From: a virus
Length of the DNA stretch: 64,000 nt
Direction: 5' to 3' (one strand)
Virus record (IMG/VR): IMGVR_UViG_3300035180_002714
Span: 62,001 to 126,000 of that record
A program made the translations under genes and the position numbers. The number at the start of each line of letters is the position of its first letter. Position 1 is the stretch's first letter. The notes below the pieces were generated by a model, which made no database searches, had not been told where the DNA came from, and was given only the letters and a program-made list of their open reading frames with translations. This document shows positions 1 through 64,000 of this stretch, one piece after another.

Positions 1-561
1 GTCGTCTCCTCGGCCAAGACGCTCAACCTGCTCGCCGTCGCGCACAACTATCAGCTGCAGGGCAAGCGCGTCGTCATCATCAAGCCCAAGCTGGACACGC
101 GGTTCGGTGAGGACGTCGTCGCATCGCGTTCTGGGCTCTCGGCCAAGGCGGATGTGCTCGTCGACGACGACGGCCTTCCCGACAAGCTGTGGACAGGCAT
201 CGCGTGCGTGTTGGTTGACGAGGCGCAGTTCCTCACGGCCCGCGTAGTCGATCAGCTTCACAGCGTCGCGCATCACGAGGGCGTGCCCGTCATCTGTTAC
301 GGGCTGCGCACCGACTTCCGTCGCCGCCTCTTCCCAGCGTCGCAGCGTTTGTTCGAGCTGGCGGACAGCATCGAAGAGGTCAAGACGACCTGCTTTTTCT
401 GCAACCGCAAGGCGACGTTCAACCAACGGTTGATCGCAGGGGACCAACAGGTGCTGCTCGGCGGGGACGATGTGTATCGCCCAGTGTGCGCGGTGCACTA
501 TCCGGCCACGCCCGGAGAAGATTTCCACCCAAGGCGAAGCGCTGATGATGCATCACGATGA
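1..561 (+). CDS. tdk: Thymidine kinase, N-terminus outside window
   Basis: Phosphorylates thymidine to dTMP in the salvage pathway. The frame is open from base 1, so only the first dozen or so residues are missing. Visible family landmarks are the end of the P-loop (SAKT), the Walker B-like VLVDEAQFL, the lasso/active-site segment CYGLRTDFR, and a zinc-binding set CFFC ... CAVHY near the C-terminus. The order and spacing match type II thymidine kinases. It heads the small-gene operon and pairs functionally with the dCMP deaminase further right (18935-19525). The P-loop has Ala where Gly is usual (SAKT for SGKT), which is worth noting but may be tolerated. Confidence 0.95.
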   Translation, partial: VVSSAKTLNLLAVAHNYQLQGKRVVIIKPKLDTRFGEDVVASRSGLSAKADVLVDDDGLPDKLWTGIACVLVDEAQFLTARVVDQLHSVAHHEGVPVICYGLRTDFRRRLFPASQRLFELADSIEEVKTTCFFCNRKATFNQRLIAGDQQVLLGGDDVYRPVCAVHYPATPGEDFHPRRSADDASR

Positions 562-706
562 CGCTCTCCGTAAACACGCCATCCCGGCGCTACGTGACGC
601 GGCCATGCAGCCTTGCCGACGTAGCAACTGCGGCACGGTGTGCCTGTGCATGCGTTGCCACGCACGCAAGGCGCTCGAGGTATTGGACCCGTCGTGGCGA
701 CCGTGA
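545..706 (+). CDS. Small Cys-rich protein (53 aa)
   Basis: Function unknown. The start is an ATG-ATG pair inside the end of the thymidine kinase gene, and the stop overlaps the next GTG start (GTGA), as in a translationally coupled operon. The product has Cys clustered as C-x(4)-C-x(3)-C-x-C-x-x-C before HARK, a likely metal-binding knuckle. No signal peptide or membrane segment is visible. Confidence 0.6.
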   Translation: MMHHDDALRKHAIPALRDAAMQPCRRSNCGTVCLCMRCHARKALEVLDPSWRP

Positions 707-933
707 AGCGTCGACGACATCGATCTCCGAAGATCCCGCTTGGTCTCGAACACCGAGCCGTCGAGATTACAGGTGACGAGAACGCGCGTATTCCACTTGA
801 GCGGATGTCACGCTACACGCCTGTGCAACCGAAACCTATATCGTCGTCTCCGTTGGAGACGGCGCGGGCGCACTGCAAGTTCAGCCCTGGCGGGCGTGTC
901 ATCGACGTCGTTGACCCGGAGGCATCGAAATGA
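703..933 (+). CDS. Hypothetical basic protein (76 aa)
   Basis: Unrecognised. GTG start overlaps the preceding stop and the stop overlaps the next ATG (ATGA), so both edges fit the coupled operon pattern. The N-terminus is Arg/Lys-rich (KRRRHRSPK). Another frame is open here too, and support rests mainly on the overlaps. Confidence 0.5.
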   Translation: MKRRRHRSPKIPLGLEHRAVEITGDENARIPLERMSRYTPVQPKPISSSPLETARAHCKFSPGGRVIDVVDPEASK

Positions 934-1109
934 CCTGCAACGGACGCCACGAGAAGGGCGACGGTTCCTGGTGGGAGTGCGACGCTCGAGGCATCCCGCT
1001 CGCGCGGGTCTGCTTCAGCTGCATCAAGGACAAGCTCCAGGGCTATCGCCCCGAGGTCCTGAACAACCCGAACTACGAGGCCAACGAGGCCATCGAACCC
1101 GAGGAGTAA
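930..1109 (+). CDS. Conserved small phage protein (59 aa), CxxC
   Basis: Role unknown. The composition WECDARGIPLARVCFSC followed by YRPEVLNNPNYEANE and a C-terminal IEPEE resembles a widespread family of small proteins in proteobacterial phages and plasmids. Its Cys residues (C-x(15)-C-x-x-C) could bind a metal. ATG overlaps the upstream stop by four bases. Confidence 0.75.
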   Translation: MTCNGRHEKGDGSWWECDARGIPLARVCFSCIKDKLQGYRPEVLNNPNYEANEAIEPEE

Positions 1110-1113
1110 CCAC

Positions 1114-1557
1114 ATGTCTCAGCCTGCCAAATGTATCAAAGACATGACGCCCGAAGAACAGATTGCGAGGCTGTACAAGCAGCGTAACGATTTGTACATG
1201 GTCATTCAAATGCTGACGTGTGGGCACAACGAGCCCGGTCATGGCCCCAAACAGAGCGACGTCGAGAAGTTTGAAGCCATCGCACTGCTGCTCGATATGA
1301 CTGTCGAGGAGTTGCGCTGGATGGTCCTTGGGGAGGATGACCGTCACCCGGTGCACGGCTGTGAGTCAACGAGCGCTGCGTACGCGGATGCCCGACGTAT
1401 TGTTGGTAATACATACGTGGACGAGGGACACAACTTCGAGACGTACGACACCAACAACAATCCGGACGAACCTGGGAACGAGTGGAGCTACGCCCGTTTC
1501 AAGTGGGACTACAACCCGCTACGTGACGCCGCTGAAACCGACGAACCGGAGGAATAG
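1114..1557 (+). CDS. Hypothetical acidic protein (147 aa)
   Basis: Unrecognised soluble protein with an acidic C-terminus. It begins four bases after the previous stop; the upstream gene ends in GAGGAG, which can serve as the ribosome-binding site. A predicted helical stretch (PEEQIARLYKQRNDLYMVI) is followed by a short Cys/His segment (TCGHNEPGH). Confidence 0.8.
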   Translation: MSQPAKCIKDMTPEEQIARLYKQRNDLYMVIQMLTCGHNEPGHGPKQSDVEKFEAIALLLDMTVEELRWMVLGEDDRHPVHGCESTSAAYADARRIVGNTYVDEGHNFETYDTNNNPDEPGNEWSYARFKWDYNPLRDAAETDEPEE

Positions 1558-1560
1558 CGA

Positions 1561-1740
1561 ATGACGGCGTGCAACATCAAGCACCACAGCACGTTGTACC
1601 GCTGCACGTTGCCTATGAACCACAAGGGCAGGCACACGTACCAGTACGGCACCAACGGCCCTGTGCGCTGGCGCCTGACGCGTGCCGAGCGCAGGCAACG
1701 AAAGGAACGCGATGCCGCCCAAGAAGGCAAGACCGCGTAA
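1561..1740 (+). CDS. Hypothetical basic protein (59 aa)
   Basis: Short gene with GGAGGAAT just upstream of its ATG. The product opens with C and HH residues (TACNIKHHSTLYRC) and ends in a basic helix RAERRQRKERD. It overlaps the next gene by 29 bases. Function unknown. Confidence 0.65.
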   Translation: MTACNIKHHSTLYRCTLPMNHKGRHTYQYGTNGPVRWRLTRAERRQRKERDAAQEGKTA

Positions 1741-1900
1741 GCCTCTCCTCCGTCCGGCCGACATCGCGTGGCAGGCGTTTCAGGCCGGCGCCGCATTGTA
1801 CGTGGGCTACGACATCGAGTACCTGAACACGCAGTTCAAGGCGTGGTGGAAGCGCCACCCACAAACCCTCCCTAGCGGAGAACTCAAGGAAGAATCGTGA
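1712..1900 (+). CDS. Hypothetical protein (62 aa)
   Basis: ATG preceded by AAAGGAA at good spacing, inside the end of the previous gene. Basic N-terminus (PPKKARPRKP) then an aromatic-rich helix (WQAFQAGAALYVGYD). No domain recognised. Confidence 0.7.
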   Translation: MPPKKARPRKPLLRPADIAWQAFQAGAALYVGYDIEYLNTQFKAWWKRHPQTLPSGELKEES

Positions 1901-2154
1901 AGTCATCGACCAAGAAGACCGCCGGACCCAAGACCATCCCGTCGCAGCTCCATCTGCCTGGTGGCATCGTCCTCAAGTCCATGCCGTTCAAGATCGTCGA
2001 GTACAACGATGACGGCACGCCGAAGCTGTTCGAGCTGCAGCCCGCCGGCCCGCACGACATGAAGGTCGACGGTGCGTGCGTGCTGTTCGCTCAGGAGGAA
2101 TGGATCCGCAGCCCGCAGCCAGGCAAGGCGAAGGCCGAGGAGCCGGCATCGTGA
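1897..2154 (+). CDS. Hypothetical protein (85 aa)
   Basis: GTG start overlapping the upstream stop (GTGA), with AAGGAAG eight bases before it. Central part looks like a small beta domain (FKIVEYNDDGTPKLFEL). The tail is charged. Function unknown. Confidence 0.75.
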   Translation: MKSSTKKTAGPKTIPSQLHLPGGIVLKSMPFKIVEYNDDGTPKLFELQPAGPHDMKVDGACVLFAQEEWIRSPQPGKAKAEEPAS

Positions 2155-2363
2155 AGGACCTCATCGAAGCCCTGACCCTCCTGCTCAAGTACGGCAACCC
2201 ACGGAACCCAACGCACTGCGAGCACGACGTGCTGACGATCTGCGGTATCGACCCCAGTGATGTCACGGAGGAGGACAAGAAGAAGCTCGACGAGCGGGGG
2301 TTCTTCGTGAGCGACGAAGACGGTGACCCGTGCTTCATCTCGTTCCGGTTTGGGAGCGCGTAG
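2151..2363 (+). CDS. Conserved small phage protein (70 aa)
   Basis: Matches in outline a common phage protein: IEALTLLLKYGNPRNPTHCEHD, then EDKKKLDERGFF and a C-terminal CFISFRFGS. His and Cys (THCEHD) may bind a metal. GTG start overlaps the upstream TGA. Role not established for the family as far as I know. Confidence 0.8.
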   Translation: MKDLIEALTLLLKYGNPRNPTHCEHDVLTICGIDPSDVTEEDKKKLDERGFFVSDEDGDPCFISFRFGSA

Positions 2364-2365
2364 TC

Positions 2366-2797
2366 GTGGGCTACTGCATCTCGCTCATGGAATCGCACTT
2401 CTTCATCAAGGCCGCCAACAAGAGCAAAGCCCTCGAGGCCATCCGTGCGCTCGCCGAGGACGAGTCCAAGATGGGTGGTGGTTCGTGGGGTTCGCACGGC
2501 TGCTCACGCCATTTCTCGTGGGTCACCACGGACGAGTTCTATCTCGCCAAGACGCTCGAGGTCGCGTTCGAAGCGTGGCGCTACGAAGCGCACGCCGACG
2601 AGAAGACAGGCGACGTCGTGGGTATCAGCTTCAACGGCGAGAAGCTGGGTGACGATCCTGTTCTCTGGCGCGCGGTCGCACCGTTCGTCGAGCATGGAAG
2701 CTACCTCCAGATGGCGGGCGAAGACGGCATGGTGTGGCGTTGGGTCTTCAACAACGGCAAGATGGAAGAGGTCCATCCGGTCTGGCCCGACGAATGA
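2366..2797 (+). CDS. Conserved phage protein (143 aa)
   Basis: Start GTG at 2366, two bases after the previous stop; the alternative ATG at 2390 would remove a conserved GYCISL opening. It resembles a widespread hypothetical phage protein carrying the signatures FIKAANKSKALEAIRAL, GEKLGDDPVLWRAVAPFVE and GEDGMVWRWVFNNGK. Soluble; function unknown. Confidence 0.8.
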   Translation: MGYCISLMESHFFIKAANKSKALEAIRALAEDESKMGGGSWGSHGCSRHFSWVTTDEFYLAKTLEVAFEAWRYEAHADEKTGDVVGISFNGEKLGDDPVLWRAVAPFVEHGSYLQMAGEDGMVWRWVFNNGKMEEVHPVWPDE

Positions 2798-3024
2798 ATG
2801 TGCTCGCTCTCTTCGATGGGCTCGTGCACCTGGTACGCGTTCCGGAGACGAAGTACGAGTACGGCCTCACGGCGTGTCGGCGGGACTTCGCGCACCACAA
2901 CGACCCCGTGCGATTCCTCGAACGCGACATCCTGCCCATCAAGCCGACGACTACGCCGTTCACGTGCCTCTACTGCGCGATCGCACCGCCCTCGAGCGGC
3001 GCTGGTCAGGAGAAAGAATCATGA
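2794..3024 (+). CDS. H/C/CxxC family protein 1 (76 aa)
   Basis: First member of the paralogous small-protein family that fills this region. It has the opening motif DGLVHL (residues 8-13), a middle Cys (TAC), and the closing CLYC pair. The three positions, His, single Cys and CxxC, suggest one zinc site. ATG overlaps the upstream TGA (ATGA). Function unknown. Confidence 0.8.
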   Translation: MNVLALFDGLVHLVRVPETKYEYGLTACRRDFAHHNDPVRFLERDILPIKPTTTPFTCLYCAIAPPSSGAGQEKES

Positions 3025-3260
3025 CGACGCAAGAATCCGCGGCCCACTGGAACAAGCTCGCCGACGACGAGCTGCGCTGGGCTTCGTACGAAGAAGGTCG
3101 CGGGCATTACGGAGGGGTTCATCGGAACCGCGCCGAGATGTTCCGCAAGACCGCTGACTCGATCGAGCTGGAGATCAAGACGGGCAAGACGCACTGCACG
3201 GTGTGCCTGGGGCCGCACGAGAACCGGTTCTGCCCGCAGCGACCTGGGGCGCGGCGATGA
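3021..3260 (+). CDS. Conserved small phage protein (79 aa)
   Basis: Starts at ATGA overlapping the upstream stop; AGAAAGAA precedes it. The helical body (AAHWNKLADDELRWASYEEG ...) and the end THCTVCLGPHENRFCP look like a phage family in which a helical repeat is followed by a C/H-rich tail. Not a member of the GLVH family despite the Cys-rich end. Confidence 0.8.
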   Translation: MTTQESAAHWNKLADDELRWASYEEGRGHYGGVHRNRAEMFRKTADSIELEIKTGKTHCTVCLGPHENRFCPQRPGARR

Positions 3261-3595
3261 CGCGGCTCCGTCCCCAACGGAACATCTGGGCCGTTCGTGA
3301 CAAGGACGGCCTCGTGCACATGGCCTCGGTGATGCGCTTCTTCGACGATGCCAACGAGAGCTTGATCTCGGCGCTCCACGTCGCGACGGCCTGTCATCCC
3401 GCGGTCACGATGGTCGCGAACCCGCAACGGTTGCCCTGGGCCGGGTCGCACAATCTGCCCAACGTCGACATGCACGACGCGATGACGTCGCCCGGCTCTC
3501 CGATCGCTGCGAAGCTCCGCTTCACCGTCGTCGCGTGGAACGTCCACGAAGCGCCGACGTGTCTGCGTTGCGTGGCCATGGGAGGGCTGGACTGA
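3257..3595 (+). CDS. H/C/CxxC family protein 2 (112 aa)
   Basis: Carries DGLVHM near residue 18, a middle TAC (near residue 46) and the closing PTCLRC. It is longer than its siblings because of an insertion between the middle Cys and the CxxC. Both ends overlap neighbours (ATGA), consistent with coupled translation. Confidence 0.8.
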   Translation: MTRLRPQRNIWAVRDKDGLVHMASVMRFFDDANESLISALHVATACHPAVTMVANPQRLPWAGSHNLPNVDMHDAMTSPGSPIAAKLRFTVVAWNVHEAPTCLRCVAMGGLD

Positions 3596-4071
3596 TGCAA
3601 CGCGTGTTCGTCATCTACTACGAGCACCGTCACGGGACCGACGTCTCTGCGTACGCAACCCACGAGGCTGCGCTCGAAGCGCGTGCGGATCTCGTGATGG
3701 ACAACCTCGACAACGAGGTCACCGACGACAACCTGCGGACCATCATCAAGCAGTGCCACCGCGAGGGTGAGTGGGCTCGCTGCTACGACCTCTACTGCGA
3801 ACAGGTCGAAGACGAGAACATGACCATCGAGGACTGCAGGCTCAACGACGCGCACGTGAACGAGCGTTTCGTCATGGTCGACGTCGACACCGAGCTTGCA
3901 CACATCGTGGCCTTGTGGCCATATGCGGACCAGCACGGTCTCGCGTTGTGCGAGCGTCCGTTCTTCTGGCAGGGTGAGGAGGCACGGGACCGCGTCCGTG
4001 CCTACCTCCCGAAGGAGACCCGCCTCGTGACGTGCTTGGAGTGCATCGCCCGTGAACAAGCGCCAACGTAA
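3595..4071 (+). CDS. H/C/CxxC family protein 3 (158 aa)
   Basis: N-terminal part (VFVIYYEHRHGTDVSAY ... AALEARADLV) looks like a separate small domain seen in other phage proteins. The C-terminal part holds the family pattern: ELAHIV, then LALCER, then VTCLEC. It thus looks like a fusion of another phage domain to the metal-site module. ATG overlaps the previous stop. Confidence 0.8.
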   Translation: MQRVFVIYYEHRHGTDVSAYATHEAALEARADLVMDNLDNEVTDDNLRTIIKQCHREGEWARCYDLYCEQVEDENMTIEDCRLNDAHVNERFVMVDVDTELAHIVALWPYADQHGLALCERPFFWQGEEARDRVRAYLPKETRLVTCLECIAREQAPT

Positions 4072-4483
4072 GAAGCGGCTGAAGAAGACCATGGACCACA
4101 TGAGCGGGACCCTCAGGGACGCGCTCAAGCACAAGATCGGCGAGCAGCTGACGCCGACCCAGACCGTCGCGATGCAGAACCTCATCGGCGACACCATCAA
4201 GGCGAAACTGTCGCAGCAGTCCTTCACCCACCAGGTCTTGATGATGACACCGCTGTCGTACGTGCCGCCGTTCCACAAGTGGCGCGAACTCGGCACGGCC
4301 GCGCTTACCCACCACGTCGGGATGTACCCGTACATCAGTGGGCACGGCGAGACCGTCTGGAAGCGTTTCTGTGACGACGAGACCGTCGACTCGATGTACA
4401 TCCTGTCCACCGACGAGGCCGTCACTTGCTTCGGCTGCCTCGCTAAGGAGCACATCATCCATGCCTCCGCGGTTGATCTCTGA
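4052..4483 (+). CDS. H/C/CxxC family protein 4, divergent (143 aa)
   Basis: Begins with GTG 20 bases inside the previous gene. Very basic start (NKRQRKKRLKKTM), then a helical region, then a His-rich segment (THH) and the closing VTCFGCL. The GLVH opening is not clear, so this is a divergent member or a fusion. Function unknown. Confidence 0.75.
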   Translation: MNKRQRKKRLKKTMDHMSGTLRDALKHKIGEQLTPTQTVAMQNLIGDTIKAKLSQQSFTHQVLMMTPLSYVPPFHKWRELGTAALTHHVGMYPYISGHGETVWKRFCDDETVDSMYILSTDEAVTCFGCLAKEHIIHASAVDL

Positions 4484-4688
4484 CCGTTTCCTAGACCGAC
4501 GTACGGGGCTCGTACATCTCGGTGAGAAGAACGACCGCGACATGCGGTCCGAGTGGCCTTGGTTCAAGTGTGGCCTGATGACAGGTGACACCGAGGCAAC
4601 GGAACAGCCGGTGTCGTGCATGGGTTGCGCTGCAGGAGTGACGATGCACGACTGGATGTGGGCTGACAGACCGTGGGGTGATTTCTAG
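4461..4688 (+). CDS. H/C/CxxC family protein 5 (75 aa)
   Basis: Shows TGLVHLGE, a middle FKCGL and VSCMGC. ATG lies 23 bases inside the previous gene. The tail after CxxC is longer than in siblings and Trp-rich (DWMWADRPW). Confidence 0.75.
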   Translation: MPPRLISDRFLDRRTGLVHLGEKNDRDMRSEWPWFKCGLMTGDTEATEQPVSCMGCAAGVTMHDWMWADRPWGDF

Positions 4689-4715
4689 GGTCTTGTTTAT
4701 CGTACCAACGTAACT

Positions 4716-4731
4716 CTTGACGGAGGTCAAG
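4716..4731 (+). promoter_or_regulatory. Hairpin presenting a Shine-Dalgarno in its loop
   Basis: A perfect six-base inverted repeat CTTGAC / GTCAAG encloses the four bases GGAG. The next ATGs are at 4736 and 4752. A ribosome-binding site in a hairpin loop stays accessible, and the stem may hold it open or act as a protein site for the HTH protein encoded downstream. Confidence 0.4.
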
Positions 4732-4751
4732 CTCTATGCCAAAAACGACTC

Positions 4752-5000
4752 ATGTCAAAGACCAACGGCAACGGCAAGAAGAGCGCCCCGTACTCGTACG
4801 AGGCTTTCGTGAAGAACTGGACCAAGGCGAACAACGTGGCGGAGGTCGTCGCAGCGACGGGCCTGTCTCGCAACACGGTGTCGGCGATGTCGACCCGCCT
4901 CCGCAAGGAGGGTGTCAAGCTCAAGATGATGCCGCGCCGTGTGGCCCGTCCGGTCGACACGAGCGTCCTGAACAAGATCATCAAGGACGCGACCGCCTAG
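4752..5000 (+). CDS. Helix-turn-helix protein (82 aa)
   Basis: Small DNA-binding protein. Residues about 27-55 (NNVAEVVAATGLSRNTVSAM followed by STRLRKEG) form a clear helix-turn-helix with a basic C-terminal extension. Likely a regulator or nucleoid-type protein. The best SD (GGAGG at 4722) is 25 bases from this ATG and 9 from an ATG at 4736 in another frame; that frame encodes low-complexity sequence, so 4752 is preferred. Upstream hairpin may be regulatory. Confidence 0.85.
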   Translation: MSKTNGNGKKSAPYSYEAFVKNWTKANNVAEVVAATGLSRNTVSAMSTRLRKEGVKLKMMPRRVARPVDTSVLNKIIKDATA

Positions 5001-5020
5001 CGCCTGCAGTTCGACGCACG

Positions 5021-5209
5021 GTGAATCGGCAACGGTTCATCTTGATTTTCCCTAGAGACGGGCTTGTTCACATCGAACAGGCCCGTACCTACATGACCGT
5101 ATGTATGGCACCGCACGGCGATCATACAGGCGGCTATCCTGAGGTCGAAGGTCCGCCGACGTGCATCCCGTGCGTCGCCTACGCCCACCTCTACACAGGG
5201 CGTTCATGA
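5021..5209 (+). CDS. H/C/CxxC family protein 6 (62 aa)
   Basis: Compact member: DGLVHIEQ, VCMAP, PTCIPC. GTG start chosen because it gives the normal short leader before GLVH. The stop overlaps the ATG of the next gene. Confidence 0.75.
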   Translation: MNRQRFILIFPRDGLVHIEQARTYMTVCMAPHGDHTGGYPEVEGPPTCIPCVAYAHLYTGRS

Positions 5210-5534
5210 GCACCGTTGTTTGCTGCCCGCTGCAAGGCAACGATGGTGAAGGCCCTACGTGCGCGTCCAGGGCGGTCCGCAAGGCGCGCAAGGAGCACAC
5301 GTGCTCGGAGTGTCGTGAGCCCATCCCCAAGGGCACGAAGTACGACTACTCGAGCGGCGTCTGGGACGGTTCCCCCAGTTCATACAAGACGTGCCTGCTG
5401 TGCGTGGAGATTCGTGACCACTCGTCGAGGCGAAGGGCGCCTACTACAGCCTGCCCGAGGTCTACTGGCCCGAGCGTCTCAAGCAGGAGGCGTTGATGCG
5501 CGCGTACAAGGAACAGGAGAAAGCCAAGACATGA
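5206..5534 (+). pseudogene. Conserved Cys-rich phage protein with a frameshift
   Basis: The first 70 residues match a phage family with C-x-x-C pairs (TCSEC ... IPKGTKYDYSSGVWDGSPSS ... CLLCVEIRDH). After IRDH the reading frame turns into low-quality sequence and stops at 5496. Shifting frame near 5421, as if one C were lost, restores LVEAKGAYYSLPEVYWPERL and runs to a TGA at 5532-5534 that overlaps the next ATG exactly as other genes here do. Either a real lesion, a programmed shift, or a one-base sequence error. Confidence 0.65.
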
Positions 5535-5701
5535 ACGCCAAGCAAGTCGCCATCTACGCCCTCGTGCTCATCTTCGCGGGCGCCCTTGCTGTCGGAGGTT
5601 GGTACCTCGAGCGCACGGCTCACTACTCGTGGAGCTACGAGAGCAAGGTCGAGGACACCGTCAAGACGATGGTGAAGCCCGAGTGTTTGAAGAGCCCGTA
5701 A
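5531..5701 (+). CDS. Small single-pass membrane protein (56 aa)
   Basis: One hydrophobic segment close to the N-terminus (VAIYALVLIFAGALAVGGWY) followed by a polar tail. ATG overlaps the preceding stop. No lipobox. Function unknown. The next hundred bases (5702-5804) hold no supported gene. Confidence 0.7.
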   Translation: MNAKQVAIYALVLIFAGALAVGGWYLERTAHYSWSYESKVEDTVKTMVKPECLKSP

Positions 5702-5804
5702 CCTGGATCGCAACGCTGGGGGCTCGCGTCTCCGGGTGGTTCCTCGGGCGCGGTCTGCGCTCGATCCGTCGTGGAACTACCTACGTATGTTCGAGGAGGC
5801 CCAG

Positions 5805-6014
5805 GTGTTCGCCACTCTCAGCGTCAAGGTGTGGACCGCGAACATCGACGGCCTCCTGCATCGAGTGGGGCGCTTGCCGATGGTCAGCGGTTCGTTCTCA
5901 ACGGTGTTGCTCTGCGACACCACCATCCAGGTACGAACGCCCGTCGTCGAATACGACCGCGAGCACTGCCCTCTCATCACGTGCCTCCAGTGCATCGTGA
6001 AAGCGAAGGACTGA
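5805..6014 (+). CDS. H/C/CxxC family protein 7 (69 aa)
   Basis: GTG at 5805 is preceded by GAGGAGG at 5793 with good spacing; in-frame alternatives are ATG 5787 and GTG 5736. The family pattern is present: DGLLHRV, LLCDTT, ITCLQC. TGA overlaps the ATG of the next gene. Confidence 0.7.
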   Translation: MFATLSVKVWTANIDGLLHRVGRLPMVSGSFSTVLLCDTTIQVRTPVVEYDREHCPLITCLQCIVKAKD

Positions 6015-6520
6015 TGAAAGAAACCCACGAAGAGCGTGCCGCGATTCTTGCGAAGATGCACGCCGCCTCGAACGCGTTCTACAGGGCTGCGGTGGCCTCG
6101 GGCTGCCACGCCTTCATCGAGTTCACGGGCCTGATGAACGAGTACATCAAGCTCTGCCACGAAGCCGACAGCTCTGGCATCGAGTGGGTGCACGCGAACG
6201 TGCACGGCGACATCCACCTGCCGTTCGCACCGCTCCACATCGCGTACCTGAGCGAGAAGCTCGAGTGTATCTACGGTCGAGGGCTCGCGGACGGCACAGA
6301 AGAGCAGAAGGGGGTGCAAGCCGCGATCGACATCGTGAAGGCACGGAAGCAGTACTACGAGATGTATCGCTGTAACTGCAACCGCATCGCTCAGTTCGAC
6401 GGCCACGCCGTTGGTTGTCGTGCGGAGATGATGGAGACGCGGCCCGCCACGTTCGCGACGCTCGACGATGCGCTCGTGCACCTCGAGGCCCACCTCGAAC
6501 GGTTGAAAGCGGCGCCGTGA
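6014..6520 (+). CDS. Conserved phage protein (168 aa)
   Basis: Helical protein resembling a phage hypothetical family: HAASNAFYRAAV, HAFIEFTGLMNEYIKLC, then HIAYLSEKLECIYG. The C-terminal third has several Cys (YRCNCN ... GCRAE). Coupled to both neighbours by ATGA/GTGA overlaps. Function unknown. Confidence 0.85.
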   Translation: MKETHEERAAILAKMHAASNAFYRAAVASGCHAFIEFTGLMNEYIKLCHEADSSGIEWVHANVHGDIHLPFAPLHIAYLSEKLECIYGRGLADGTEEQKGVQAAIDIVKARKQYYEMYRCNCNRIAQFDGHAVGCRAEMMETRPATFATLDDALVHLEAHLERLKAAP

Positions 6521-6750
6521 GTCGCGACAACGAGGACACGCGCGTCTTGCGCACCGAGCTAATCCGTCAGGAGATGCTCGAGGCCCTGCAGACCCGCTGG
6601 GTCATGAACCTCGTGCGCAACCTCACCATCGCAGCGGTGGGCTGCCGCTCCTTCGAAGCGGGCGTCTACGCCGCTGCGTCATGGACATCCGGGCAGCTCG
6701 ACGGGCAGAATGCCTGGGAGCCGGGCTGTGAACGTGACATCAAAACGTAG
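6517..6750 (+). CDS. Hypothetical protein (77 aa)
   Basis: GTG start on the upstream TGA. Predicted helical (RTELIRQEMLEALQTRWVMN) with a more hydrophobic centre. Overlaps the next gene by 23 bases. Not recognised. Confidence 0.65.
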   Translation: MSRDNEDTRVLRTELIRQEMLEALQTRWVMNLVRNLTIAAVGCRSFEAGVYAAASWTSGQLDGQNAWEPGCERDIKT

Positions 6751-6919
6751 CGAGTACACCGTCGTTGATGGCGTTGGCATCGTCCACATCGTGAATTTCC
6801 CCGGACGCAGCCTTACTGCGTATCAGACGTGGTGCGGCCGCTACTTTGGAAGCGATGAGATTCAAGCGGGAAATCGAATACCCACATGCCTGGAGTGCAT
6901 CGCATGGGAGAGCCGATGA
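6728..6919 (+). CDS. H/C/CxxC family protein 8 (63 aa)
   Basis: Textbook member: VGIVHIVN, TWCGRY, PTCLEC. Start GTG at 6728 within the end of the upstream gene. The stop overlaps the ATG of the next family member. Confidence 0.75.
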   Translation: MNVTSKRSEYTVVDGVGIVHIVNFPGRSLTAYQTWCGRYFGSDEIQAGNRIPTCLECIAWESR

Positions 6920-7395
6920 GGCCGCTGGGGCGCGACCGCTGGACGTTTCGCTACAGCAGCGGGCCCTACCACGACAACCTCGTGCACATGGTGCTCGCGG
7001 CACACGGGTCGAGCTACGAACAGCGTGACGTTCATGTCTACCCCACGGACGGTATTACCGAGTGTGGCGTCTACGTGAACCTGTTATCAGGAACGCTTGG
7101 GGCTTGTCGCCAAGGTTTCTATGTCTCCGATGACCAGTTCCTGTCGTGTATGCGTTGCGCATCGGGCGTGTGTACGGACGGAATCAGCTTCCGACAGACT
7201 CAGAAAGAATCACGGGTCGCCCAGGTGTACGGGTCGACGCTCAACAGCTCCAAGCCCAACATGCAGAACATACCCCGGCGTGTTCTCGATGAAGCGTACA
7301 GCCTCACTTCCGAGGAAGTGGCGAAGCTCTTCGATGAGTGGCTGAGGCGCAACCCTGGACTCGACAAGTTGTTGAAGACGTACGAGAAGCCGTGA
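6916..7395 (+). CDS. H/C/CxxC family protein 9 fused to a polymerase-like fragment (159 aa)
   Basis: Residues 1-90 carry the family pattern: DNLVHMVL, ECGVY, LSCMRC, plus extra Cys. Residues about 105-122 (YGSTLNSSKPNMQNIPRR) look strikingly like the conserved R-x-S-S-x-x-P-N-L-Q-N-I-P-x-R segment of family A DNA polymerases, but no other polymerase motif follows. The last 38 residues are helical. ATG at 6916 (ATGA overlap, GGGAGAG upstream) is preferred over ATG 6904. A 75-bp piece of this gene recurs at 8495-8569. Confidence 0.75.
   Translation: MRPLGRDRWTFRYSSGPYHDNLVHMVLAAHGSSYEQRDVHVYPTDGITECGVYVNLLSGTLGACRQGFYVSDDQFLSCMRCASGVCTDGISFRQTQKESRVAQVYGSTLNSSKPNMQNIPRRVLDEAYSLTSEEVAKLFDEWLRRNPGLDKLLKTYEKP
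7080..7154 (+). repeat. Source copy of a 75-bp dispersed repeat
   Basis: Bases 7080-7154 are identical to 8495-8569 (constant offset 1415). This copy lies inside an intact gene and codes for residues 56-80 of it, so it is most likely the donor. Confidence 0.9.
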
Positions 7396-7640
7396 TCCTT
7401 GTCTACCGTTCCACAATGCCTTGGCATTGGCACGACCCCTTCCGCAAGCTCCGCCATCGCATCTATCGGTCCGAGTACAAGATGTCTCGAGGTGTCAAGC
7501 GTGTTTCGTACACAACATTCTGCGGGTACTCCGTTACCGTTGATGACGTCAACGCCCGAACCAAGACCGACGACTTCCCCACGTGCATGCGGTGTATTGT
7601 TGCTGAGCCGATCTCAGACGTGATAAACGCCAAGGAGTGA
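7392..7640 (+). CDS. H/C/CxxC family protein 10 (82 aa)
   Basis: Keeps the middle Cys (TTFCGYS) and closing PTCMRC. The N-terminal His lies in a WHWHD stretch rather than GLVH. GTG overlaps the upstream TGA. Confidence 0.7.
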   Translation: MILVYRSTMPWHWHDPFRKLRHRIYRSEYKMSRGVKRVSYTTFCGYSVTVDDVNARTKTDDFPTCMRCIVAEPISDVINAKE

Positions 7641-7747
7641 CGTCATGGAACTACGCCAAGCCCCTTGACGCGCCTTACTTCGGCAAGGGGACAAGCTTCG
7701 CGAAGACCTTCAACAAGGCCAAGCGCCTCGCGGAGGTCGCGTGGTGA
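7637..7747 (+). CDS. Mini-protein (36 aa)
   Basis: GTG at 7637 overlaps the upstream TGA and has CAAGGA just before it. The product (SWNYAKPLDAPYFGKGTSFA then a basic helix) reads like real coding sequence in this frame only. Function unknown. Confidence 0.5.
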   Translation: MTSWNYAKPLDAPYFGKGTSFAKTFNKAKRLAEVAW

Positions 7748-7761
7748 TAAGGAGCACGACA

Positions 7762-8016
7762 ATGTCTGAAATCGATGACCGTTGGTCGTTGATCCATCTC
7801 CAAGACTGCGACGAGCGCGAAAGCCAGTTCGGGATCGGAACCTTCCGCATGGGGGACGAGGACAGTCTCACCCATCGCGTGGTGTGGTCGCGGTTGACGC
7901 GAGGCTGGGCGCGCATGTGCGACAACATGGGGCTCTCTCGCAAAGAGGTGAACAACGCGCCCGCAATCGACCCTGGTGCGGTCACATGCTTTCAGTGCTT
8001 GGGCAAGGGTGCGTGA
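7762..8016 (+). CDS. H/C/CxxC family protein 11 (84 aa)
   Basis: ATG with AAGGAG ten bases upstream. Pattern: WSLIHLQD, RMCDNM, VTCFQC. The His segment is slightly altered (SLIH for GLVH). Confidence 0.75.
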   Translation: MSEIDDRWSLIHLQDCDERESQFGIGTFRMGDEDSLTHRVVWSRLTRGWARMCDNMGLSRKEVNNAPAIDPGAVTCFQCLGKGA

Positions 8017-8270
8017 GTACCTACGTTGCCAAGTCTACGACGGGTATCGTCCATGCAGTCTACGACCAGAACGAAGTCTACGTACATCACCGTGGCAACG
8101 AAGATGTCGCCGTGTGCGGTCTCGCTGAAGCTTGGTTCGCCATCGACCAAGGCGTGATCGTTACGTGTCTTCAGTGCCTTGCGAAGATGTACACAACGAC
8201 ATGGTGGAGCGCGAACTCTGATCCCGTCGAATCGGGTTCGTTGGTCCGCTACTTGCGTAGTAAGAGGTGA
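8013..8270 (+). CDS. H/C/CxxC family protein 12 (85 aa)
   Basis: GTG start overlapping the upstream TGA. Pattern: TGIVHAVY, AVCGLAE, VTCLQC. A 30-residue tail after CxxC is not shared with siblings. Confidence 0.75.
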   Translation: MSTYVAKSTTGIVHAVYDQNEVYVHHRGNEDVAVCGLAEAWFAIDQGVIVTCLQCLAKMYTTTWWSANSDPVESGSLVRYLRSKR

Positions 8271-8272
8271 TC

Positions 8273-8548
8273 ATGATCCACACGCCAGGCTGGAAGGACG
8301 AACACGGCATCGTCCACATCGCAGGTAGCTATGGCTACCGTCATATCTACACCCAGTGCGGCGAGATCGTCGTCGAGAACGACGACGTCACCCCTTCGGG
8401 GATCACGCCGGAGTACGACGTCTGCCACGAGTTTCCGACGTGCCTCATGTGCATCGGCAGCGCGGTCGACTATCTACCGCGGTTCGCGCGTGACCCTGTT
8501 ATCAGGAACGCTTGGGGCTTGTCGCCAAGGTTTCTATGTCTCCGATGA
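8273..8548 (+). CDS. H/C/CxxC family protein 13, C-terminus altered by insertion (91 aa)
   Basis: Pattern: HGIVHIAG, TQCGEI, PTCLMC. After residue 72 (PRFA) the natural tail is replaced by sequence from the 75-bp insert, in another frame, ending at 8548. The natural tail (YETVGEVIVNAATLKKLDLK) survives downstream at 8694-8767 in the same frame. Start ATG 8273 has TAAGAGG upstream; GTG 8267 is an alternative. Confidence 0.7.
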   Translation: MIHTPGWKDEHGIVHIAGSYGYRHIYTQCGEIVVENDDVTPSGITPEYDVCHEFPTCLMCIGSAVDYLPRFARDPVIRNAWGLSPRFLCLR

Positions 8549-8692
8549 CCAGTTCCTGTCGTGTATGCGATCGTCGTCGAGAACGACGACGTCACCCCTT
8601 CGGGGATCACGCCGGAGTACGACGTCTGCCACGAGTTTCCGACGTGCCTCATGTGCATCGGCAGCGCGGTCGACTATCTACCGCGGTTCGCG
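8365..8692 (+). repeat. 124-bp direct repeat flanking a copied 75-bp segment
   Basis: 8365-8488 and 8569-8692 are identical (offset 204). Between them lies 8495-8569, an exact copy of 7080-7154, plus six extra bases. The arrangement looks like a template switch to the upstream gene and back, re-copying 124 bases. An assembly artefact is the main alternative. Confidence 0.9.
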
Positions 8693-8767
8693 TACGAGAC
8701 AGTGGGTGAGGTGATCGTCAACGCGGCCACGCTGAAGAAGCTCGACCTCAAGTTCCGCGACGGTTAG
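8561..8767 (+). pseudogene. Detached 3' part of family protein 13
   Basis: In-frame GTG at 8561 opens a 68-residue frame that repeats the second half of protein 13 (TPEYDVCHEFPTCLMC) and then continues into the original C-terminus. It lacks the GLVH and middle Cys. No SD is evident, so translation is doubtful. It is the leftover of the duplication. Confidence 0.6.
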
Positions 8768-9291
8768 CTGTTCGAGCGCTTCGCCCGCTCTTTTTTAATC
8801 CAACGAGCACGGAACTGGCGGATGTCGGGGATCGTGCACAGGTCGACCTTGCGGCCACCACGCTCACGCATGACGGGGCCTTCGGCGCAGCTCTTGATCA
8901 GCGCGTAGCCACCTCCGTAGCCGAGCAGTGCGCACCGCTCGTTGCCACGACACGCGCGATACCAGTCCTGCAGGTGCTTGGCCCCGTCGAGGTAGTCCTC
9001 GAGCACGGTCTGGCCCACGCACTTCGTTTCCATGGTCGGCTGCAGCACGCCGCATGCGGTCTTGCCTGCTACGACTGGGCCCACCACGCTCGAGGTGTAG
9101 CGGCTCTCGAAGTACGCGGTGCTGAGCAACATGTCCGCGTCGATGCCGTAGAACGAAGCTGCGATGCGTGCCGAGGTCAGGTGCTCCATCGCCGCCGGCG
9201 CCGTCAGATCGTTGGGGGCCGTTCTTCGCAAGGCGTCGGCGTCGTTGGGCGACGTGAACAGGAACACGAGCACCGCGGCGATAATGGACAT
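8764..9291 (-). CDS. Exported lysozyme/transglycosylase-like protein (175 aa)
   Basis: An N-terminal hydrophobic segment (SIIAAVLVFLF) acts as a signal or anchor. The core AASFYGIDADMLLSTAYFESRY matches the start of SLT/lysozyme-like folds with Glu in YFESRY as candidate catalytic residue, then GVLQPTMET where the family has G-x-M-Q. Four or more Cys in the mature part suggest disulfides outside the cytoplasm. Likely cleaves peptidoglycan in lysis. A TATAGC hexamer lies six bases before the ATG, possibly a leaderless promoter. Confidence 0.7.
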   Translation of the reverse strand: MSIIAAVLVFLFTSPNDADALRRTAPNDLTAPAAMEHLTSARIAASFYGIDADMLLSTAYFESRYTSSVVGPVVAGKTACGVLQPTMETKCVGQTVLEDYLDGAKHLQDWYRACRGNERCALLGYGGGYALIKSCAEGPVMRERGGRKVDLCTIPDIRQFRARWIKKERAKRSNS

Positions 9292-9303
9292 GCCGCCGCT
9301 ATA

Positions 9304-9921
9304 TCACGGCATGTCGATTTCCAACCAACCATTGCGCAACCATCCATGCATGCGTTGGGGACTACCGATCCCGATGGATGGCGTCACATCGATATCCGGA
9401 GGTGCACCTGTGCGTGTCCACCCAGGCCCATTGCTCGCAGGACCGTCGATCATCCATTCACCTGCGGGGGTCTTGCACACGAGCGACATCTCACCGTTGC
9501 GGTGGTAGCTGTCGTCTCCGTTGAGCACGCGCCAGTCGTAGAGCGCGCCGACAGGCGCATCTCCGATCGTGACCAGCTCTTGGTTGTCGCCACGTTGATA
9601 GAGCCGCGTGTGGCTCTCTTGCTTCGCGTCTTCGGGACGGAACACGTAACCACACGAGCACGCGGTCGGCCAGCGCGGATCGTCGAGCGCAACGGTGTGC
9701 TGCGTGCGGTCGCCGTCGAGCGACGCTTCGAGGGTTCCCGCCGCGCGTGTGACCTCGATCTCGACGTCATGGGTCTCGTAGGACGTCAGTTCAGCGCCGG
9801 GGTACCGCGACTCCCGTCGACCACAAGGCGGCACGCCGTCACGCGCGAACGCGTACCGACGAAGTGTGACAACGACGTCATCTGTGGGCGTGAGCAGGAA
9901 GCAGCGATGGCGAGAAGGCAT
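9304..9921 (-). CDS. Conserved phage protein with CSCGY motif (205 aa)
   Basis: Resembles a family common in phages: a CSCGY(V)F knuckle near residue 88, then RLYQRGD, GDAPVGALYDW, and a C-terminal WMIDGPASN ... WLRNGWLE. Function unknown. It is coupled to the upstream minus-strand gene, with AAGAGG before the ATG, so belongs to the lysis-side operon. Confidence 0.8.
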   Translation of the reverse strand: MPSRHRCFLLTPTDDVVVTLRRYAFARDGVPPCGRRESRYPGAELTSYETHDVEIEVTRAAGTLEASLDGDRTQHTVALDDPRWPTACSCGYVFRPEDAKQESHTRLYQRGDNQELVTIGDAPVGALYDWRVLNGDDSYHRNGEMSLVCKTPAGEWMIDGPASNGPGWTRTGAPPDIDVTPSIGIGSPQRMHGWLRNGWLEIDMP

Positions 9922-9925
9922 GACG

Positions 9926-10372
9926 TTACCTCTTGGGTGCGAACTCCGCCGCAGCGTCAGGAAAGTCGCGCGGCAGGTCCCTGAACTTCGGACGATCGGG
10001 CGTCGGCACAGGCAACGGCTGCTTGTACGTGTCGACGGGCGCGGGACGGTGCCCGCTTGCTACGGGCGCGGGACGGTGCACGCTTGCTACGGGCGCCGTG
10101 TTGAGCTTCGCGAACAGTGACTGGATCAACGTGTCGGTGGCCTCGAGCCGTGCCTCGAGCTTCACGACGTAGTCGTGCTGGGTCGTCGCAGTCGTCTGCA
10201 GCTCCTTGACGGAAGTCGCGAGTGCCGCATAGCCGCCGGTCGCTTCGTCCTGGGTTTGTTGATACTTGGCCTTCAACTCCTCGTGGCTTGAGAGGTAGCC
10301 GAACCAAGCAGGCGCGATCCCGACGATGGCCCCGACGAGAAGGGTGATCAGGGTCTTGGGGTTGGCCGCCAT
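9926..10372 (-). CDS. Membrane-anchored coiled-coil protein, spanin-like (148 aa)
   Basis: N-terminal membrane segment (LITLLVGAIVGIAPAWFGYL) followed by a long helical region (HEELKAKYQQTQDEATGG ... KLEARLEATDTLIQSLFAKL) and a Pro-rich tail with two VASxHRPAPV repeats. Type II topology with coiled coil is that of inner-membrane spanins (Rz), and the neighbour is a lysozyme-like gene, so a lysis role is likely but inferred. TATCAT lies exactly six bases before the ATG with no SD, so translation is probably leaderless. Confidence 0.7.
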   Translation of the reverse strand: MAANPKTLITLLVGAIVGIAPAWFGYLSSHEELKAKYQQTQDEATGGYAALATSVKELQTTATTQHDYVVKLEARLEATDTLIQSLFAKLNTAPVASVHRPAPVASGHRPAPVDTYKQPLPVPTPDRPKFRDLPRDFPDAAAEFAPKR

Positions 10373-10377
10373 CTTGT

Positions 10378-10386
10378 AATGATAGG
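10378..10386 (-). promoter_or_regulatory. Late-type promoter CCTATCATT (leaderless)
   Basis: On the minus strand the motif is followed by ACAAG and then ATG of the coiled-coil protein gene: six bases from TATCAT to the start codon. Paired back-to-back with the plus-strand motif at 10425. Confidence 0.7.
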
Positions 10387-10424
10387 AGGATTTTTTTGGC
10401 CCCGACGCAAGGGGGCTGAAACCC

Positions 10425-10433
10425 CCTATAATT
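10425..10433 (+). promoter_or_regulatory. Late-type promoter CCTATAATT (leaderless)
   Basis: TATAAT at 10427-10432, then six bases, then GTG at 10439. No SD is present between them. No good -35 hexamer 17 bases upstream. Confidence 0.75.
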
Positions 10434-10438
10434 TCCCC

Positions 10439-11632
10439 GTGCGAACCGTCTCGCTTGCGGGCGTCCTCGACCAGCTCCTCTCGGCTGCCAGCCGCGAGAA
10501 GACCGCTGAGATCTCGACGAGCCCGAAGACCTTCTTCGTGCACGTGCGTGTGCCCGAGCACGTCGCTGAGAACCTTCGCGAGATCCAGAAGAAGGTCATC
10601 CCGGACGCTGCGAAGCACTCCGACATCGACCACATCACCCTGGTCTACACGAAGAAGCCGCTCGAGGACCACCCGCCCGAGAAGGTCCACGCCGCGCTCG
10701 CGGCACTTCGTCAGGTTGGCGAGAACGCCGAGCCCATCGAAGCGAAGATCCAGGGCTGGGGCTACTTCGATGGCGCGGCCTCCCAAGGCAAGCGGAACAC
10801 CGCGCTGGTCGCGTTGCTCGACGCCCCTGGCCTCGAACATCTGCACGTCGACATGGTGCGCGCCCTCAAGGTCCACGGCATCGACCCGAGCGACAAGCAC
10901 GTGTTCACGCCGCACATCACGCTCGGCTACCTCGGTGACGCTGGGCGCACCGAAGAGCCACTGCCTGTGATCAACGGACGATTCACGATCGACCGAGCGC
11001 ACGTGACGTCGCGGGACCACCACGAGATCCCGTTGACGGGCGTCGAACGTTCGATGGGACAGAAGGCCGCCGAGGCCGCCTTCCCCGGCTTCATCACCAA
11101 CATCGACGACGCCACCAACGCCAACGACAACTACCGCAAGGTCCTGCACACCGCCAAGAAAGAGCAGCTTGTCGTGATGTCCCTGCCCAAGGGCGGCGAC
11201 ATCGGCTCCGAGAAGCATCCGAACACGGACCAGTTCATCCGCGTCGAAGGCGGCCAGGGCAAGGCCGTCTTGAACGGCGTCGAGCGTCCGATGCGCGACG
11301 GCACCGCGCTCATCATCCCCGCAGGCACGCAACACAACATCGTCAATACGGGTGACGACCCGCTCAAGCTCTACACGGTCTACTCCCAGAACGAGCATCC
11401 GGACGGCATCGTCGAGAAGACCAAGGCCGACGCCGAAAAGAAAGAAGCCGCACTCGGCGTCAACGCTGCCAAGTTCGCGACCGACTTCGCGCCCAAGACC
11501 AACTTCTCGCTGGACACGAACGCGCTGCGCTCGCAACGACACGAAGGTCCTGGCAAGGGTCAGACCTCGCCGGGGATGGGCGGCGTGCCCGCACAGACCG
11601 GCGGGATGCATTCAGGTGGCGGCCTGCGATGA
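10439..11632 (+). CDS. 2H phosphoesterase-cupin fusion protein (397 aa)
   Basis: Residues about 30-200 form a 2H phosphoesterase / 2'-5' RNA ligase-like domain: two H-x-T motifs are present, HITLVY and HITLGY, at the right spacing. Residues about 230-330 form a cupin of the type KKEQLVVMSLPKGGDIG ... FIRVEGGQGKAVLNG ... IIPAGTQHNIVNTG. A Gly-rich tail follows. Possible roles are hydrolysis of a 2'-5' or cyclic nucleotide, tRNA end processing, or attachment to the virion, since fibre genes follow in the same unit. GTG start sits at the predicted transcription start. Confidence 0.85.
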   Translation: MRTVSLAGVLDQLLSAASREKTAEISTSPKTFFVHVRVPEHVAENLREIQKKVIPDAAKHSDIDHITLVYTKKPLEDHPPEKVHAALAALRQVGENAEPIEAKIQGWGYFDGAASQGKRNTALVALLDAPGLEHLHVDMVRALKVHGIDPSDKHVFTPHITLGYLGDAGRTEEPLPVINGRFTIDRAHVTSRDHHEIPLTGVERSMGQKAAEAAFPGFITNIDDATNANDNYRKVLHTAKKEQLVVMSLPKGGDIGSEKHPNTDQFIRVEGGQGKAVLNGVERPMRDGTALIIPAGTQHNIVNTGDDPLKLYTVYSQNEHPDGIVEKTKADAEKKEAALGVNAAKFATDFAPKTNFSLDTNALRSQRHEGPGKGQTSPGMGGVPAQTGGMHSGGGLR

Positions 11633-12132
11633 CCGAGCGTCCCGTCTACGTCGGCGTTGGTGAGTGCGACTGCAAACGCATCGACACCAAGCTCTATCAC
11701 GTGCCGGGCACCGAATTCGCTCGGCGGCCGGTGTGCGCCGTGTGCCTCGTCGACCACGGCTTCGAAGTGCCCACGCCGCGTACCGCCGACGACCTCGAGG
11801 AGATCGATGGGCGTCCCACGTGGAAGCCGATGCCGACACCGCCTCCGTTGAACCCCCTCGTCCATGCAGGCAAGCTGGACCTCGGGTACGGGCACATCTT
11901 CGAGGCGGTGCTTGGCAGCGACGAACAGCTCATCGGGTGGCTGCACACTCATCCCGATGCTCGAAGCCTCGAGGGGATGCTCTGCCAGTCGTTCTGTGCC
12001 GTCCGCCCGCTCAACGGCACGCCGATCCATCAGGTCGTGAGCGTCGATCCTTTGACGCTCATGCCAAGCTTGCTTTGCCGCACCTGTGGTGCACATGGTC
12101 ATGTGACCAACGGAAAATGGGAGCCCTGCTGA
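11629..12132 (+). CDS. Cys/His-rich phage protein, DUF6527-like end (167 aa)
   Basis: N-terminus has CDC and CAVC pairs. The C-terminus SLLCRTCGAHGHVTNGKW matches a common phage/bacterial tail (SPSLxCxxCGxHGxIxxGxW) that I associate with DUF6527. A metal-binding protein of unknown role. ATG overlaps the upstream stop. Confidence 0.75.
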   Translation: MTERPVYVGVGECDCKRIDTKLYHVPGTEFARRPVCAVCLVDHGFEVPTPRTADDLEEIDGRPTWKPMPTPPPLNPLVHAGKLDLGYGHIFEAVLGSDEQLIGWLHTHPDARSLEGMLCQSFCAVRPLNGTPIHQVVSVDPLTLMPSLLCRTCGAHGHVTNGKWEPC

Positions 12133-12704
12133 TGTTGCACACCAAGACTCACGTCATGATCGACGGCGCCATGCACACGGTCGCGCGCGTCGACAAGCAC
12201 GAGACCGGACCGCACCACACGCATCGCGTCCATACCGGATGCGGCCTGACCATCGATGTCGACGTCGGCGGAGAGCGTGCGCGTGCCCGTTCGCTCGAGC
12301 GTCACGGTCACGTGATGGCCGAGCCCGATCCCGCCGTGCGCGCAGCCCATGCGCCATACCACCTGAAGGCGGCAGACGAAGCGGCCTCGAAGGCCGAGCC
12401 CCTCGATGGCGGACGGTGGCACGTCGACGCCCACGCCCGTGACTGTGCCGCCTGTGTGGCGCACGAGCGTGGCGCTGCTCCAGTGACGCACCCGCTGGGG
12501 CACACCAACGCACGTACGGTCGAAGCGGACATCGAGACCAACCTCGCGTGTCCCAAGTGCGGCACGAAGATCTATCGGCGTCGTGCCAGCGAGCAGTTCG
12601 CATGCACCGGCCAAGGGCACGAGTTCACGGGCCTCGAGCTGATGGCGCACGTCAAGGACAGCTTCGATAGCCTCACGCGGCTCGTGATGCCGGAGTCCAA
12701 GTAG
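12132..12704 (+). CDS. His/Cys-rich protein with zinc ribbon (190 aa)
   Basis: Many His residues in the first half (KHETGPHHTHRVHTGCG) and a C-terminal zinc-ribbon-like CPKCGTKIYRR ... FACTGQGHEF. Start shares a base with the upstream TGA. Not recognised as a named family. Confidence 0.75.
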   Translation: MLHTKTHVMIDGAMHTVARVDKHETGPHHTHRVHTGCGLTIDVDVGGERARARSLERHGHVMAEPDPAVRAAHAPYHLKAADEAASKAEPLDGGRWHVDAHARDCAACVAHERGAAPVTHPLGHTNARTVEADIETNLACPKCGTKIYRRRASEQFACTGQGHEFTGLELMAHVKDSFDSLTRLVMPESK

Positions 12705-13733
12705 ATGTCGCTGCCCACGGTCACCCAGACATGGACGTACTCGTTCAACAACAGGTACGTGTACACAGGTTCATCGACGCTCATCACGACGATGGGCGCC
12801 TTGTTGTTTTCATGGGTCGGCGTGGGCGGCTTCCTCACGACGACGATGGGGTACACCGTCAAGGGATCGTGTGACGGTACGACCGGCGCGATGGACGGCG
12901 TCAACCGCATCACGGCTGCGAACAAGTGGGCCACGCGCGCGACGATCGCGGGCGCCGCGCAGTCGTGGATCGTCCTGACAGACGGCGCCGGGATCGACTG
13001 GTTGTTCACGTACCAGTCCGTCGCGGATGACGTCTCGCGGCTTTCGCATTCGCAAGGCGGTGTCTACATTGCGGCAGGGACTCCAGCCCAGCAACCCACC
13101 GCGACGGATGAATGCTTCGACACCCAGAGTGGGTCTTGGATCAACGGGAACATCAGCGCGGACCGCGTCTGGCATTTCTGGGGCAGCAGCGACAAGAAGA
13201 TGTTCCGCATGGCGATCTATCGTACGGGAGTCCTTGCGTCTTTCATCAAGGGCGAGAAGTTCACGGGCGCCCTGGTCGCACCTGCCACGTTCACGCTTGC
13301 TGTCGGCGGCGGAACGGTCGCGGCTCTCAAGTCATTCTACAGCGGCTCGTCTGTGTCCTCTAACAACATGGTCGGCTATGTCGCCAATGCGGCAGGCGAC
13401 GTGTGTCGGTTGCATACGTCGGTCGATGCCAACTGCAAGGCAGGCAATGGTGGGGAGCTTATCGGAGGCATGGCAGGCCTCTCCGCGCTCATGAACAACG
13501 AGCGCCCCCTTCTTCAGGGTGGTGTCGGGATCCTGTTATTCCCTACACAAACAGGTTCGATCCAAGCCAGCACGGACGGCAAGTTGGGCAGCTTGTTCGA
13601 CCAGTGGTACTCCATCTCGAACAGCGCAACCACGCCCGCCGTAGGTGACGTGTTTGGTAACCTTCAATTCTACACGGTCACGCCCGGCATCATCTTGCCG
13701 CTTGACGGCGTAACAACCCCACTGACGTCCTGA
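12705..13733 (+). CDS. Structural protein, paralogue 1 of 3 (342 aa)
   Basis: Begins directly after the previous stop. Opens with SLPTVTQTWTYSFNNRYVYT, followed by TTMGYTVKGSCDGTTGAMDG, VLTDGAGIDW, and a C-terminal GIILPLDGVTTPLTS. The beta-rich, Gly/Ser/Thr-rich sequence and position before a fibre gene suggest a virion surface or tail-tip component; this is inference. Confidence 0.8.
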   Translation: MSLPTVTQTWTYSFNNRYVYTGSSTLITTMGALLFSWVGVGGFLTTTMGYTVKGSCDGTTGAMDGVNRITAANKWATRATIAGAAQSWIVLTDGAGIDWLFTYQSVADDVSRLSHSQGGVYIAAGTPAQQPTATDECFDTQSGSWINGNISADRVWHFWGSSDKKMFRMAIYRTGVLASFIKGEKFTGALVAPATFTLAVGGGTVAALKSFYSGSSVSSNNMVGYVANAAGDVCRLHTSVDANCKAGNGGELIGGMAGLSALMNNERPLLQGGVGILLFPTQTGSIQASTDGKLGSLFDQWYSISNSATTPAVGDVFGNLQFYTVTPGIILPLDGVTTPLTS

Positions 13734-13736
13734 CAT

Positions 13737-14765
13737 ATGGCGCTACCTACCGTCACACAGACCTGGACGACGTCGTTCAACAACCGATACACGTTCGTAT
13801 CGGTTCTTGGCGCGATGCAGAGCTACATGCTCTCCCTCAAGGACTTCTTGAAGACGACCATGGGCATGACCGTCAAGGGTTCCTGCTCGGCAGGTACCGG
13901 CGCCATGGACGGTGTGGACCGTTGGACCGTCGCCACCGATGTTGCACCACGCAACAACGGCGCTGCCGGTTCACAAGCCTGGTTTGTCTTGACCGACGGC
14001 GCAGGCGTCGACTGGTGCTTCTCGTTCAACTCGGCCTCCGATGACATTTTCCGGCTGGCGCATTCGACGGGCGGCAACTACGTCGCCGCGGCTACAGCGA
14101 ACCAGCAACCCACCGCTACGGACGAGTGTTTCGATGCGGCTAGCGGTTCTTGGGTAAACAGCACGGCTAGCGCTGACCGGGTCTGGCATATGTGGGGCTC
14201 GAGCGACAAGAAGATGTGGCGCTCGACGGTCATGCGGTCCAGCGCTCTCGTCATGTATCAAGCAGGCGAGAAGTTCACGAGTGCGCTGGTTTCACCCGCA
14301 ACTTTCACACTGGGCACTGGTGGCGGAACCGTAGGTGCGGTCAAGTCATTTTATAACGGTTCGACTTTCAACTCGAATTTCAACGCCACGTATGCACCCT
14401 CCGCTCTCGGAGACCTGTGCCGCGTACATACGAACCAAGACATCAACGCAGCAGCGTCGATTGGCGGTGAGATGCCTGGTGGTGGTGTTGGGTCCTTGGC
14501 TTCGAGTGCCGTGCTTTTCAACGCAGAACTTCCACTACTTCAAGGTGCGACTGGCGAACTGATGTTCCCTGCTCAAATGGGAAGCAGGCTTGCCAATGCC
14601 GACGGTAAGCTCGGAAGCAAGATTGACAGCTGGTACGTGTTGACCAACAGCACGACGGTTCCGGGCCTTGTTGATACGTTCGGTACACTCCAATTCGTGG
14701 TCGTCGAAATTGGAGGCGCGATCATCCTACCGGGAGACGGCGCCACTACGCCGGTGTCCACATAA
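13737..14765 (+). CDS. Structural protein, paralogue 2 of 3 (342 aa)
   Basis: Collinear with paralogue 1 from end to end: ALPTVTQTWTTSFNNRYTF, TVKGSCSAGTGAMDGVDR, VLTDGAGVDWCFSFNSASDD, GAIILPGDGATTPVST. Stop overlaps the ATG of paralogue 3 by one base. Tandem duplication with strong divergence implies different receptor or assembly roles. Confidence 0.8.
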   Translation: MALPTVTQTWTTSFNNRYTFVSVLGAMQSYMLSLKDFLKTTMGMTVKGSCSAGTGAMDGVDRWTVATDVAPRNNGAAGSQAWFVLTDGAGVDWCFSFNSASDDIFRLAHSTGGNYVAAATANQQPTATDECFDAASGSWVNSTASADRVWHMWGSSDKKMWRSTVMRSSALVMYQAGEKFTSALVSPATFTLGTGGGTVGAVKSFYNGSTFNSNFNATYAPSALGDLCRVHTNQDINAAASIGGEMPGGGVGSLASSAVLFNAELPLLQGATGELMFPAQMGSRLANADGKLGSKIDSWYVLTNSTTVPGLVDTFGTLQFVVVEIGGAIILPGDGATTPVST

Positions 14766-15844
14766 TGGGTCTTCCTACCGTCACGCAGACTTGGACGATG
14801 TCGTTCAACAATCGATCGATCTTCGTGTCGATCATTCGAACGATGGGTGACCTGGTCTTCTCGCTCAAGAACTTCTTGAAAACGACGATGGGGTACACCG
14901 TCAAGGGCTCGTGCGACGGTACGACCGGCGCCATGGACGGTGTTGACCGTATCACCAGTGCGACCACATGGGCGACCCGTAACAACGGGGCTGCCGGCGC
15001 GATGTCTTGGATCGTCCTGACCGACGGCGCGGGCATCGACTGGTGCTTCTCGTTTAACTCGTCATCTGACGCAATCGTTCGGTTGGCACACTCGACAGGC
15101 GGAAACTATGTAGCCGCTGCCACTCCCAATCAACAACCGACTGCGTCCGACGAGTGTTTTGACGTTGCTTCCAGTGAATGGGTCAACGCAAATAATACTT
15201 CACGGCCTTCGGATACGGTTTGGCACATGTGGGGCTCGAGCGACAAGAAGATGTGGCGTCTTGTCACGGCCACTGGTGCCAATCTGGGTGTGACGGGACA
15301 CGCTTTTTGCGCCTATATCGCCGGTGAAAAGTTTACGAGCGCCCTTATAGCGCCCGCTTCTTTTACGCTGGGCACGGGCGGGGGCACCGTTGGCGCTATC
15401 AAAACGTACTATCAAGGCGGCAACGGAAACGGTGGTCGAATCTACTCCCTCGCAACTATTTTAAACGTGATCTATACAGGGTCCAGTGTTGCAGACCTGT
15501 GTCGTGTGCGTGCAGGGGGCGCCGATACTAACGCGCTAGCCACCATCGGCGGGGAACAGCCGGGTGGCGCGGTTGGGGCTGTCAACGGGGGCGCGCAATT
15601 CTGGAGTGCAGAAAAACCAGCCCTGCAAGGCCACAAGGGTCAACTCATCTTCCCCACAACGATGGGCGCCCGGAACGCATCCGCAGACGGTAAGCTAGGC
15701 ACGAAGATTGACCACTGGTCTTCGATTACCAACGTGGCTGGCCTTCCTGAATTCTTGGATTCATACGGCGACAAGCAGTTCTGGGCGATTGCTCCCGGCA
15801 TCATTCTTCCCGGTGATGGCGTAACGCGCTTGGTGTCCCAATGA
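14765..15844 (+). CDS. Structural protein, paralogue 3 of 3 (359 aa)
   Basis: Same architecture as its two neighbours with insertions in the middle (around residues 170-235). Opens GLPTVTQTWTMSFNNRSIFV. It is somewhat richer in A/T than paralogue 1. Stop overlaps the ATG of the fibre gene. Confidence 0.8.
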   Translation: MGLPTVTQTWTMSFNNRSIFVSIIRTMGDLVFSLKNFLKTTMGYTVKGSCDGTTGAMDGVDRITSATTWATRNNGAAGAMSWIVLTDGAGIDWCFSFNSSSDAIVRLAHSTGGNYVAAATPNQQPTASDECFDVASSEWVNANNTSRPSDTVWHMWGSSDKKMWRLVTATGANLGVTGHAFCAYIAGEKFTSALIAPASFTLGTGGGTVGAIKTYYQGGNGNGGRIYSLATILNVIYTGSSVADLCRVRAGGADTNALATIGGEQPGGAVGAVNGGAQFWSAEKPALQGHKGQLIFPTTMGARNASADGKLGTKIDHWSSITNVAGLPEFLDSYGDKQFWAIAPGIILPGDGVTRLVSQ

Positions 15845-17427
15845 CAGTTCGTACAGGTGTTGATATGGGGTCACCAGGCGCGATCAACGTATCGCCTGTG
15901 GTGCGTTTGGGAGACGGTACAACGCCCAGCAGTCTTTACGTCTCTGCACGGTCTCGCCTGGGTTCTTGGCGATCTCCGAACTCGAACTTGAGGCAGTCCA
16001 TGCAGGTTATCGAAGTCACACAAAACGTCGCAGTCTCGATCCCTGTGTACATGCGCAGCACAGATACGGGCGCTGGCATCTCGGGGCTTGCTACGGCGAT
16101 GGTGATCACCAGCAAGAAGACAGGTGCAGGCTTCCTCACGATCACACCCAGTATCACCGACCGCGACAACGGTTGGTACGATCTCGCCTTCACAGGCGCG
16201 ATGGTCGACACGTTGGGCTTCATGCCTCTTCGGATCACGGCGGCTCCTGGAATCGGCCAGACCGGCGCGCAAGAGAACGACGAGATCACGGTCAACATCA
16301 TCGCCATCAACAAGAACGACGCGGTCCACATGGGGCTCAGCTCGTTGCCCAACGCGACCGCGGGTTTGAACGCAGGGCTCCCTGTCGTCGGGGTTCAAGT
16401 CCCTCTGCCGAGCGCGGGCGCGGCCGGGGGTCTGCCGTTGGTCGGCACCCAGATCCCGCTTGCCGCCGCAGGCACGAACACCGGCCTGCCTGTCATCGGC
16501 ACCCAGATCCCGCTTGCAACCGCAGGTGCGAACACAGGCCTTCCCGTGGTCGGCACCCAGATTCCCCTCGCAGCGGCAGGCGCAGACACGGGCCTGCCCG
16601 TGGTCGGCAACCAGATCCCCAACGCCACGGCCGGATCGTCCGACGGTCTCGCGATCGCCGAGCAGGTTGCCAACATCGCGGTCACAGGTGCAGCGCTCAA
16701 CGCGATCGCGACCTCACGCACGATCGTGTCCGGTACTGAAGTCGGCGTGCTCGCCAACTCCGACACCCTCGACCGCGTGTTCCACACGTTCACCGACGTC
16801 GCGGGCGCGATCGACTTCTACTACGAGTTCAACATCGCAGCGATCGCCAACGCGGCCGGCGTGTCTGTGCAGTGGATGGGCTACTTGAACACGGCAGGCA
16901 ACACCATGAAGGTGTACGCCTGGAACTGGACAAGTCTCGCCTGGGACCAGCTCGGCTTTATTGCCGGGTCCGGCGACACCGTCGCGTATGGCGGCGAGTA
17001 CGCGCTGACCAACTCGCACTCGAGCGGCGGCCTCGTGCGCATTCGGTTCGCGAACACCGGGCTCACGACCGCCACGTTCGCCACCGACCGGATCCTCCTG
17101 GGCTATGTCGTCTTGCCTGCTTCGACCTCGGTGACGGTCGCGGCCATCCTCGACGCGTTGCTCACGGGACACGCGGTCGTTGGCAGCATCGCCGACGGTA
17201 TCGCGATCGCGGCAGGCCTGCTCCAGGGCAACTTCTTCATGGACCAGACCGACAACACGAGCCCGAACGGTCAGACGGCTGCGCGGATGCGCATCTTCCG
17301 TGATGGCGTCGCCACGGCAGCCGCCACAGACGGCGGTGTCGCTGAAGGTGAGTTCGCGACGTTCCTGGTGACGACGACGTACGTGGGGCCGAACAAGATC
17401 GCGACTCATCGGGTGGTGCGGCAGTGA
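15841..17427 (+). CDS. Tail fibre/adhesin with 18-residue repeats (528 aa)
   Basis: N-terminal beta domain (residues 55-165) resembling phage tail-associated Ig-like modules, then five 18-residue repeats of the type GLPVVGTQIPLAAAGANT (residues about 179-268), then a C-terminal beta-rich domain. Repeats of this GLP(V)(V)G kind are frequent in phage fibres. Probably a trimeric receptor-contact fibre. ATGA overlap with the previous gene. Confidence 0.75.
   Translation: MTVRTGVDMGSPGAINVSPVVRLGDGTTPSSLYVSARSRLGSWRSPNSNLRQSMQVIEVTQNVAVSIPVYMRSTDTGAGISGLATAMVITSKKTGAGFLTITPSITDRDNGWYDLAFTGAMVDTLGFMPLRITAAPGIGQTGAQENDEITVNIIAINKNDAVHMGLSSLPNATAGLNAGLPVVGVQVPLPSAGAAGGLPLVGTQIPLAAAGTNTGLPVIGTQIPLATAGANTGLPVVGTQIPLAAAGADTGLPVVGNQIPNATAGSSDGLAIAEQVANIAVTGAALNAIATSRTIVSGTEVGVLANSDTLDRVFHTFTDVAGAIDFYYEFNIAAIANAAGVSVQWMGYLNTAGNTMKVYAWNWTSLAWDQLGFIAGSGDTVAYGGEYALTNSHSSGGLVRIRFANTGLTTATFATDRILLGYVVLPASTSVTVAAILDALLTGHAVVGSIADGIAIAAGLLQGNFFMDQTDNTSPNGQTAARMRIFRDGVATAAATDGGVAEGEFATFLVTTTYVGPNKIATHRVVRQ
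16375..16644 (+). repeat. Five tandem 54-bp coding repeats
   Basis: Units of 54 bp in the fibre gene, each coding G-L-P-x-x-G-x-Q-[IV]-P-x-x-x-A-G-x-x-x. Units 2-4 are closest to one another; the last is the most diverged. Likely to change copy number by recombination. Confidence 0.85.
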
Positions 17428-17747
17428 GCGCCGGCGGACCTCTTGGCTCAAAGGGCGTCGCCACCGGGCGCGGCGTCACGGTCTCCACCAAGGGCATGGT
17501 GTCGCGGTTCGCAGCGCCTGCAGCCCCCGCGCCTTCACCCGTGGGCGATTCCCTGTCGCTCCCGATCACACACCTGCCCATCCGGATCGTCATCCCCACC
17601 TCGATCAACATCGCGCTCATGGCGATGGAGAACGTCATCGACAACATGCGGGTGCAGCAATCCTCGAGCTTGGATCTGCCCAGCATGTACAAACGCGCCT
17701 ACCTCATCGCCTACGAGACCGATGAGATCGCCATCGTGAAGCCGTGA
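17424..17747 (+). CDS. Hypothetical protein of fibre operon (107 aa)
   Basis: GTG start overlapping the fibre stop. Flexible Gly/Pro/Ala N-terminus, then SLPITHLPIRIVIPTSINIALMA and a charged end. Probably a small virion component by position. Confidence 0.7.
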   Translation: MSAGGPLGSKGVATGRGVTVSTKGMVSRFAAPAAPAPSPVGDSLSLPITHLPIRIVIPTSINIALMAMENVIDNMRVQQSSSLDLPSMYKRAYLIAYETDEIAIVKP

Positions 17748-17751
17748 TGCG

Positions 17752-18012
17752 ATGGCACCCAACGAAGTCGATCAAGTTGCACGCGGGCTCGCGAACCTGC
17801 GCCTGCAGGTAGATGCCATCGAGACGGTCGCCAAAAATGCGTCTCTGCCCGAGACCATCGCGCAGGCACGCAAGACCGTCCGCGGGTCCGCGGTCATCGT
17901 CGCCATCGCCTTGATCGTGTCGTCACTCATCAAGTTCTGGGGTGACGAACACGTCCGATCCCTGGAGAATCGGATCGAACAGCTCGAGGTCCGTGATATG
18001 AGGCATCCATGA
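17752..18012 (+). CDS. Small membrane protein with coiled coils (86 aa)
   Basis: Helical N-terminus (ARGLANLRLQVDAIETVAKN), one membrane segment (SAVIVAIALIVSSLIKFW), then a short coiled coil (VRSLENRIEQLEVRD). The layout fits phage haemolysin XhlA/holin-accessory types, but no family is certain. Confidence 0.65.
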   Translation: MAPNEVDQVARGLANLRLQVDAIETVAKNASLPETIAQARKTVRGSAVIVAIALIVSSLIKFWGDEHVRSLENRIEQLEVRDMRHP

Positions 18013-18350
18013 AGCGCGCGATCGAGATTCTCAACTCGCCCTCGTCGGACTACACCCCGTTCGTGCTCGAGGTGAAGGAGCCTGGCGTTCTTCGGACCAT
18101 CCTCACGGGCTACGAGCCGCCGAGCACCATCATCCCTGCATCGATGGGAAAGCCGCCCGAGGCTGAAATGATCCCCCTGCCAGCCCTGGTCTTCGAGGTC
18201 GACCCCGAAGGCAAGCCCCACAAGCGGTCGTTCGTGTGGTTGCCCGCAGGCAAGGCGCTCGATTTCGCCGGCGCCCTGATCTTCGCTGCGACGTACGTCG
18301 ATGAGCGGACCGGCATGCCGCTCATGCTCTACGAGGCGGTTGCGGGGTGA
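18009..18350 (+). CDS. Hypothetical protein (113 aa)
   Basis: ATG overlaps the upstream TGA. Beta-rich, with FVLEVKEPGVLRTILTGYEPP and SFVWLPAGKALDFAG. No domain recognised. Located between fibre genes and small metabolic genes. Confidence 0.75.
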   Translation: MKRAIEILNSPSSDYTPFVLEVKEPGVLRTILTGYEPPSTIIPASMGKPPEAEMIPLPALVFEVDPEGKPHKRSFVWLPAGKALDFAGALIFAATYVDERTGMPLMLYEAVAG

Positions 18351-18532
18351 GCGCCTGGCAACCCATCAAGCGGTTGCAGCGTGAGTGGAACGAACGGTTC
18401 CTCAAAGCCCTCGCTCGCCTCGAGCGGGAGCAGCGGCAGAAAGAACGTTGTGGTGGGTGTGGTCGAACATTCGCGGAGCATCCGTTCGAAGATTACGAGG
18501 AGTGTGTTCGCAAGGTGTTGAACGAAGCGTGA
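18347..18532 (+). CDS. Small protein with CxxC (61 aa)
   Basis: GTG start coupled to the upstream stop. A basic helix (QREWNERFLKALARLEREQR) precedes CGGCGRTFAEHPFEDYEEC, a possible zinc knuckle C-x-x-C ... H ... C. Confidence 0.7.
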   Translation: MSAWQPIKRLQREWNERFLKALARLEREQRQKERCGGCGRTFAEHPFEDYEECVRKVLNEA

Positions 18533-18554
18533 TGGACGTGTTACGGACGAGGTG

Positions 18555-18938
18555 ATGACACCCAAGGAACAGGCGTTGTGGATGCTCGACGCATCTGAGG
18601 TACGTGCAGGCCAGACCTGGCGGCATGTGAAGACCGGGAACCGCTACACGGTGATCGCGACCGGTCTCGACGAAGCGACGCTTGCGCCGGTCATCGTCTA
18701 CTCCGGCCATGACGGTGTCGTGTGGGTGCGGACGCTCGAGGTCTTCACGGGCAACACAGAAGAGGGCAAGGCACGGTTCCTCCTCGTAACCGAGGAGACG
18801 GAGCCACAGACGGCCCCGTTCGTGAAGGCCGAGAAACTCGAGTCTGCGCGTCGCCGTTGCTGTCTGGCGTCGAGCTTCCCGCCCTTCGACCACTCGCTCG
18901 ATTGCACGCTTCGCTCGATGCAGGGGGTGCACGCGTGA
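18555..18938 (+). CDS. DUF1653-like protein (127 aa)
   Basis: Residues 15-75 (GQTWRHVKTGNRYTVIATGL ... VIVYSGHDGVVWVRTLEVF) resemble DUF1653, a small beta-barrel domain of unknown role seen in bacteria and phages. A Cys-containing tail follows. GTG at 18552 directly before the ATG could also serve as start. Confidence 0.7.
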   Translation: MTPKEQALWMLDASEVRAGQTWRHVKTGNRYTVIATGLDEATLAPVIVYSGHDGVVWVRTLEVFTGNTEEGKARFLLVTEETEPQTAPFVKAEKLESARRRCCLASSFPPFDHSLDCTLRSMQGVHA

Positions 18939-19525
18939 GGCCGGACTGGGATGAGTACATGATGCGCTTCGCCTACACCTCGGCGATGCGTGCCACCTGT
19001 CCTCGCCGTCACGTCGGCGCCGTCATCGCAGATGCGTCCTATCGCATCGTGGCAACCGGCTACAACGGCGCAGCTCGGCACTTGCCGTCCTGCGACGAGG
19101 TCGGCTGCCAGATGGTCGAGGGCCACTGCGTACGCACCCTCCACGCCGAGTCGAACGCCATCGACTATGCGGGGCGGTTCGCGGGGCAGTGCACGCTCTA
19201 CGTGACCGTCACGCCGTGCTGGGACTGCGCCAAGCGCATCGTCAACTCGGGCATCACGCGCGTCTGCTACGACGAGCACTACGAGAGCCGCTACGGCAAG
19301 AGCACAGACGTTCCGGACTATCTGCGCGAGGGCGGCGTCGTCGTCGATCGCATGGACCCCAACGTGATGACGCGCTACAAGGTTCTGATGGGCTTGCTCG
19401 ACAAGCCCTCCGACATCGCGGTGGTTTCAGGGCAGCACTCGACCATCGTTCCGCCCAGCGCGTGCGCGATCCATCGCTTCGACGGTGACGGTCCATGCGT
19501 CGTCTGTGGCATCAGCGGTAGCTGA
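18935..19525 (+). CDS. dCMP/cytidine deaminase family protein (196 aa)
   Basis: Converts dCMP to dUMP (or a related deoxycytidine nucleotide), feeding dTMP synthesis. The zinc-binding and catalytic signature is complete: HAESNAI (His and catalytic Glu) and PCWDC (two Cys). The first 150 residues match phage dCMP deaminases. The C-terminal 25 residues add a second Cys/His set (CAIHRFDGDGPCVVCG) that is not part of the usual family. GTG start overlaps the upstream TGA. Confidence 0.9.
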   Translation: MRPDWDEYMMRFAYTSAMRATCPRRHVGAVIADASYRIVATGYNGAARHLPSCDEVGCQMVEGHCVRTLHAESNAIDYAGRFAGQCTLYVTVTPCWDCAKRIVNSGITRVCYDEHYESRYGKSTDVPDYLREGGVVVDRMDPNVMTRYKVLMGLLDKPSDIAVVSGQHSTIVPPSACAIHRFDGDGPCVVCGISGS

Positions 19526-19532
19526 GGTGTAC

Positions 19533-19637
19533 ATGTCCCCGTACGACGACGGCTGGCTCTCCGGCATGGAGATCTCTTGCACGCGGTCGTGCTCGCGGGG
19601 TAAACCTGGACGCATGCGAACCTATCGCTCGGCATGA
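19533..19637 (+). CDS. Mini-protein (34 aa)
   Basis: ATG with GAGGTG seven bases upstream, and a stop that overlaps the next ATG (ATGA) as in neighbouring genes. Product SPYDDGWLSGMEISCTRSC then basic. Weak support beyond these overlaps. Confidence 0.4.
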   Translation: MSPYDDGWLSGMEISCTRSCSRGKPGRMRTYRSA

Positions 19638-19981
19638 GGCCGTACGACGAGTACTTCACGGCGTGCGCCAAAGCCGCGCTCGAGCATGACTTCGACCCGA
19701 TCCCCTGGATCGACGCCCCTCACTGGCGTCGTGAAGCCGCCTACGCGGTGGCCGAGGCTGCGCTCAACACCAACAACCCAGACTTCACGCGAAGCGCATG
19801 GCTCTTGACGATGTCGTTGATGGGTTGGCGGTGGGACAAGATTCTCGACGAACAAAAAAAGACACATCCCGGGATCGTCTACGGCGAATTGACGCGCGGC
19901 GGTTCGAAGCACTGGGAGAGCGTCGTCAAGCAGGTACGTGATGTCGGGCGTAAGCTCGGCGTGAGGATGACAGGACCATGA
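19634..19981 (+). CDS. Hypothetical protein, RyR-domain-like core (115 aa)
   Basis: The stretch AWLLTMSLMGWRWDKILDEQ followed by KKTHPGIVYGEL resembles RyR domains found in phage proteins, although the match is partial. The C-terminal TRGGSKHWESVVKQVR is also seen in phage hypotheticals. ATGA overlap upstream, coupled downstream. Confidence 0.7.
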   Translation: MRPYDEYFTACAKAALEHDFDPIPWIDAPHWRREAAYAVAEAALNTNNPDFTRSAWLLTMSLMGWRWDKILDEQKKTHPGIVYGELTRGGSKHWESVVKQVRDVGRKLGVRMTGP

Positions 19982-20256
19982 ACGAGTTCCAGATCGGCGA
20001 CACAGTGAAGTGGCTCTCGCAGGCCGGCGGGTCGACCAAGACCAAGGAAGGGCGCATTGTCGAGATCGTGCCCCCAGGCGTCATGCCCGACGTCCCGAAG
20101 ATCACGGGCTCACGCCGTGTGGTTAGCTACGTCGTCGAAGTGACGTTCCCGCCGGGCGATCGCCGAGGCTTCATCACAGGCCCCATCCGTACGAAGAAGC
20201 CCCAACGCTACTGGCCCCTGCCCCAGAAGCTGAAGCTGGTGTCGAAGCCCTCGTGA
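19978..20256 (+). CDS. Small SH3/Tudor-like protein (92 aa)
   Basis: FQIGDTVKWLSQAGGSTKTK followed by EGRIVEIVPPG and a strand-rich remainder looks like the small beta-barrel domain found in many phage hypotheticals. Role unknown; nucleic-acid or protein binding is possible. Confidence 0.75.
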   Translation: MNEFQIGDTVKWLSQAGGSTKTKEGRIVEIVPPGVMPDVPKITGSRRVVSYVVEVTFPPGDRRGFITGPIRTKKPQRYWPLPQKLKLVSKPS

Positions 20257-20747
20257 TCGTCGCTTTCACCGGGCACCGTCCCGACAAGCTGGGCAACTGG
20301 GATCCCGCACATCCCGTGGTCGCGCGCGTGAAGAAGGCGCTTCGCAACGGCCTCATCGAGAACTGGCCTTTGGTTGCCGTCTCAGGCATGGCCCTTGGTG
20401 TTGACATGTGGGCGGCCGAGGCGTGTGTGGAACTCGGCATTCCGTTCCATGCGGCCCTGCCCTGCGATGGCTGGAGTGAGAATTGGCCGTTGCCTTCACG
20501 GCAACGCTACCAAGCCCTCGTGAAGAAGGCCGCCGAGATCCACGTCGTCAGCCCCGGCTCCTACAAGCCCTGGAAGATGCAGCGACGTAACGAGTGGATG
20601 GTGGATCACTGCAACCTGCTCCTGAGCATCTGGGATGGCAGCGCCGGCGGCACCGCAAATTGTCTCGAGTACGCGGACTACGTGAAACGTCCGGTGAAAC
20701 AGCTCCAATGGCGTGAGCAGATGTTGACGGCCACATCGGATTGCTAG
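20253..20747 (+). CDS. YpsA/DUF1273-like SLOG-fold protein (164 aa)
   Basis: GHRPDKLG at the start, SGMALGVDMWAAE in the middle and RRNEWMVDHCNLLLSIWDG with SAGGTANCLEYA form the full set of DUF1273/YpsA motifs. SLOG-fold proteins bind nucleotide-derived ligands; the phage role is not known. GTG start on the upstream TGA. Confidence 0.85.
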   Translation: MIVAFTGHRPDKLGNWDPAHPVVARVKKALRNGLIENWPLVAVSGMALGVDMWAAEACVELGIPFHAALPCDGWSENWPLPSRQRYQALVKKAAEIHVVSPGSYKPWKMQRRNEWMVDHCNLLLSIWDGSAGGTANCLEYADYVKRPVKQLQWREQMLTATSDC

Positions 20748-20752
20748 ATAAA
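20724..20752 (+). promoter_or_regulatory. Sigma70-type promoter TTGACG-N17-GATAAA
   Basis: TTGACG at 20724-20729, 17-base spacer, GATAAA at 20747-20752. The ATG at 20760 begins seven bases after the -10 element, so this too would give a leaderless message. It differs from the late motif in having a good -35. Confidence 0.6.
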
Positions 20753-20759
20753 CATCACC

Positions 20760-21020
20760 ATGCCCAAGCCCAAGACCAAGTTCACCGCCACGTTCACCGC
20801 CAAGCTCGGCAAGACGCCCATCACCATCAACCTCCCCGTCGACTTCACGGCGACGGGCGTCGACAGCGCTGACATGCTCGCCGAGGATCTGGCAGGCGTT
20901 GCCGCCGACGAGCTGCAGAACCTTCAGGAGAACGCCATCCTGAAGCTGAAGAACAAGGCCGACCTCAAGCGCGCGTTCAAGGCGTACGCGAAGGCGAACC
21001 CGCCCAGCGCGAACGCGTAG
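20760..21020 (+). CDS. Hypothetical protein (86 aa)
   Basis: Begins with a strand-rich part (TKFTATFTAKLGKTPITINL) and ends in Lys-rich helices (ENAILKLKNKADLKRAFKAY). Own promoter and own terminator, so an independently expressed gene. Not recognised. Confidence 0.75.
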   Translation: MPKPKTKFTATFTAKLGKTPITINLPVDFTATGVDSADMLAEDLAGVAADELQNLQENAILKLKNKADLKRAFKAYAKANPPSANA

Positions 21021-21062
21021 CTTGGACGGCTACATGTAGAAGCTGCTGGACAACTACACGTG

Positions 21063-21084
21063 AAAGACGCCAACTCGGCGTCTT
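21063..21084 (+). terminator. Terminator hairpin between convergent units
   Basis: AAAGACGCC / GGCGTCTTT with a short AACTC loop, followed by TCTTCGTTT on the plus strand. On the minus strand the same stem follows the tRNA cluster, so it may work in both directions. Confidence 0.75.
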
Positions 21085-21092
21085 TCTTCGTT

Positions 21093-21168
21093 TGGAGACC
21101 CCCACGGGGGTCGAACCCGTGACCGAAAGTTTCATCACACTTCCGCTCTACCACTGAGCTAGGGGGCC
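21093..21168 (-). tRNA. tRNA with 8-nt anticodon loop (GAU-containing), CCA encoded
   Basis: Cloverleaf is complete: 7-bp acceptor (GGCCCCC/GGGGGTC), D-arm GCTC/GAGC, T-arm ACGGG/CCCGT with TTCGACC loop, and 3' TCCA. The anticodon stem GAAGT/ACTTT encloses GTGATGAA, eight bases instead of seven, at 21131-21138. With U33 in its usual place the anticodon would be GAU (Ile) or a four-base GAUG. The variable loop is normal length, so the extra base is really in the loop. Confidence 0.75.
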
Positions 21169-21173
21169 AGTCG

Positions 21174-21246
21174 CGGAAACCACGGGGCTCGAACCCGTCA
21201 TCCCAAGACCATCAATCTTGGTGCTGCACCCGGCAGCTCGGAATCC
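21174..21246 (-). tRNA. Degenerate tRNA-like gene with GAU in the loop
   Basis: T-arm (ACGGG/CCCGT, TTCGAGC loop) and D-arm are good. The acceptor GGATTCC/GGTTTCC has two T-T mismatches. The anticodon arm CCAAGA/TCTTGG has six pairs round TTGATGG, giving GAU with G rather than A at position 37. No encoded CCA. Possibly a tRNA-Ile variant or a decaying gene. Confidence 0.55.
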
Positions 21247-21323
21247 AGTAGTCCACGTTGCGAACGTCACGCACAACGCGAACAACGCGTTTCGTAATAC
21301 TATCAGCACGTGCAGAAAGATGG

Positions 21324-21394
21324 GCGGGAAGATGGGGTCGAACCACCGACCTTGATTCTTGCGAACCAAAGCTCTACCACTGAGCTATTCCCGC
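21324..21394 (-). tRNA. tRNA-like gene with tRNA-Gly body and abnormal anticodon loop
   Basis: Acceptor GCGGGAA/TTCCCGC and the next bases look like bacterial tRNA-Gly; CCCA follows on the 3' side. D- and T-arms pair fully. The anticodon stem TTGGT/ATCAA encloses TCGCAAGA, eight bases at 21357-21364, with no U33 before an NCC anticodon. The decoding identity cannot be assigned (CGC or GCA are possible). Confidence 0.65.
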
Positions 21395-21396
21395 AG

Positions 21397-21468
21397 AGAC
21401 CTCGCGTGGAGTTGAACCACGTGTCGCCGGGCTAGAAGTCCGGTGCTCTATCGTTGAGCTACGAGGCC
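21397..21468 (-). tRNA. tRNA-Arg (anticodon UCU)
   Basis: Acceptor GGCCTCG/CGAGGTC, D-arm GCTC/GAGC, T-arm CGTGG/CCACG. Seven-base anticodon loop CTTCTAG gives UCU, reading AGA/AGG, rare codons in a GC-rich genome. The closing pair of the anticodon stem (31-39) is A-C instead of a pair. No encoded CCA. Confidence 0.85.
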
Positions 21469-21469
21469 A

Positions 21470-21549
21470 TGGCGGAGCTGCCCGGACGCGACCCGGGATC
21501 TCTCGTGGATCCGAAGACCCACGAGCTGCGCGCTTTACGCCACAGCTCC
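21470..21549 (-). tRNA. tRNA-like RNA with a 10-bp UUCG hairpin instead of an anticodon arm
   Basis: Perfect 7-bp acceptor (GGAGCTG/CAGCTCC), 3' end G-CCA encoded, perfect 5-bp T-stem (CCCGG/CCGGG) and a small D-arm. Where the anticodon arm should be, CTCGTGGGTC and GATCCACGAG pair over ten base pairs with a TTCG tetraloop, leaving no anticodon loop. The T-loop (GTCGCGT) lacks the usual T54 and A58. It lies one base from tRNA-Arg in the same orientation. Confidence 0.6.
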
Positions 21550-21557
21550 AAAGAGGG

Positions 21558-21875
21558 TTACTTCACGAGGGGCAAGGCACTCGTGACCTTTCCGATCGCC
21601 TTGCGATCCGTGGACGGGGGCAAGCCGAGGGCCATTGCCTGACCCGCAAACGGGCCGGCGTCCTCGACGATGAGCTTGTAGGTCAGCGACTGCTCGCCTA
21701 GCGCGAGCGCGATACGCCGCAACGAGGCCTCATCGGGTACCGCGAGCGCGATGACGATCGTCGGCGGGTAGCCTGAAGCCTCGGAGGCAGCGTGGCACAC
21801 CTGCGCCATCTGGACGCCGTGCGGAAGATCGTTGCGGATCACCGTATACAGGACCTTGGGTTGCTCGTCGCTCAT
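21558..21875 (-). CDS. pth2: Peptidyl-tRNA hydrolase, Pth2 type (105 aa)
   Basis: Releases tRNA from peptidyl-tRNA that has dropped off the ribosome. The opening KVLYTVIRNDLPHGVQMAQV followed by CHAASEA is the PTH2 signature region (RxDLxxGxxxAQxxHA), and the length fits a minimal PTH2 domain. PTH2 is typical of archaea and eukaryotes and less common in bacteria. The gene is directly upstream of, and co-oriented with, the five tRNA-like genes, so they are likely one transcript. ATG 21875 preferred; GTG 21881 is possible. Confidence 0.8.
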   Translation of the reverse strand: MSDEQPKVLYTVIRNDLPHGVQMAQVCHAASEASGYPPTIVIALAVPDEASLRRIALALGEQSLTYKLIVEDAGPFAGQAMALGLPPSTDRKAIGKVTSALPLVK

Positions 21876-21913
21876 GACCACACGCGACCTTCGCTACACG
21901 GTAGCGTGGCACG

Positions 21914-22126
21914 ATGCGCAAGCTCACCCGGAAGCAGGTCTTGTCGATCCCACAACTCCTCCACATCGACGGCGGGGGCGGCAAGCATCGAGAGTCCCTG
22001 CGTGGCAAGGCCGCGAGTTTCGCCTTGTGGTTGAAGAACAACGGCTACCCGAGTGGGTACCGCGTGCTTTGCATGAACTGCAACCTCGCCATCGGCATCA
22101 GCGGGACCTGTCCTCACCGGCGGTAG
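21914..22126 (+). CDS. Small Cys/His protein, HNH-like end (70 aa)
   Basis: C-terminal [20 protein letters not shown] matches the end of many small phage proteins related to HNH/zinc-finger endonucleases (LCxNCNxxxGxxGxCPH). The N-terminal part is basic. It is too short for a complete HNH nuclease. It lies between an intact and a broken pth2 copy, so it may be a mobile insertion. Confidence 0.65.
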
Positions 22127-22127
22127 C

Positions 22128-22200
22128 GCGACCTGCACCCCGTGGGGGAGATCCGAGCGCACGACGACATAGAGAACCTGGGAGGGAGAGCTGACCGGCG
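22128..22200 (-). pseudogene. 5' fragment of a second pth2
   Basis: Read on the minus strand this gives [20 protein letters not shown], closely similar to residues 2-22 of the intact Pth2 at 21558-21875. The rest of the gene is missing and the expected start codon reads GTC. A duplicated pth2 appears to have been cut by the gene at 21914-22126. Confidence 0.7.
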
Positions 22201-22345
22201 ACGCCGGCGAATCCTTACGGTCGATGCATTTGTGTCCCTACGGTAGGGCGGCTCCCCGCCCCTGTCAAGGGGGCTAAACTGACCTCTGGAATCGGGCATA
22301 AGGATGTGAAGGGTATGCGGCATAAACATCCGCTCAAGGTTCATC

Positions 22346-23134
22346 ATGAAGACAGTCTTCCTCTGCCTGGTTCTGGTTTCAGCGTGTAGCCCCGCAGGTG
22401 CTGGCGCCAACGGTACGATGGGTGATCCGGGACCTGAGGGCCCGCAAGGCTCGGCGGGGCCGCAGGGCTCGGCGGGGCCGCAGGGGCCGCAAGGCCCTCA
22501 GGGGGCGCAAGGCCTGCAAGGTCCTCAGGGGCTTCAAGGCGCCACGGGTGCCACGGGTGCCACGGGTGCGGTAGGACCGATGGGTCCACAAGGTCCCGCA
22601 GGCAGTCCTGGCGCGACGGGGTCGCAAGGCGCAACGGGCGCTCAAGGCCCTCAAGGCTCTGCCGGGCCGCAGGGGCCCAAGGGCAGCGTGGGCCCCGTAG
22701 GCCCCGTAGGCCCGGGTGCCGTAGTGTTCGATTACGGCGGGGCTCGTCTCGGCGTCTTGCTGAGCGCGACGCCTGGCCAAGAGGCGTACATCTCTCAAGG
22801 TGACCAGTACACGCTGGTGCCTGATGGGCTCATCGTTCCGATGAACCACACCACCCAACCGGTGTACTACACCAACAACAACTGCACAGGTACGCCGTAC
22901 GCCGTGCCTGGGCACGGCTATGTGGCCAACGACGACTACGTGTACATCGGCTTCGGCAACGCCTTGTACACGGCATCCGCGTCCCTGACGGGAAACTTGG
23001 CTGTCCAGTCGTTCTCGACAGGAGGCGGGAGTTGTATGTCCTCGAGCCTGGGTACACAACTACACGCGATGACGAGCGTGGGGTCGCCCATTGACCCTGT
23101 TGGGTCGATGCCATGGCATATCGTCCTCCAATGA
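22346..23134 (+). CDS. Collagen-like lipoprotein (262 aa)
   Basis: N-terminal signal [14 protein letters not shown] ends in a lipobox (V-S-A-C), so the mature protein would be lipid-anchored outside the cytoplasm. Residues about 26-124 are uninterrupted G-x-y triplets ([12 protein letters not shown] type) that form a collagen triple helix. Residues 125-262 are a beta-rich, Tyr/Gly-rich head. Could be a host-surface protein expressed by the phage (superinfection exclusion or biofilm change) or a captured host gene. The 145 bases upstream (22201-22345) hold no clear promoter. Confidence 0.8.
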
Positions 23135-23325
23135 AGCCGACGCTCGAGGCGATGTCTCGGGTCATCACGTTCGCACTCATCGACGCGGTCTCCGAAGACA
23201 TGAAGCTATCTAAAGGGAAGGCCAAGAAGGCCATCCTGCGAGGCAGGGTCTCGGTGGACGGGGTTGTAACCCTGGACCCTGGAACCCGGGTTCACGGCGA
23301 CTCGAAGATCGTCTTCACTCCCTAG
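23131..23325 (+). CDS. S4-like RNA-binding mini-protein (64 aa)
   Basis: [20 protein letters not shown] followed by [18 protein letters not shown] fits the S4 RNA-binding fold found in ribosomal protein S4, pseudouridine synthases and Hsp15-type tRNA/ribosome rescue factors. ATG 23131 overlaps the collagen gene stop. An RNA-binding role would suit the tRNA neighbourhood. Confidence 0.65.
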
Positions 23326-23361
23326 AAGGCCCGGCTGGCCAAGAAAGGAGGTGATATCTAC

Positions 23362-23819
23362 ATGGATATCCGAGACCTCCGCTAATAGAACAAGCGAAAC
23401 AGCCGAGAGAAACCGCTAACCGGGCTGGACATCGCTCGGAAGATGGTCGAGACGCTCGACCCAGATTTGCCGGTGCTCGTTCATTCGATGTCGCGTGAAC
23501 GAGATCAAGCAATCAACATGCTGCGTACCGCGGGATTTGCGATGAAACAAAAGACGCGCTCGACCACGTCGTCGTCGCGGCGCTCAAGTTCGCAAAGCTC
23601 ACCAACCGCGACATGGTAGTAGGCTTCATCAGCGATGCGGTCGTCGTGATGCCGGTTGCGCACATGCTCCTTGACGTCGTGGTTGCCATCGTGCGTGCGG
23701 ACTCGACAGCGGCAGAGCTGAAGATTCAGGTCGCGCTGTTCATGGCAGGCCTGACGTCGAGGGTGGCAATGCATGCGCGGATGAGCGAGACGCGAGACGT
23801 GTCACCGAACGCGAACTAA
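23362..23819 (+). pseudogene. Decayed gene, receiver-like segment
   Basis: A strong SD (AAAGGAGGTGAT) precedes ATG 23362, but the frame stops after seven codons (TAA TAG). In the same frame, right after the stops, comes TGLDIARKMVETLDPDLPVL followed by VHSMSRERDQAINML, resembling phage receiver-like domains. Near 23540 the coding signal moves to another frame (DETKDALDHVVVAALKFAKL) and runs to 23819. Two stops and one frameshift indicate a broken gene. ORF 23613-23819 alone could still be made. Confidence 0.5.
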
Positions 23820-23837
23820 CTAGGCCATAATGGCCCG

Positions 23838-23909
23838 GCCCTTCTAGCTCAGAGGTAGAGCAGCTGATTTGTAATCAGCAGGTCGTGGGTTCAATTCCTA
23901 CGAGGGGCT
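23838..23909 (+). tRNA. tRNA-Thr (anticodon UGU)
   Basis: Canonical cloverleaf: acceptor GCCCTTC/GAGGGGC, D-arm GCTC/GAGC, anticodon stem GCTGA/TCAGC with loop TTTGTAA (anticodon TGT at 23870-23872), T-arm CGTGG-type with TTCAATT loop. No encoded CCA. Its normal seven-base loop contrasts with the minus-strand cluster. Confidence 0.93.
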
Positions 23910-23955
23910 CGACACAATTCTAACGGTCCTGACGGACCAAGGAGACCTGACGGTC

Positions 23956-25623
23956 ATGTCCAAGGCTACTGCTACGGCATCGAATCGGACGTCCATCCCG
24001 AAGATGGACACCAAGGCGGAGGTTCCCGCCACCAACAACAAGCCGTCCATCTGGACGCGTATCAAGACTGCGGCCAAGAAGACCGCGGCGTTCATCGCGA
24101 AGCCGTTCAAGGCGATCGGACGGACGACCAAGAGCCTCGCGAAGCGCATGGCGGCGGCGCTCACGAAGGTCGCGAAGAAGGTTGTTCCGGCGCTGCGCTG
24201 GACCCCGAAGTACGCGCAGTACATGATGTACCGTGCGAAGTACGCGGCGAAGCCCGTCACGAACTTCTTCGGCAAGCTCTGGCAATGGTCGCTCAAGCCC
24301 ATCTGCCAGGTGGTGCTCGGTGTTGTGGCGGTCACGCTGCTCTTCGTCGGTGCGGCCATCGCGCCGGTCACGACGATCCTCGTGCTCGCAGGTACGGCCG
24401 TTCTCACGCTGCTTCTCGCGCGCGCTCTCCAGGCGCTCGAGGCTGCAGAAGGCCACTCGAAGGCGGCGCGGTTCACGCTGCGCGGTCTCGAGATCATTGC
24501 ACGCATCGGGCGTGCGGTGCTGTACACGGCAGCAGGCGCTCTGGTGGTCGTGGCGTGCATGGCGAGCGCGGCCACCGCACTCTACGTCGCGACGTTCATC
24601 GTGCTGTCGTATCTCCAGGTGCGGGGCGCGAGCAGCTTCGCGTTCTACGTCTGGTGCGTGGCGACCGGCAGCTGGGGCACGCTGCTGCTCTTCGCGCTTC
24701 TCGATTCGACGCTCTACTTGATGCGCTCTCGTTCGGCGCAGACTCGGCGCGCGGCGCAGGAGCAGGAGCAGGAGAAGTACGAGGAATCTTTGCGTACGAA
24801 GTACGAGGAGTCCCTGCGCGCGGCACAGGTACGGTATGCCGCACAGGAGCAAGCTGCGCAGGCGGAGCACGAGGCGTTCATGCGTGAGACGAAGCCGATG
24901 TGGGATCGCGCGGCGCCCAAGCAGGCTTCGGTTCAGAAGGACATCACGCCGGCAAACGCTCCGGGCCAGCCGCACCTCTGGACGCGTGGGAACTTCCTGT
25001 GCGCGAAGGGTACCGAGGAGCTGTGGGGCACGTCGCACGATGTTGACCCCGCGTCGTATGTGGACGTCGACGACGGCGACGAAGTGCACTCGGCAGGCGA
25101 TTGCCAGGCGTGCGGCGAGTCGATGGCGGGCAGCTGGCAGTCAGACACGTTCTGCATCAAGTGCGTTGGTGCGAAACTCGAAGACGAGGCGCTGATCCGT
25201 ACGGGAGTGTCGCTCAAGGCGCGGAACGTGCGTGTGCCGCTGACGCAGGCGGGCATGGAAGCCCAGCCGGCGTACGTTGCGTCGAAGAACCCGGCCACGC
25301 CCCTCCAGTGGTTGGTGACCGTGAAGTTCCGCACGCGGGACAACGTCGAGCATCCGCGCGAGTGGAGCCTGCTCGATGCGGGCGATGTCGTGGGAACGGT
25401 CGTCTACGACAACGACACCCGCCGGTTCACGACGAACGCATTGGGCGAAACGCTCAAGGCAGTCGACGGGTCGGACCGCAGTGAGGTCGCGGCGAAGCGC
25501 CTCGTCTACGACATCGTGTCGGACGCGCGTAACGCGCTCGACAACATGTTGTCGAAGGACGAGAAGGACGAGGGCGTCCTCGCGAAGGTCTTTGAGGGGG
25601 CCTTCGTCGGGAAGAAGGCTTGA
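23956..25623 (+). CDS. Large membrane protein with coiled coil and zinc knuckle (555 aa)
   Basis: Residues 30-85 are Lys/Ala-rich amphipathic helices (RIKTAAKKTAAFIAKPFKAI). Four or so membrane segments follow between about 115 and 255 (CQVVLGVVAVTLLFVGAAIA and others). Then a charged coiled coil (QEQEQEKYEESLRTKYEESL), a Cys knuckle (CQACGES ... FCIKC) near residue 385, and a soluble C-terminal domain with WLVTVKFRTRDN. GACGGTCATG precedes the start. The combination is not one I recognise; a host-membrane or replication-compartment role is only a guess. Confidence 0.8.
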   Translation: MSKATATASNRTSIPKMDTKAEVPATNNKPSIWTRIKTAAKKTAAFIAKPFKAIGRTTKSLAKRMAAALTKVAKKVVPALRWTPKYAQYMMYRAKYAAKPVTNFFGKLWQWSLKPICQVVLGVVAVTLLFVGAAIAPVTTILVLAGTAVLTLLLARALQALEAAEGHSKAARFTLRGLEIIARIGRAVLYTAAGALVVVACMASAATALYVATFIVLSYLQVRGASSFAFYVWCVATGSWGTLLLFALLDSTLYLMRSRSAQTRRAAQEQEQEKYEESLRTKYEESLRAAQVRYAAQEQAAQAEHEAFMRETKPMWDRAAPKQASVQKDITPANAPGQPHLWTRGNFLCAKGTEELWGTSHDVDPASYVDVDDGDEVHSAGDCQACGESMAGSWQSDTFCIKCVGAKLEDEALIRTGVSLKARNVRVPLTQAGMEAQPAYVASKNPATPLQWLVTVKFRTRDNVEHPREWSLLDAGDVVGTVVYDNDTRRFTTNALGETLKAVDGSDRSEVAAKRLVYDIVSDARNALDNMLSKDEKDEGVLAKVFEGAFVGKKA

Positions 25624-25626
25624 GCC

Positions 25627-25896
25627 GTGGCGAGGATTCTCAAACCCTCGTCAAAGCCGCGCATCGAGACGGAGCAGGACGGCGACCGCATCTTCAAGGT
25701 GCTCTACGTGAACAACCGTGAGGTTCTTCATGCAGGCGGCACCACGGAAGAAGAGGCGCTGCTCTTCTTGATCCGACACGTCCACCGCATCGCACGGCAC
25801 GTCGAGGCCTTGTGCATCGAGGAGCGCAAGCTCACCGAGGAGCAGATCGACGAAGTGGTGTTAGGGGATCGAGATCCCCTTCCGGCGTCCCCGTGA
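25627..25896 (+). CDS. Hypothetical protein (89 aa)
   Basis: GTG start three bases after the upstream stop. A strand pair (IFKVLYVNNREVLHAGG) then a helix (EEALLFLIRHVHRIARHVEA). Unrecognised. Confidence 0.7.
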   Translation: MARILKPSSKPRIETEQDGDRIFKVLYVNNREVLHAGGTTEEEALLFLIRHVHRIARHVEALCIEERKLTEEQIDEVVLGDRDPLPASP

Positions 25897-25910
25897 CCTA
25901 CACTTAGGCA

Positions 25911-26237
25911 GTGAGCACCAACGAGTTCAACTGCCTGAGCAACCAGCTCCTACAAGCGGGTCTGCGCTGCGAACTCCCTGTGGCGTTCGCGGTTCCGGTT
26001 CGCGTGCGGGAGCTGGTTGGAGACGTAGGCGTCGAGGACGTACGCGCGGTGACCGTCCATCAGTGCCCTCAGCACGCGGACGACAGCGTCATGTACGAGA
26101 TCGAAGTCTTCTTGCGCGACGGGTCGCGTAAGAGGGGTGAATTTCAAGTCGCGGGCATCAGTGATGACCACGATACGTATGTGCTCTACGACCGTCAACG
26201 AGACGGCCTGATGAAACACATGCGCTTGGTGCACTGA
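25911..26237 (+). CDS. Hypothetical protein (108 aa)
   Basis: GTG start, with the last base of its stop shared with the next ATG. Mixed alpha/beta, with VTVHQCPQHADDSVMYEIEV. Not recognised. Confidence 0.7.
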   Translation: MSTNEFNCLSNQLLQAGLRCELPVAFAVPVRVRELVGDVGVEDVRAVTVHQCPQHADDSVMYEIEVFLRDGSRKRGEFQVAGISDDHDTYVLYDRQRDGLMKHMRLVH

Positions 26238-26458
26238 TGCGACGCCGCCGCCGCGTCTTGCTTTGCTTGCCGGAGCAGTCGTCAGAAGAAGTTCTGGCGG
26301 TTGCTCGGACAGTCAAAGCAGCACTGGCTACGGAGTTTCAGGTTCGCCTTCTGCTTGAAGGCGAGCAGGAAGATGAAGACGACGAGCTAACGCCCGTCGA
26401 CAACCCTCTCGAACAACCCATCGTCATCCGAATCTCGGACGACGAAGAAAGGACCTAA
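26237..26458 (+). CDS. Hypothetical protein, basic start and acidic end (73 aa)
   Basis: ATG overlaps the previous TGA. Opens RRRRRVLLCLPEQSSEEVLA, ends in a run of Asp/Glu. Unknown. Confidence 0.65.
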   Translation: MRRRRRVLLCLPEQSSEEVLAVARTVKAALATEFQVRLLLEGEQEDEDDELTPVDNPLEQPIVIRISDDEERT

Positions 26459-26459
26459 C

Positions 26460-26762
26460 ATGCTCGCTTCGAAACTTCCCGAAGGTTTGTGGGCTGCCCA
26501 GTGTCAGAACTGGGAAGTCCTTCTCGACGGCAACAACGGACGTTGGTCCGCAACCATCGTGCTCACCCCGACGCATCCGATGATGCCAGTCCGACGCGCG
26601 GTGCACGTGGGACAGATGGGGTTCACGACGCCGCGAGCCGCGGCGGGGTGGGCGGTGGGCAAGCTCAAGGACGAGGGCGTGTCCGTGTTCTTGCTGAGCA
26701 GTGACGGCGAGCCGCCGAAGACGCTTCTCGACTACTTGGACTTTGCACCTGTCGCACCGTGA
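26460..26762 (+). CDS. Hypothetical protein (100 aa)
   Basis: ATG preceded by AAAGGA. Beta-rich first half (WEVLLDGNNGRWSATIVL), then FTTPRAAAGWAVGKLKDEG. Not recognised. Confidence 0.75.
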   Translation: MLASKLPEGLWAAQCQNWEVLLDGNNGRWSATIVLTPTHPMMPVRRAVHVGQMGFTTPRAAAGWAVGKLKDEGVSVFLLSSDGEPPKTLLDYLDFAPVAP

Positions 26763-26989
26763 CCGACGATGACGAACAGATGTGGCAGCCTCCGATGATG
26801 TCGCGAGCTGTGTCCGTTGGGCAGATGTTCCAACTGGCCAAGCGCCTTCGCACGCGCGCGTACTGGTATCACGCTATCGACGAGACTGTTGAAGCGGCTA
26901 CCTCGCAAGCACTCATCGGATTCGCGGACGAACTGGATAAGCTGTTCGCCTTCAAAAGCGAGCTGACCGATGAGGAACGCAAGCCGTGA
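26759..26989 (+). CDS. Hypothetical helical protein (76 aa)
   Basis: GTG start overlapping the upstream TGA. Predicted helical throughout (QMFQLAKRLRTRAYWYHAID ...). Unknown. Confidence 0.7.
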   Translation: MTDDDEQMWQPPMMSRAVSVGQMFQLAKRLRTRAYWYHAIDETVEAATSQALIGFADELDKLFAFKSELTDEERKP

Positions 26990-27120
26990 CCTCCGACATC
27001 GCGCGCGTGCTCGCCGAACATGCCTACTTGCATGGGCGGGCATTCGCGTGGTGGCGATGGCACAAGGGACGATGGTCCTGGCGCTTGCTCGCCCCGAGTT
27101 GTTTTTTGGTCCGCAGTTGA
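26986..27120 (+). CDS. Small Trp-rich protein (44 aa)
   Basis: GTG overlaps the upstream TGA. The product has a cluster of aromatic and basic residues (FAWWRWHKGRWSWRLL). Could be membrane-interacting. Bases 27121-27178 after it are non-coding and unusually A/T-rich. Confidence 0.5.
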   Translation: MTSDIARVLAEHAYLHGRAFAWWRWHKGRWSWRLLAPSCFLVRS

Positions 27121-27178
27121 CGCTTGCGGCATAAACCCCTGTTCCTGAAGTCATTATTACGTCATACGGAGCGACGTC

Positions 27179-27709
27179 TTGAAACGACGTTTATGTAAGA
27201 AATGTACGAAGTATTTTCCCGCTACCCTTAAGCGATACACGCATGACGATGTCCAGGACTGGGACATCATGAAGTCCTTGGACATCGAGCCCGCGCAGGC
27301 CAAGGCTATCTACAAGGCGATGGAGAAGCCCGGTCTCTGTCTTGGCATTCCTGCGTACGAGGGCGCGCGCGAAGGCGTCGAGCGCGTCCGTGAGTTCGCC
27401 GACGTCTGGGCGGTGACATCGCCGTTCGGTGGCGAGCACTGGATGCACGAGCGTGACCAGTGGCTCGTCGAGAAGATGGAGTTCGACATCAACGACGTCC
27501 TTCACGTGCGCAGCAAGCGCAAGCACGGCATCTTCGGGGACATCCTCGTCGAGGACAAGACGGAGACGTTGGTGACATGGGCGAACGCCTGGCCCAAGAG
27601 CCAAGGCATCTTGTTTCGCCGTGCGTACAACGATCGCGACCTGTGGGAAGGGATGTCGTCGCACACGTGGCCGGGCATCGTGCAGGCCATCGAGTCGGTG
27701 TTGCTGTGA
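27179..27709 (+). CDS. 5'(3')-deoxyribonucleotidase-like HAD protein lacking motif I (176 aa)
   Basis: From about residue 20 on it matches phage HAD-type deoxyribonucleotidases: YTHDDVQDWDIMKSL, CLGIPAYEGAREGVERV, VWAVTSPFGGEHWMHERDQW and GDILVEDKTETL (the Asp-rich motif). The family's N-terminal DxDGV motif, which supplies the nucleophile, is absent. In its place is KRRLCKKCTKYFPATL, in an A/T-rich stretch. Start is TTG at 27179 or a later ATG. Likely inactive or dependent on a separate N-terminal piece. Confidence 0.75.
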   Translation: MKRRLCKKCTKYFPATLKRYTHDDVQDWDIMKSLDIEPAQAKAIYKAMEKPGLCLGIPAYEGAREGVERVREFADVWAVTSPFGGEHWMHERDQWLVEKMEFDINDVLHVRSKRKHGIFGDILVEDKTETLVTWANAWPKSQGILFRRAYNDRDLWEGMSSHTWPGIVQAIESVLL

Positions 27710-27730
27710 AATTCAACGAAAGGAGAACGC

Positions 27731-27952
27731 ATGCCAAGGGATAGTAGCGGCGACGAGCCGCATGACATGGGTGAAGGCAAGGTCACCCGCGAGACCGAGA
27801 AAGCAATCCTGGTTGCCCTAGCCGGCGCCGGTGAGAAGTGGATCCCGAAGTCCGTCGTGCACGACGACTCAGAGGTGTGGAAGAAGGACGACGCCGGCAA
27901 GCTCATCGTGAAGATGTGGTGGGCCGAGAAGAATGTGCTCGGTGATGCCTGA
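27731..27952 (+). CDS. Conserved small phage protein (73 aa)
   Basis: AAAGGAG precedes the ATG. The stretch ETEKAILVALAGAGEKWIPK then SVVHDDSEVW and WWAEK is seen in other phage hypotheticals. Function unknown. Confidence 0.75.
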   Translation: MPRDSSGDEPHDMGEGKVTRETEKAILVALAGAGEKWIPKSVVHDDSEVWKKDDAGKLIVKMWWAEKNVLGDA

Positions 27953-28154
27953 CGAGGATCGTGTCGTCGTCGCGATCATGGACCTGATGAATCAGGTCGC
28001 ACGTGTCGCGTGGGCCCTGGAGACTGCGTTCCTCGACATGAGTCATGCATACGAGGACGCGCCCTGCGCGCGGTGCCTGTCACAGCTCGTTCCGGTCGGC
28101 GCGGACAAATGTCCGGCTTGCTACGAACCCACGAAGGAGAAGACTGATGGCTGA
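27945..28154 (+). CDS. Small protein with two CxxC pairs (69 aa)
   Basis: ATG overlaps the upstream gene by eight bases. Helical first half, then CARCLSQLVPVGADKCPAC, a four-Cys zinc ribbon. Possibly a partner of the wHTH protein next door. Confidence 0.75.
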   Translation: MPDEDRVVVAIMDLMNQVARVAWALETAFLDMSHAYEDAPCARCLSQLVPVGADKCPACYEPTKEKTDG

Positions 28155-28431
28155 CGTCGAAAGCAAGCTGAGCGACCTGCAGTTGCAGGTCTACAACGTG
28201 ATCCGGACGGCGGGGTGGGAAGGTGCCACCACGGACGAGATCGAGGTGGTCGTGAAGCGCACGCACCAGAGCGTATCCGCGCGCGTGAACGAACTGGCCG
28301 CGATGAAGCTCATCGAGGCACGCGCTGCGCGGCGCAAGACGCGTGCAGGCAAGCCGGCGGCGATCTACATCCTGTACGGGCTCCGTCGTGCGAACCCGGA
28401 CCGTGACCAGGCGGACGTCGCTACGAAGTAG
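28147..28431 (+). CDS. Winged-helix DNA-binding protein (94 aa)
   Basis: LQLQVYNVIRTAGWEGATTD, then EIEVVVKRTHQSVSARVNEL and a basic wing (RRKTRAGKPAAIYILY) form a winged helix as found in phage regulators of this size. ATG with AAGGAG upstream. It is convergent with the endolysin gene; their 3' ends overlap by 11 bases. Confidence 0.8.
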   Translation: MADVESKLSDLQLQVYNVIRTAGWEGATTDEIEVVVKRTHQSVSARVNELAAMKLIEARAARRKTRAGKPAAIYILYGLRRANPDRDQADVATK

Positions 28432-29299
28432 CCATGATCGCGTCCCACGTCTTGGGACCAACGATGCCGTCGATGACGAGACCCTTGGCTTGCTGAAACT
28501 TGCGGACCGCCGTGTCGGTGCCCACGCCGAAGATCCCATCGTTGGAGATCTTCAGGTGCTTCTGCAGGTCGGCCACATCAGGTCCCGTCATCCGCGGGTC
28601 CTTCAGCATGAGCGTGCGCTGTGCCGGTTGCGGGGCCGGCGGCGCTGTCGGGTAGTACGCGCCGCCCGTCACACAGTCCTCGCCATAGCCGTGGGTCACG
28701 ACGTTGTCGGTCGTGTTGCGCGTCTTGTACGCGGTCCAGTCCATGCCATACTTCGCGATCGTCAGGCGTGCGTAGCCGGTGCCGTGGTTGTGCGCGATCG
28801 CCAGGTACGCGCGCATCGTTCCGCCCGCCCACGTTCCGTAGTCGGGATCGGGGGCTCCCGGCGGAAGTTTGGCGTACAGGCGCAGCTGGCTGCGGTTCGC
28901 CTCGGCCAGCTTGACCATGCACTCGGTAGCCTTGTTGAAGTCCAGCATGTCCGCGAGCGCGTAGCCGTAGCGCCGTGCCTCCTCATCGCCGATCTGATAG
29001 GCGCCCACGCTCTGGAAGCCGGGCGGGCAGGACGCGCTCGCGATCTCGGTGTCCCACTCGTTGGCACACCCTGCTTCGTGGAAGCACGTGCCGACGTAGT
29101 AGCGGGGGTCGATGTTGGCCAGGCCCAGACGGGCCTGCGCGGCGACGACGGCGTCGTAGGTCTGCTGCCCGGTCACCCGCTTGGCGTACGCGCGGTTCTG
29201 TGTGGGCGGGCTGCCGTCGTCCCGGACGTACTCCTCGAGTCGGTAGGGGAGGAGCTTGTCCGGGTAGTGCTGTTCATGAACGGGGATCACCAACGACAT
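28421..29299 (-). CDS. Endolysin: lysozyme-like domain plus peptidoglycan-binding domain (292 aa)
   Basis: N-terminal domain (residues about 40-215) with IDPRYYVGTCFHEAGCANEW and GAYQIGDEEARRYGY, the layout of a lysozyme/transglycosylase fold with Glu in FHEAG as candidate catalyst. C-terminal PG_binding_1 domain (GPDVADLQKHLKISNDGIFG ... FQQAKGLVIDGIVGPKTW). No signal peptide. Probably the lytic enzyme, or a virion-borne muralytic protein given its distance from holin-like genes. Confidence 0.85.
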   Translation of the reverse strand: MSLVIPVHEQHYPDKLLPYRLEEYVRDDGSPPTQNRAYAKRVTGQQTYDAVVAAQARLGLANIDPRYYVGTCFHEAGCANEWDTEIASASCPPGFQSVGAYQIGDEEARRYGYALADMLDFNKATECMVKLAEANRSQLRLYAKLPPGAPDPDYGTWAGGTMRAYLAIAHNHGTGYARLTIAKYGMDWTAYKTRNTTDNVVTHGYGEDCVTGGAYYPTAPPAPQPAQRTLMLKDPRMTGPDVADLQKHLKISNDGIFGVGTDTAVRKFQQAKGLVIDGIVGPKTWDAIMATS

Positions 29300-29353
29300 T
29301 CTCTCGACGGTAAACCATCCTCGAGGCGCAATCTCTTTTTTTGACCCCAATCC

Positions 29354-29362
29354 CCTATAATT
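29354..29362 (+). promoter_or_regulatory. Late-type promoter CCTATAATT
   Basis: TATAAT at 29356-29361, 25 bases before an ATG that has its own GAGAGG ribosome-binding site. This copy therefore produces a short leader. Confidence 0.75.
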
Positions 29363-29386
29363 CCTGCACACCCCGAGAGGTTCCAG

Positions 29387-30280
29387 ATGCCCCTTCTGAC
29401 GGTAGCCAATCTTCGCACCAGCCCGATCGCGCTCGCGGACCCCTCGGGTCTCTCGGGCGTCTCTTTCACGGTTCCCGCTAGCGGTAGCGTGACCAACCTG
29501 GCGATGACGCTCCTGGCGCTCGCGTCGATCGAGCCACAGCTCATCGCCGAAGCGACCCTGGCGAACATCACGTGGACCGTCGCAGACGACCCTGCGTCGT
29601 CGGCAGACACACTGCCGGAACACATCAGCACCGTGCTGGCGTCTCCGTACAACGGGATCGCTGGCGACCAAGCCATCCTGACCAACCTGACCGTGCCCGG
29701 TGCGGTTTCGGTGGTCCTATCGGCCGCCGCGAAGATCGGCCAGCTCGTGCAGGTCATCGACGCCAAGGGCGACGCTGGCGCGAACAATGTGACCATCACG
29801 GTCGCATCTGCCGGCACCATCAACGGCGGCGCCAACGTCGTCATCAACACCAACCGCGGCATGGCGTGGCTGATGAAGACCGGCACCAACGCCTGGGTCT
29901 CGGTCTCGAGCGCGTCCATCTCGTCCGGCGCAGCGGGTGGTGATCTCGCAGGCACCTACCCGAACCCGACGCTCAACGCGATGTTCGTCAGCGCGCCTCA
30001 GGCGCTGTCGGGCGCAGGTGCGGTCAACGTCACCACGCGTACCACCCTGTTCACGTCGACGGGCGTCAACGCGCTGACCCTCGCGAACGGCACGCGCGCA
30101 GGTCAGCGCAAGACACTGTTCCACACCGTCGACGGCGGCAGCGGCGTGCTGACGCCCGCGACTGCAGGCAACTTCGCAACCGCCACCGTGTCGGTCGTGA
30201 AGGACTTCATCGAGTTCGAGTGGTCGGGGGCGGCATGGAACGTCGTCGGCTACGGCGGCTCCGGCGTCTCGTTCACCTGA
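29387..30280 (+). CDS. Fibre-like structural protein (297 aa)
   Basis: Beta-rich protein with the typical phage-fibre phrase GGDLAGTYPNPTLNAM near residue 185, preceded by a domain with VVLSAAAKIGQLVQVIDAKG. Likely a trimeric tail or head fibre. Expressed from its own late promoter with the two genes downstream. Confidence 0.75.
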   Translation: MPLLTVANLRTSPIALADPSGLSGVSFTVPASGSVTNLAMTLLALASIEPQLIAEATLANITWTVADDPASSADTLPEHISTVLASPYNGIAGDQAILTNLTVPGAVSVVLSAAAKIGQLVQVIDAKGDAGANNVTITVASAGTINGGANVVINTNRGMAWLMKTGTNAWVSVSSASISSGAAGGDLAGTYPNPTLNAMFVSAPQALSGAGAVNVTTRTTLFTSTGVNALTLANGTRAGQRKTLFHTVDGGSGVLTPATAGNFATATVSVVKDFIEFEWSGAAWNVVGYGGSGVSFT

Positions 30281-30324
30281 GTTCTTCGTAGGTGGGGTCG
30301 CATCACGCCGACGCCGGCCAGGCA

Positions 30325-30612
30325 ATGCCGGCCGAATGCGTCGCGCGTGCGACCATCCGGTATCACAAGTTCGAGACCTCCACGCGGCAGGTCTCGATGC
30401 GCAACACCGGAACGAACACGTTGTGGATCAGCTTCGATCGACAGGCGTGGTTCGATGTGGCCGCAGGCACGTCTTGGGACGACCGCGTGACGGTGGCGGG
30501 GTTCTGGTATTGCACACAGCTTGGGATGACCGCGTTCGTCGTCAACGGGCTCTCGTTGAACCTGCTCGAGCCCAAGACACCTTCACCTACCGACGAAGAG
30601 TTGGGAGGCTGA
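30325..30612 (+). CDS. Conserved small structural protein (95 aa)
   Basis: KFETSTRQVSMRNTGTNTLW followed by ISFDRQAWFDVAAGTSWDDR matches a type of small virion-associated beta protein in phages. Start is uncertain: ATG 30325 or GTG 30292. Stop lies one base before the next gene. Confidence 0.7.
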   Translation: MPAECVARATIRYHKFETSTRQVSMRNTGTNTLWISFDRQAWFDVAAGTSWDDRVTVAGFWYCTQLGMTAFVVNGLSLNLLEPKTPSPTDEELGG

Positions 30613-30613
30613 C

Positions 30614-31075
30614 GTGCCGTTCACGCACTACCCCAAGAACTCCTTCAACCTGATCTTCGCGTGGGTGCAGCCTCCGCCGCCCGATCAGACGCCCTTTTTT
30701 GGACAGCCTCGGTTCTCGACGCTGAACCGTTTCGAGAAGCCGCTTGAGCCCGGCACCGTCGTTTCAGCGTTTCACGATGCTCAGCCGTTCACACGGTTCT
30801 ACGGCTCGGTCGCGTCGGATCAACCGCTCGAGATGACGCTGTCGTTCTCGAACGAAGAGACCGACGCGCAGGGTTTCTACGTCACCGACGACAACATCTC
30901 GAGCTTGAACTTCGACGCGGAGGCCCTCAAGCAGATGTACGAACCGGCCAAGCAGGGTCCCACCGGCAAGTACTTCTGCACCATCTTCGGGCGCTACTTT
31001 CGTGTCCAAGTGAAGAACGTCGGTTCGGAGCCCACCGAATTCTTGCGTGTCTTCGTGCGCGGGTCTGTGTTCTAG
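30614..31075 (+). CDS. Structural protein (153 aa)
   Basis: Strand-rich sequence with FYGSVASDQPLEMTLSFSNE and RYFRVQVKNVGSEPTEFLRV, as in phage beta-sandwich head or fibre-tip proteins. GTG start with GGAGG upstream. No closer identification. Confidence 0.7.
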   Translation: MPFTHYPKNSFNLIFAWVQPPPPDQTPFFGQPRFSTLNRFEKPLEPGTVVSAFHDAQPFTRFYGSVASDQPLEMTLSFSNEETDAQGFYVTDDNISSLNFDAEALKQMYEPAKQGPTGKYFCTIFGRYFRVQVKNVGSEPTEFLRVFVRGSVF

Positions 31076-31089
31076 TTTATCTAGTAAAC

Positions 31090-31314
31090 ATGGCCAAGCA
31101 TTCGATCCGGTCCCCTGTCGGGGGCAGCGTGTGGACACACTCGGTGGGCGTAGGTCAGCGTGTTGTCGCGGGCACCACGTTGCTCATCTGCGAGGTCATG
31201 AAGACGGAGTTTCCAGTGGAGACTCCTGTCGATGGCGAGGTTACGTGGCTGGCCGCGTGTGGGCAGACGCTCGAGGCGGACGACCTCGTGGCGATCGTCG
31301 ACGACAAGCCTTAG
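31090..31314 (+). CDS. Stand-alone biotinyl/lipoyl-attachment domain (74 aa)
   Basis: The whole protein is one biotinyl-type barrel: SPVGGSVWTHSVGVGQRVVA, then CEVMKTEFPVETPVDGEV with the acceptor Lys inside E-V-M-K-T (classic E-A-M-K-M), then ACGQTLEADDLVAIV. It has no carboxylase partner nearby. It could be biotinylated by host BirA and act as a decoy, a virion label or a carrier. TATCTA lies six bases before the ATG, again the leaderless geometry. Confidence 0.85.
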   Translation: MAKHSIRSPVGGSVWTHSVGVGQRVVAGTTLLICEVMKTEFPVETPVDGEVTWLAACGQTLEADDLVAIVDDKP

Positions 31315-33611
31315 TCGTTATCGTCGAGGTGCCGTTTGAGTGCGGTTATGCCCAGCGGCATTGCAGCAGGAAGTGCATACGTTCCAAACGGAAATGCCAA
31401 CGATAGGGCTTGTCCCAAACCGCGCACGCCGTGTTCACTGATTAGGTGCTTTGACGCACGTAGACTCGCTAGGCCCTCGTCTAGAAGCCTCGGCGATGAC
31501 ACAGCGAGATGTGCAAGCGCAGGAGCATAGCTTGGGTGTTTTGCCATAATGCCATACCCAGTTGCACCCATGCCTGTGTAAGGGAGAACGTTGTCCAATG
31601 GAACTGTCGACGGTCTCCACTTGGTCAACGGGGATTCGTAGTTCGAAACGTGCCCCAACTCATGCGCAACAGCCGCATCTGAACTTGTTGGTTTTAGGTT
31701 AAGAAGGCGCTTTCCAGCACCCTCATCCAGATGCGGCCCAACATACACGTTCAGATCGTTTTCAGCGTCTGCTGGCAGCATTCTCTTTGCAAATGTCTGA
31801 ACTGTGTTTTCTAGATTTTTTGGCGTGCGTTCTTTGGTAACGAGCGCATCAGTGGCGCGATGCATCAGTCCCTTCAATAGGTGCCCACCCACTGCAGCAC
31901 CTCCTGCGATCGCGGTATGACGCGCCTCCCGTTCATCGCTTCGTCGGCTTGCTTGTTTTCCAAGCATCCCCGCGATCGACGCGCCCAATGGTCCCGTCGA
32001 TCCCAGCGCAGACGTTTCCGCGCCCGAGAACGGGTTCTTTATGTACGGCGTCCAGCCCGCGCCATGTTCTTCGCGCTTGCCGCTGTGCAGCGAGAGCAGC
32101 TTCTGGTGCCGTGTGAGGCCCGTGGCGTCGATGCCCTGCTGGGCCAGTCGCTGCTCGAGCTGGTTGCCCCAGCCCTCTTGCGGACGAACCTTCATGATGA
32201 TGCCGCCGCCCAGATCGATCGGCTCTCCACCGAGCGTCTCGAACGCCTTGCGACCGACGTCGATCGACTTGTCGTAGTCGAGGAGGTCTGCGGTCCGTGC
32301 CCCACGTCCCCGCTTGAGCACCTGCTGCTTGATGGTGTTCGGATCCTTGTGGATGTGAAGCGCGACGTCGAACATCTCCGGGTCGTAGCTGCGCAAGAGT
32401 TGCTGGTGCTCGAGGACTTCGCCCGCATGCGGGGTGTACGGCATCTTCTCGATGTCTCCACCGCCCATCAACTGGTGGAGACGCAGGTGCGGACGCCAGT
32501 CGAGTCCGTGGTGCTGCAACCCCATCTGCTGCGCCAACGCCTTCGACAAGACGGTCTTGCCTGCCCCCGACGGTGCGTCGACCGCGAAACGCATAGCCTT
32601 GGGGTCGATGCCACGTTCCGCGAGCGCTTGTGCAGCGCGTGCTGCAGTGCCCTGCAGCTCTTCGGGGATCGCCTGTGCGACGTCCTTTTGATGAATGTCG
32701 CCTTGCCCGTGTAGACGATCTGCGATGTCCGCTTTGATGCCGGGCTTGTTGAGCAACATGCTTCCGCCCACGGCAAGCGGAAGCCCGATGCTTGTCATGA
32801 GAGACGCAGGGTTTGCGATCTTGAATCGAGCGGCGCCTGCCTTGAGGACTTGCGTCGCCATGTTCGGCGCTGGCCGCTTGGTCAACACGGCGGTCGAGGC
32901 GCCGCCTGGCGCCGCCATCGCGGGCGCGTGCTCGGCGCGCATGTCTCGCAGGAGCTGCGTTGTCGAAGGTGACCCCGCAGGACGTGTCGTCGTGATCGGA
33001 CTCGTGGTTGCCTGAGGCTTCCAGCCGCTCATCGAGCCCACCTGCGTCTGCGCGTGCGTCTGTTGTTGTTGTTGTGCGGGTTGAACCGCAGCGCCCCCGG
33101 CGGGCGGCATCCAGTTGCGCGGCTTGTCTGGGTTCTCGTGCTGCCACTGGTCGAGGTGTTGCAGCGGGTTCGGACCTTGTGGGCGCGCGTTCAAACGTGC
33201 GCGCCCGACTTCCGTGCCACCACTCGCCTCGGTTGGTTTGCCGAACGCCTGTTCGATTCGTTGGTGTGACGTCGTTTCTGGCGGGCGCGCGTTGTGTGAG
33301 AGCCCGCGCGCCTCGAGCATCTTGTTCGCGGCACCGTACGCGCTCACGGGAGCCTGGTGCTCCTCGCCCTGCCACGGCAGATCATGTGCGAGCCCGGACA
33401 TCGCACGGCTCTGCTGCGTCGGCACAAGCGCACCACGCTGTCGTGCGTACGACGAGAGGTCTGTGTCGAAGCGCGCTTGGGGCTGCGCCGCAGTCGCGGC
33501 GAACGTCGATGGGTTGACGTTCTCGGCACCGTGTGTGCGCACGGCGCGGTTCTGCAGCGCACGCGCGTACGTGCTGCCAAGGATCGCGAACTTGACCCAG
33601 CCGGAACCCAC
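31311..33611 (-). CDS. Multidomain virion protein: P-loop kinase-like plus HELGH metallopeptidase (766 aa)
   Basis: Residues 1-260 are disordered and Gln/Pro-rich. Residues about 340-480 hold a P-loop NTPase/kinase-like domain (Walker A APSGAGKT at 346-353). Residues about 590-720 hold a zinc metallopeptidase signature, VAHELGHVSN at 648-657. The last segment is hydrophobic. Base composition drops in GC in the part coding the peptidase (about 31311-31960), suggesting separate acquisition. By position in the virion module it is probably packaged or injected. GTG start three bases after the upstream stop; 3' end meets the biotinyl gene. Confidence 0.75.
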   Translation of the reverse strand: MGSGWVKFAILGSTYARALQNRAVRTHGAENVNPSTFAATAAQPQARFDTDLSSYARQRGALVPTQQSRAMSGLAHDLPWQGEEHQAPVSAYGAANKMLEARGLSHNARPPETTSHQRIEQAFGKPTEASGGTEVGRARLNARPQGPNPLQHLDQWQHENPDKPRNWMPPAGGAAVQPAQQQQQTHAQTQVGSMSGWKPQATTSPITTTRPAGSPSTTQLLRDMRAEHAPAMAAPGGASTAVLTKRPAPNMATQVLKAGAARFKIANPASLMTSIGLPLAVGGSMLLNKPGIKADIADRLHGQGDIHQKDVAQAIPEELQGTAARAAQALAERGIDPKAMRFAVDAPSGAGKTVLSKALAQQMGLQHHGLDWRPHLRLHQLMGGGDIEKMPYTPHAGEVLEHQQLLRSYDPEMFDVALHIHKDPNTIKQQVLKRGRGARTADLLDYDKSIDVGRKAFETLGGEPIDLGGGIIMKVRPQEGWGNQLEQRLAQQGIDATGLTRHQKLLSLHSGKREEHGAGWTPYIKNPFSGAETSALGSTGPLGASIAGMLGKQASRRSDEREARHTAIAGGAAVGGHLLKGLMHRATDALVTKERTPKNLENTVQTFAKRMLPADAENDLNVYVGPHLDEGAGKRLLNLKPTSSDAAVAHELGHVSNYESPLTKWRPSTVPLDNVLPYTGMGATGYGIMAKHPSYAPALAHLAVSSPRLLDEGLASLRASKHLISEHGVRGLGQALSLAFPFGTYALPAAMPLGITALKRHLDDND

Positions 33612-33614
33612 AGG

Positions 33615-33929
33615 TCACCCGCCCAAGGCGCCCATCGAGGGCGGTGGCTGCATGGCGGGATCTCCTGCGAGCGCGGGCGGTGTTCCAACCGTGGACCCGA
33701 GACCCGGGGGCGTCGGCGGCGACGTCGACATGTCGAGCGGGACGGTGCCGTCGAGCGCAGGTAGCGTGCCCCCTGGCACGTGAGACATCGGAGGCATGCC
33801 CGCTTCGGGTGGAACGTCCTTGCCGTGCTCGACGCTCGCGACGAACTGATCGACCTGCGTCGGTGGCCCGAGTGCGAACTTCTTGAACGCGTCGCGCCGA
33901 CCCTTCGTGTACGCCTGCTTGAGTGTCAT
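33615..33929 (-). CDS. Small virion protein with N-terminal AYxxG motif (104 aa)
   Basis: Opens MTLKQAYTKGRRDAFKKFAL, the N-terminal motif shared by at least six other proteins here. The rest is Pro/Gly-rich and probably disordered. ATG overlaps the previous stop by one base. Confidence 0.75.
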   Translation of the reverse strand: MTLKQAYTKGRRDAFKKFALGPPTQVDQFVASVEHGKDVPPEAGMPPMSHVPGGTLPALDGTVPLDMSTSPPTPPGLGSTVGTPPALAGDPAMQPPPSMGALGG

Positions 33930-34402
33930 CAGTAAGCCCCCTGCAACGGTGCGTACACGAGCGACCGCTTGTCGCGGTCTTCTTGGTTCTGTTGATGGAG
34001 GCCGTAGGCAAGCGCGCCGCCTGCTCCGAGTGCAGCAAGCCCGAGGCCGCGTTTCACCGGACGCATGAAGCGCTGCATCCCTGAGGGGCCTGCAGCAGGC
34101 GCAGGCGTCGGGACTGCGGGGCTCGGCTGTGCCATGTGCTGTGCTGCCATGTTGTGAACGTCCGCCATCAGCGGTTCGCGCATCTCCATCGCGTGCTGCT
34201 TATCGCGCGCGGCGAACTGCTGCACCGTGTCTGCATGGCCCGGCGGGCCTGACGGTGTGTAGGGTGCCGCTGTAGGTGCCGCATGAGGCGTTGCGAGGCC
34301 CTTGGCGGCAGGCATCGGACGTGCGAGCGGAACCGCTGCAACCTTCACGCCGAAGCGTGCAAGTGCGCCTTCACGGCCGCGTTGGAACGCCGTGCGCAGC
34401 AC
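33929..34402 (-). CDS. Virion protein with N-terminal AFxxG motif (157 aa)
   Basis: Begins (GTG) LRTAFQRGREGALARFGV, the recurrent motif. Middle part Ala/Pro-rich; a short hydrophobic Gly segment (GLGLAALGAGGALAYGL) near the C-terminus may enter a membrane. Confidence 0.75.
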   Translation of the reverse strand: MLRTAFQRGREGALARFGVKVAAVPLARPMPAAKGLATPHAAPTAAPYTPSGPPGHADTVQQFAARDKQHAMEMREPLMADVHNMAAQHMAQPSPAVPTPAPAAGPSGMQRFMRPVKRGLGLAALGAGGALAYGLHQQNQEDRDKRSLVYAPLQGAY

Positions 34403-34405
34403 GGG

Positions 34406-34771
34406 TCATCCCACCGCGATGAAGAGGACCGCGGCTGCGCCCGTGGTCGTGATCAACGCCGCGGTCGGGAACGCCTGCGCGGTGTTGATCCAGATGAAGT
34501 AGCCTCCTGGCGCGAGGGGCCACGCGTCGAGGCCGCCGTTGAACTTGATCGTGCAGCCACCGGCGGTGCACTTCACGATGAGGCCTTTGGCGCCCGCGAG
34601 CGCGAGCGTGCCGAAGTTGACGACGTCGTCGGTGACGGCGCCTGAGTAGGACCGCTGGAAGTCCACACGCGACGTGAAACCGAGCGCGACCGCCAGGTTG
34701 ATAGGTGCAGTGGCACCCCCGTCCTCGAGAGGGATCGCGGCCGCACCAGCGACGGTCAGGTTCTGCGCCAT
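34406..34771 (-). CDS. Small beta-rich virion protein (121 aa)
   Basis: AQNLTVAGAAAIPLEDGGAT ... IKFNGGLDAWPLAPGGYFIW looks like a head-decoration or fibre protein fold. Heads a unit with a leaderless promoter: TATAAT ends six bases before the ATG and no SD is present. Confidence 0.7.
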   Translation of the reverse strand: MAQNLTVAGAAAIPLEDGGATAPINLAVALGFTSRVDFQRSYSGAVTDDVVNFGTLALAGAKGLIVKCTAGGCTIKFNGGLDAWPLAPGGYFIWINTAQAFPTAALITTTGAAAVLFIAVG

Positions 34772-34776
34772 GGCCT

Positions 34777-34785
34777 AATTATAGG
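34777..34785 (-). promoter_or_regulatory. Late-type promoter CCTATAATT (leaderless)
   Basis: Minus strand: CCTATAATTAGGCC then ATG at 34771. Six bases separate the hexamer from the start codon. Confidence 0.8.
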
Positions 34786-34795
34786 CGGTTACGCG

Positions 34796-35581
34796 TCAGA
34801 TCTCTTCTTGGCGAAGCGTGTGCGCGTCCGAGGCGTATCCCTGCTCCCAGTACCCGTACGGCAGGTGGAAGCGCCCGTGGTCTCCCCAGCCCGTGCCCCA
34901 CGAGTTGGGACCCGAGAACAGCTGGGTTGCGTCGTCGTAGCTGTCGAACATCATGCAGTGGCCGCCGATGGACCCCTCGCCGTACTTCGGCAGCGGGATG
35001 ACGCCGGTGCGCGCGGTCTCCTCGCTGTCGAGCGAGTCGAAGCAGTCGAAGCCGAAGATGACGGGCCAGCCATCCGCGATGCTTTTTTTGATCGCGTGCA
35101 GGGTCATGCACGCGTAGAACTTGAGCGCCTGGTGATTGAGCGCCTCGGCAACGGCCGAGGCGTTGGGCTCGATCTCGAACTTCGAGACGTCATACGGCCA
35201 CGTCTGCTCGAGGCAGATGCCGAACCGGCGGTACGCACGGAACACGTCACGCACGTTGCAGCCGCTGTCCTCGGACGGCGGGTTGCCCTCGATGTTCACA
35301 CGTGTACGGTAGTAGCCGAACAGGCGCGAGAACATCGGGTCAGGCTTGCCCGTCGCGACCATGTACGCGAAGCCCATGGCCTCGGCGCCGGCGTTCTGCG
35401 TGCAGCTACCGAGCTGGCCCTGATCACGGATCGGCGGCTCTGCGCGCGTGCGTGTGGTCGCGTGTGGCGGTAGCGCCGCCATCAACGCAGGACTGTGCAC
35501 GAGCACGAGGTCGCGCGGATCGGACGGCTGACGCTTCCAGTTGAGCTTGCGGGTGACGCCGGCGATCTGGGTGGTGCTCAC
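34796..35581 (-). CDS. Papain-like cysteine protease (261 aa)
   Basis: Peptidase C1A signature is complete: IRDQGQLGSCTQNAGAEAM with the catalytic Cys (normally GSCWAF), GGHCMMFDSY with the catalytic His, and GPNSWGTGWGDHGRFHLPYG with the Asn. No signal peptide or long propeptide is seen; the first 55 residues may serve as one. Possible roles are virion maturation or attack on host proteins. GTG start overlaps the upstream lipoprotein stop. Confidence 0.88.
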   Translation of the reverse strand: MSTTQIAGVTRKLNWKRQPSDPRDLVLVHSPALMAALPPHATTRTRAEPPIRDQGQLGSCTQNAGAEAMGFAYMVATGKPDPMFSRLFGYYRTRVNIEGNPPSEDSGCNVRDVFRAYRRFGICLEQTWPYDVSKFEIEPNASAVAEALNHQALKFYACMTLHAIKKSIADGWPVIFGFDCFDSLDSEETARTGVIPLPKYGEGSIGGHCMMFDSYDDATQLFSGPNSWGTGWGDHGRFHLPYGYWEQGYASDAHTLRQEEI

Positions 35582-36027
35582 AGGTCCCCCTTGGCGGTGT
35601 GGATCTTCACCTTCGGGTCGAGCTTCCACAGGGTCGCGCGCGTGTGGTTCAGGCCGTCCTTGAGTGCAGCCACCGACGGCTTCACTTCACCCGGCGAGAG
35701 CTTCGGCGGCGACGCCATGTAGTTCTGGATGATGGTGCCGAGCACGCACGTGCCATACGCGGCGCCGAGCGAGCCGAGCATCTTCTCGACGTGTGCCCAG
35801 TCGACCGTACCGTCGGCGCCCGTTGCCTCGTCGATGAGCTGGCTGACCACAGGACCGAACTGCATGATCACGGCGGGCAGCTCGCCCTTGGTGCAGTCGA
35901 TGACGCTGTTGAGCGCGGTGCACGTTACCGAGTTCATGTTCTCGGGCTTCTTGCAGTCCTGGGCGGCACCGCAGCCAGAGGACGTCGCGATGAAGAACGT
36001 GAGAGCGATGACGAAGATTTTGTTCAT
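35578..36027 (-). CDS. Lipoprotein (149 aa)
   Basis: Signal MNKIFVIALTFFIATSSGC ends in an S-G-C lipobox. The mature part has Cys residues (DCKK, VTCTAL, IDCTKG, YGTCVLG) likely in disulfides. It sits next to a holin-like gene; an outer-membrane spanin-type or superinfection-exclusion role is possible but unproven. Confidence 0.75.
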   Translation of the reverse strand: MNKIFVIALTFFIATSSGCGAAQDCKKPENMNSVTCTALNSVIDCTKGELPAVIMQFGPVVSQLIDEATGADGTVDWAHVEKMLGSLGAAYGTCVLGTIIQNYMASPPKLSPGEVKPSVAALKDGLNHTRATLWKLDPKVKIHTAKGDL

Positions 36028-36038
36028 GACGGACTCCT

Positions 36039-36323
36039 TCAGACCGCGACTGTGGTTGCAGCGCCCGGAGCAGCCGGAGCGGCCGGAGCGGCCGGAGCGG
36101 CCGGAGCAGCGTTGTCGTTTGCTGCCGCGTTGATCTTGGCGGCTTCTTTGCCATGATCGGCGATTCCCTGACCCACGATGTAGGCGCCCGCGAGAGCGAT
36201 GATCTGGGTCAACATGTCGGGGTCGAGGTTGAGCCCCAGCTTGCTGGCGATCGCGACGATGATCGCAGCCAGTAGGACGAGGAACTTCTTCGACGCGAGC
36301 AGATCTTTGAGTGCAGTCACCAT
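36039..36323 (-). CDS. Holin-like membrane protein (94 aa)
   Basis: SKKFLVLLAAIIVAIASKLG followed by LDPDMLTQIIALAGAYIVGQ and GIADHGKEA resembles phage holins with two membrane segments. The C-terminus is an Ala-Pro repeat (APAAPAAPAAP). AAGGAG-like SD upstream is weak; the ATG overlaps the previous gene's stop. Confidence 0.7.
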   Translation of the reverse strand: MVTALKDLLASKKFLVLLAAIIVAIASKLGLNLDPDMLTQIIALAGAYIVGQGIADHGKEAAKINAAANDNAAPAAPAAPAAPAAPGAATTVAV

Positions 36324-36586
36324 CAGATATCTCCCTTGTTGCGTGGCACCGAGACCGAGCCCTTCTCGGCTGGACGGTCAGCGTGTGTGTGAACGTATCC
36401 TGCCTTGTTCTTCAGTGAGGTGCGCGACATAGGCACGATCGTCGTGCACGAGTGGCCACCCAGCAGCTCGTCCGCGCTGGTGACAGGTTCTCCGCACGAG
36501 GGGCATTTTGCCAAATCCTCGTCGGTCATGTGCATGTACTCGAAGCGATTCCCGCAGTCGCACGAGTACTCCCGGATTTTGGGCAC
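36323..36586 (-). CDS. FmdB-like zinc-ribbon protein (87 aa)
   Basis: Opens PKIREYSCDCGNRFEYMHM, then CPSCGEPV: a four-Cys zinc ribbon of the FmdB/regulatory type found in bacteria and phages. GTG start lies five bases after TATCAT and has no SD. Confidence 0.75.
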   Translation of the reverse strand: MPKIREYSCDCGNRFEYMHMTDEDLAKCPSCGEPVTSADELLGGHSCTTIVPMSRTSLKNKAGYVHTHADRPAEKGSVSVPRNKGDI

Positions 36587-36590
36587 GCGG

Positions 36591-36599
36591 AATGATAGG
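36591..36599 (-). promoter_or_regulatory. Late-type promoter CCTATCATT (leaderless)
   Basis: Minus strand CCTATCATTCCGC then GTG: five bases from the hexamer to the start codon. It lies in the 42-base gap before the 36629-38371 gene end. Confidence 0.7.
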
Positions 36600-36628
36600 C
36601 GTCGCTTACCCGATAAACAAGTCGGAGG

Positions 36629-38371
36629 TCAGCAGAGTTCCGAGGTGGGCGTGACGTTCGTGTCGCCCGCGTTCGGGTTTGCTGCGTCGAGCGTCGCCAC
36701 GGGCGTTCCATCTGCAGCAATTGCAGGCGTCGTCGGGACGACGGGTTTCCCGGTCGCGGGGTCGACGCTGGTAAGGTCAGTGCCCGACGGGAATGGCGTC
36801 ATGTTGGGCTGGAAGACGACCGTCTCCGCTTGGGTCACCAAGGTGTCGATCGAAGCGAGGAGGCCCAGTAACGGATTCGCGGCGGTTGCCGTCCCGAAGA
36901 TTGCATTGAAGAAGGTGATCACCTTGGCAAGGTCCGCGAGACGCGGAGCCCCTGCAACAAAGCACACGCCGCATACGTACTCACCATTGTCAAACGGTGG
37001 CCGCGTTTCGTCTGTCGTATCGCCCAAACGCTTGGCCAGCTCCGCAAGCAAGAACGCCGTTCCACCCTTTTCGCTCGACATCTGTGTGACGTAGAGGCTT
37101 GGGATAGGTGCTGACAACGCCGCCGACAGGCGCTTGATGTCGTTGATCAGTTCGGTAGACCTGGCAGCAAGCCGTGTGGCTGCACCTTGTGCCAGTTTGA
37201 CGGCATCGCCGATGCGTGAAGCCGAGTGTGCCGACGGTTTGAGTAAGACGTTCGCTTCTGCAAGGAAACGTTGTGCGGCATCGCTCAACGCGGGGAATGC
37301 GTCAATCGCGGCGTCTGTCGCCTTCCAGCTGGGAGAACTTCCCGTCTGTGGCGGCGTCGGAGCTTTGACCGCAATCTTGGACACGTTTGACAAGCGGTCG
37401 AAAGGAAGTGTGACGGTCTCACCATGCTCTTGAACGGAGCATTCCCATGCGATGAAGTAGTAGACGGGCACTGACCGATCGATGCCGTCGTCCGTGTCTA
37501 GATACGCGGTGTTCTTACCTGACCCGATTTTGACAACCTTGTTTTTCCCGGACGTTAGACCTTCGGACAGTGTCGCGGTAGTAAATAGGTCGAGGACCGT
37601 GCGTGCTTGTGCTGCTTTCGCGTCTGTCGTTCGAATCACCGCGTATCGATTGACGACGATTGATACGCCGGGGAAATAACGCAGCGTATTGACTGGGCTT
37701 GGGGCGTCCCAGTCGAGACGGACACCGATACCAGGCGCGGTCGAAGACCCGACTACCTTTGCAATCAGGTTCTGCGGGATAGGGATCGTGCGGGCGATGT
37801 AACTGTTGTCGCCCGAGGGGCGTGTCAGGATGTCGAGCGTCCTCGCTGCCGAAGCAATCGAGGAGAACCGCGGAGCCCCCACAAGCAGCACCGCCATGAC
37901 GACAGCGTCTTTCTTGTTGTCGTATTGCGGACGGTTGGGGTCCTGGGGGTTGTTCGTTGCCGTTGCAAACGCTTTGTAAAACCCTGCATTCCCGCCTGTA
38001 CGAACAATCATCTTTGTATAGGCGTCTGCTGCCGCCGTCGTCGGCGGTCCAAGCGCCGCGTTCAACCCTGCCTGAAGATCGCGCAGAGTCGGCGGCAACG
38101 CCGGTGGGGGTTGGTTTGGAACTGTCTTGACGATCGGAATCGCGAGCGTGTGGATACGTCCCGCTTTCAAGATGCCGGTCAAGGTATCAAGAATCGCGTT
38201 GACCACCAGAAGCACTGCATCCGGTCCAATACCTATTGAAGGCAATGGTGGAAGCCCCGTCAGGGGGTTGTCGATGCTCAACGCACCCGCGAGCACGTCA
38301 CCCATAGCGGTGATCGCAGTCACCATGTTGCTGGGTATCAGCTGGTTCGGGTTGACCGCGGTCCAGGTCAT
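36629..38371 (-). CDS. Baseplate/tail protein with internal duplication (580 aa)
   Basis: Two related segments occur: KKDAVVMAVLLVGAPRFSSI near residue 160 and GEYVCGVCFVAGAPRLADLA near 475, so the protein probably contains two copies of one domain. Remaining sequence is mixed alpha/beta. It precedes the spike gene in translation order. ATG overlaps the upstream stop. Composition is lower in GC than its neighbours. No family recognised. Confidence 0.7.
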   Translation of the reverse strand: MTWTAVNPNQLIPSNMVTAITAMGDVLAGALSIDNPLTGLPPLPSIGIGPDAVLLVVNAILDTLTGILKAGRIHTLAIPIVKTVPNQPPPALPPTLRDLQAGLNAALGPPTTAAADAYTKMIVRTGGNAGFYKAFATATNNPQDPNRPQYDNKKDAVVMAVLLVGAPRFSSIASAARTLDILTRPSGDNSYIARTIPIPQNLIAKVVGSSTAPGIGVRLDWDAPSPVNTLRYFPGVSIVVNRYAVIRTTDAKAAQARTVLDLFTTATLSEGLTSGKNKVVKIGSGKNTAYLDTDDGIDRSVPVYYFIAWECSVQEHGETVTLPFDRLSNVSKIAVKAPTPPQTGSSPSWKATDAAIDAFPALSDAAQRFLAEANVLLKPSAHSASRIGDAVKLAQGAATRLAARSTELINDIKRLSAALSAPIPSLYVTQMSSEKGGTAFLLAELAKRLGDTTDETRPPFDNGEYVCGVCFVAGAPRLADLAKVITFFNAIFGTATAANPLLGLLASIDTLVTQAETVVFQPNMTPFPSGTDLTSVDPATGKPVVPTTPAIAADGTPVATLDAANPNAGDTNVTPTSELC

Positions 38372-38526
38372 TTGGGCACGCTCTTGTTGAACATCGCCAA
38401 CACACGCTCTGCGTTCTGTCGACGCCTCTCTAGGTCGACGCGAACTGCACGTGCATACAACTCAGCCATCTTTGCCAAGATAGCGCCTAGCGCAGGCGTA
38501 CCACTCCACCGGAGGTCATCCACCAT
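38368..38526 (-). CDS. Small helical protein (52 aa)
   Basis: Short gene between the spike and baseplate genes. Product is one long helix (AELYARAVRVDLERRRQNAE). Stop overlaps the next ATG. Probably a small assembly factor. Confidence 0.65.
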   Translation of the reverse strand: MVDDLRWSGTPALGAILAKMAELYARAVRVDLERRRQNAERVLAMFNKSVPK

Positions 38527-38528
38527 AG

Positions 38529-39947
38529 TTACTCGGTGCGTACCTTGGTGGAGAGAGTTCCTGGGTATGCCGCCGCGATCGCAGACAGCTGGGCGCCAAG
38601 AGCGGCAAGCCCGCCTGCAAGCTGCGTCACTGCGGTGAGGGTGAGCGCGGTTGGTGACCCGATAAACGCGTCCGGGGCGATCGTCACGAGGGCGGTCGCT
38701 GCAATCGTTTCTGCAGCAGCGCCGGCGGCTCCGAGAGGCGACATCACCGTACTTCCGTACGCGGTGCCCTTGATCACTGGCTCGACCGCGTTGGCGCCTA
38801 GCTTCACTGCGGTGCCGCCGTCGACCGTGTAGATGCTGCCTGCCTTGGACGTAGAACTTCCGCTAACGTCGACAGTGTCGTCTCCGCCGACTTGAACGCC
38901 ACGGTTGCCTGCGATCGCTTGCGTTTCAGCACCGCTCACGCCGACATCGCGGTCGCCCCCGACGAACGCGGTCGAATTGCGCCCCACCGATCGCGTCTCG
39001 TCGGTGCTGACCGTGGTGGTTGCTGATGCCCCGATCGAGGACGACATGCTCCCGCCCACGACGTGCGTCTCGTCTCCGCCGACGGTGGCGGTCCTCGACC
39101 CTGCAACATCGTGCCGCATCTCGGACGTTCCCTTGTCGCCAGACGACAGGTCAACGCCACCATCCCCATAGATCTGCACGCGCCCATCCGAGCCGGCATG
39201 GAGCCGGAACAAGAGCTTGCCCTCGGGCTCGAGGATTCGAAAATCCAACACATCACCTGTCGCGCCGAGGTCCAAGCGGATCGTCCAGTGCTGTTCGTCC
39301 ATCCCGGACTGGGTCGCCTGGTTGGAACCTGCGCGAAGCACGAACGACGTCCGCCCTTGGTCGTTCTCGATGCGCATCTGCCCGAAGTCTGAGAATTGCT
39401 GGATGCGGCGTGCGATCGTTCGCAGCGTTCCAGAAGGTCCAATCGACTGCACGTGAGCGCTCGGGCTACCCATCAAGGTAACCCCGCCCTCGAGCACGGC
39501 GACGTGGTTCCCCAGGGTGCCCACCTGGGCCCAATCACCGGCTCCCATGTCGGTGGGCGCGTTGGGCGGCTTGAAGTTGTTGGTGCCCTGTGTCAGCTGC
39601 GTGGGATCGGCATCACCCACGCCTTCGACGCCCGTCAACGTCGGTGCCTGAACCGACGGTTGCGACGGACTTGGAAAGTCCATGCAGCCAACGATCGCGG
39701 GAATGCCCAAGTCGTAGGAGATCACGACGGTCGTGCCCGTCGGGATGTGGTCGAAGCCCGTGGCAGTCGACTTGATCTGAGGGACGTCTTGAAGCGGGCG
39801 TCCGCTGTGCGTCCGCACGATCGACGTGTGCGTTGCGGAGTTGTATGCGACGACGACGCCCAGCTCCCAATTCCCCTTACCCGTGCGCCCGAGACCTGCG
39901 GCGCCGAGATTGGCAGCACCGCGTCGTGCGCGTAGAGGGTCCTTCAC
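38529..39947 (-). CDS. Baseplate central spike protein (472 aa)
   Basis: Residues 30-105 look like the OB-fold of gpV/gp5/VgrG-type spikes (GVVVAYNSATHTSIVRTHSG ... GTTVVISYDLGIPAIVGC). Residues about 230-400 are a beta-helix with short repeats (GSRTATVGGDETHVVGG, TDETRSVGRNSTAFVGGDRD). Such proteins form the cell-puncturing tip of contractile tails. Fits with the tail sheath encoded in the same module. Confidence 0.8.
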   Translation of the reverse strand: MKDPLRARRGAANLGAAGLGRTGKGNWELGVVVAYNSATHTSIVRTHSGRPLQDVPQIKSTATGFDHIPTGTTVVISYDLGIPAIVGCMDFPSPSQPSVQAPTLTGVEGVGDADPTQLTQGTNNFKPPNAPTDMGAGDWAQVGTLGNHVAVLEGGVTLMGSPSAHVQSIGPSGTLRTIARRIQQFSDFGQMRIENDQGRTSFVLRAGSNQATQSGMDEQHWTIRLDLGATGDVLDFRILEPEGKLLFRLHAGSDGRVQIYGDGGVDLSSGDKGTSEMRHDVAGSRTATVGGDETHVVGGSMSSSIGASATTTVSTDETRSVGRNSTAFVGGDRDVGVSGAETQAIAGNRGVQVGGDDTVDVSGSSTSKAGSIYTVDGGTAVKLGANAVEPVIKGTAYGSTVMSPLGAAGAAAETIAATALVTIAPDAFIGSPTALTLTAVTQLAGGLAALGAQLSAIAAAYPGTLSTKVRTE

Positions 39948-39959
39948 GTCCCGACCGTA

Positions 39960-40307
39960 TCACGACCCGCGCGGCGTGTTCGACGAGTTCATGGGCGGCA
40001 CGGTGTACTCGACCGGGTGGCTGCGTGCATCTGGAAACCGTTTCGCCGACCATCGGAACGCGACGTAGAAGTTCACGATCACAACGAGATCAAAGATGCG
40101 TGTTGCGATGGTGAAGAATTCCCACGACTCACCATCCACCAGCTCCAGCGCCAACATGATGTTCGTGTACGCGAACAAGCACAAGGCCGCGCAGATCGCG
40201 AGGCTCACCGGGTTCTTCCGATTGCGCCACCCGCGCAAGAAGCGCCAGGCAAGCGGAAGCCATGCGACCGCGAGGGCCACCGACAAACCTGCGAGCGCGA
40301 GCTTCAT
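39960..40307 (-). CDS. Membrane protein (115 aa)
   Basis: Three hydrophobic segments: LAGLSVALAVAWLPLAWRFL, SLAICAALCLFAYTNIMLAL and a third near IFDLVVIVNFYVAF. No known family. It sits with two other small membrane proteins, forming a possible lysis or injection cassette. Confidence 0.7.
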   Translation of the reverse strand: MKLALAGLSVALAVAWLPLAWRFLRGWRNRKNPVSLAICAALCLFAYTNIMLALELVDGESWEFFTIATRIFDLVVIVNFYVAFRWSAKRFPDARSHPVEYTVPPMNSSNTPRGS

Positions 40308-40537
40308 GCCTTCTTCGCGAACCGGCCGTGCGTCTTGGGCTCGCTGACCGTCGTGAATTGCTCGGTGGGGTCCTTGCCGAAGCGTTCACGGTACTTCGTC
40401 ATGACGCTGTTCTTGAGGGCGTTGACCTCAGGGTCGAGCTGCGCGTGGAAGACCTTGTTGCGACGTCCGCAACGGACTTCGGTCCACACGATCAACCCGA
40501 CAATCATCGCCAAAACACCCGTTACGATCCAGGACAC
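40304..40537 (-). CDS. Small single-pass membrane protein (77 aa)
   Basis: GTG start; N-terminal membrane segment (IVTGVLAMIVGLIVWTEV) and a basic cytosolic tail. Coupled to the next gene by ATGA overlap. Confidence 0.7.
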   Translation of the reverse strand: MSWIVTGVLAMIVGLIVWTEVRCGRRNKVFHAQLDPEVNALKNSVMTKYRERFGKDPTEQFTTVSEPKTHGRFAKKA

Positions 40538-40546
40538 GGGGCTCCT

Positions 40547-40822
40547 TCAGGCGTGAGGTGGGTGTGTCGGCGGGCGCGCGGCCGGCAGTCCGTCGACGGT
40601 CTTCGCCATGACCGTGACGGCAGTGAGGAGGTTCTGGATGCTGTCCGTGAAGCGGTCCATGCGCTTTTCGACGCGCCACATGAACCAGAGGCTGACGAAG
40701 ATGGGGAACCCGAACTCACGCAGCAACGCGGCTGCATCCGCAGTGCCATTGCCGCCACCATCAGCACCCATGCACAGGGCGACGATGACAACCAGCACCG
40801 ACCATTCACGTACCGTGCGCAT
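40547..40822 (-). CDS. Small membrane protein, YvrJ/holin-accessory-like (91 aa)
   Basis: One or two hydrophobic stretches (WSVLVVIVALCMGA and REFGFPIFVSLWFMWRVEKR) and an amphipathic tail. LLREFGFPIFVSLWFMWRVE recalls YvrJ-type small phage proteins. GTG 40828 is an alternative start overlapping the upstream stop. Confidence 0.6.
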   Translation of the reverse strand: MRTVREWSVLVVIVALCMGADGGGNGTADAAALLREFGFPIFVSLWFMWRVEKRMDRFTDSIQNLLTAVTVMAKTVDGLPAARPPTHPPHA

Positions 40823-40824
40823 GG

Positions 40825-41580
40825 TCACTCGAGCGGAACCGTATCGCCAGGCGCGTTCGTCTGGTTCTCGCCGGTGGTAGTGTTGTCGATGAACCCGAGC
40901 ACGGCATCGATCGACGTCGCCGTGATGCCCGAGCCACCGCCCGCGTTCGGACGCGTGCCCGGCTTGGTCAGGCTGCCGAATGGCAGAAGGCGATCCGACA
41001 TGCCCGAGACGTTCTCGAGCACGAGGTTCTGGCCGGCGTTCCAGCCGATGGCGTAGCTGGTGATCATCGACAGCTCGGCGTAGAAGCCGCCGCAGAAGCC
41101 GTGCGTCTTGTCGCGGAACACCGCGCCCATGCCGAACGGGATCAGGAACAGCTCGGAGTCGAGGTTGATGAAGTACTTCTTGCTGTTCGGATCCGCGTCG
41201 GATGCCTGGTCATCGAACAGCGACGGATTGATGCCACCGGCGACCGCGTTGTGCGACAGCACGCGAAGCAGGTTGCGCCCGTTCACGAACAGACGGCCCA
41301 TCGTCCACTGGGTCTGGGCCTTGCCGCTGACGTAGAACGAACGCCCCGAGCCGATCGCCATCATCGGCTGCGTCGGCTTGGTCTGCGTGAAGTTGACGGC
41401 TTGCAGCATGCCGATGGCGAGCAGGTTTTGTGACCCCACATTCTGCCGACGGGCGGGGCCTGCCAGCACGAGCGTGTCGTCAGGATGCGCTGCGGTGTAT
41501 GCAGCGTTGTCCATCACACGCTCGACGTAGCTCTGCTGGAACGCCCAGGTATCGAATCCTTGAACTACGCCGAGTGCCAT
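40825..41580 (-). CDS. Structural protein, probable tail tube (251 aa)
   Basis: Soluble beta-rich protein with QTQWTMGRLFVNGRNLLRVL in the middle and Gly/Asn/Thr-rich ends. Its size and location downstream of the sheath suggest the tail tube or a minor tail protein; not proven by motif. AGGAGAAC precedes the ATG. Confidence 0.6.
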   Translation of the reverse strand: MALGVVQGFDTWAFQQSYVERVMDNAAYTAAHPDDTLVLAGPARRQNVGSQNLLAIGMLQAVNFTQTKPTQPMMAIGSGRSFYVSGKAQTQWTMGRLFVNGRNLLRVLSHNAVAGGINPSLFDDQASDADPNSKKYFINLDSELFLIPFGMGAVFRDKTHGFCGGFYAELSMITSYAIGWNAGQNLVLENVSGMSDRLLPFGSLTKPGTRPNAGGGSGITATSIDAVLGFIDNTTTGENQTNAPGDTVPLE

Positions 41581-41591
41581 AACGTTCTCCT

Positions 41592-42524
41592 TCAGGCTTT
41601 CATGTAGCGCAGGCCCTTGGTGGCTCCAATTGTGCCACCAACGGATGCGAGTAGATCAGGAAGTGACATGCCGATGCCGGGCACGTTGACCTGGTGACCG
41701 AGAAGCTTTTCGATGCCGTAGGCTCCGAGCGCGCCGAGACCGCCACCCACCAAGCCGCCGCCTGCCATGCCGCCGAACGTACGTGCCCCTGCTTCAGGGC
41801 CGTGTTTGACCAAGGCTTCCGCAACGGGGTAGCCCGGGATCTCACCCTTCAGTACGTCCCCAATGGGCTCACGCCCATGCGCGTGTGCCGATTGCTTCAT
41901 GCGTGGCTGCAGGAGGTGTGCGCCCTGCAGCGCCCACGACGGGATATCCTGAGACGTCGCGTCGAGGTTGTACGGTGCACCGGGCGGCACGGTGGCGTCT
42001 TCCGCCTCTTCGACCTTCTCCTTGAGGAGCTGGCCGGTGGTGCCGCCGGTGATGCCACCGAGCAACATGCCCAGGTCCGGCTGCTTGAACTTCGCGCCGA
42101 TCGCACGGCCCGCAAAGCTACCCAGCGCAGGAGCTGCGACCGCCGGGAAAATCGACGCGAAACTTGCGTTCTTTCGACCACCCAGAAGGTCGCCCAACAT
42201 GCGCATGAAGCCGCCTGCCGCAGGCGTTGCGGAGGATGCGGGAACTGCGCGGCGTGCTGCCAGCGTGCGCTCGACGTCACCCATGCGGGACTCGAGCTGT
42301 CCCGCCTGCTGCCCGAGAACGTTCGCCTGCTGCCCGAGGCGGCCATGAAGACCGCCGGCACCCGCACCCACCGCCATGTCGCGCAGAGGGTGCTCGTCGC
42401 TGCTGAGCAAGCTCGTGAGGCCACCGATGCCGGCGCCGGCGAGCGCACCGCCCAGAGGTGTATTCGTCAGCAACTTGCTGACGTCCACCGGAAGGGCTGC
42501 GATCTTGAACTGCTCGACGCTCAT
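41592..42524 (-). CDS. Gly-rich virion protein (310 aa)
   Basis: Long Gly/Ala hydrophobic stretches (GALAGAGIGGLTSLL, GGGLVGGGLGALGAYGIEKL) with charged helices between. Pattern of glycine-zipper membrane-active proteins. Probably packaged and used during DNA ejection; inference from composition and context. Confidence 0.7.
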   Translation of the reverse strand: MSVEQFKIAALPVDVSKLLTNTPLGGALAGAGIGGLTSLLSSDEHPLRDMAVGAGAGGLHGRLGQQANVLGQQAGQLESRMGDVERTLAARRAVPASSATPAAGGFMRMLGDLLGGRKNASFASIFPAVAAPALGSFAGRAIGAKFKQPDLGMLLGGITGGTTGQLLKEKVEEAEDATVPPGAPYNLDATSQDIPSWALQGAHLLQPRMKQSAHAHGREPIGDVLKGEIPGYPVAEALVKHGPEAGARTFGGMAGGGLVGGGLGALGAYGIEKLLGHQVNVPGIGMSLPDLLASVGGTIGATKGLRYMKA

Positions 42525-42832
42525 CGAATCCCCATCATGTGAGGACCTGTTGGGGGTAGTGACGCGGTCTCGAGGTGTCGTGCAAGCGCGTCAGCAGGTG
42601 ACACTTGCATGTGCGCGGGCAGTAGGTTGCGACGCAGGAACTTGCCGGGCGCTTCCTGCAAGCGATCGATGTGTGCGAAGGCGCCCGGCACAAGCGCCTT
42701 CGCGGTGCTTTTGGCAGCGCCCATCGCAAGCAACGGAAGCGTGTCCTGGATCATGCCCATGATCGAGCCCTCGCGAACGCCGAATCGCTTCGACGCCGCT
42801 TCGACTCCGCTGTGGTAGGCGCGCTTGATCAT
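42521..42832 (-). CDS. Virion protein with N-terminal AYxxG motif (103 aa)
   Basis: Opens MIKRAYHSGVEAASKRFGV, the recurrent motif. Rest is helical with no recognised domain. ATG/TGA overlap with the next gene. Confidence 0.75.
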   Translation of the reverse strand: MIKRAYHSGVEAASKRFGVREGSIMGMIQDTLPLLAMGAAKSTAKALVPGAFAHIDRLQEAPGKFLRRNLLPAHMQVSPADALARHLETASLPPTGPHMMGIR

Positions 42833-42836
42833 TTGG

Positions 42837-43478
42837 TCAGTTTGGCATCGGGGGCTTCGGCGGCATCAGCTTGTTGCCAATCGCCTGGCCACCGGCTTGG
42901 GCTGCGGTGTCGAATGCAGCGCCTGCTAGCCCGCTGCCCACACGCCCCGCGATGGCAGGCGCAGCCTTGCCAAGCAGAGAGCGACCGAGCATCGGGGCAG
43001 CCGCGCCAAGCAGCGCAGGGAGGAAGGCCTCCTTGATGCCGAACGCTGCGGCGGCGGCCTTGATGCCGTCGGTGTAGCGGGACTCGAGGGCCCCGCCCTT
43101 CATGCGCTCCATCAACGAAGGACGGTGCGGTTCCATGCCAGCCGCCGTGCCTGCGGCCGCACCGCCGAGACCTCCTGCGGCAGCACCTCCCACGCCAAGC
43201 AGCGCACCCATGTCTTGGGCGACCGCGGGGTCGAGATGGAGCAGCTTGCCGAGCAGTGCACCCGTGCCAGCGCCGGCGAGGCCGCCACCAAGTGCACCAG
43301 CACCACCACCGAGAAGACCGCCGCCGAGGGCGCCACCGAATGACGCGAGCTTCTCCTCGCGACCACGATGCTCGCGCGAGATCTCGACGTTGACCTTCGA
43401 CCCGGGCATGAAGCCTTGCGAGGCTTCCGCGCCCTTGACGAGGTCCGCGATGAACTTGTCGAAGAAGTTGTCGGACAT
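42837..43478 (-). CDS. Gly-rich virion protein (213 aa)
   Basis: Central glycine-zipper region (GGALGGGLLGGGAGALGGGL) suited to membrane insertion, with FGIKEAFLPALLGAAAPMLG near the end. Starts MSDNFFDKFIADLVKGAE. Function unknown. Confidence 0.7.
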   Translation of the reverse strand: MSDNFFDKFIADLVKGAEASQGFMPGSKVNVEISREHRGREEKLASFGGALGGGLLGGGAGALGGGLAGAGTGALLGKLLHLDPAVAQDMGALLGVGGAAAGGLGGAAAGTAAGMEPHRPSLMERMKGGALESRYTDGIKAAAAAFGIKEAFLPALLGAAAPMLGRSLLGKAAPAIAGRVGSGLAGAAFDTAAQAGGQAIGNKLMPPKPPMPN

Positions 43479-43487
43479 GAAGGCGCC

Positions 43488-45893
43488 TTACGCCACCAGG
43501 TGGAGTTCGATGACGTTGAGCGGCTTGGGCAAGCCGATCGCGCAGTACATCAGCACGCGGTCCGCCGACGTCGGCGAGACCTCGAGCGCCGTGATGGCGA
43601 ACGAGGTCAGCGGCGCACCGATCTTCGCTGCCGTGCGCAGCAACAGGAGCTGCGAGCCGGTGATCAGCGCACCGTGCAGCTGCGTCAGCGTGTCGAGCGT
43701 GACGTTGTACTGACCGAGGAAGTCCTCGAGGATGTCGACGAAGAACAACGACACGAAGTCGAAGTTCTTGACGACGGAGAACTCGCCCGACTCGAGCGTC
43801 GCCGGGTCCGTGGTCAGCTGGTGGATGGTGTACGGCAGCGACGTGGTCGTCTGCTGCGCGAACACGTACCACCCACCGTTCGAGATGTCGGTGAGCTGGC
43901 TGTCCGTGAAGTACGTGTTCGAGTCGTAGATCTGGGACACGCCCGCGATGCCGAGGTTGGTGAACCCCTGCTGCGACGGCAGACCCGCGGTCATGCCGCC
44001 GACCGCGCATGCCAGGTAGTAGCCCGGCTGCTTGGTGCCGCCCGTGACACCTGCGACGTCGCACTTGTCCGGCCACACGAGGACCGTGCGCTTGGAGTTG
44101 AATGACTGCGCGACCGCCACCAGCTCGGTGACTTGCTGGCTCTTCGAGAGCGTACGAACGATCTCGAAGTTGACCGTTGTCAGGCCGACGAGGGCGCCGC
44201 CGATCCGCTTCACGCCGTGTGGCAGCTCGTTCTGGACCGTCGAGCTGTCCTGCCCGTTGTTGACGATCTGCAGACGTTGATCGCTGATGACGTTGTTGAC
44301 GACGAGCGTCGTGAAGACGGTGGCCGAGGTGATCGCTGCGTTCGGGTCGACCGGGATCTTGATGAGGTCACCCGCAGCGACGCCGCTCGCGATGAACGTG
44401 CCGCTCGGGTCCTTGAGGATCAGGAACAGGTCATCGCCGGCCGACGTGATGACACCAATGAGCGCGGCCGAAGGCACGCGAACCGTGGTCCCGTCCGCAT
44501 AGACGATCGCGCAGGTGATGTTGCACGTGCCCGCGCCCGCGAACGGTGTCGCGACGTCGACCTCGATCGTGGTCGCGCTCTCGACGGACGCGATCGGATA
44601 GTCGCCGAGTGCGACATCGCCGAGGACAGACGAGATTGTCACGCGGAGGATGTCGCCCGGGATGACGCCGCCGCCCGTGGTGAGCAGGGTCGCCACGCCC
44701 GTCAGCACGATCTTCGTGATCGCACTGGGCGCGCTTCCGCTGAGCTGCAGTGGTGCGCCCGTGGCCGACGCACCCACGATCGTCTTGGTCACCGGCAGCG
44801 TGCCGTTGCCGATGACGACGCGGAAGCGCTGCGGACGACCGTGAACGTTGTCGGGCAGCGCGAGTCCGACGCAGTCCGAGTTCCACATCGCGAAGATCGA
44901 CACGTCGGTCGTCATCGGGATGATGGCGTAGACATCGGGGCGTGCCGAGATGTGGTCTCGCACGGTGACGTGTCCCGCGAGGTCGTCGGACAGCACGCCG
45001 ATGAACTGAACGACCGAGGTCGTGTTCTCGAGCGCGACGAACGCACCTGCCGCGAGCGGGTTGCGCACGTCGAGACGGCCGATCTTCGACAGGATGTCGG
45101 CCTCGGACTCGATGGTGTCGAGGTCGACGATGTCTTGACGAAGCGAGCGGTACGCCTCGTACACGACGGCGTACGACACGGGCTTGCTACCCTGCCCGGT
45201 CACTGCCAGCGTCACGCTGCCGGCGATCTTCACGGCGTTGTTGGTGTGCGAGACGAACGACGAAGCGATCTGGACGTCGTTGATCTGCCGCTCGATGTAC
45301 CAGTGCTGGTTGGCTGCCGGCACGAACGTTCCGCCGGTGACGTCTGCTGTGAGCAGCAGCTGGGTGTCCGAGACAACCGAGAGCACCGTGCGCGCGATGA
45401 CGACCGTGCCCGCATCGACGATGACGAGACGGTCGCCCGGCAACACCTTGCCCGGCCCTGCCGTGGCGAACGTGGTCGGCCCTGGGAGGGTCTCGGCGGT
45501 GTCGAACTGGTTGGGCGTCAGGACCGTGGTCGTGCCCTTGATGCCACCACCCGCGTCGACGCCCTTGCCCGCGATACGGACGCGCGCTTGGTCGAAGTAG
45601 ATCGCGACGCTCGAGCCATCCAGGATGGCCCCGACAGCGTTGTTCGGCGGCTCGGCAACCGTGATCACGGCAGGGCCCGTCGGCAGCGTCCCGTCAGGGG
45701 ATGCTTCCAACGTGCCATACGCCGGCGTGACCTGGATGTCGGTCTTGTCGGCGTAGTCCGTGGTGCCGGGCTTGAAGTAGTCCTGGATGTGGAACGCGGG
45801 CCCCACGACAAGGCAGTTCAGGTCTGGAGACGTCGGCGTGACCGTCGGCGTGGCCAGGTCCTGGTAAACGAGTACGACTGGTCGAATGGCCAT
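43488..45893 (-). CDS. Contractile tail sheath protein (801 aa)
   Basis: Long sheath with variable insertions. The conserved C-terminal part shows LVWPDKCDVAGVTGG, YYLACAVGGMTAGLPSQQGF and a final domain ending NVIELHLVA, as in phage sheath proteins. This defines the virus as a myovirus type. CGGAGCACTGACCC precedes the ATG; a late promoter lies 33 bases upstream. Confidence 0.88.
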   Translation of the reverse strand: MAIRPVVLVYQDLATPTVTPTSPDLNCLVVGPAFHIQDYFKPGTTDYADKTDIQVTPAYGTLEASPDGTLPTGPAVITVAEPPNNAVGAILDGSSVAIYFDQARVRIAGKGVDAGGGIKGTTTVLTPNQFDTAETLPGPTTFATAGPGKVLPGDRLVIVDAGTVVIARTVLSVVSDTQLLLTADVTGGTFVPAANQHWYIERQINDVQIASSFVSHTNNAVKIAGSVTLAVTGQGSKPVSYAVVYEAYRSLRQDIVDLDTIESEADILSKIGRLDVRNPLAAGAFVALENTTSVVQFIGVLSDDLAGHVTVRDHISARPDVYAIIPMTTDVSIFAMWNSDCVGLALPDNVHGRPQRFRVVIGNGTLPVTKTIVGASATGAPLQLSGSAPSAITKIVLTGVATLLTTGGGVIPGDILRVTISSVLGDVALGDYPIASVESATTIEVDVATPFAGAGTCNITCAIVYADGTTVRVPSAALIGVITSAGDDLFLILKDPSGTFIASGVAAGDLIKIPVDPNAAITSATVFTTLVVNNVISDQRLQIVNNGQDSSTVQNELPHGVKRIGGALVGLTTVNFEIVRTLSKSQQVTELVAVAQSFNSKRTVLVWPDKCDVAGVTGGTKQPGYYLACAVGGMTAGLPSQQGFTNLGIAGVSQIYDSNTYFTDSQLTDISNGGWYVFAQQTTTSLPYTIHQLTTDPATLESGEFSVVKNFDFVSLFFVDILEDFLGQYNVTLDTLTQLHGALITGSQLLLLRTAAKIGAPLTSFAITALEVSPTSADRVLMYCAIGLPKPLNVIELHLVA

Positions 45894-45925
45894 GGGTCAG
45901 TGCTCCGAGTCCATAGGGTTGCGGA

Positions 45926-45934
45926 AATTATAGG
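45926..45934 (-). promoter_or_regulatory. Late-type promoter CCTATAATT for sheath gene
   Basis: TATAAT on the minus strand, 33 bases before the sheath ATG, leaving room for a leader with CGGAG. It lies in the 71-base gap between tail genes. Confidence 0.8.
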
Positions 45935-45964
45935 GTGTTGACGGTCGGATCGCGATGTTGGCGA

Positions 45965-46672
45965 CTACTTGGACGGAGCGGACCCAGAGAGGGCGATGGT
46001 TTCGAAATACGCGGTGGCAGAATCTGCACCCGAACGGACGACGTCCAATTCTACGCTTCGCAGCAGGGGCGCGGTTGGCGCATTCGTCCAGCGTTGTGGG
46101 TACTGCGCCACGAAGGTCACGGACGTCACCCACTGATCTTTGTCGCGCTGCGCGGGTTGCGTGCGTCCAACCGTGATTGGCGTCATGTCGTGCAGCCCGA
46201 ATTTCCCCTGGATGAGGTCGCTCGATGCCTGCAGGAAGATCCCAACAATGTCGCCAAGCACCGCGCTCTCGGCACGTTTTCCGGTCACGCACTCGATCAG
46301 AATCGGCACGGATTGAAGGTTCCAGAACCCTTCGAGGCCCGTCTTGAGGTTCACGCCAACACGGTCACCCAGTACGACACGCCCCATCGTCTGGTCATCA
46401 CAGTCGACATAGACTGCAGGCCGAAAGTTCCGGTGTGTCTTGTCTTCGTTGAACGCACTTTCGACGGCGAGTCGCGTGACTTTGATGTCCGGATCCCACC
46501 GCCACTGGAATTCGTCCCCAACGACTTCGCGTGCAAACCGCTTCCGGATGATTTCAACAAACACGCCCAACACCGCAAGCTTTGACCCTGGACGGATGCT
46601 GACTTGCTGCGTTTCTTCCGGCGAAGGTTGATTCTTCGGGTCCGGTACGTAGTTGGGGTAGTTGTCGCTCAT
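45965..46672 (-). CDS. Tail/neck structural protein (235 aa)
   Basis: Mixed alpha/beta protein with KLAVLGVFVEIIRKRFAREV and LHDMT ... WVTSVTFVAQYPQRW. Position just upstream of the sheath suggests a tail-terminator or completion protein. Three bases separate it from the upstream gene. Confidence 0.65.
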   Translation of the reverse strand: MSDNYPNYVPDPKNQPSPEETQQVSIRPGSKLAVLGVFVEIIRKRFAREVVGDEFQWRWDPDIKVTRLAVESAFNEDKTHRNFRPAVYVDCDDQTMGRVVLGDRVGVNLKTGLEGFWNLQSVPILIECVTGKRAESAVLGDIVGIFLQASSDLIQGKFGLHDMTPITVGRTQPAQRDKDQWVTSVTFVAQYPQRWTNAPTAPLLRSVELDVVRSGADSATAYFETIALSGSAPSK

Positions 46673-46675
46673 GAA

Positions 46676-47518
46676 TTAGTACAGCGGTGGAACAGCTGTT
46701 GGGTCAACGAGTAGCTTGTATTCGACCGAGTTGTGTCCCAGTAGCGACGTCGTCACCTTCTGGTGAACCGTGACACTCTTGAGTTCCGTGTGGTGTGTAC
46801 GCTGAACCTGGTAGCGTTCGTTGCGCACGAGGTCGACAAGGATGTCTTTGTATTCGACGAGCGGGTAGTCGAGGATATTAAAGTCGTTGAACTTGACGTC
46901 ACTGTCGCCATGCGACGTGATGTTCGTAGCGACCGTTGCAGCTTCGCGCCGTCCGCGGATCAATGTCGGGGCCCAGTACCCGCCCACGAACGTCGTGCCA
47001 TAGCAGATGAGGCAATGCTCGAGCGTAGACTCTTTGGTCACCGGGTCGTAACACTGAGGACAGCGGTCGCCCCAACGCTTCCGCTTGAGCACGATGAGTG
47101 GGATGCCGTTGAGACGGCGATAGCCCACCGCTTGATCGTGGAGGATCTTGCGTTTGAACAACCGGGTTCGCCGATCGAGACCCGGCTCGACTGGCGTCGG
47201 CTCGCTCGTGAACATGTTCGCGGATCCCGACGGAGGCGTGACCGTGAGCTGGTAGTACAGGACGCGCGCGAGCGAGAACAGGTTCACGCCTTCGCGCCCT
47301 GCGTTCTTCGGGTCTGCAGGCGGGAGGTTGAACTTGTCGTCGATGAAGTTGTACGCGTCGCGCAAGCCCGTTGCGACGGACTCCCAGGGGCCGCTGGGAC
47401 TTTCCGAACGTGCGATGTCGACGAAGAACGCGCCGCTCTCGTCCGATTCAACATCCCACTGAACGAACACCGCCGTTGGGAACAACGCCGTGGTGCGGGT
47501 GATGCGAACTTCAGCCAA
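46676..47518 (-). CDS. Conserved structural protein with zinc knuckle (280 aa)
   Basis: N-terminal Ig/fibronectin-like part (VQWDVESDESGAFFVDIARS) and a C-terminal part with CPQCYDPVTK ... CLICYGTTFVGGYW, a four-Cys site found in a family of phage neck/baseplate proteins. TTG at 47518 is the best start because the previous gene stops at 47511. Confidence 0.75.
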   Translation of the reverse strand: MAEVRITRTTALFPTAVFVQWDVESDESGAFFVDIARSESPSGPWESVATGLRDAYNFIDDKFNLPPADPKNAGREGVNLFSLARVLYYQLTVTPPSGSANMFTSEPTPVEPGLDRRTRLFKRKILHDQAVGYRRLNGIPLIVLKRKRWGDRCPQCYDPVTKESTLEHCLICYGTTFVGGYWAPTLIRGRREAATVATNITSHGDSDVKFNDFNILDYPLVEYKDILVDLVRNERYQVQRTHHTELKSVTVHQKVTTSLLGHNSVEYKLLVDPTAVPPLY

Positions 47519-48374
47519 GGACCGCCGGCCCGGTATCAGGTGAACCGGCGCCGCCCCCGATGCTGGATGTGTCGGCCGCGTTGTCGATCTGACCGAATGC
47601 GCGGTTGATGCGCTGGTCACCTTCGTCACCCCAGCCGACGGGCGGGGACTTGCGGGTCAGACGTTCTTCGTAGGGATTGATCGGCGTGCCACGCTGCTCG
47701 TGCATCGAGTGCGTCGCCGCGCCTGGCATGTTGGTGAAGAAGTCGCTGAGCTTGACGCCGTACATGCGGTACAGAATCGCGTGACGGCGAGTACGTTCAC
47801 GGTCTGCGTCGATCGCGACCTTGTTCAGGCCGCCCGTCATCCGTCCCGGCTCATCCGCGCTGTTGCGGATGCCTTGGTGTCGAAACAGGTCAGCGAAACC
47901 CGAACCTGCCTGCTCGTCCGCAGGACGTCCGTCGCTTGAGCGCCCAAGCGCGCTGATGCTGCTCGTCGCCGAGTGGTAGTGAGGGCTGGTCGACGGATTG
48001 TCGCCCTGCTTGGGGTCACCACCGAGCATGCCCGGATTGAAGTCCGCAGCCTTCATTGGAATCGGCCGGGGCTGGCTGCACGTGCCGTAGTGCTTGGCCT
48101 TGCGACACGACGTGCAGATGTCCGCAGAGAGCTTGCGACGAGGTTCGCCACGGGTCTCGCCCTGCTCGTGCGCGCTGAAGATCTGCGCGACGGATGCAGG
48201 TGTCGCCGGAGGTGCCATCGCTTGCTGCGCCTGCGGTGACAACGACGACGGACCGTCCTTGGCACGGAGCACGGCGCTCCCTGCCACGGTCGGGTTCGTT
48301 GGCGCAGGCCAGCCCAGCTTGTAGCGCTCGAGCGCCGCGTGTTGCCCGTTCGCGTATGCCAGCTCGAGGGTCAT
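47511..48374 (-). CDS. Virion protein with N-terminal AYxxG motif (287 aa)
   Basis: Opens MTLELAYANGQHAALERYKL (recurrent motif). Disordered middle with one CTSCRKAKHYGTC knuckle. No recognised domain. Confidence 0.75.
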   Translation of the reverse strand: MTLELAYANGQHAALERYKLGWPAPTNPTVAGSAVLRAKDGPSSLSPQAQQAMAPPATPASVAQIFSAHEQGETRGEPRRKLSADICTSCRKAKHYGTCSQPRPIPMKAADFNPGMLGGDPKQGDNPSTSPHYHSATSSISALGRSSDGRPADEQAGSGFADLFRHQGIRNSADEPGRMTGGLNKVAIDADRERTRRHAILYRMYGVKLSDFFTNMPGAATHSMHEQRGTPINPYEERLTRKSPPVGWGDEGDQRINRAFGQIDNAADTSSIGGGAGSPDTGPAVLG

Positions 48375-48748
48375 GGCGAAACGACGTCTCCTGGCAACGG
48401 CATGCTGCTGGTTGCGTAGTCGTCGTCGTTGCGCTGGAGTGCGCGATCGATGACGCTGCGTTGACGACGTCCGGTGTCCGTCGGCTCACCCGCCTGAGCA
48501 CCTGCACCGTCGCTCGATGTCGACGCACCCATGCCGACGTTGAACGCGATCTTCGCAGCGTCAACGCCCATCGAGTCTCCAACCGATGGTGCGTTGGTCG
48601 ATCCGGGCCGTGGCAGGTGTGGAAGATCCGACGCGTGTGGCGTCTTGATCCCAACAGACTTGAGACCTGGCTGCTGCGGCGCAGGCAAGCCGAAGGCCGC
48701 GAGCGCTGCGCGCCCGCCCTCAGCCGACTTTTGGCGCAGCAGCGACAT
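48371..48748 (-). CDS. Virion protein with variant N-terminal motif (125 aa)
   Basis: Opens MSLLRQKSAEGGRAALAAFG, a variant of the recurrent motif lacking the Tyr. Remainder polar and likely disordered. Stop overlaps the next ATG. Confidence 0.7.
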   Translation of the reverse strand: MSLLRQKSAEGGRAALAAFGLPAPQQPGLKSVGIKTPHASDLPHLPRPGSTNAPSVGDSMGVDAAKIAFNVGMGASTSSDGAGAQAGEPTDTGRRQRSVIDRALQRNDDDYATSSMPLPGDVVSP

Positions 48749-48757
48749 GGCGGGGAA

Positions 48758-48937
48758 CTACTTCTGGATCGCGCGGAACAGGTCTGCGAGCGGGTTCGCG
48801 GCGGCCGTCTTGGGTGCCTCGATCAGGCCGAGCGCCTCGGCATCGCGACGGACTTCCTCCGCGCTCTTGTAGCCGACAGCTTCGAGAGCCTTCTGGATGC
48901 CGTACTCGTGCGCGGTCTTCAGGTGGTTGTTCGACAT
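48758..48937 (-). CDS. Small protein with variant N-terminal motif (59 aa)
   Basis: MSNNHLKTAHEYGIQKALEA, then GYKSAEEVRRDAEALGLIEA and KTAAANPLADLF. TATAAT ends six bases before the ATG, without SD. KTAAANP also occurs in the 57706-58986 protein. Confidence 0.7.
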   Translation of the reverse strand: MSNNHLKTAHEYGIQKALEAVGYKSAEEVRRDAEALGLIEAPKTAAANPLADLFRAIQK

Positions 48938-48942
48938 GGTTG

Positions 48943-48951
48943 AATTATAGG
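48943..48951 (-). promoter_or_regulatory. Late-type promoter CCTATAATT (leaderless)
   Basis: Minus strand CCTATAATTCAACC then ATG at 48937. Six-base spacing. Confidence 0.8.
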
Positions 48952-48958
48952 GCGAATT

Positions 48959-49252
48959 TCACCCGATGACCTCTTGTCCGAACGACCCATCCGCACGTCC
49001 CGGCGCAATGTTGTCGTAGGTCGTGAAGTGGTCCCACAGCCAGGCGGGCATGTTCGCGCGGGCGTTACTTGCGGCTTCCGTGTGAGCCCCGTCTCCGGGT
49101 GTTTCGCGGTGTGCGTACGGGATGCGCTCGGTGCCATGGCTGAACTCATCGCCCCGCGGCTGCACGCCTGCATTCGCGCCCATCGAGTTAGCGAGCTTGA
49201 AATGCGCAAGCGCTGCGTTCTTGCCTTGTGTATATGCAGCAACGAGCGTCAT
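48959..49252 (-). CDS. Virion protein with N-terminal AYxxG motif (97 aa)
   Basis: Opens MTLVAAYTQGKNAALAHFKL, the clearest copy of the motif. Rest polar. ATG overlaps the upstream stop. Confidence 0.75.
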   Translation of the reverse strand: MTLVAAYTQGKNAALAHFKLANSMGANAGVQPRGDEFSHGTERIPYAHRETPGDGAHTEAASNARANMPAWLWDHFTTYDNIAPGRADGSFGQEVIG

Positions 49253-49728
49253 GACTTGTTGAACCGGCTCACGTTGCGATACCCAGAACCCAGGGTCGCA
49301 TACGCGCTCTCCATGTTGTTCTGTGTCTTCACGCCGCGCGTCAGTTCATCCCACTCGCCCTTGAGTTGTTGTGCGAGTTGCGCGTAGAGCGCAGCCTTGT
49401 CAGAAATGCCGATCGGCGAGATGTCGCCATCTTGCACGGTCGCCTGGTTTCTGACCTGCATGAACGACTCGCTCATGAGCAGAAAGCGGGTCGTGCCCAC
49501 AAGCAGCAGATACCGTAGATGTGTAGGGAACGACGACGGCGTGAAGTTCGTCTGCGGCGTCACCGTATTGAACGAACTCACCGTCATCTCGAGCGCCAGG
49601 TTCAGTTCTGCATCCGTGAACTGTACGTCATCCAACAAGATGTTGTTGTTCGCGTAGTCGCGCATAAACATGCGGACTTGGTCTTTGGAGACCACTGTCG
49701 GCGTTGTGGGTGTGCCGACGATCGGCAT
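49249..49728 (-). CDS. Head-tail connector-like protein (159 aa)
   Basis: Helical protein (DQVRMFMRDYANNNILLDDV, FTDAELNLALEMTVSSFN) like phage connector/adaptor proteins encoded after the capsid. Lower GC than neighbours. Identity inferred from context. Confidence 0.6.
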   Translation of the reverse strand: MPIVGTPTTPTVVSKDQVRMFMRDYANNNILLDDVQFTDAELNLALEMTVSSFNTVTPQTNFTPSSFPTHLRYLLLVGTTRFLLMSESFMQVRNQATVQDGDISPIGISDKAALYAQLAQQLKGEWDELTRGVKTQNNMESAYATLGSGYRNVSRFNKS

Positions 49729-50234
49729 CAGCGCACGTACGTCTTCTCGAGGCTGGCCACGACCTGCGCGATTTGTGCGCCCGCAGTCGCCGTCGTCACG
49801 ATCTGGATTGCTTGGTACGGCAGGAGGATCGTCTTGAAGCGCGCTTCGTCGAGCGCGATGAAGCGCACGCCCGTCGATTGCTCGATGATGATCGACTCGC
49901 CCGCCAGGATAGCGGGCTGGTCATCGTTGATTTTCGTCGGATCGAGGTTCACGAGCGACACGGTGATGTCCCCCGCAGCACCCAGGTCCACATGGATCTG
50001 GCTGCAGACCAGGGACTCGACGTTGTTCCAGAAGAACAGCCCCCCGCCGTCTGCTGCGAGCGACGCGTACTTGTAGCAGCTGTTGCCGGGCTGCACGGGG
50101 CTGTCCGCGCGCACAGCACCTGCTTGCGGCAGTACCCCCGTGAACTTCTTCCCGGTGGCGACCTGTTGTTGGATCGCCGTCGAGATGGACTGCGCGGTGC
50201 GCGACGTGACAACGGTGATCGAAGGGGAAGCCAT
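49728..50234 (-). CDS. Structural protein (168 aa)
   Basis: Beta-rich with SLAADGGGLFFWNNVESLVC and ITVSLVNLDPTKI. Probably a head or neck component. A TACAAT hexamer is 11 bases upstream of the ATG. Confidence 0.7.
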   Translation of the reverse strand: MASPSITVVTSRTAQSISTAIQQQVATGKKFTGVLPQAGAVRADSPVQPGNSCYKYASLAADGGGLFFWNNVESLVCSQIHVDLGAAGDITVSLVNLDPTKINDDQPAILAGESIIIEQSTGVRFIALDEARFKTILLPYQAIQIVTTATAGAQIAQVVASLEKTYVR

Positions 50235-50243
50235 GGGGTGCCT

Positions 50244-50252
50244 CTATTGTAG
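50244..50252 (-). promoter_or_regulatory. Possible late-type promoter CTACAATAG
   Basis: Weaker relative of the late motif, 11 bases before the ATG at 50234. The element is nearly palindromic (CTATTGTAG). Confidence 0.45.
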
Positions 50253-50263
50253 CGGCTCGAGGA

Positions 50264-50689
50264 CTACTTGCGGGACTGGCGGGGCTTGGAGGACGCGGAC
50301 GTCTCCGTCGGTGCAGGCACGGGCATGGGCTCGGGCACAGGCTCGGGCGCGGGTTCGGCTTCGATCTCAGGCTCAGGCTCGTCCTCGACAGGTTCGGGGG
50401 CGGGGGTGGGCGCAGACTCCACGGTCGCCGCGACGGCCACGTTCTCGACAGGCGTACGGGGGACCTCGGTCGGCGCAGACGGTGCGCCCGTGTCAACCGC
50501 TTCCAGCGAGACCCAGCGCGCCTTCATCACACGCTCGACGATCTCGTGGCTTGCGGTCTCCTCGGAGATCTCACGCGAGTCTCCCTTCGTTCCCGCAGGC
50601 CGAAGCACGACGATGACGTCGAACACGTCGCGCATCGGCGTCAGATCGAGGGTGCTCGCTTGCGTGTTCTTGATGATCAGATTCGACAT
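50264..50689 (-). CDS. Virion protein with Pro/Glu-rich tail (141 aa)
   Basis: First 70 residues form a small domain (NLIIKNTQASTLDLTPMRDV, FDVIVVLRPAG). Residues 75-135 are a Pro-Glu-Ala repeat tail (EPEPEIEAEPAPEPVPEPM), likely extended. Follows the capsid terminator; an SD (GGAGAACC) is present. Confidence 0.7.
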   Translation of the reverse strand: MSNLIIKNTQASTLDLTPMRDVFDVIVVLRPAGTKGDSREISEETASHEIVERVMKARWVSLEAVDTGAPSAPTEVPRTPVENVAVAATVESAPTPAPEPVEDEPEPEIEAEPAPEPVPEPMPVPAPTETSASSKPRQSRK

Positions 50690-50715
50690 GGTTCTCCAAG
50701 GGTGAAACGACGAAA

Positions 50716-50754
50716 GCCTTCTTCCTGAATCCCCGAACAAGGGAGGAAGAAGGC
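50716..50754 (-). terminator. Terminator/attenuator after the capsid gene
   Basis: Ten-base inverted repeat GCCTTCTTCC / GGAAGAAGGC with an inner TCCC/GGGA stem. On the minus strand TTTCGTCGTTTC follows. Probably limits read-through from the capsid gene into downstream genes, keeping capsid mRNA abundant. Confidence 0.75.
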
Positions 50755-50783
50755 CTCAGCCTACCCTGGGGCAGGGATGTTGT

Positions 50784-51722
50784 TCAGGCGAACGGCAGGT
50801 CGATGCGCTGGGTCGCCAGCGTGTTGCCGATGCCGATGCCCGGCGCTGCGTAGCTCCAGAACTCGATGATGTCGGCTTCCTGCTTGATGTACAGGGTCGC
50901 ATCCTGCAGGAGGAAGAACACGCCGAGGTAGTTCTGCGGCGCGAACACGTAGACCGAGCGGCGAGTCGAACCGGCGACGTCGTCGACGATCTCGCGCTTG
51001 ATGGTCGAAACCACGGGGATGCCCCACAGCTTCTCCTCGGCCTCGATGCCCATGTCGTAGTGCCGCGACGCCACGTCGTTGCCGACGGAGGTCGCCGGCA
51101 GGTCGAGGGCCTCGTAGTACGTCGACTTCGACATCAGGAGCTTGCCGATCGGCTGGCGCCGGTTGACGAGGCCCTGGAAGCCGAGCTTGAACGCGCTCGA
51201 GTTGAACGCGCCCGCGAGGGTGCGTTGCGTCGCGAGGTTCAGCGCGATGATCGCGTTGATGGTGTCCAGGAACTTCTGGTCTTCCTGGTCCGCCATGTCC
51301 TTGACGGAGTTGTCCGACAGGATCTTGCGGATGTCGTTCTGATACGTCATCAGCTCGAACTTGTTCTTGGTGTACCGCTGCGACTCGGTCTTGCCGAAGT
51401 AGACCGAGAAGCGCTTGCCACGGAACCACGTACGCTGCGCCGTGCCGTTGAACGGCACGAACGTGGCGACGGAGTCGGGCTCCTTCTCGACGATCTTCTT
51501 GGGCTGGTCGGTGTTCTCGTCACGGTCGATCTCGTCGTCCGCCAGCATGACGGGCTCGATGATCTCGCGTGCGAAGGACTCCTGACGGAGCTTCTGGCGA
51601 ATGAACGCCGTACCCTCGGCCGCTGCCTCCTTCGTCCGCCCGTCTTCGACCTTGCGGACGAAGTTCGAGTTGATGAACTGATTAGAAACCTGCTGGGTCT
51701 GTGTCTTGTACGCTGCCGACAT
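50784..51722 (-). CDS. Major capsid protein, HK97-type (312 aa)
   Basis: KFELMTYQNDIRKILSDNSV, then LLMSKSTYYEALDL and a C-terminal region SVYVFAPQNYLGVFFLLQDA followed by TLYIKQEADIIEFWSYAAPG fit capsid proteins of large phages. The prohead protease lies in the same module. A strong terminator follows. SD GGAGAACC upstream of the ATG. Confidence 0.85.
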   Translation of the reverse strand: MSAAYKTQTQQVSNQFINSNFVRKVEDGRTKEAAAEGTAFIRQKLRQESFAREIIEPVMLADDEIDRDENTDQPKKIVEKEPDSVATFVPFNGTAQRTWFRGKRFSVYFGKTESQRYTKNKFELMTYQNDIRKILSDNSVKDMADQEDQKFLDTINAIIALNLATQRTLAGAFNSSAFKLGFQGLVNRRQPIGKLLMSKSTYYEALDLPATSVGNDVASRHYDMGIEAEEKLWGIPVVSTIKREIVDDVAGSTRRSVYVFAPQNYLGVFFLLQDATLYIKQEADIIEFWSYAAPGIGIGNTLATQRIDLPFA

Positions 51723-51749
51723 TGTGTGGTTCTCCTTGACCCAGGTGGA

Positions 51750-52214
51750 CTAGAACGAGTTGGCGTCGCCGCCGGTGTAGAAGACGACGATCGTGCCGTC
51801 CGTCGCGGTGAGGTCCTGGAGAACCTCGCCGATGATCTGGTTGCCGGCGACAGCGGGCTGCCACTTGCCGGAGACGAACGTCAGCTTGACGCCCGGGGTG
51901 TACGTGCCCGCGTTGAAGTTCGCCGGGTCGAGCTTGAACTCTGCGTTCGAGCGGAGACCGACGACCTTGTGGACGAACTGCGACGAGAAGTCGTCGTTGC
52001 CGGCGACCACGACCCAGGTCGCGACGGCGTTGGCGGCCGCGCGGTTCGGGGTGGATGCAGCCTTGGCTGTGCCGTCGGTATCGACGAACACGACCGTGCC
52101 CAGAGGCAGGGCGTCGTCGGTGCCGGGCACCGTCTGCTTGATGGTGAAGGATTCGTCGATTGCACCTTCACGGGGCCAACCGCGCAGAACGTCGAACTTG
52201 CTGTTCAGGATCAT
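51750..52214 (-). CDS. Capsid decoration protein (154 aa)
   Basis: Strand-rich, Gly/Ala/Thr-rich protein directly upstream of the capsid gene, with VVFVDTDGTAKAASTPN and a C-terminal TDGTIVVFYTGGDANSF. Size and location suit a head decoration or stabilisation protein. Confidence 0.7.
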   Translation of the reverse strand: MILNSKFDVLRGWPREGAIDESFTIKQTVPGTDDALPLGTVVFVDTDGTAKAASTPNRAAANAVATWVVVAGNDDFSSQFVHKVVGLRSNAEFKLDPANFNAGTYTPGVKLTFVSGKWQPAVAGNQIIGEVLQDLTATDGTIVVFYTGGDANSF

Positions 52215-52237
52215 CTGAGTCTGCCTCCGGGAATGCG

Positions 52238-52594
52238 CTACGAGGAAACGATCCAGCTGACGAATCGTTCGTCCGCCGCATCAGCTGCTTGCTTGGGGGT
52301 CTTGGGTTGGAGATCGTCGTCGGCCGAAACGCCGCCGCCGAGGGGAGTGACGACGCCGGCTTGCTTGGAGAGCAAGTCCTCGACCACATCGAGAGTCGCG
52401 TCGTCGGCCTTCGCGAGCTTCTGCCGGGCGATGTCCGGCAGCTCTTCTCCGTGTGCCACGGCGTGTGCCGTGGCGATCTTGTCGAGACGCACCTGACGTG
52501 CGGCTGCGACCGATGAGGTCTTCTCAGTCTCGACCTGGTCGACATAGTCGGCCATGGCATCGAAGACCGCCGCGAGCTTGGTGTGATCAACCAC
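52238..52594 (-). CDS. Small helical virion protein (118 aa)
   Basis: GTG start. Charged helices (AAVFDAMADYVDQVETEKTS ... ARQKLAKADDATLDVVEDLL). Possibly a scaffold-like component. Overlaps the upstream gene by eight bases. Confidence 0.65.
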   Translation of the reverse strand: MVDHTKLAAVFDAMADYVDQVETEKTSSVAAARQVRLDKIATAHAVAHGEELPDIARQKLAKADDATLDVVEDLLSKQAGVVTPLGGGVSADDDLQPKTPKQAADAADERFVSWIVSS

Positions 52595-52742
52595 GAGCGC
52601 CTCCGAGCTTGGAACGCAGCATGCCGAAACCCGTCGCTGCGACGAGCACGCTGGCCGCCTTGATCTTGCGGTCTTCGGCTTGCTTCAAGCCCTGCGCACG
52701 CAGGTCACTTGCGATCGTACGAAGCATCTCGGATTCCTTCAC
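52587..52742 (-). CDS. Small protein (51 aa)
   Basis: GTG start overlapping the upstream stop. KESEMLRTIASDLRAQGLKQ then a hydrophobic stretch (AASVLVAATGFGMLRSKLGG). Function unknown. Confidence 0.6.
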   Translation of the reverse strand: MKESEMLRTIASDLRAQGLKQAEDRKIKAASVLVAATGFGMLRSKLGGARG

Positions 52743-52954
52743 AGGGCCCCCATGAGATCATCGTACGACACGTCGCTCGATGCGGTACGAACTTCGTCGG
52801 CGAGGGCGCGCAGACCGCGCGCCGTCTCGGTCTTGGGTTGTGCCGCTGCGACTTTGATCGCATGCGTCTCGGCCGTCTTGCGATGGGACGCGGCGTTCGC
52901 TTCCGCGAGCACCTCGTCCACGACGAGCGATAGGTGTTGATGCGTGCGGTTCAC
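52739..52954 (-). CDS. Small helical protein (71 aa)
   Basis: GTG start. All-helical, Ala/Glu/Lys-rich (LSLVVDEVLAEANAASHRKT). Ends YDDLMGAL. In the string of small virion-module genes. Confidence 0.65.
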   Translation of the reverse strand: MNRTHQHLSLVVDEVLAEANAASHRKTAETHAIKVAAAQPKTETARGLRALADEVRTASSDVSYDDLMGAL

Positions 52955-53223
52955 GGCGCGCCTCGATGCATCACGGCGTGCAGCGCGTCGATGATCTGCG
53001 GCCCGGCCATGCCAGTCGCAATCCCTGCGCCGAAGCCTGTGTTCTTGGCGCGTTCGCGCGCGGCTTCGTCATGGGCATGCATGAGGCCGGCGCCAAGGGC
53101 ACCGCCGCCAAGCAACGCACCACCACCAAGCAACGCCTTGACGAGCGCGGGATCCGCGGCCGTCTTCGCTTCCGCTGCCTGCTTGAGGCGAGCGAGCGCG
53201 TCGATGTGAACCACGTCAGCCAT
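52951..53223 (-). CDS. Small Gly-rich protein (90 aa)
   Basis: Short helical start, then GGGALLGGGALGAGLMHAHD, a glycine-zipper stretch. ATG precedes coupled genes. Likely packaged, membrane-active. Confidence 0.65.
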   Translation of the reverse strand: MADVVHIDALARLKQAAEAKTAADPALVKALLGGGALLGGGALGAGLMHAHDEAARERAKNTGFGAGIATGMAGPQIIDALHAVMHRGAP

Positions 53224-53226
53224 GGC

Positions 53227-53799
53227 TCAGCGAGCGCCCTCGATCAGCTGAAGAGTGTCACGGAAGCCGGCGACGAAGGACTCGCTCGCCACCTTGTGGA
53301 TCTGCTCGACCGTGTCGTTCCAGCCCTTGGCGTACGCCGACTCGGCCAGCTTTTCGAGCTGACCCATCGTGGACGTGTAGCCGAGGGTGGCCGCTTCCTT
53401 CACGAGGTCCGGGTTCTCGGCAGCGAACTTCTCGAAGTCCGATGACCCTCCTGCGACTGCGGCGGTCTTCGCGAGGGGCGCGGCCTTGTCGGCCGCCTCC
53501 TTGTACTGAGACGCGCGAGCCATGAAGCCGTCGCACATGGCGGCGCCATAGAGCTGCGCCTCCTTGGCGAGGGCCTCGTGCTCGGCCTTGCTCAGGTCAG
53601 CCGCGATCTTGGTGAGGTCTTCGATCGGCGAAGTCTGGCTCGCGGTCTTGGACTGCACCGCCGGAGCGGTCGCTTCCTTGAGCGCTTGCTTCAGACGCTC
53701 GCCGGCGTCTGTGGTTGGAGACGCAGATCCGGTGGGCGCAGACGCGCTCGCGGTCTTCTCGCCGCCTTTGATCATCCCGAGTGCGTTTGAGAGCTTCAT
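53227..53799 (-). CDS. Helical virion or scaffold protein (190 aa)
   Basis: Ala/Lys/Glu-rich helices throughout (LTKIAADLSKAEHEALAKEA ... SAYAKGWNDTVEQIHKVASE). Near the prohead protease and capsid genes, so a scaffold or internal head protein is plausible. CGGAGA SD and a late promoter 26 bases upstream. Confidence 0.65.
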   Translation of the reverse strand: MKLSNALGMIKGGEKTASASAPTGSASPTTDAGERLKQALKEATAPAVQSKTASQTSPIEDLTKIAADLSKAEHEALAKEAQLYGAAMCDGFMARASQYKEAADKAAPLAKTAAVAGGSSDFEKFAAENPDLVKEAATLGYTSTMGQLEKLAESAYAKGWNDTVEQIHKVASESFVAGFRDTLQLIEGAR

Positions 53800-53824
53800 G
53801 GATTGCCGTCTCCGTTACGGTGAA

Positions 53825-53833
53825 AATGATAGT
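53825..53833 (-). promoter_or_regulatory. Late-type promoter (ACTATCATT)
   Basis: TATCAT on the minus strand 26 bases before the 53799 ATG, in the 57-base gap after the protease gene. Confidence 0.65.
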
Positions 53834-53856
53834 GGGCCGTGCGCGGAAAAACAAAT

Positions 53857-56694
53857 TCAAGTCAAGACGATGGAACCGAGAGCTTCCGCCACCTGATCCA
53901 AAGTTGCCAGGGACGAGATCTTGATACTCGAGAAATCGAACCCGCGCGCCTTCGGTTGCGCGCATTCGATGAGATGGACGATCGCTGCTTGCGACGCAGT
54001 CTTTGCTGACAGCTCGGTGATGTCGGGGATGTCGTAGCCTTCGTCAGTGCGCATCGTTCCACCTGGGCGCTTGCCCAGCGTTGCTGCACCGAGAGCCGTC
54101 GTACCGACGGCAAGCGGCACCTTGAACTTGCGCATCCACGGGAACGCGGTGAGCGCCTTGTAGCCGCCCAACAGCAAACCCGTTCCACCGAGAACCTTGC
54201 CGACATGCGCACGCGTGACCGCGTCTTGTGCATCGATCGCAGCACCGCGTGTGGTGTCACCGTACGGCGTGTGTAGCACGTCCGTCGTCGGCGCCGCATC
54301 AGGACGAAGACCGATGCCCTCGGGCACGAGCCGTCGGTAGAGCATCTCGCCAGCGTACGCGCGCTTCTCGCGAACGTTCGCGAAGAACGGCATCAAGGTG
54401 TTCGCGATCTTCGACGACTCGAGCGCGCTACTCTCGATCAGCTCGTCCAGAATCTCTGGACGGTCAGCGAATATGTTGAGCGACCAACGCGCGGCTGCAG
54501 CCACCTTGGCAAGCGTGTACGGAGACAGCTGCAATATCTGACCGGCAAGCTTGGTAGATGCAAGCGCAATGAACTCGGCGTCCTTGAAGACAACGCCGTT
54601 GGTCGCTGCAGCGCTGAGCACTTCACCAAGTGGGTACATGAGCAGCTGGTTTGTGTTGATGTTCTCGGACGACGCGAGCTTGGGGCCTGCGTGATCACGG
54701 AACTTCACGATGAACGACCGCTCGTCAGGCGTGAGCGTGCTCGAGGCGAGAGGCTCGGCGCGGATCACCTTGTCGATGTCGGAGAGTTTTTGCGATGCAC
54801 CACTCTTGAGCGCGAGACGCTCCGCGATCGCTCCAAGCTCTGCGGAGAGCCGTACCTCGTGAACGTAGGCGACCTTCTTGAGCGTGTAGCCGGTGCGATC
54901 GGCGGGACGGAACACGCGCGAGATGTCGAAGAAGTCGGGCGAGGGGTTGTGGACGTAGTCCTTGAACCCGTTCTCGTCGACCTGGTTCATCGCGAACTTC
55001 ACGTGATCGCAGTAGTCCGCGCGCGTGGGCGCTTCGTTGCCACAACGGGCGCAGACATCGCGCTTGATGCGACAGTTGTGAACCGCTAGCCCCTCGATGA
55101 GGTAGCTCTCGTCTTCCTCGACCTCTAGATTGTAGACGTCCGTCTCCATGTAACGCGCGTCGATCTCGCGGATGGGGGTGCAAACGTACTCGTCGACGAT
55201 TTTCCGGCTTTCCTTCTTGGCCAGGACTTCGTGCGCCACCACCTTGGCGCAGACCCCTCGCAGTCGATGGGCCCATTGTGCGCCGATGTGGACGACCCAT
55301 TCGTACGTGTCTGTCGCGCTGAAGCCGCTGCCCGCTTTGTGGGTGAGTTGATTGCACGAGGCGAGGATGCCCAAACGCGGCAACATGCGCGTCCACTGCG
55401 CGGCGAGCGCGTCCGACGCCGTTGAAATCTTGAGCCACCCGTCACGTCCGCACCCGTCGCCGTTGGCGTACGCGCCGAACATCTCGCGCTGCATCGCCGT
55501 GTTCCACTGCATTGCCGCCGGTGACAACTGCTTGGTCTTCGCCAAGGCGCTGCCGTGCGTGTAACACAGGGCCGCAAGACGATCGTCACAGACCAGAATG
55601 CCGCGCGCCTCGGACGTGTTCTTGCGTTCGAACGTCCAGGGCGCGTTTCGTGTTCCGAACTCGGCGCACAGCGCAGCAATCTCGCCGTGGACCGCGTCGT
55701 CCTTGTGCGTTGTCAGCTCGATGGCGTAGGGCGCGCCGTCGCGCCAGATGATGTGACCTTCGGCAAGGTAGTAGCCGAACAGGCGTGCGAACGCGCGGGT
55801 CAGGTACTCGGGCGACGTCTCTGTCCGATCGATGGGTGCAAGCAGGAGCTGGTCATCGAGACAGTTCGCGTGCGTCCAATCACCCTGCACCTTGGCATCG
55901 TCCCGCCACTTCCACTTCGCGCCCCCAGGCTGAAAACGCTTGACGCTCTCGAGCGGCGTCGCGAAGAACGGATGTTCTTCGGTTGCGTTAATCTCCGGAT
56001 GCGCTTCCGCACGGATCGTGTAGACGTTCCCGCGATACGGACGCTTGTGTGTCTCGAGTACGCGACGCACACGTCCCCGGTGCGTGACTACCTCGTCACC
56101 GACCAGCACGTCTTCGATGCACTTCTGGGTGCCGTCGGCCATCGTGACCTTGGCCCCCGCGAGGAAACAGCCCATGGATACAGGCACGAACTCACCGTCG
56201 CTGGCGCGCTTGACCCACTCGGGGTCCTTGTCGTTGTCGACCGAGACGAGCAGCTCCACGCGGTGCATGCGCGGGTTCCAGAACGCCTTCTTGACCACGC
56301 CGGACGCTTTGGACGGATCTCGGTTCACGTGGTGCTTGAAAGCGTGGGCAGGGTTCTTCTCGAACGACGCGTAGTGCTCGGTCAGCTCTTCACCGGGCGG
56401 CACGAACCAGCGGCGATCGACAGACGCGATCTTGCCACGCGCGGGAACAGGGAACTCGGGGAACCCGTCACCGTTGCGGTTCGGGCCGTAGGTCTCTTCG
56501 GCGCCGAGAGCGTTGAGAAGGAGCGACGTCTTGCCCGGTTCGGGCGCGACCGCCTTGATGTAGTCGAGCGCCTCGGACGCGTACTTCGTGATGCGGCTGG
56601 TGTCGACGCTGCGCCCGTTGTTCCAGGTGAGCACGGTCTGCACTGTCGGCTCTCCCGTCGGGAAGTAGTCGTCCAGCTCGATGATCTTCTTCAC
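53857..56694 (-). CDS. Prohead protease interrupted by an intein (945 aa precursor)
   Basis: Residues 1-175 and 541-945 form the host protein (about 580 aa after splicing). The N-part reads NRNGDGFPEFPVPARGKI, HAFKHHVNRDPSKASG, MHRVELLVSVDNDK and GEFVPVSMG; the C-part begins CRIKRDVCARCGNEA ... YCDH. This fits prohead proteases of large phages, with His in FKHH and Ser in VSMG as candidate catalytic residues and a Cys/His zinc site after them. The C-terminal 300 residues are an extension with a Gly-rich hydrophobic stretch. The intein (176-540) sits next to the putative nucleophile. Confidence 0.8.
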   Translation of the reverse strand: MKKIIELDDYFPTGEPTVQTVLTWNNGRSVDTSRITKYASEALDYIKAVAPEPGKTSLLLNALGAEETYGPNRNGDGFPEFPVPARGKIASVDRRWFVPPGEELTEHYASFEKNPAHAFKHHVNRDPSKASGVVKKAFWNPRMHRVELLVSVDNDKDPEWVKRASDGEFVPVSMGCFLAGAKVTMADGTQKCIEDVLVGDEVVTHRGRVRRVLETHKRPYRGNVYTIRAEAHPEINATEEHPFFATPLESVKRFQPGGAKWKWRDDAKVQGDWTHANCLDDQLLLAPIDRTETSPEYLTRAFARLFGYYLAEGHIIWRDGAPYAIELTTHKDDAVHGEIAALCAEFGTRNAPWTFERKNTSEARGILVCDDRLAALCYTHGSALAKTKQLSPAAMQWNTAMQREMFGAYANGDGCGRDGWLKISTASDALAAQWTRMLPRLGILASCNQLTHKAGSGFSATDTYEWVVHIGAQWAHRLRGVCAKVVAHEVLAKKESRKIVDEYVCTPIREIDARYMETDVYNLEVEEDESYLIEGLAVHNCRIKRDVCARCGNEAPTRADYCDHVKFAMNQVDENGFKDYVHNPSPDFFDISRVFRPADRTGYTLKKVAYVHEVRLSAELGAIAERLALKSGASQKLSDIDKVIRAEPLASSTLTPDERSFIVKFRDHAGPKLASSENINTNQLLMYPLGEVLSAAATNGVVFKDAEFIALASTKLAGQILQLSPYTLAKVAAAARWSLNIFADRPEILDELIESSALESSKIANTLMPFFANVREKRAYAGEMLYRRLVPEGIGLRPDAAPTTDVLHTPYGDTTRGAAIDAQDAVTRAHVGKVLGGTGLLLGGYKALTAFPWMRKFKVPLAVGTTALGAATLGKRPGGTMRTDEGYDIPDITELSAKTASQAAIVHLIECAQPKARGFDFSSIKISSLATLDQVAEALGSIVLT
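55075..56169 (-). mobile_element. Intein with LAGLIDADG-type homing endonuclease (365 aa)
   Basis: Starts Cys (CFLAGAKVTMADGTQKCIED), block B TEEHPFF with its His, and ends YNLEVEEDESYLIEG-LAVHN followed by Cys+1: all splicing residues are present. Two dodecapeptide motifs, FGYYLAEGHI (about residues 306-315) and FGAYANGDGC (about 406-415), mark a probably active homing endonuclease. Host gene is the prohead protease. Confidence 0.92.
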
Positions 56695-57260
56695 GGCAGA
56701 AGGCTCCGCAGTAGGCTGGTCGCATCGCTGCGATGGCGAACGAGCTGGACGAGCATCGCGTGCTTGAGGCTTGGGTCGTCGAGCAGATAGCAGCCGTCTT
56801 CAAGCACGTCATCGACCATGATCGCAGCCGCGAGCTTCTGCGCCGTCGTCGTGGCTGGCGACATTCCCGTGTCTACCATCGACCCCAGGCCGCTCGATTG
56901 CGACGGCTTGGGGCCTCCACGAAAGATGTCACCGAGGGCCTGCATGCTTCCGACACCGGCGGCTGTCAGAAGCGCCTGGTTGCGTGCGTCACGTAGAACG
57001 TCGGCGCTGTGGCGCTTTGCATCGCCGAGCATCATGTGTCCGACGCCAAGCGCAGGCACGCCGAGACCGACACCCCATCCCAACCCCTTCTGCAACGCAG
57101 AGAGCGCCGCGGGGTCGAACGCTGCACGCTTGAACAACCCGAACGCGGCGAAGTCCGCCATCGCGAGCTTCTCACGCAGCGTGGCGCTTGCAGGACGCGC
57201 GGACGCGATCTTCTCGGCGAGGAAGACCGACGTCTCGAGGGCTTGTGTGAAGGGTGTCAT
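56691..57260 (-). CDS. Virion protein (189 aa)
   Basis: Helical N-terminus, then a Gly-rich hydrophobic stretch (GLGWGVGLGVPALGVGHMML) and a polar tail. ATG overlap with the protease gene downstream. Unrecognised. Confidence 0.65.
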   Translation of the reverse strand: MTPFTQALETSVFLAEKIASARPASATLREKLAMADFAAFGLFKRAAFDPAALSALQKGLGWGVGLGVPALGVGHMMLGDAKRHSADVLRDARNQALLTAAGVGSMQALGDIFRGGPKPSQSSGLGSMVDTGMSPATTTAQKLAAAIMVDDVLEDGCYLLDDPSLKHAMLVQLVRHRSDATSLLRSLLP

Positions 57261-57262
57261 GA

Positions 57263-57709
57263 TCAGCGAAGCGCTTGCGCGACTCCCTGGCTGAGTTCCG
57301 GCGGGAGGCCGTGCATCCCAGAAGCGATGCCGGTCAGGCCGCCGAGCAGAGCGCCGAGAGCGCCCGCGGGGACCGCGCTCTTCTGCTGCTCGTACGGATC
57401 GCTCGACAGGAAGTGCGGTGCCATGCCGATGCCTGCACCGGCAGCAGCCGGCATCGCGGCACGGCGAAGCAGCGCCATGAGCGCGGGGCTCTCGGCGATC
57501 TTCTCGTTGGTGAGCGTGGCGTACGCGGCGATGCCATCTGCGATTGCGCGCGCTTCCTTGCGACGCACGAAGGCCTTCATGCCGATCGTCGCGACGGCTT
57601 CCTTGATCGTCAGCTCGGGAACGCCGAGCATCGCGCCGGCGACCTTGTGGAGGCCGAGGTCACGGACGGCGGAGGTGACGTGCGGAGGGATGAGGTCATC
57701 GAGGGTCAC
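57263..57709 (-). CDS. Virion protein (148 aa)
   Basis: GTG start overlapping the upstream stop. KVAGAMLGVPELTIKEAVAT helix, then small hydrophobic Gly/Ala stretches (AGALGALLGGLTGIASGM). Part of the run of glycine-zipper proteins. Confidence 0.65.
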   Translation of the reverse strand: MTLDDLIPPHVTSAVRDLGLHKVAGAMLGVPELTIKEAVATIGMKAFVRRKEARAIADGIAAYATLTNEKIAESPALMALLRRAAMPAAAGAGIGMAPHFLSSDPYEQQKSAVPAGALGALLGGLTGIASGMHGLPPELSQGVAQALR

Positions 57710-58986
57710 GAGTTGCCTCCAGGCAGTTGCAGTTTTTCGAGGTCGCGCGCGAGATCCTGGACGGGAGGCGTCACCCAGCGATGGTTGTCGGAGTGGACCT
57801 GTCCGTCGTACTTCAGGTTCTTGAGGTCACCGCCGGTGTTGCCTGCTGGATAGGGGTGCAGATCGCGGAGCGCAGTAAGGGGCCACTCCTCGCGCGGTTG
57901 TCGGTTGGGAACCACGCCGCGAGCGTAGCCTTGATGTGTCGACGCTTCAGGCGCCTTGTTCATGTGCGTGTGCAATGCGCCGCCGAGCCCGCCCGCGGCT
58001 GCACCGCCGAGAGCGCCGCGCATCGCGCCGCCGGCTCGGTCGTCCTTGTCAGCAAGCGCACCGCTGATTGCGCCGACACCGCCGCCCATCAACGCTCCTC
58101 GGCCGAGCGAGGGAAGCAGTTCGGCGAGCGCGGGCGGCAGCACCATGGCGCGCTTGTCGTTGCCGCCGGTCACCGCGCGTTCCGAATCCGCGAGCAGCTT
58201 GATCGACATGTAGTCCGGACCCGAGCCCGACATCACAGCCTGACGCAGGAACGACCGTACTGCATTCTTGTCGGTCGAGAGCACCGGCGCGAAGCGAGAC
58301 ATCGTGTGGTAGGCCTCCATGAGCGTCTTGTCGTCCGCGTTGGCGAGGACCGAGTCGGTCTTCTTCAGCTCACCCAAGATGGCTTGACGTGCGGCCTCGT
58401 CTCCGGCATGGCTTGCGGTCTCCATCGCCTTGTTGGCCATGTCGCGCAGGAGGTTGGCGCCGGTGGTGCCCATCTCCTTGCCGAACGTCTGGATGGCCGC
58501 GCCCGCTCCCATGGAGAACGGATCCTTCTTCTCACCGAATTCGCGTCCGGTGATCTTGCGTTTGATGAGGTCGCCGATGCCGCCCGAGATGCCTTGTGCG
58601 ACGCCCGTTACGGGCGATGCCCCGAGCTGTCCGAAGCTGCCCTTGAGGCCGCTCGCACCGCCAGCTCCGAACTCGGCGCCCTGGCCTGACATCTCGCGAC
58701 CTGCGTGCGCGATGTTGCCTCCGATGGCTTGTCCTGTCGCACTCGCGCCCTGACCGAGCATGTGTCCGAGGATCGCTGACCACGGGTTCGCCGCGGCCGT
58801 CTTCATCGGGTTGTACTCGGCGCGGTTGAGCTGTTGCTCCGTCGAGTGTGCACGATCGATCGCCTTGTGCACGATGCCCGGGATCATCGCACCCACTGCA
58901 AGAGGCAGCATGACGCCTGCGCGCTTCTCGACGAAGCGACCAACGCCGTGACGCACGGCCAGTTCGAGCACGTCCGCTAGCTGCAC
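57706..58986 (-). CDS. Large Gly-rich virion protein (426 aa)
   Basis: GTG start chosen because the upstream gene ends at 58977. Several Gly/Ala hydrophobic runs (GALMGGGVGAISGALADK, GALGGAAAGGLGGALHTHM) between helices. Contains KTAAANPWSAILGHMLGQ. Probably an internal virion or ejection protein. Confidence 0.7.
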   Translation of the reverse strand: MQLADVLELAVRHGVGRFVEKRAGVMLPLAVGAMIPGIVHKAIDRAHSTEQQLNRAEYNPMKTAAANPWSAILGHMLGQGASATGQAIGGNIAHAGREMSGQGAEFGAGGASGLKGSFGQLGASPVTGVAQGISGGIGDLIKRKITGREFGEKKDPFSMGAGAAIQTFGKEMGTTGANLLRDMANKAMETASHAGDEAARQAILGELKKTDSVLANADDKTLMEAYHTMSRFAPVLSTDKNAVRSFLRQAVMSGSGPDYMSIKLLADSERAVTGGNDKRAMVLPPALAELLPSLGRGALMGGGVGAISGALADKDDRAGGAMRGALGGAAAGGLGGALHTHMNKAPEASTHQGYARGVVPNRQPREEWPLTALRDLHPYPAGNTGGDLKNLKYDGQVHSDNHRWVTPPVQDLARDLEKLQLPGGNS

Positions 58987-59906
58987 TGGGACCTCGCGTG
59001 TGCGGCACCGAGACGGAGCCGGTTGGCCTCGACGGCGATCTTGACCAGCGTGGCGAACGTTCGGTTGGCGTCGGTCTCGTCGACGAGATGACGATCTGCG
59101 AGTGCCGCGACCTTCGCGTGCGCGTCGTCGAAGGAGATCGGCGCGAGGCCCTGGCTCTCCTTGACCATGTTCAACACCACGAGACCGATCTCGTGGTTGT
59201 GCAGCGCGAGCGCGTCCTTCTCGAACGCAGCCGCGGTGGGCGCCCCCGATGCGCGCTTGAGCAACGTTCCGAGGTTGGTGAACGCGTCTTCGAACGCCCA
59301 CTCGGCCTGCTTGTACTGGTCCTCGAGGACCGCTGCCAGCTTCATGATGCGGCGATCGCGGAACGCCGCCTCTTTGGCTTCGTCCTTCTTGGGCGGGAAC
59401 GGCGGCGCCTTCTTCTTCGGCTTGTCCTCGTCGTCCTTGGCCTTCTGCTTCGGTCCTTTGGGGAACGGACCGTCGTTGTCGTCAGCGCCGTCGTCGTCGT
59501 CAGCAGGCACCGCAGGTTCGTCGCCCGCGAGATCGTGGCGCTGCATCTCGTTGGGCAGCGGCCCTTCGTCGCCGTCGGGCTCCGCGTGGGGCATGCCCCC
59601 AGCGTCGCCACCAGGAGCCATGTGCGGAACGTCGACCTGCCCGATGAGCTGTTGAACGATCTGACGAGCGTCGATCGGATCGAACTCGTTCGTCATGTCC
59701 GGCTGTCCTTGGGCCTTCTGCTGGTCCATGAGACGCAGGAACGCCTGCGTGTTCGCGGCCTGGACCATGCGCGCGATCTGGTCAGGGTTCAGCGAACCTT
59801 GTGCGGCCTCAGCGGTCGCAGCATCGGCAAGCTTGTCACCGTTCATGAACCGATCGACGACCCGCTCGGCCATCTGATCGAAGTCTTGTTCGCGAAATGC
59901 ACGCAT
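58977..59906 (-). CDS. Virion protein with acidic/basic linker (309 aa)
   Basis: Helical N-terminus (MRAFREQDFDQMAERVVDRF), a disordered linker rich in Asp then Lys/Pro (residues about 140-185), and a helical C-terminal half (LAAVLEDQYKQAEWAFEDAF). ATG 59906 overlaps the upstream stop. Portal-proximal location. Confidence 0.65.
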   Translation of the reverse strand: MRAFREQDFDQMAERVVDRFMNGDKLADAATAEAAQGSLNPDQIARMVQAANTQAFLRLMDQQKAQGQPDMTNEFDPIDARQIVQQLIGQVDVPHMAPGGDAGGMPHAEPDGDEGPLPNEMQRHDLAGDEPAVPADDDDGADDNDGPFPKGPKQKAKDDEDKPKKKAPPFPPKKDEAKEAAFRDRRIMKLAAVLEDQYKQAEWAFEDAFTNLGTLLKRASGAPTAAAFEKDALALHNHEIGLVVLNMVKESQGLAPISFDDAHAKVAALADRHLVDETDANRTFATLVKIAVEANRLRLGAAHARSQCS

Positions 59907-60577
59907 CAGTGAAGGATCTCCCCGTGAGGCACGATGTCCTCGACATGCCACGTCACCTCGCGGTGCTTGAGCTTGAGCAGCGTCTCCGCCATGTTCGGCT
60001 CGCCGCGGTTTGCCGCCGCTTGCGCAGCCGTCATCGCCGTCTTCATCAGCTGGTGAGCCGCGAGCGCATCCGGGCCTGCGATGCTCGAAGCACGCAGCGT
60101 GCTGATGCTGCGGAAGTATGACTCGCGCATGGCTTGTTCGTTGACGTGGTCTGGTGAAAGCACAGTCTTGCGACCGCTGAGGTGTGCGATCGCCTCGATG
60201 CCGTCGAAGTGCAGCGCGCGCTCGAGCATGACTTTGCCCGTTCGCGAGCCCTTGTACATGTTGACCCAGCGCATCATCTCAAGTCGATCGCGGAACGCGG
60301 CAACGTTGCAGCAGAGATGGCGATAGGGCGAGAGAAGTTCAGGAGGCACGCCGCCCCGTGTGCTGATGTCCTCGTCAGACGCACCGGCGATGATCCACGC
60401 TTGAAGCAGCTCGCGTTCGAACGCGTCTTCGTACACGTCGACCACGCGTTCGATCACGTCGTCCGCAACGCCTTGGGTCTTGAAGTTCCAAAGGGCAGCT
60501 TCGTACGCGTGTGCAGGCGCGTGCGGCGACCGCATCACCGCTTGGTAGCGGTCGTCGGGGCTGCGTTCACGACGCAT
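59906..60577 (-). CDS. Helical virion protein (223 aa)
   Basis: Predicted all-helical (AYEAALWNFKTQGVADDVIE ... YRHLCCNVAAFRDRLEMMRW). No domain recognised. Both ends overlap neighbours. Confidence 0.65.
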   Translation of the reverse strand: MRRERSPDDRYQAVMRSPHAPAHAYEAALWNFKTQGVADDVIERVVDVYEDAFERELLQAWIIAGASDEDISTRGGVPPELLSPYRHLCCNVAAFRDRLEMMRWVNMYKGSRTGKVMLERALHFDGIEAIAHLSGRKTVLSPDHVNEQAMRESYFRSISTLRASSIAGPDALAAHQLMKTAMTAAQAAANRGEPNMAETLLKLKHREVTWHVEDIVPHGEILH

Positions 60578-63500
60578 GGTCGTCCGGCTCCTTGACGGCC
60601 TGCACCCCGCGGCTCAAGCGCAGGACCAGGTCACCAAGCCCCTTGAACGTCGACTGGAGGTTGTCCTCGAGTCCCGAGAAGGTCTGCTCACCGATCTGCG
60701 GCTTGAGGGCGGACTCCTGCATCCACAGCGTCAACATGACGCGCGCGAGGTTGTCGACCGCCTTCTCGAGGTTCGGCAGGTACTGGCCCACCACGCTATG
60801 AAGTGCCGGCGACTGCGCGAGCGTTGCCACAGCAGCTGCGTCGAACATGTCTGCCGAATGCAACTGCGCGGCTTGATCGAGGAAGTGCGGATTGACCTCC
60901 TGCGGAAGCGTCTGCGCGTTCGGGCCGTCTGGCGGCATCGTCGCGTTGGGCGGCTGTTGCTGCTGACCCATCGACGGATCCATGCCGGGCTGTCCGCCCA
61001 TGCCACTCATCATCGATGGGTCTTGTCCCATGCCGGGCTGTCCGCCCATGCCCATCGACGGATCCATGCCGAGCTGTCCGCCCATGCTCATCGACGGATC
61101 CATGCCGGGCTGTCCGCCCATGCTCATCGACGGGTCCTGTTGCGCCTGGCCACCCATCATCGACGGGTCACCTGCAGCCGGCGGGAACGCGCCGCCCGGC
61201 GGCATGCCCGGCGGAACAGCGGCACCCATCGACGGGTCTTGGGGCGGTGCACCCATGCCTGCCGTCATGCCAGGCGGCATGCCGGGTTGCCCCGTCGCGA
61301 GATTCATCGAAGACGGAGGAGCGCCCATCGCCTGCGTCTGCACGCTCGGCGCAGGAGGCGCGCCACCCGCGATCTCGGACGAGCGCTGGAGCAGCATCTG
61401 GATGGTCTGCTGCTTCTCGACCAGCTTCTGCATCTCCTGCTGGATGTGCTGGTCCATCTCCATCGCCGCGAGGTCGAGTGGAGCGGGCGGAGGCGGGGCC
61501 GGAGGAGCCTGGCCCATGGCGGCCATCGCCGCGTCCTGGCCGAGGTTCGGGTCGCCGCCCATGCTCGGGTCCATGCCGGGATCGCCGCCCGGAGGTCCGT
61601 CGCTCGGGGGCGCCTTCTTCTTCGGCTTGTCGGAGTCGGACTTCTTCTTGTCGTCGTCCGCCGCGCCTTTGAAGTACGACTTCAACGCTGCCGACTTTTC
61701 GTGACCGATCGAGAAGTGATGTCCGGTGGATGTCACGATTGGAACGCAACCACGATCATGGTCGTAGGGCAGGATCGCGATGCTCTCACCCTTCTGAATG
61801 ACGTGACCGTCCGGCAGGCGCATGTCGGCGTGCGCGTCATGCATCACGGTTGCATGTTCGGCGTGCGGCGCGTACTGACGCCACCAACCGGGTGTTTGAT
61901 CCGCAAGCTTGTCGAGGCGCATCTGCACCCGCGCGAGCTGTTGGCTCGTCGCAATCCACGCAGTCGCCTTGTGGTCTGCTGCCGTCTTGACGAGCAACGC
62001 CTCGGCATCGACGACCGAGATGTTGCACGCGAATGCGAGCTTCTTGAGCGCGGGCACGAAGCTCAGCGGTGCCATCCCGTTGATGGAGAACTGCTTGGCG
62101 CCTGCGTCCTTGATCGAGACCTTCTTCGCGCCGACCGCGGAGAGCATGTTCGAGACACATGCCTGTAGGTCGAGCGCTGACTGGAACCAGCCGCGCTCGT
62201 TGAGGCGCACCTTAAGCGGCACCCAGATGAAGTCCGTCGGAAGGTAGACGACATCGGCGCCCTTGGGCATCCAGATCGTGTTGTACGGATACGCTGCGTC
62301 GGTCGAGAGCGTCTTCTCGGGACCGAAGTCTCCAGGCGTCGCCTTGATGCGACGGACGCCATCCGACCCCGTCGAGATCGACTTGATCGTGACGGGACCC
62401 GTCGCTTGGAACGTGGTGCCGCGCTGGCGGACGAAGAAGCCCTTGCCCGCCTTGGGCTCACCACTGACGTCCGTGAACATGCGGGCATGCAACGAACCGC
62501 CGACACCGTCCGCGATCGAATCACGGCCCACGAGCCTGTTCGGCTCGATGTAGTCACCGTTGTCGAACACCGCGAGGAACGGCTTGGCGTCATACCCACG
62601 GCGCGTGGCGTAGCTGCCCTCGTCTGGCCGCCCGTGCGGGTAGACCTTGTTCGAGCTGCCGTGCGTCTCGGGATCGGTGTACGAGTTGTCGACGAGTGGG
62701 TTGTGTGCGGGAACGGCCGGACGTCGGCCGTAACGCGTGCCCTCATCGAACAGATCGATCGGGAAGGGCATCACGAACGCGGTGCGCTCCTTCCCGTCCG
62801 ATGCGTAGAGCGTGTAGATGCCGGGCTGCTTGGGCTCGACCCAGTGCTCGTAGGGCTGCTCTTGCACCGCCATGTTGCGGTTCAGGCGCTCGTCCTTGGC
62901 GGCGAAGCCCTTCTTGCGCACACCCGTGTACGCCTCCCCGGCCTTGTCACCGAAGATGCGCTTGAAGTCGGTCGGTGTGTTGTCGGCGTCGGCGATCCAC
63001 AGCGCACCGCCATGTTGCTGCCTGGCCGCGACCTTCTCGAGGCGGGGCTGAAGTGCGGCCGCGAGCGTCTTCATGCCGTACGTCGACGCCGCCTGCTTGA
63101 ACAGCGTCGGGTTCCGTTCGAGAAGTCGGACGTAGGCAGCCTTCATCGTGTTCGGCGCGGCCGAGAGCAACGACGGGAGCATGAGGTCTGCTTCGCTCGC
63201 GACCTTCTCGAGCGTCTCCACCGTCATCACCCGTGCGACGTCGATGAGCGCCTTGGGCACCCACGAGGCATACGAGAATCGGCCGGTGATCGGCGGCACG
63301 ACGACGTTGCGGATGTCGACGTCTGTGTAGAGCGTCTCGGGCGTCTTGACACCCGCGCCCAAGGACGCGAGTCCGGTCTTGTCGATCTCGTCGAGCCAAC
63401 CCTTGGAGAGCGGCAGGAAGACGTTCAGGGCCTTGTGATAGAAGACCTCGAGCGGCTTGATGGCGTTGTCGACCATCACCACCGGAACGTAGATCGGTTG

Positions 63501-63722
63501 GTTGTGGCGCAAGACCACGAACGACCCCACACCTGACCCTTTGTCGATGTCGACATCGAGCACCTTGAAGGTGACGACGTCTTGCATCAGGTCAGGCATA
63601 CGCGTCGACAGCAGGTTGTACGCCATCTCCGACATGCCCTGTTCGAACAGGGCTGTCTCTTGGTCGGGACCCGCGTTCATGCCGGCCTGGAGCTGTTGAG
63701 TGCGGGGCGACATTGCCGGCAT
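60567..63722 (-). CDS. Large virion protein with Met/Gly/Pro repeat linker (1051 aa)
   Basis: Residues 1-700 are a folded region with beta-rich parts (VVTFKVLDVDIDKGSGVGSF ... YLPTDFIWVPLKVRLNERGW). Residues about 720-920 are a low-complexity linker with repeats of GMDPSMSMGGQ type, after a Lys/Asp stretch. The last 120 residues are helical. Context suggests a major internal head or portal-associated protein. Start ATG 63722 or ATG 63713. Confidence 0.7.
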   Translation of the reverse strand: MPAMSPRTQQLQAGMNAGPDQETALFEQGMSEMAYNLLSTRMPDLMQDVVTFKVLDVDIDKGSGVGSFVVLRHNQPIYVPVVMVDNAIKPLEVFYHKALNVFLPLSKGWLDEIDKTGLASLGAGVKTPETLYTDVDIRNVVVPPITGRFSYASWVPKALIDVARVMTVETLEKVASEADLMLPSLLSAAPNTMKAAYVRLLERNPTLFKQAASTYGMKTLAAALQPRLEKVAARQQHGGALWIADADNTPTDFKRIFGDKAGEAYTGVRKKGFAAKDERLNRNMAVQEQPYEHWVEPKQPGIYTLYASDGKERTAFVMPFPIDLFDEGTRYGRRPAVPAHNPLVDNSYTDPETHGSSNKVYPHGRPDEGSYATRRGYDAKPFLAVFDNGDYIEPNRLVGRDSIADGVGGSLHARMFTDVSGEPKAGKGFFVRQRGTTFQATGPVTIKSISTGSDGVRRIKATPGDFGPEKTLSTDAAYPYNTIWMPKGADVVYLPTDFIWVPLKVRLNERGWFQSALDLQACVSNMLSAVGAKKVSIKDAGAKQFSINGMAPLSFVPALKKLAFACNISVVDAEALLVKTAADHKATAWIATSQQLARVQMRLDKLADQTPGWWRQYAPHAEHATVMHDAHADMRLPDGHVIQKGESIAILPYDHDRGCVPIVTSTGHHFSIGHEKSAALKSYFKGAADDDKKKSDSDKPKKKAPPSDGPPGGDPGMDPSMGGDPNLGQDAAMAAMGQAPPAPPPPAPLDLAAMEMDQHIQQEMQKLVEKQQTIQMLLQRSSEIAGGAPPAPSVQTQAMGAPPSSMNLATGQPGMPPGMTAGMGAPPQDPSMGAAVPPGMPPGGAFPPAAGDPSMMGGQAQQDPSMSMGGQPGMDPSMSMGGQLGMDPSMGMGGQPGMGQDPSMMSGMGGQPGMDPSMGQQQQPPNATMPPDGPNAQTLPQEVNPHFLDQAAQLHSADMFDAAAVATLAQSPALHSVVGQYLPNLEKAVDNLARVMLTLWMQESALKPQIGEQTFSGLEDNLQSTFKGLGDLVLRLSRGVQAVKEPDDHAS
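60967..61170 (-). repeat. Met-Gly-Pro-Ser coding repeats
   Basis: Near-repeats coding GGQPGMDPSMSMGGQLGMDP-like units of about 33-36 bp within the large virion protein gene. Unit number may vary. Confidence 0.75.
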
Positions 63723-63734
63723 ATGGGACCTCGT

Positions 63735-63902
63735 CTACGAACTGGGGAAGCTGACGACTTTGGAGAGATTCGCGTCAGGAAGACCGCCCAGCTGCTTCGT
63801 CTTCTGCGCCTTGAGCGAGCCGAGGGTCGGGTTCAGGATCTCAGCAAGCTTCTCTTCGACGACGAGACGCCCCATTTCGCGGATGTGGCGCGGAAGGCTC
63901 AC
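63735..63902 (-). CDS. Small virion-module protein (55 aa)
   Basis: GTG start coupled to the upstream TGA (GTGA). Product SLPRHIREMGRLVVEEKLAE then SLKAQKTKQLGGLPDANLSK. Function unknown. Confidence 0.6.
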   Translation of the reverse strand: MSLPRHIREMGRLVVEEKLAEILNPTLGSLKAQKTKQLGGLPDANLSKVVSFPSS

Positions 63903-64000
63903 GCGCGCTGTGCCGCGTCGATGCGACGGAAGAAGTCGCGAAGCGAGGCCTCCTTGTGCTCTTCCTTCTTCGACTCGCCTTCCTCGTGCTTCTTGCCCTC
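63899..64000 (-). CDS. C-terminus of a gene running off the window (33 aa seen)
   Basis: Open frame from the window edge ending in TGA. Highly charged Lys/Glu segment (KKHEEGESKKEEHKEASLRD) then FFRRIDAAQRA. Identity cannot be told. Confidence 0.6.
   Translation of the reverse strand, partial: EGKKHEEGESKKEEHKEASLRDFFRRIDAAQRA

Follow-up and report, generated by a model that had tools for sequence, protein, structure and literature searches.

The stretch analysed here (the window; 64,000 nt, positions 62,001-126,000 of IMG/VR record IMGVR_UViG_3300035180_002714) carries eight copies of the word CTATMATT, all on the strands listed in a first-pass annotation and each oriented toward the gene that follows it (Table 1). 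Only 0.34 copies would be expected and none of 100 shuffles reached eight. None of the copies overlaps a called gene although the window is 92% coding. This placement count omits the cut gene at the left end of the window and the called ORF 9933+, and includes 9926-10372(-). With five copies against an anagram mean of 0.10, CTATAATT is a rare word, while CTATCATT on its own (three copies) is not, some of its anagrams occurring up to 8 times. The back-to-back pair at 10378/10426 is also present in G005 and G006. The description of the downstream genes as late suits the capsid operon, the gene for the sheath and the possible spanin gene; for several of the other controlled genes no function is known, and another encodes a small HTH regulator.

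Table 1 Promoters, genes and associated elements of the window and of the record that contains it.
Feature	Position	Strand	Remarks
CTATCATT promoter	10378..10385	-	TATCAT, six bases, ATG of 9926-10372(-); leaderless geometry
Gene	9926..10372	-	Downstream of 10378 promoter; Rz-like spanin, weak match (phrog_89, E 0.0018)
CTATAATT promoter	10426..10433	+	TATAAT, six bases, GTG at 10439; leaderless geometry
Gene	10439..11632	+	Downstream of 10426 promoter; 2'-5' RNA ligase-like domain and cupin domain (Pfam)
CTATAATT promoter	29355..29362	+	24 bases to ATG at 29387; leader with SD-like GAGG
CTATAATT promoter	34777..34784	-	Gap six; leaderless geometry; gene 34406-34771(-)
CTATCATT promoter	36591..36598	-	TATCAT, five bases, GTG of 36323-36586(-); product Zn-ribbon-like, score under Pfam cut-off
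-35 element TTGTTT	36615..36620	-	17 bases from TATCAT of 36591 promoter
CTATAATT promoter	45926..45933	-	32 bases to ATG of 43488-45893(-); SD-like GGAG
Tail-sheath-like gene	43488-45893	-	Downstream of 45926 promoter
CTATAATT promoter	48943..48950	-	Gap six; leaderless geometry; gene 48758-48937(-)
CTATCATT promoter	53825..53832	-	25 bases to ATG of 53227-53799(-), the first gene ahead of the capsid gene; SD-like GGAG
-35 element TTGTTT	53849..53854	-	17 bases from TATCAT of 53825 promoter
Major capsid protein gene	50784..51722	-	Query for relatives; 41% identical to annotated Salmonella phage Arash capsid
Separate beta'-C	128-130 kb of record		
Beta/beta'-N fusion	132-138 kb of record		
Sigma-70-family gene	146 kb of record	-	

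As the first-pass annotation had described, exactly six bases lie between TATMAT and the start codon at the sites it gave as 10378, 10425, 34777 and 48943, and five at 36591, and none of these five genes has a Shine-Dalgarno (SD) match of four or more. The remaining three sites (29354, 45926 and 53825 in its numbering) have leaders, each with an SD-like site. A -10 element about seven bases ahead of the start codon together with the lack of an SD, by which a leaderless promoter is recognised, is found at five of the eight window sites; the start codon at +1, which had been claimed for a subset only, fits these five and not the three with leaders. The five promoters probably yield mRNAs without a leader, which would begin at the predicted start site and be translated as such. 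TATCTA at 31090 and TATAGC at 9291, offered as further cases, have the correct gap, but neither fits TANNNT, and both were excluded from the promoter class.

The same two arrangements recur over 90 distinct sites, most of which come from environmental phages related to this one: the gap distribution peaks at six, and a second class has leaders of 20-35 bases with an SD, a count that is inflated because SD-bearing starts were preferred when starts were assigned. Leader counts exclude 9 of the 90 sites, to which no gene was assigned. The set omits four loci that nearly duplicate the window phage or are fragmentary (L009, L010, L011 and L023), sites with fewer than 50 bases upstream or fewer than 70 downstream to the end of their stretch, and sites differing at 12 or fewer of 68 bases from one already kept. 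The capsid protein of G001, G002 and G004 does not differ from that of the window, so these three were left out of site sampling, and in G011, G013, G015, G016, G017, G018 and G020 only sites within the capsid loci were read.

In this set a TTG stands at a spacing of exactly 17 bases in 32 of 90 sites, with at most 3 at each of the other spacings between 12 and 21, which contradicts the earlier statement that no common -35 is visible and led us to reject a '-10-only' class. The TTG is present at 2/8 window sites (36591 and 53825) and in full at 5/31 leaderless-type sites. CC ahead of the hexamer and T behind it are conserved (first C in 73/90), giving a class consensus of TTGTnn-N17-CCTATMATT, mostly ahead of structural genes. 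Across 80 loci of relatives, 62 motif copies lie on the late-gene strand and 3 on the opposite one, and these 65 copies compare with 25 of the reversed word. Distant relatives with a higher AT content show no excess of the exact motif over its reverse (e.g. 1 vs 6 in G011, 5 vs 8 in G020).

The record also encodes a sigma factor with recognisable region 2 (PF04542, 36.1 bits, cut-off 24) and region 4 (PF04545, 32.6 bits, cut-off 24.1; both Pfam), a gene present in 17 of 20 relatives as well. Between groups the -10 word changes along with sigma region 2.4, the word at one orthologous promoter drifting from TATAAT to TAGACT and TAAGAT in distant groups, where the words of two groups are each based on essentially one orthologous promoter. 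In sigma-32, T128 and K130 contact the spacer (PMC10216364). An RpoH-like extended -10 was considered and not relied on, as the alignment has gaps around that column, near which R or K is found in the group sigmas and A in those of the TAAGAT group.

Polymerase genes occur in 12/12 group records, with a sigma alongside in 11/12. In all 12, Rpb2_6 and Rpb1_2 share one open frame and Rpb1_5 is separate. Of the features of a bacterial-type core, the NADFDGD-type beta' motif is present (N-x-DYDGD in 7/7 group sequences, DYDGD in Arash) and the alpha subunit is absent (PF01193 profile in 0/12 group records vs 13/14 control genomes). Position 407 of sigma is Ala in all 18 group sigmas read, three of which are copies from G001, G002 and G004, and beta' R275 and E295 are lost in 8/8 phage polymerases aligned. 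Both the group sigmas and the beta' clamp helices thus lack residues used for bacterial sigma-beta' binding, which suggests that phage sigma and phage polymerase are partners. The published effect of E407A alone is weakened core binding only.

We consider it somewhat more probable than the opposite that the motif marks late promoters read by a sigma-dependent polymerase that the phage itself encodes, and that some of these promoters give leaderless mRNAs. The promoters would form a class of sigma-70 type that is the phage's own, presumably recognised by the sigma encoded in the same record, which most likely acts with the phage RNA polymerase (beta/beta'-N fusion and beta'-C). Transcription would begin about seven bases past TATMAT, which puts the start codon at the predicted transcription start of five of eight window promoters and would leave their mRNAs without a leader, the remaining promoters giving mRNAs with a leader and SD. 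Enrichment, strand bias, TTG spacing, the gap peak, the +1 purine and the conserved gap before counterpart genes count for this reading, as do the presence of sigma and polymerase, the losses at 407, 275 and 295 and the co-variation of region 2.4. Against it count the suitability of TATAAT with TTG at 17 for a host housekeeping sigma, the scarcity of the full TTG in the window and at leaderless-type sites, the report that E407A alone does no more than weaken core binding, a reversed motif that is as common or commoner in distant AT-richer relatives and occurs 25 times over the 80 loci, the single orthologous promoter behind the -10 word of each of two groups, and the four window genes with TANNNT at gap six outside the motif. 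The annotated suggestion that these genes are driven by a sigma of the phage or by an altered RNA polymerase is made likely by the sigma-70 and polymerase genes of the record, with a promoter match that is predicted from sequence; the accompanying comparison to a gp55-like, -10-only T4 system is not supported, as the class has a -35 at fixed spacing and the sigma has region 4 in addition to region 2.

Alternatively, the phage sigma could steer the host core polymerase while the phage polymerase serves elsewhere, e.g. in early transcription from the virion. Phage sigmas such as those of 7-11 and phiEco32 are treated as redirecting the host core (PMC4331800), and the polymerase gene of Arash adjoins the portal gene amid structural genes. 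The parallel loss of residues in sigma (407) and phage polymerase (275/295) speaks against it, as does the Glu retained at 407 by 4/6 other sigmas of the phage collection, although three of those four resemble host RpoD, and we regard such redirection as unlikely here. Ordinary sigma-A promoters of a host that is itself rich in leaderless genes would explain why TATAAT and TTG at 17 bases suit a housekeeping sigma. In Deinococcus radiodurans, roughly a third of the genes follow the rule that TANNNT lies beside the ORF (PMC12340547), and in the window TANNNT stands at gap six, outside the motif, ahead of four more genes, which may point to leaderless starts of host type. Yet the conserved CC and T around the hexamer and the drift to TAGACT and TAAGAT at one orthologous promoter speak against such an origin, nor was a general habit of TANNNT at gap six seen among 100 starts called in relatives' stretches (L020, L029, L034, L177, L178), where there were 3, all CTATAATT; we regard this explanation as very unlikely. 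A scan of genome contigs for a host by capsid alignment gave 40 pattern matches and 0 relatives.

The promoter class could also be real and its transcripts not leaderless, through an upstream transcription start or a later start codon. Starts were chosen by ORF scoring and not from peptides, and several leaderless-type sites have more in-frame starts downstream. Of the 13 recognised counterparts of the five genes with leaderless geometry, however, 12 retain a spacing of five to seven bases from TATMAT, a purine occupies the predicted +1 in 40/50 sites with a more distant start codon, and in L043 and L072, where the orthologue of the 48937 gene lacks the motif, an SD accompanies the corresponding ATG. 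We regard this alternative as very unlikely, and the leaderless subset of the first-pass annotation is supported by geometry, absent SD and conservation, at the level of sequence.

Late promoters of T4 have a conserved -10 and no -35 and are read by the sigma-like phage factor gp55. The promoters described here share the phage sigma-like factor and the conserved -10 ahead of late genes but differ from this type in the TTG at 17 of 32 of 90 sites; a sigma that includes both region 2 and region 4, an own polymerase and a putative leaderless subset set them further apart. Late mRNAs without leaders occur in Thermus phage YS40. Phages 7-11 and phiEco32 likewise have few-copy conserved promoters of a phage-encoded sigma, found from sequence, whereas a multisubunit polymerase and leaderless geometry are not described in the cited part of that work (PMC4331800). 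In AR9 and phiKZ, as outlined in the review sections cited, four or five proteins together make up beta and beta' in a core without alpha, and the AR9 promoter factor gp226 has no sigma similarity (PMC7598289, PMC7824862). The group resembles them in its phage-encoded beta and beta' relatives and lack of alpha, and differs in its beta-beta'N fusion and in the sigma-70 protein that 11/12 records encode. Leaderless genes of Deinococcus-Thermus also have a -10 hexamer a few bases ahead of the start, but these promoters are cellular and housekeeping, and no CC..T context appears in the portion cited (PMC12340547).

Closer to the window phage are Vibrio phages D69, D148 and D181, with similar capsid and polymerase fusion, and Salmonella phage Arash (OQ632216), which has the related capsid, a sigma gene, the beta-beta'N fusion, beta'C and two sites TTGTTTAC...CCCTAAAATA with 17-base spacing. 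Arash differs in its -10 word, TAAAAT, and has leaders at both sites; Pfam found no region 4 in its sigma. CTAAAAT seemed enriched before genes in two Arash stretches, yet a -35 accompanies 2/7 forward copies, and CCTAAAAT is no commoner than its reversed control in the whole genome (4 vs 5 copies). For Arash the two sites alone are claimed, and only CTAGACTT copies with TTG at 17 bases were used because several copies sit inside the capsid gene.

Jumbo phage reviews, in the sections cited, keep polymerase-encoding phages separate from sigma-encoding ones (PMC7598289, PMC7824862). The group described here, whose records of 158-198 kb fall short of the jumbo limit, appears to combine the two, and its promoters are identifiable in the sequence. 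There is about an even chance that these large uncultured phages possess a complete alpha-less bacterial-type holoenzyme with a co-adapted sigma2-clamp interface and a branch-specific promoter code, one branch having shifted promoters onto start codons and so producing leaderless late mRNAs. The group would offer a compact polymerase together with the sigma and promoters that match it, with Arash as a cultured distant relative usable at the bench, and the joint differences of -10 word and sigma region 2.4 between sister groups would make sigma specificity testable. The leaderless branch may represent a promoter merging with the start codon, while the SD is kept in orthologous genes elsewhere.

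The promoter motif CTATMATT, with its -10 hexamer TATMAT, has eight copies in the window where 0.34 would be expected, and none of 100 shuffles reached eight. All eight copies lie outside called genes, although 92% of the window is coding, and every one is oriented toward the next gene. The earlier observation that this motif precedes genes is sound, and the whole-genome scan proposed in the first-pass annotation gave 12 copies against 1 of the reversed word in the entire phage record (158,425 bases, the window covering 62001-126000). Taken separately, CTATAATT is exceptional (five window copies against a mean of 0.10 for its 280 anagrams). CTATCATT is not, with three window copies and some of 420 anagrams reaching eight; its case rests on position and conservation.

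Relatives were gathered via the major capsid protein (117 related stretches in IMG/VR, 80 kept). In these 80 capsid loci, the late-gene strand carries 62 copies of CTATMATT and the opposite strand 3; the corresponding counts for the reversed word, as a control, are 8 and 17. Whole records of the window's branch (G001 to G006) each have 11 to 14 copies of the motif and no more than one of the reversed word. The excess is smaller in whole records G007 to G010, G012 and G019 and absent in AT-richer, distant ones such as G011 (1 against 6 reversed) and G020 (5 against 8). Upstream of the gene preceding the capsid operon, CTATCATT lies at most 70 bases from the start in 14 of 19 loci (L009 to L034); the remaining five have CTATGATT or CTACTATT, and more distant loci show related words.

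Within the window, the start codon follows TATMAT after six bases at 10385(-), 10426(+), 34784(-) and 48950(-), and after five at 36598(-). None of these five genes with leaderless geometry has a Shine-Dalgarno (SD) match of at least four bases; such a match is present in 57 of the remaining 98 called genes in the window and in 25% of shuffled upstreams. At window sites 29355, 45933 and 53832 the start follows CTATMATT after 24, 32 and 25 bases, each with an SD-like site. Beyond the window, the interval between CTATMATT and the start is 8 bases at record site 12991(+), 7 at 57398(-), 16 at 50117(-) and 34 at 127253(-). Of the 103 window starts examined, eight have TANNNT at a gap of six bases, compared with about 0.5 per gap. 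Four of these belong to CTATMATT sites (the remaining leaderless one having a gap of five), and the other four may constitute a second set of host-type leaderless promoters (see table). A GTTTATCTAGTAAAC-like palindrome (GTTTA...TAAAC; 31067-31090, +) lies directly before the 31090 start and may be an operator instead of a -10.

A set of 90 non-redundant CTATMATT sites, assembled from the stretches around them and including other records, has C directly before the motif in 73 cases. The first-pass annotation had seen no common -35, but one was missed: 32 of the 90 sites have TTG precisely 17 bases from TATMAT, every other spacing from 12 to 21 accounting for at most 3. With the full TTG in only two of the eight window sites, it could hardly have been seen there. 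Apart from this element and two extra sites, which were not accepted as part of the observation, the original description held overall.

For 81 sites a gene downstream was identified. The most frequent distance x between CTATMATT and the start is 5 (17 sites), and a second cluster lies at 22 to 34. Where x is at most 8 (31 sites), 27 lack an SD of even three bases. An SD of at least four is present in 45 of the 50 sites with larger x, a contrast inflated by a selection rule that prefers SD-bearing starts in this class; the fairer comparison is that between leaderless and other window genes. Of the 50 sites with a more distant start codon, 40 have a purine at x=5, consistent with a shared transcription start at that base. 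Leadered sites have TTG in 25 of 50 cases and leaderless-type sites in 5 of 31, the latter retaining its G in 20. Leaderless geometry is for the most part a feature of close relatives. In G003, G005 and G006, 13 counterparts of the five leaderless genes were recognised by eye, from N-terminal sequence or place in the divergent pair; x is 4 to 6 in 12 of them (one of which also has an ATG at x=2) and 7 in the remaining one. In distant orthologues of the 48937 gene (L043, L072), where the motif is absent, a GGAG site precedes the ATG.

Elsewhere in the window, three consecutive genes (12705-15844, +) form a tandem triplication; their products resemble each other, are 342-359 aa long and all start M-x-LPTVTQTWT. 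Five predicted tRNAs cluster at 21093-21549(-); Rfam supports three, and ARAGORN left three anticodons unassigned, two of them read as four bases. A 2'-5' RNA ligase-like domain fused to a cupin (10439-11632, +) weakly matches the anti-CBASS protein Acb1 (E 0.0006, below cut-off).

The record encodes a sigma factor with regions 2 and 4, both exceeding Pfam cut-offs. Its gene holds the record's single Sigma70_r2 match (146109-146297, minus strand). The protein matches PHROG 351, 'RNA polymerase sigma factor'; it is similar to RpoS, RpoH and SigA but reaches no RpoS or RpoH cut-off. Region 2 was matched in 17 of 20 relatives (over cut-off in 14), with no match in G010, G012 and G019. Some group sigmas (genes on L105, L106, L107, L096, L099, L102 and L103) contain inserted Cys-rich, zinc-ribbon-like stretches, inside region 2 in G007-G009 and between regions 1.2 and 2 in G011, G013, G014 and G017.

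By capsid (41%), the nearest named relative is Salmonella phage Arash, whose annotation includes sigma and RNA polymerase genes; its polymerase consists of a beta-beta'N fusion (1525 aa) and beta'C (606 aa). Rpb2_6 and Rpb1_2 share one open frame and Rpb1_5 lies in a separate frame in all 12 group records searched; an alpha-subunit domain was detected in none of the 12, with 13 of 14 control genomes positive. Among 57 matching records of the phage collection, four (Arash and Vibrio phages D69, D148 and D181) cover at least 80% of the fusion. The fusion frame of the window's record spans 1815 codons, with an intein-like insert and with the catalytic NADYDGD and beta GDKLCNRFGNKG motifs both intact. 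By eye, such inserts are seen in the beta part of the polymerase (L177:6269-11713, -) and in a large protein upstream of the capsid operon (window 53857-56694, -). Sigma and polymerase occur together in 11 of the 12 group records, G012 being without a sigma match. The 24 kb with both genes contain a single motif copy, at 127260(-), which fits expression of these genes from another promoter class.

According to PMC8321222, region 2.2 of E. coli sigma-70 binds the beta' coiled coil, where changes R275Q, E295K and A302D impair holoenzyme formation; the sigma-32 interface is listed in PMC10216364. Position 407, Glu in E. coli RpoD, is Ala in all 18 group sigmas read (three of them copies) and in Arash, and R275 and E295 are replaced in all eight phage beta' sequences aligned (seven group members and Arash), with A302 retained in six. 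Six other phage-collection sigmas have Glu (four, three resembling host RpoD), Asp or Met (one each) at 407. This paired change speaks for the phage sigma working with the phage core. Two points from PMC8321222 count against it: changes at the sigma positions are said only to weaken binding, and E407A together with changed R275 is reported in reduced endosymbionts, so that erosion can produce such pairs too.

Whether this sigma reads the motif is addressed by its region 2.4, which varies together with the -10 word between branches (see table). TTG 17 bases before C-TANNNT is found 11, 19, 15 and 26 times on the late strand of the four locus sets (TATMAT; TATAAT, TATCAT or TATTAT; TAGACT; TAAGAT) and 0, 4, 0 and 4 times on the other. 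This covariation is a correlation; TAGACT and TAAGAT each represent essentially one promoter, G010, G012 and G019 are without a sigma match and hosts may differ too.

Starts with TANNNT at a gap of six bases outside the CTATMATT context, and -10 words by branch
Feature	Position or word	Strand	Source	Remark
TANNNT exactly six bases before called start	21914	+	window	
TANNNT exactly six bases before called start	23131	+	window	
TANNNT exactly six bases before called start	25911	+	window	
TANNNT exactly six bases before called start	39947	-	window	gene 38529-39947
-10 word	TATMAT		window's branch	
-10 word	TATAAT, TATCAT or TATTAT		G007 to G010, G012, G019	
-10 word	TAGACT		G011, G014, G017	essentially one orthologous promoter
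-10 word	TAAGAT		G015, G016, G018, G020	essentially one orthologous promoter

From these sequence comparisons we favour a mechanism in which a phage-encoded, sigma-dependent polymerase would recognise promoters of the CTATMATT class, a subset of which would, in one branch, yield leaderless mRNAs.
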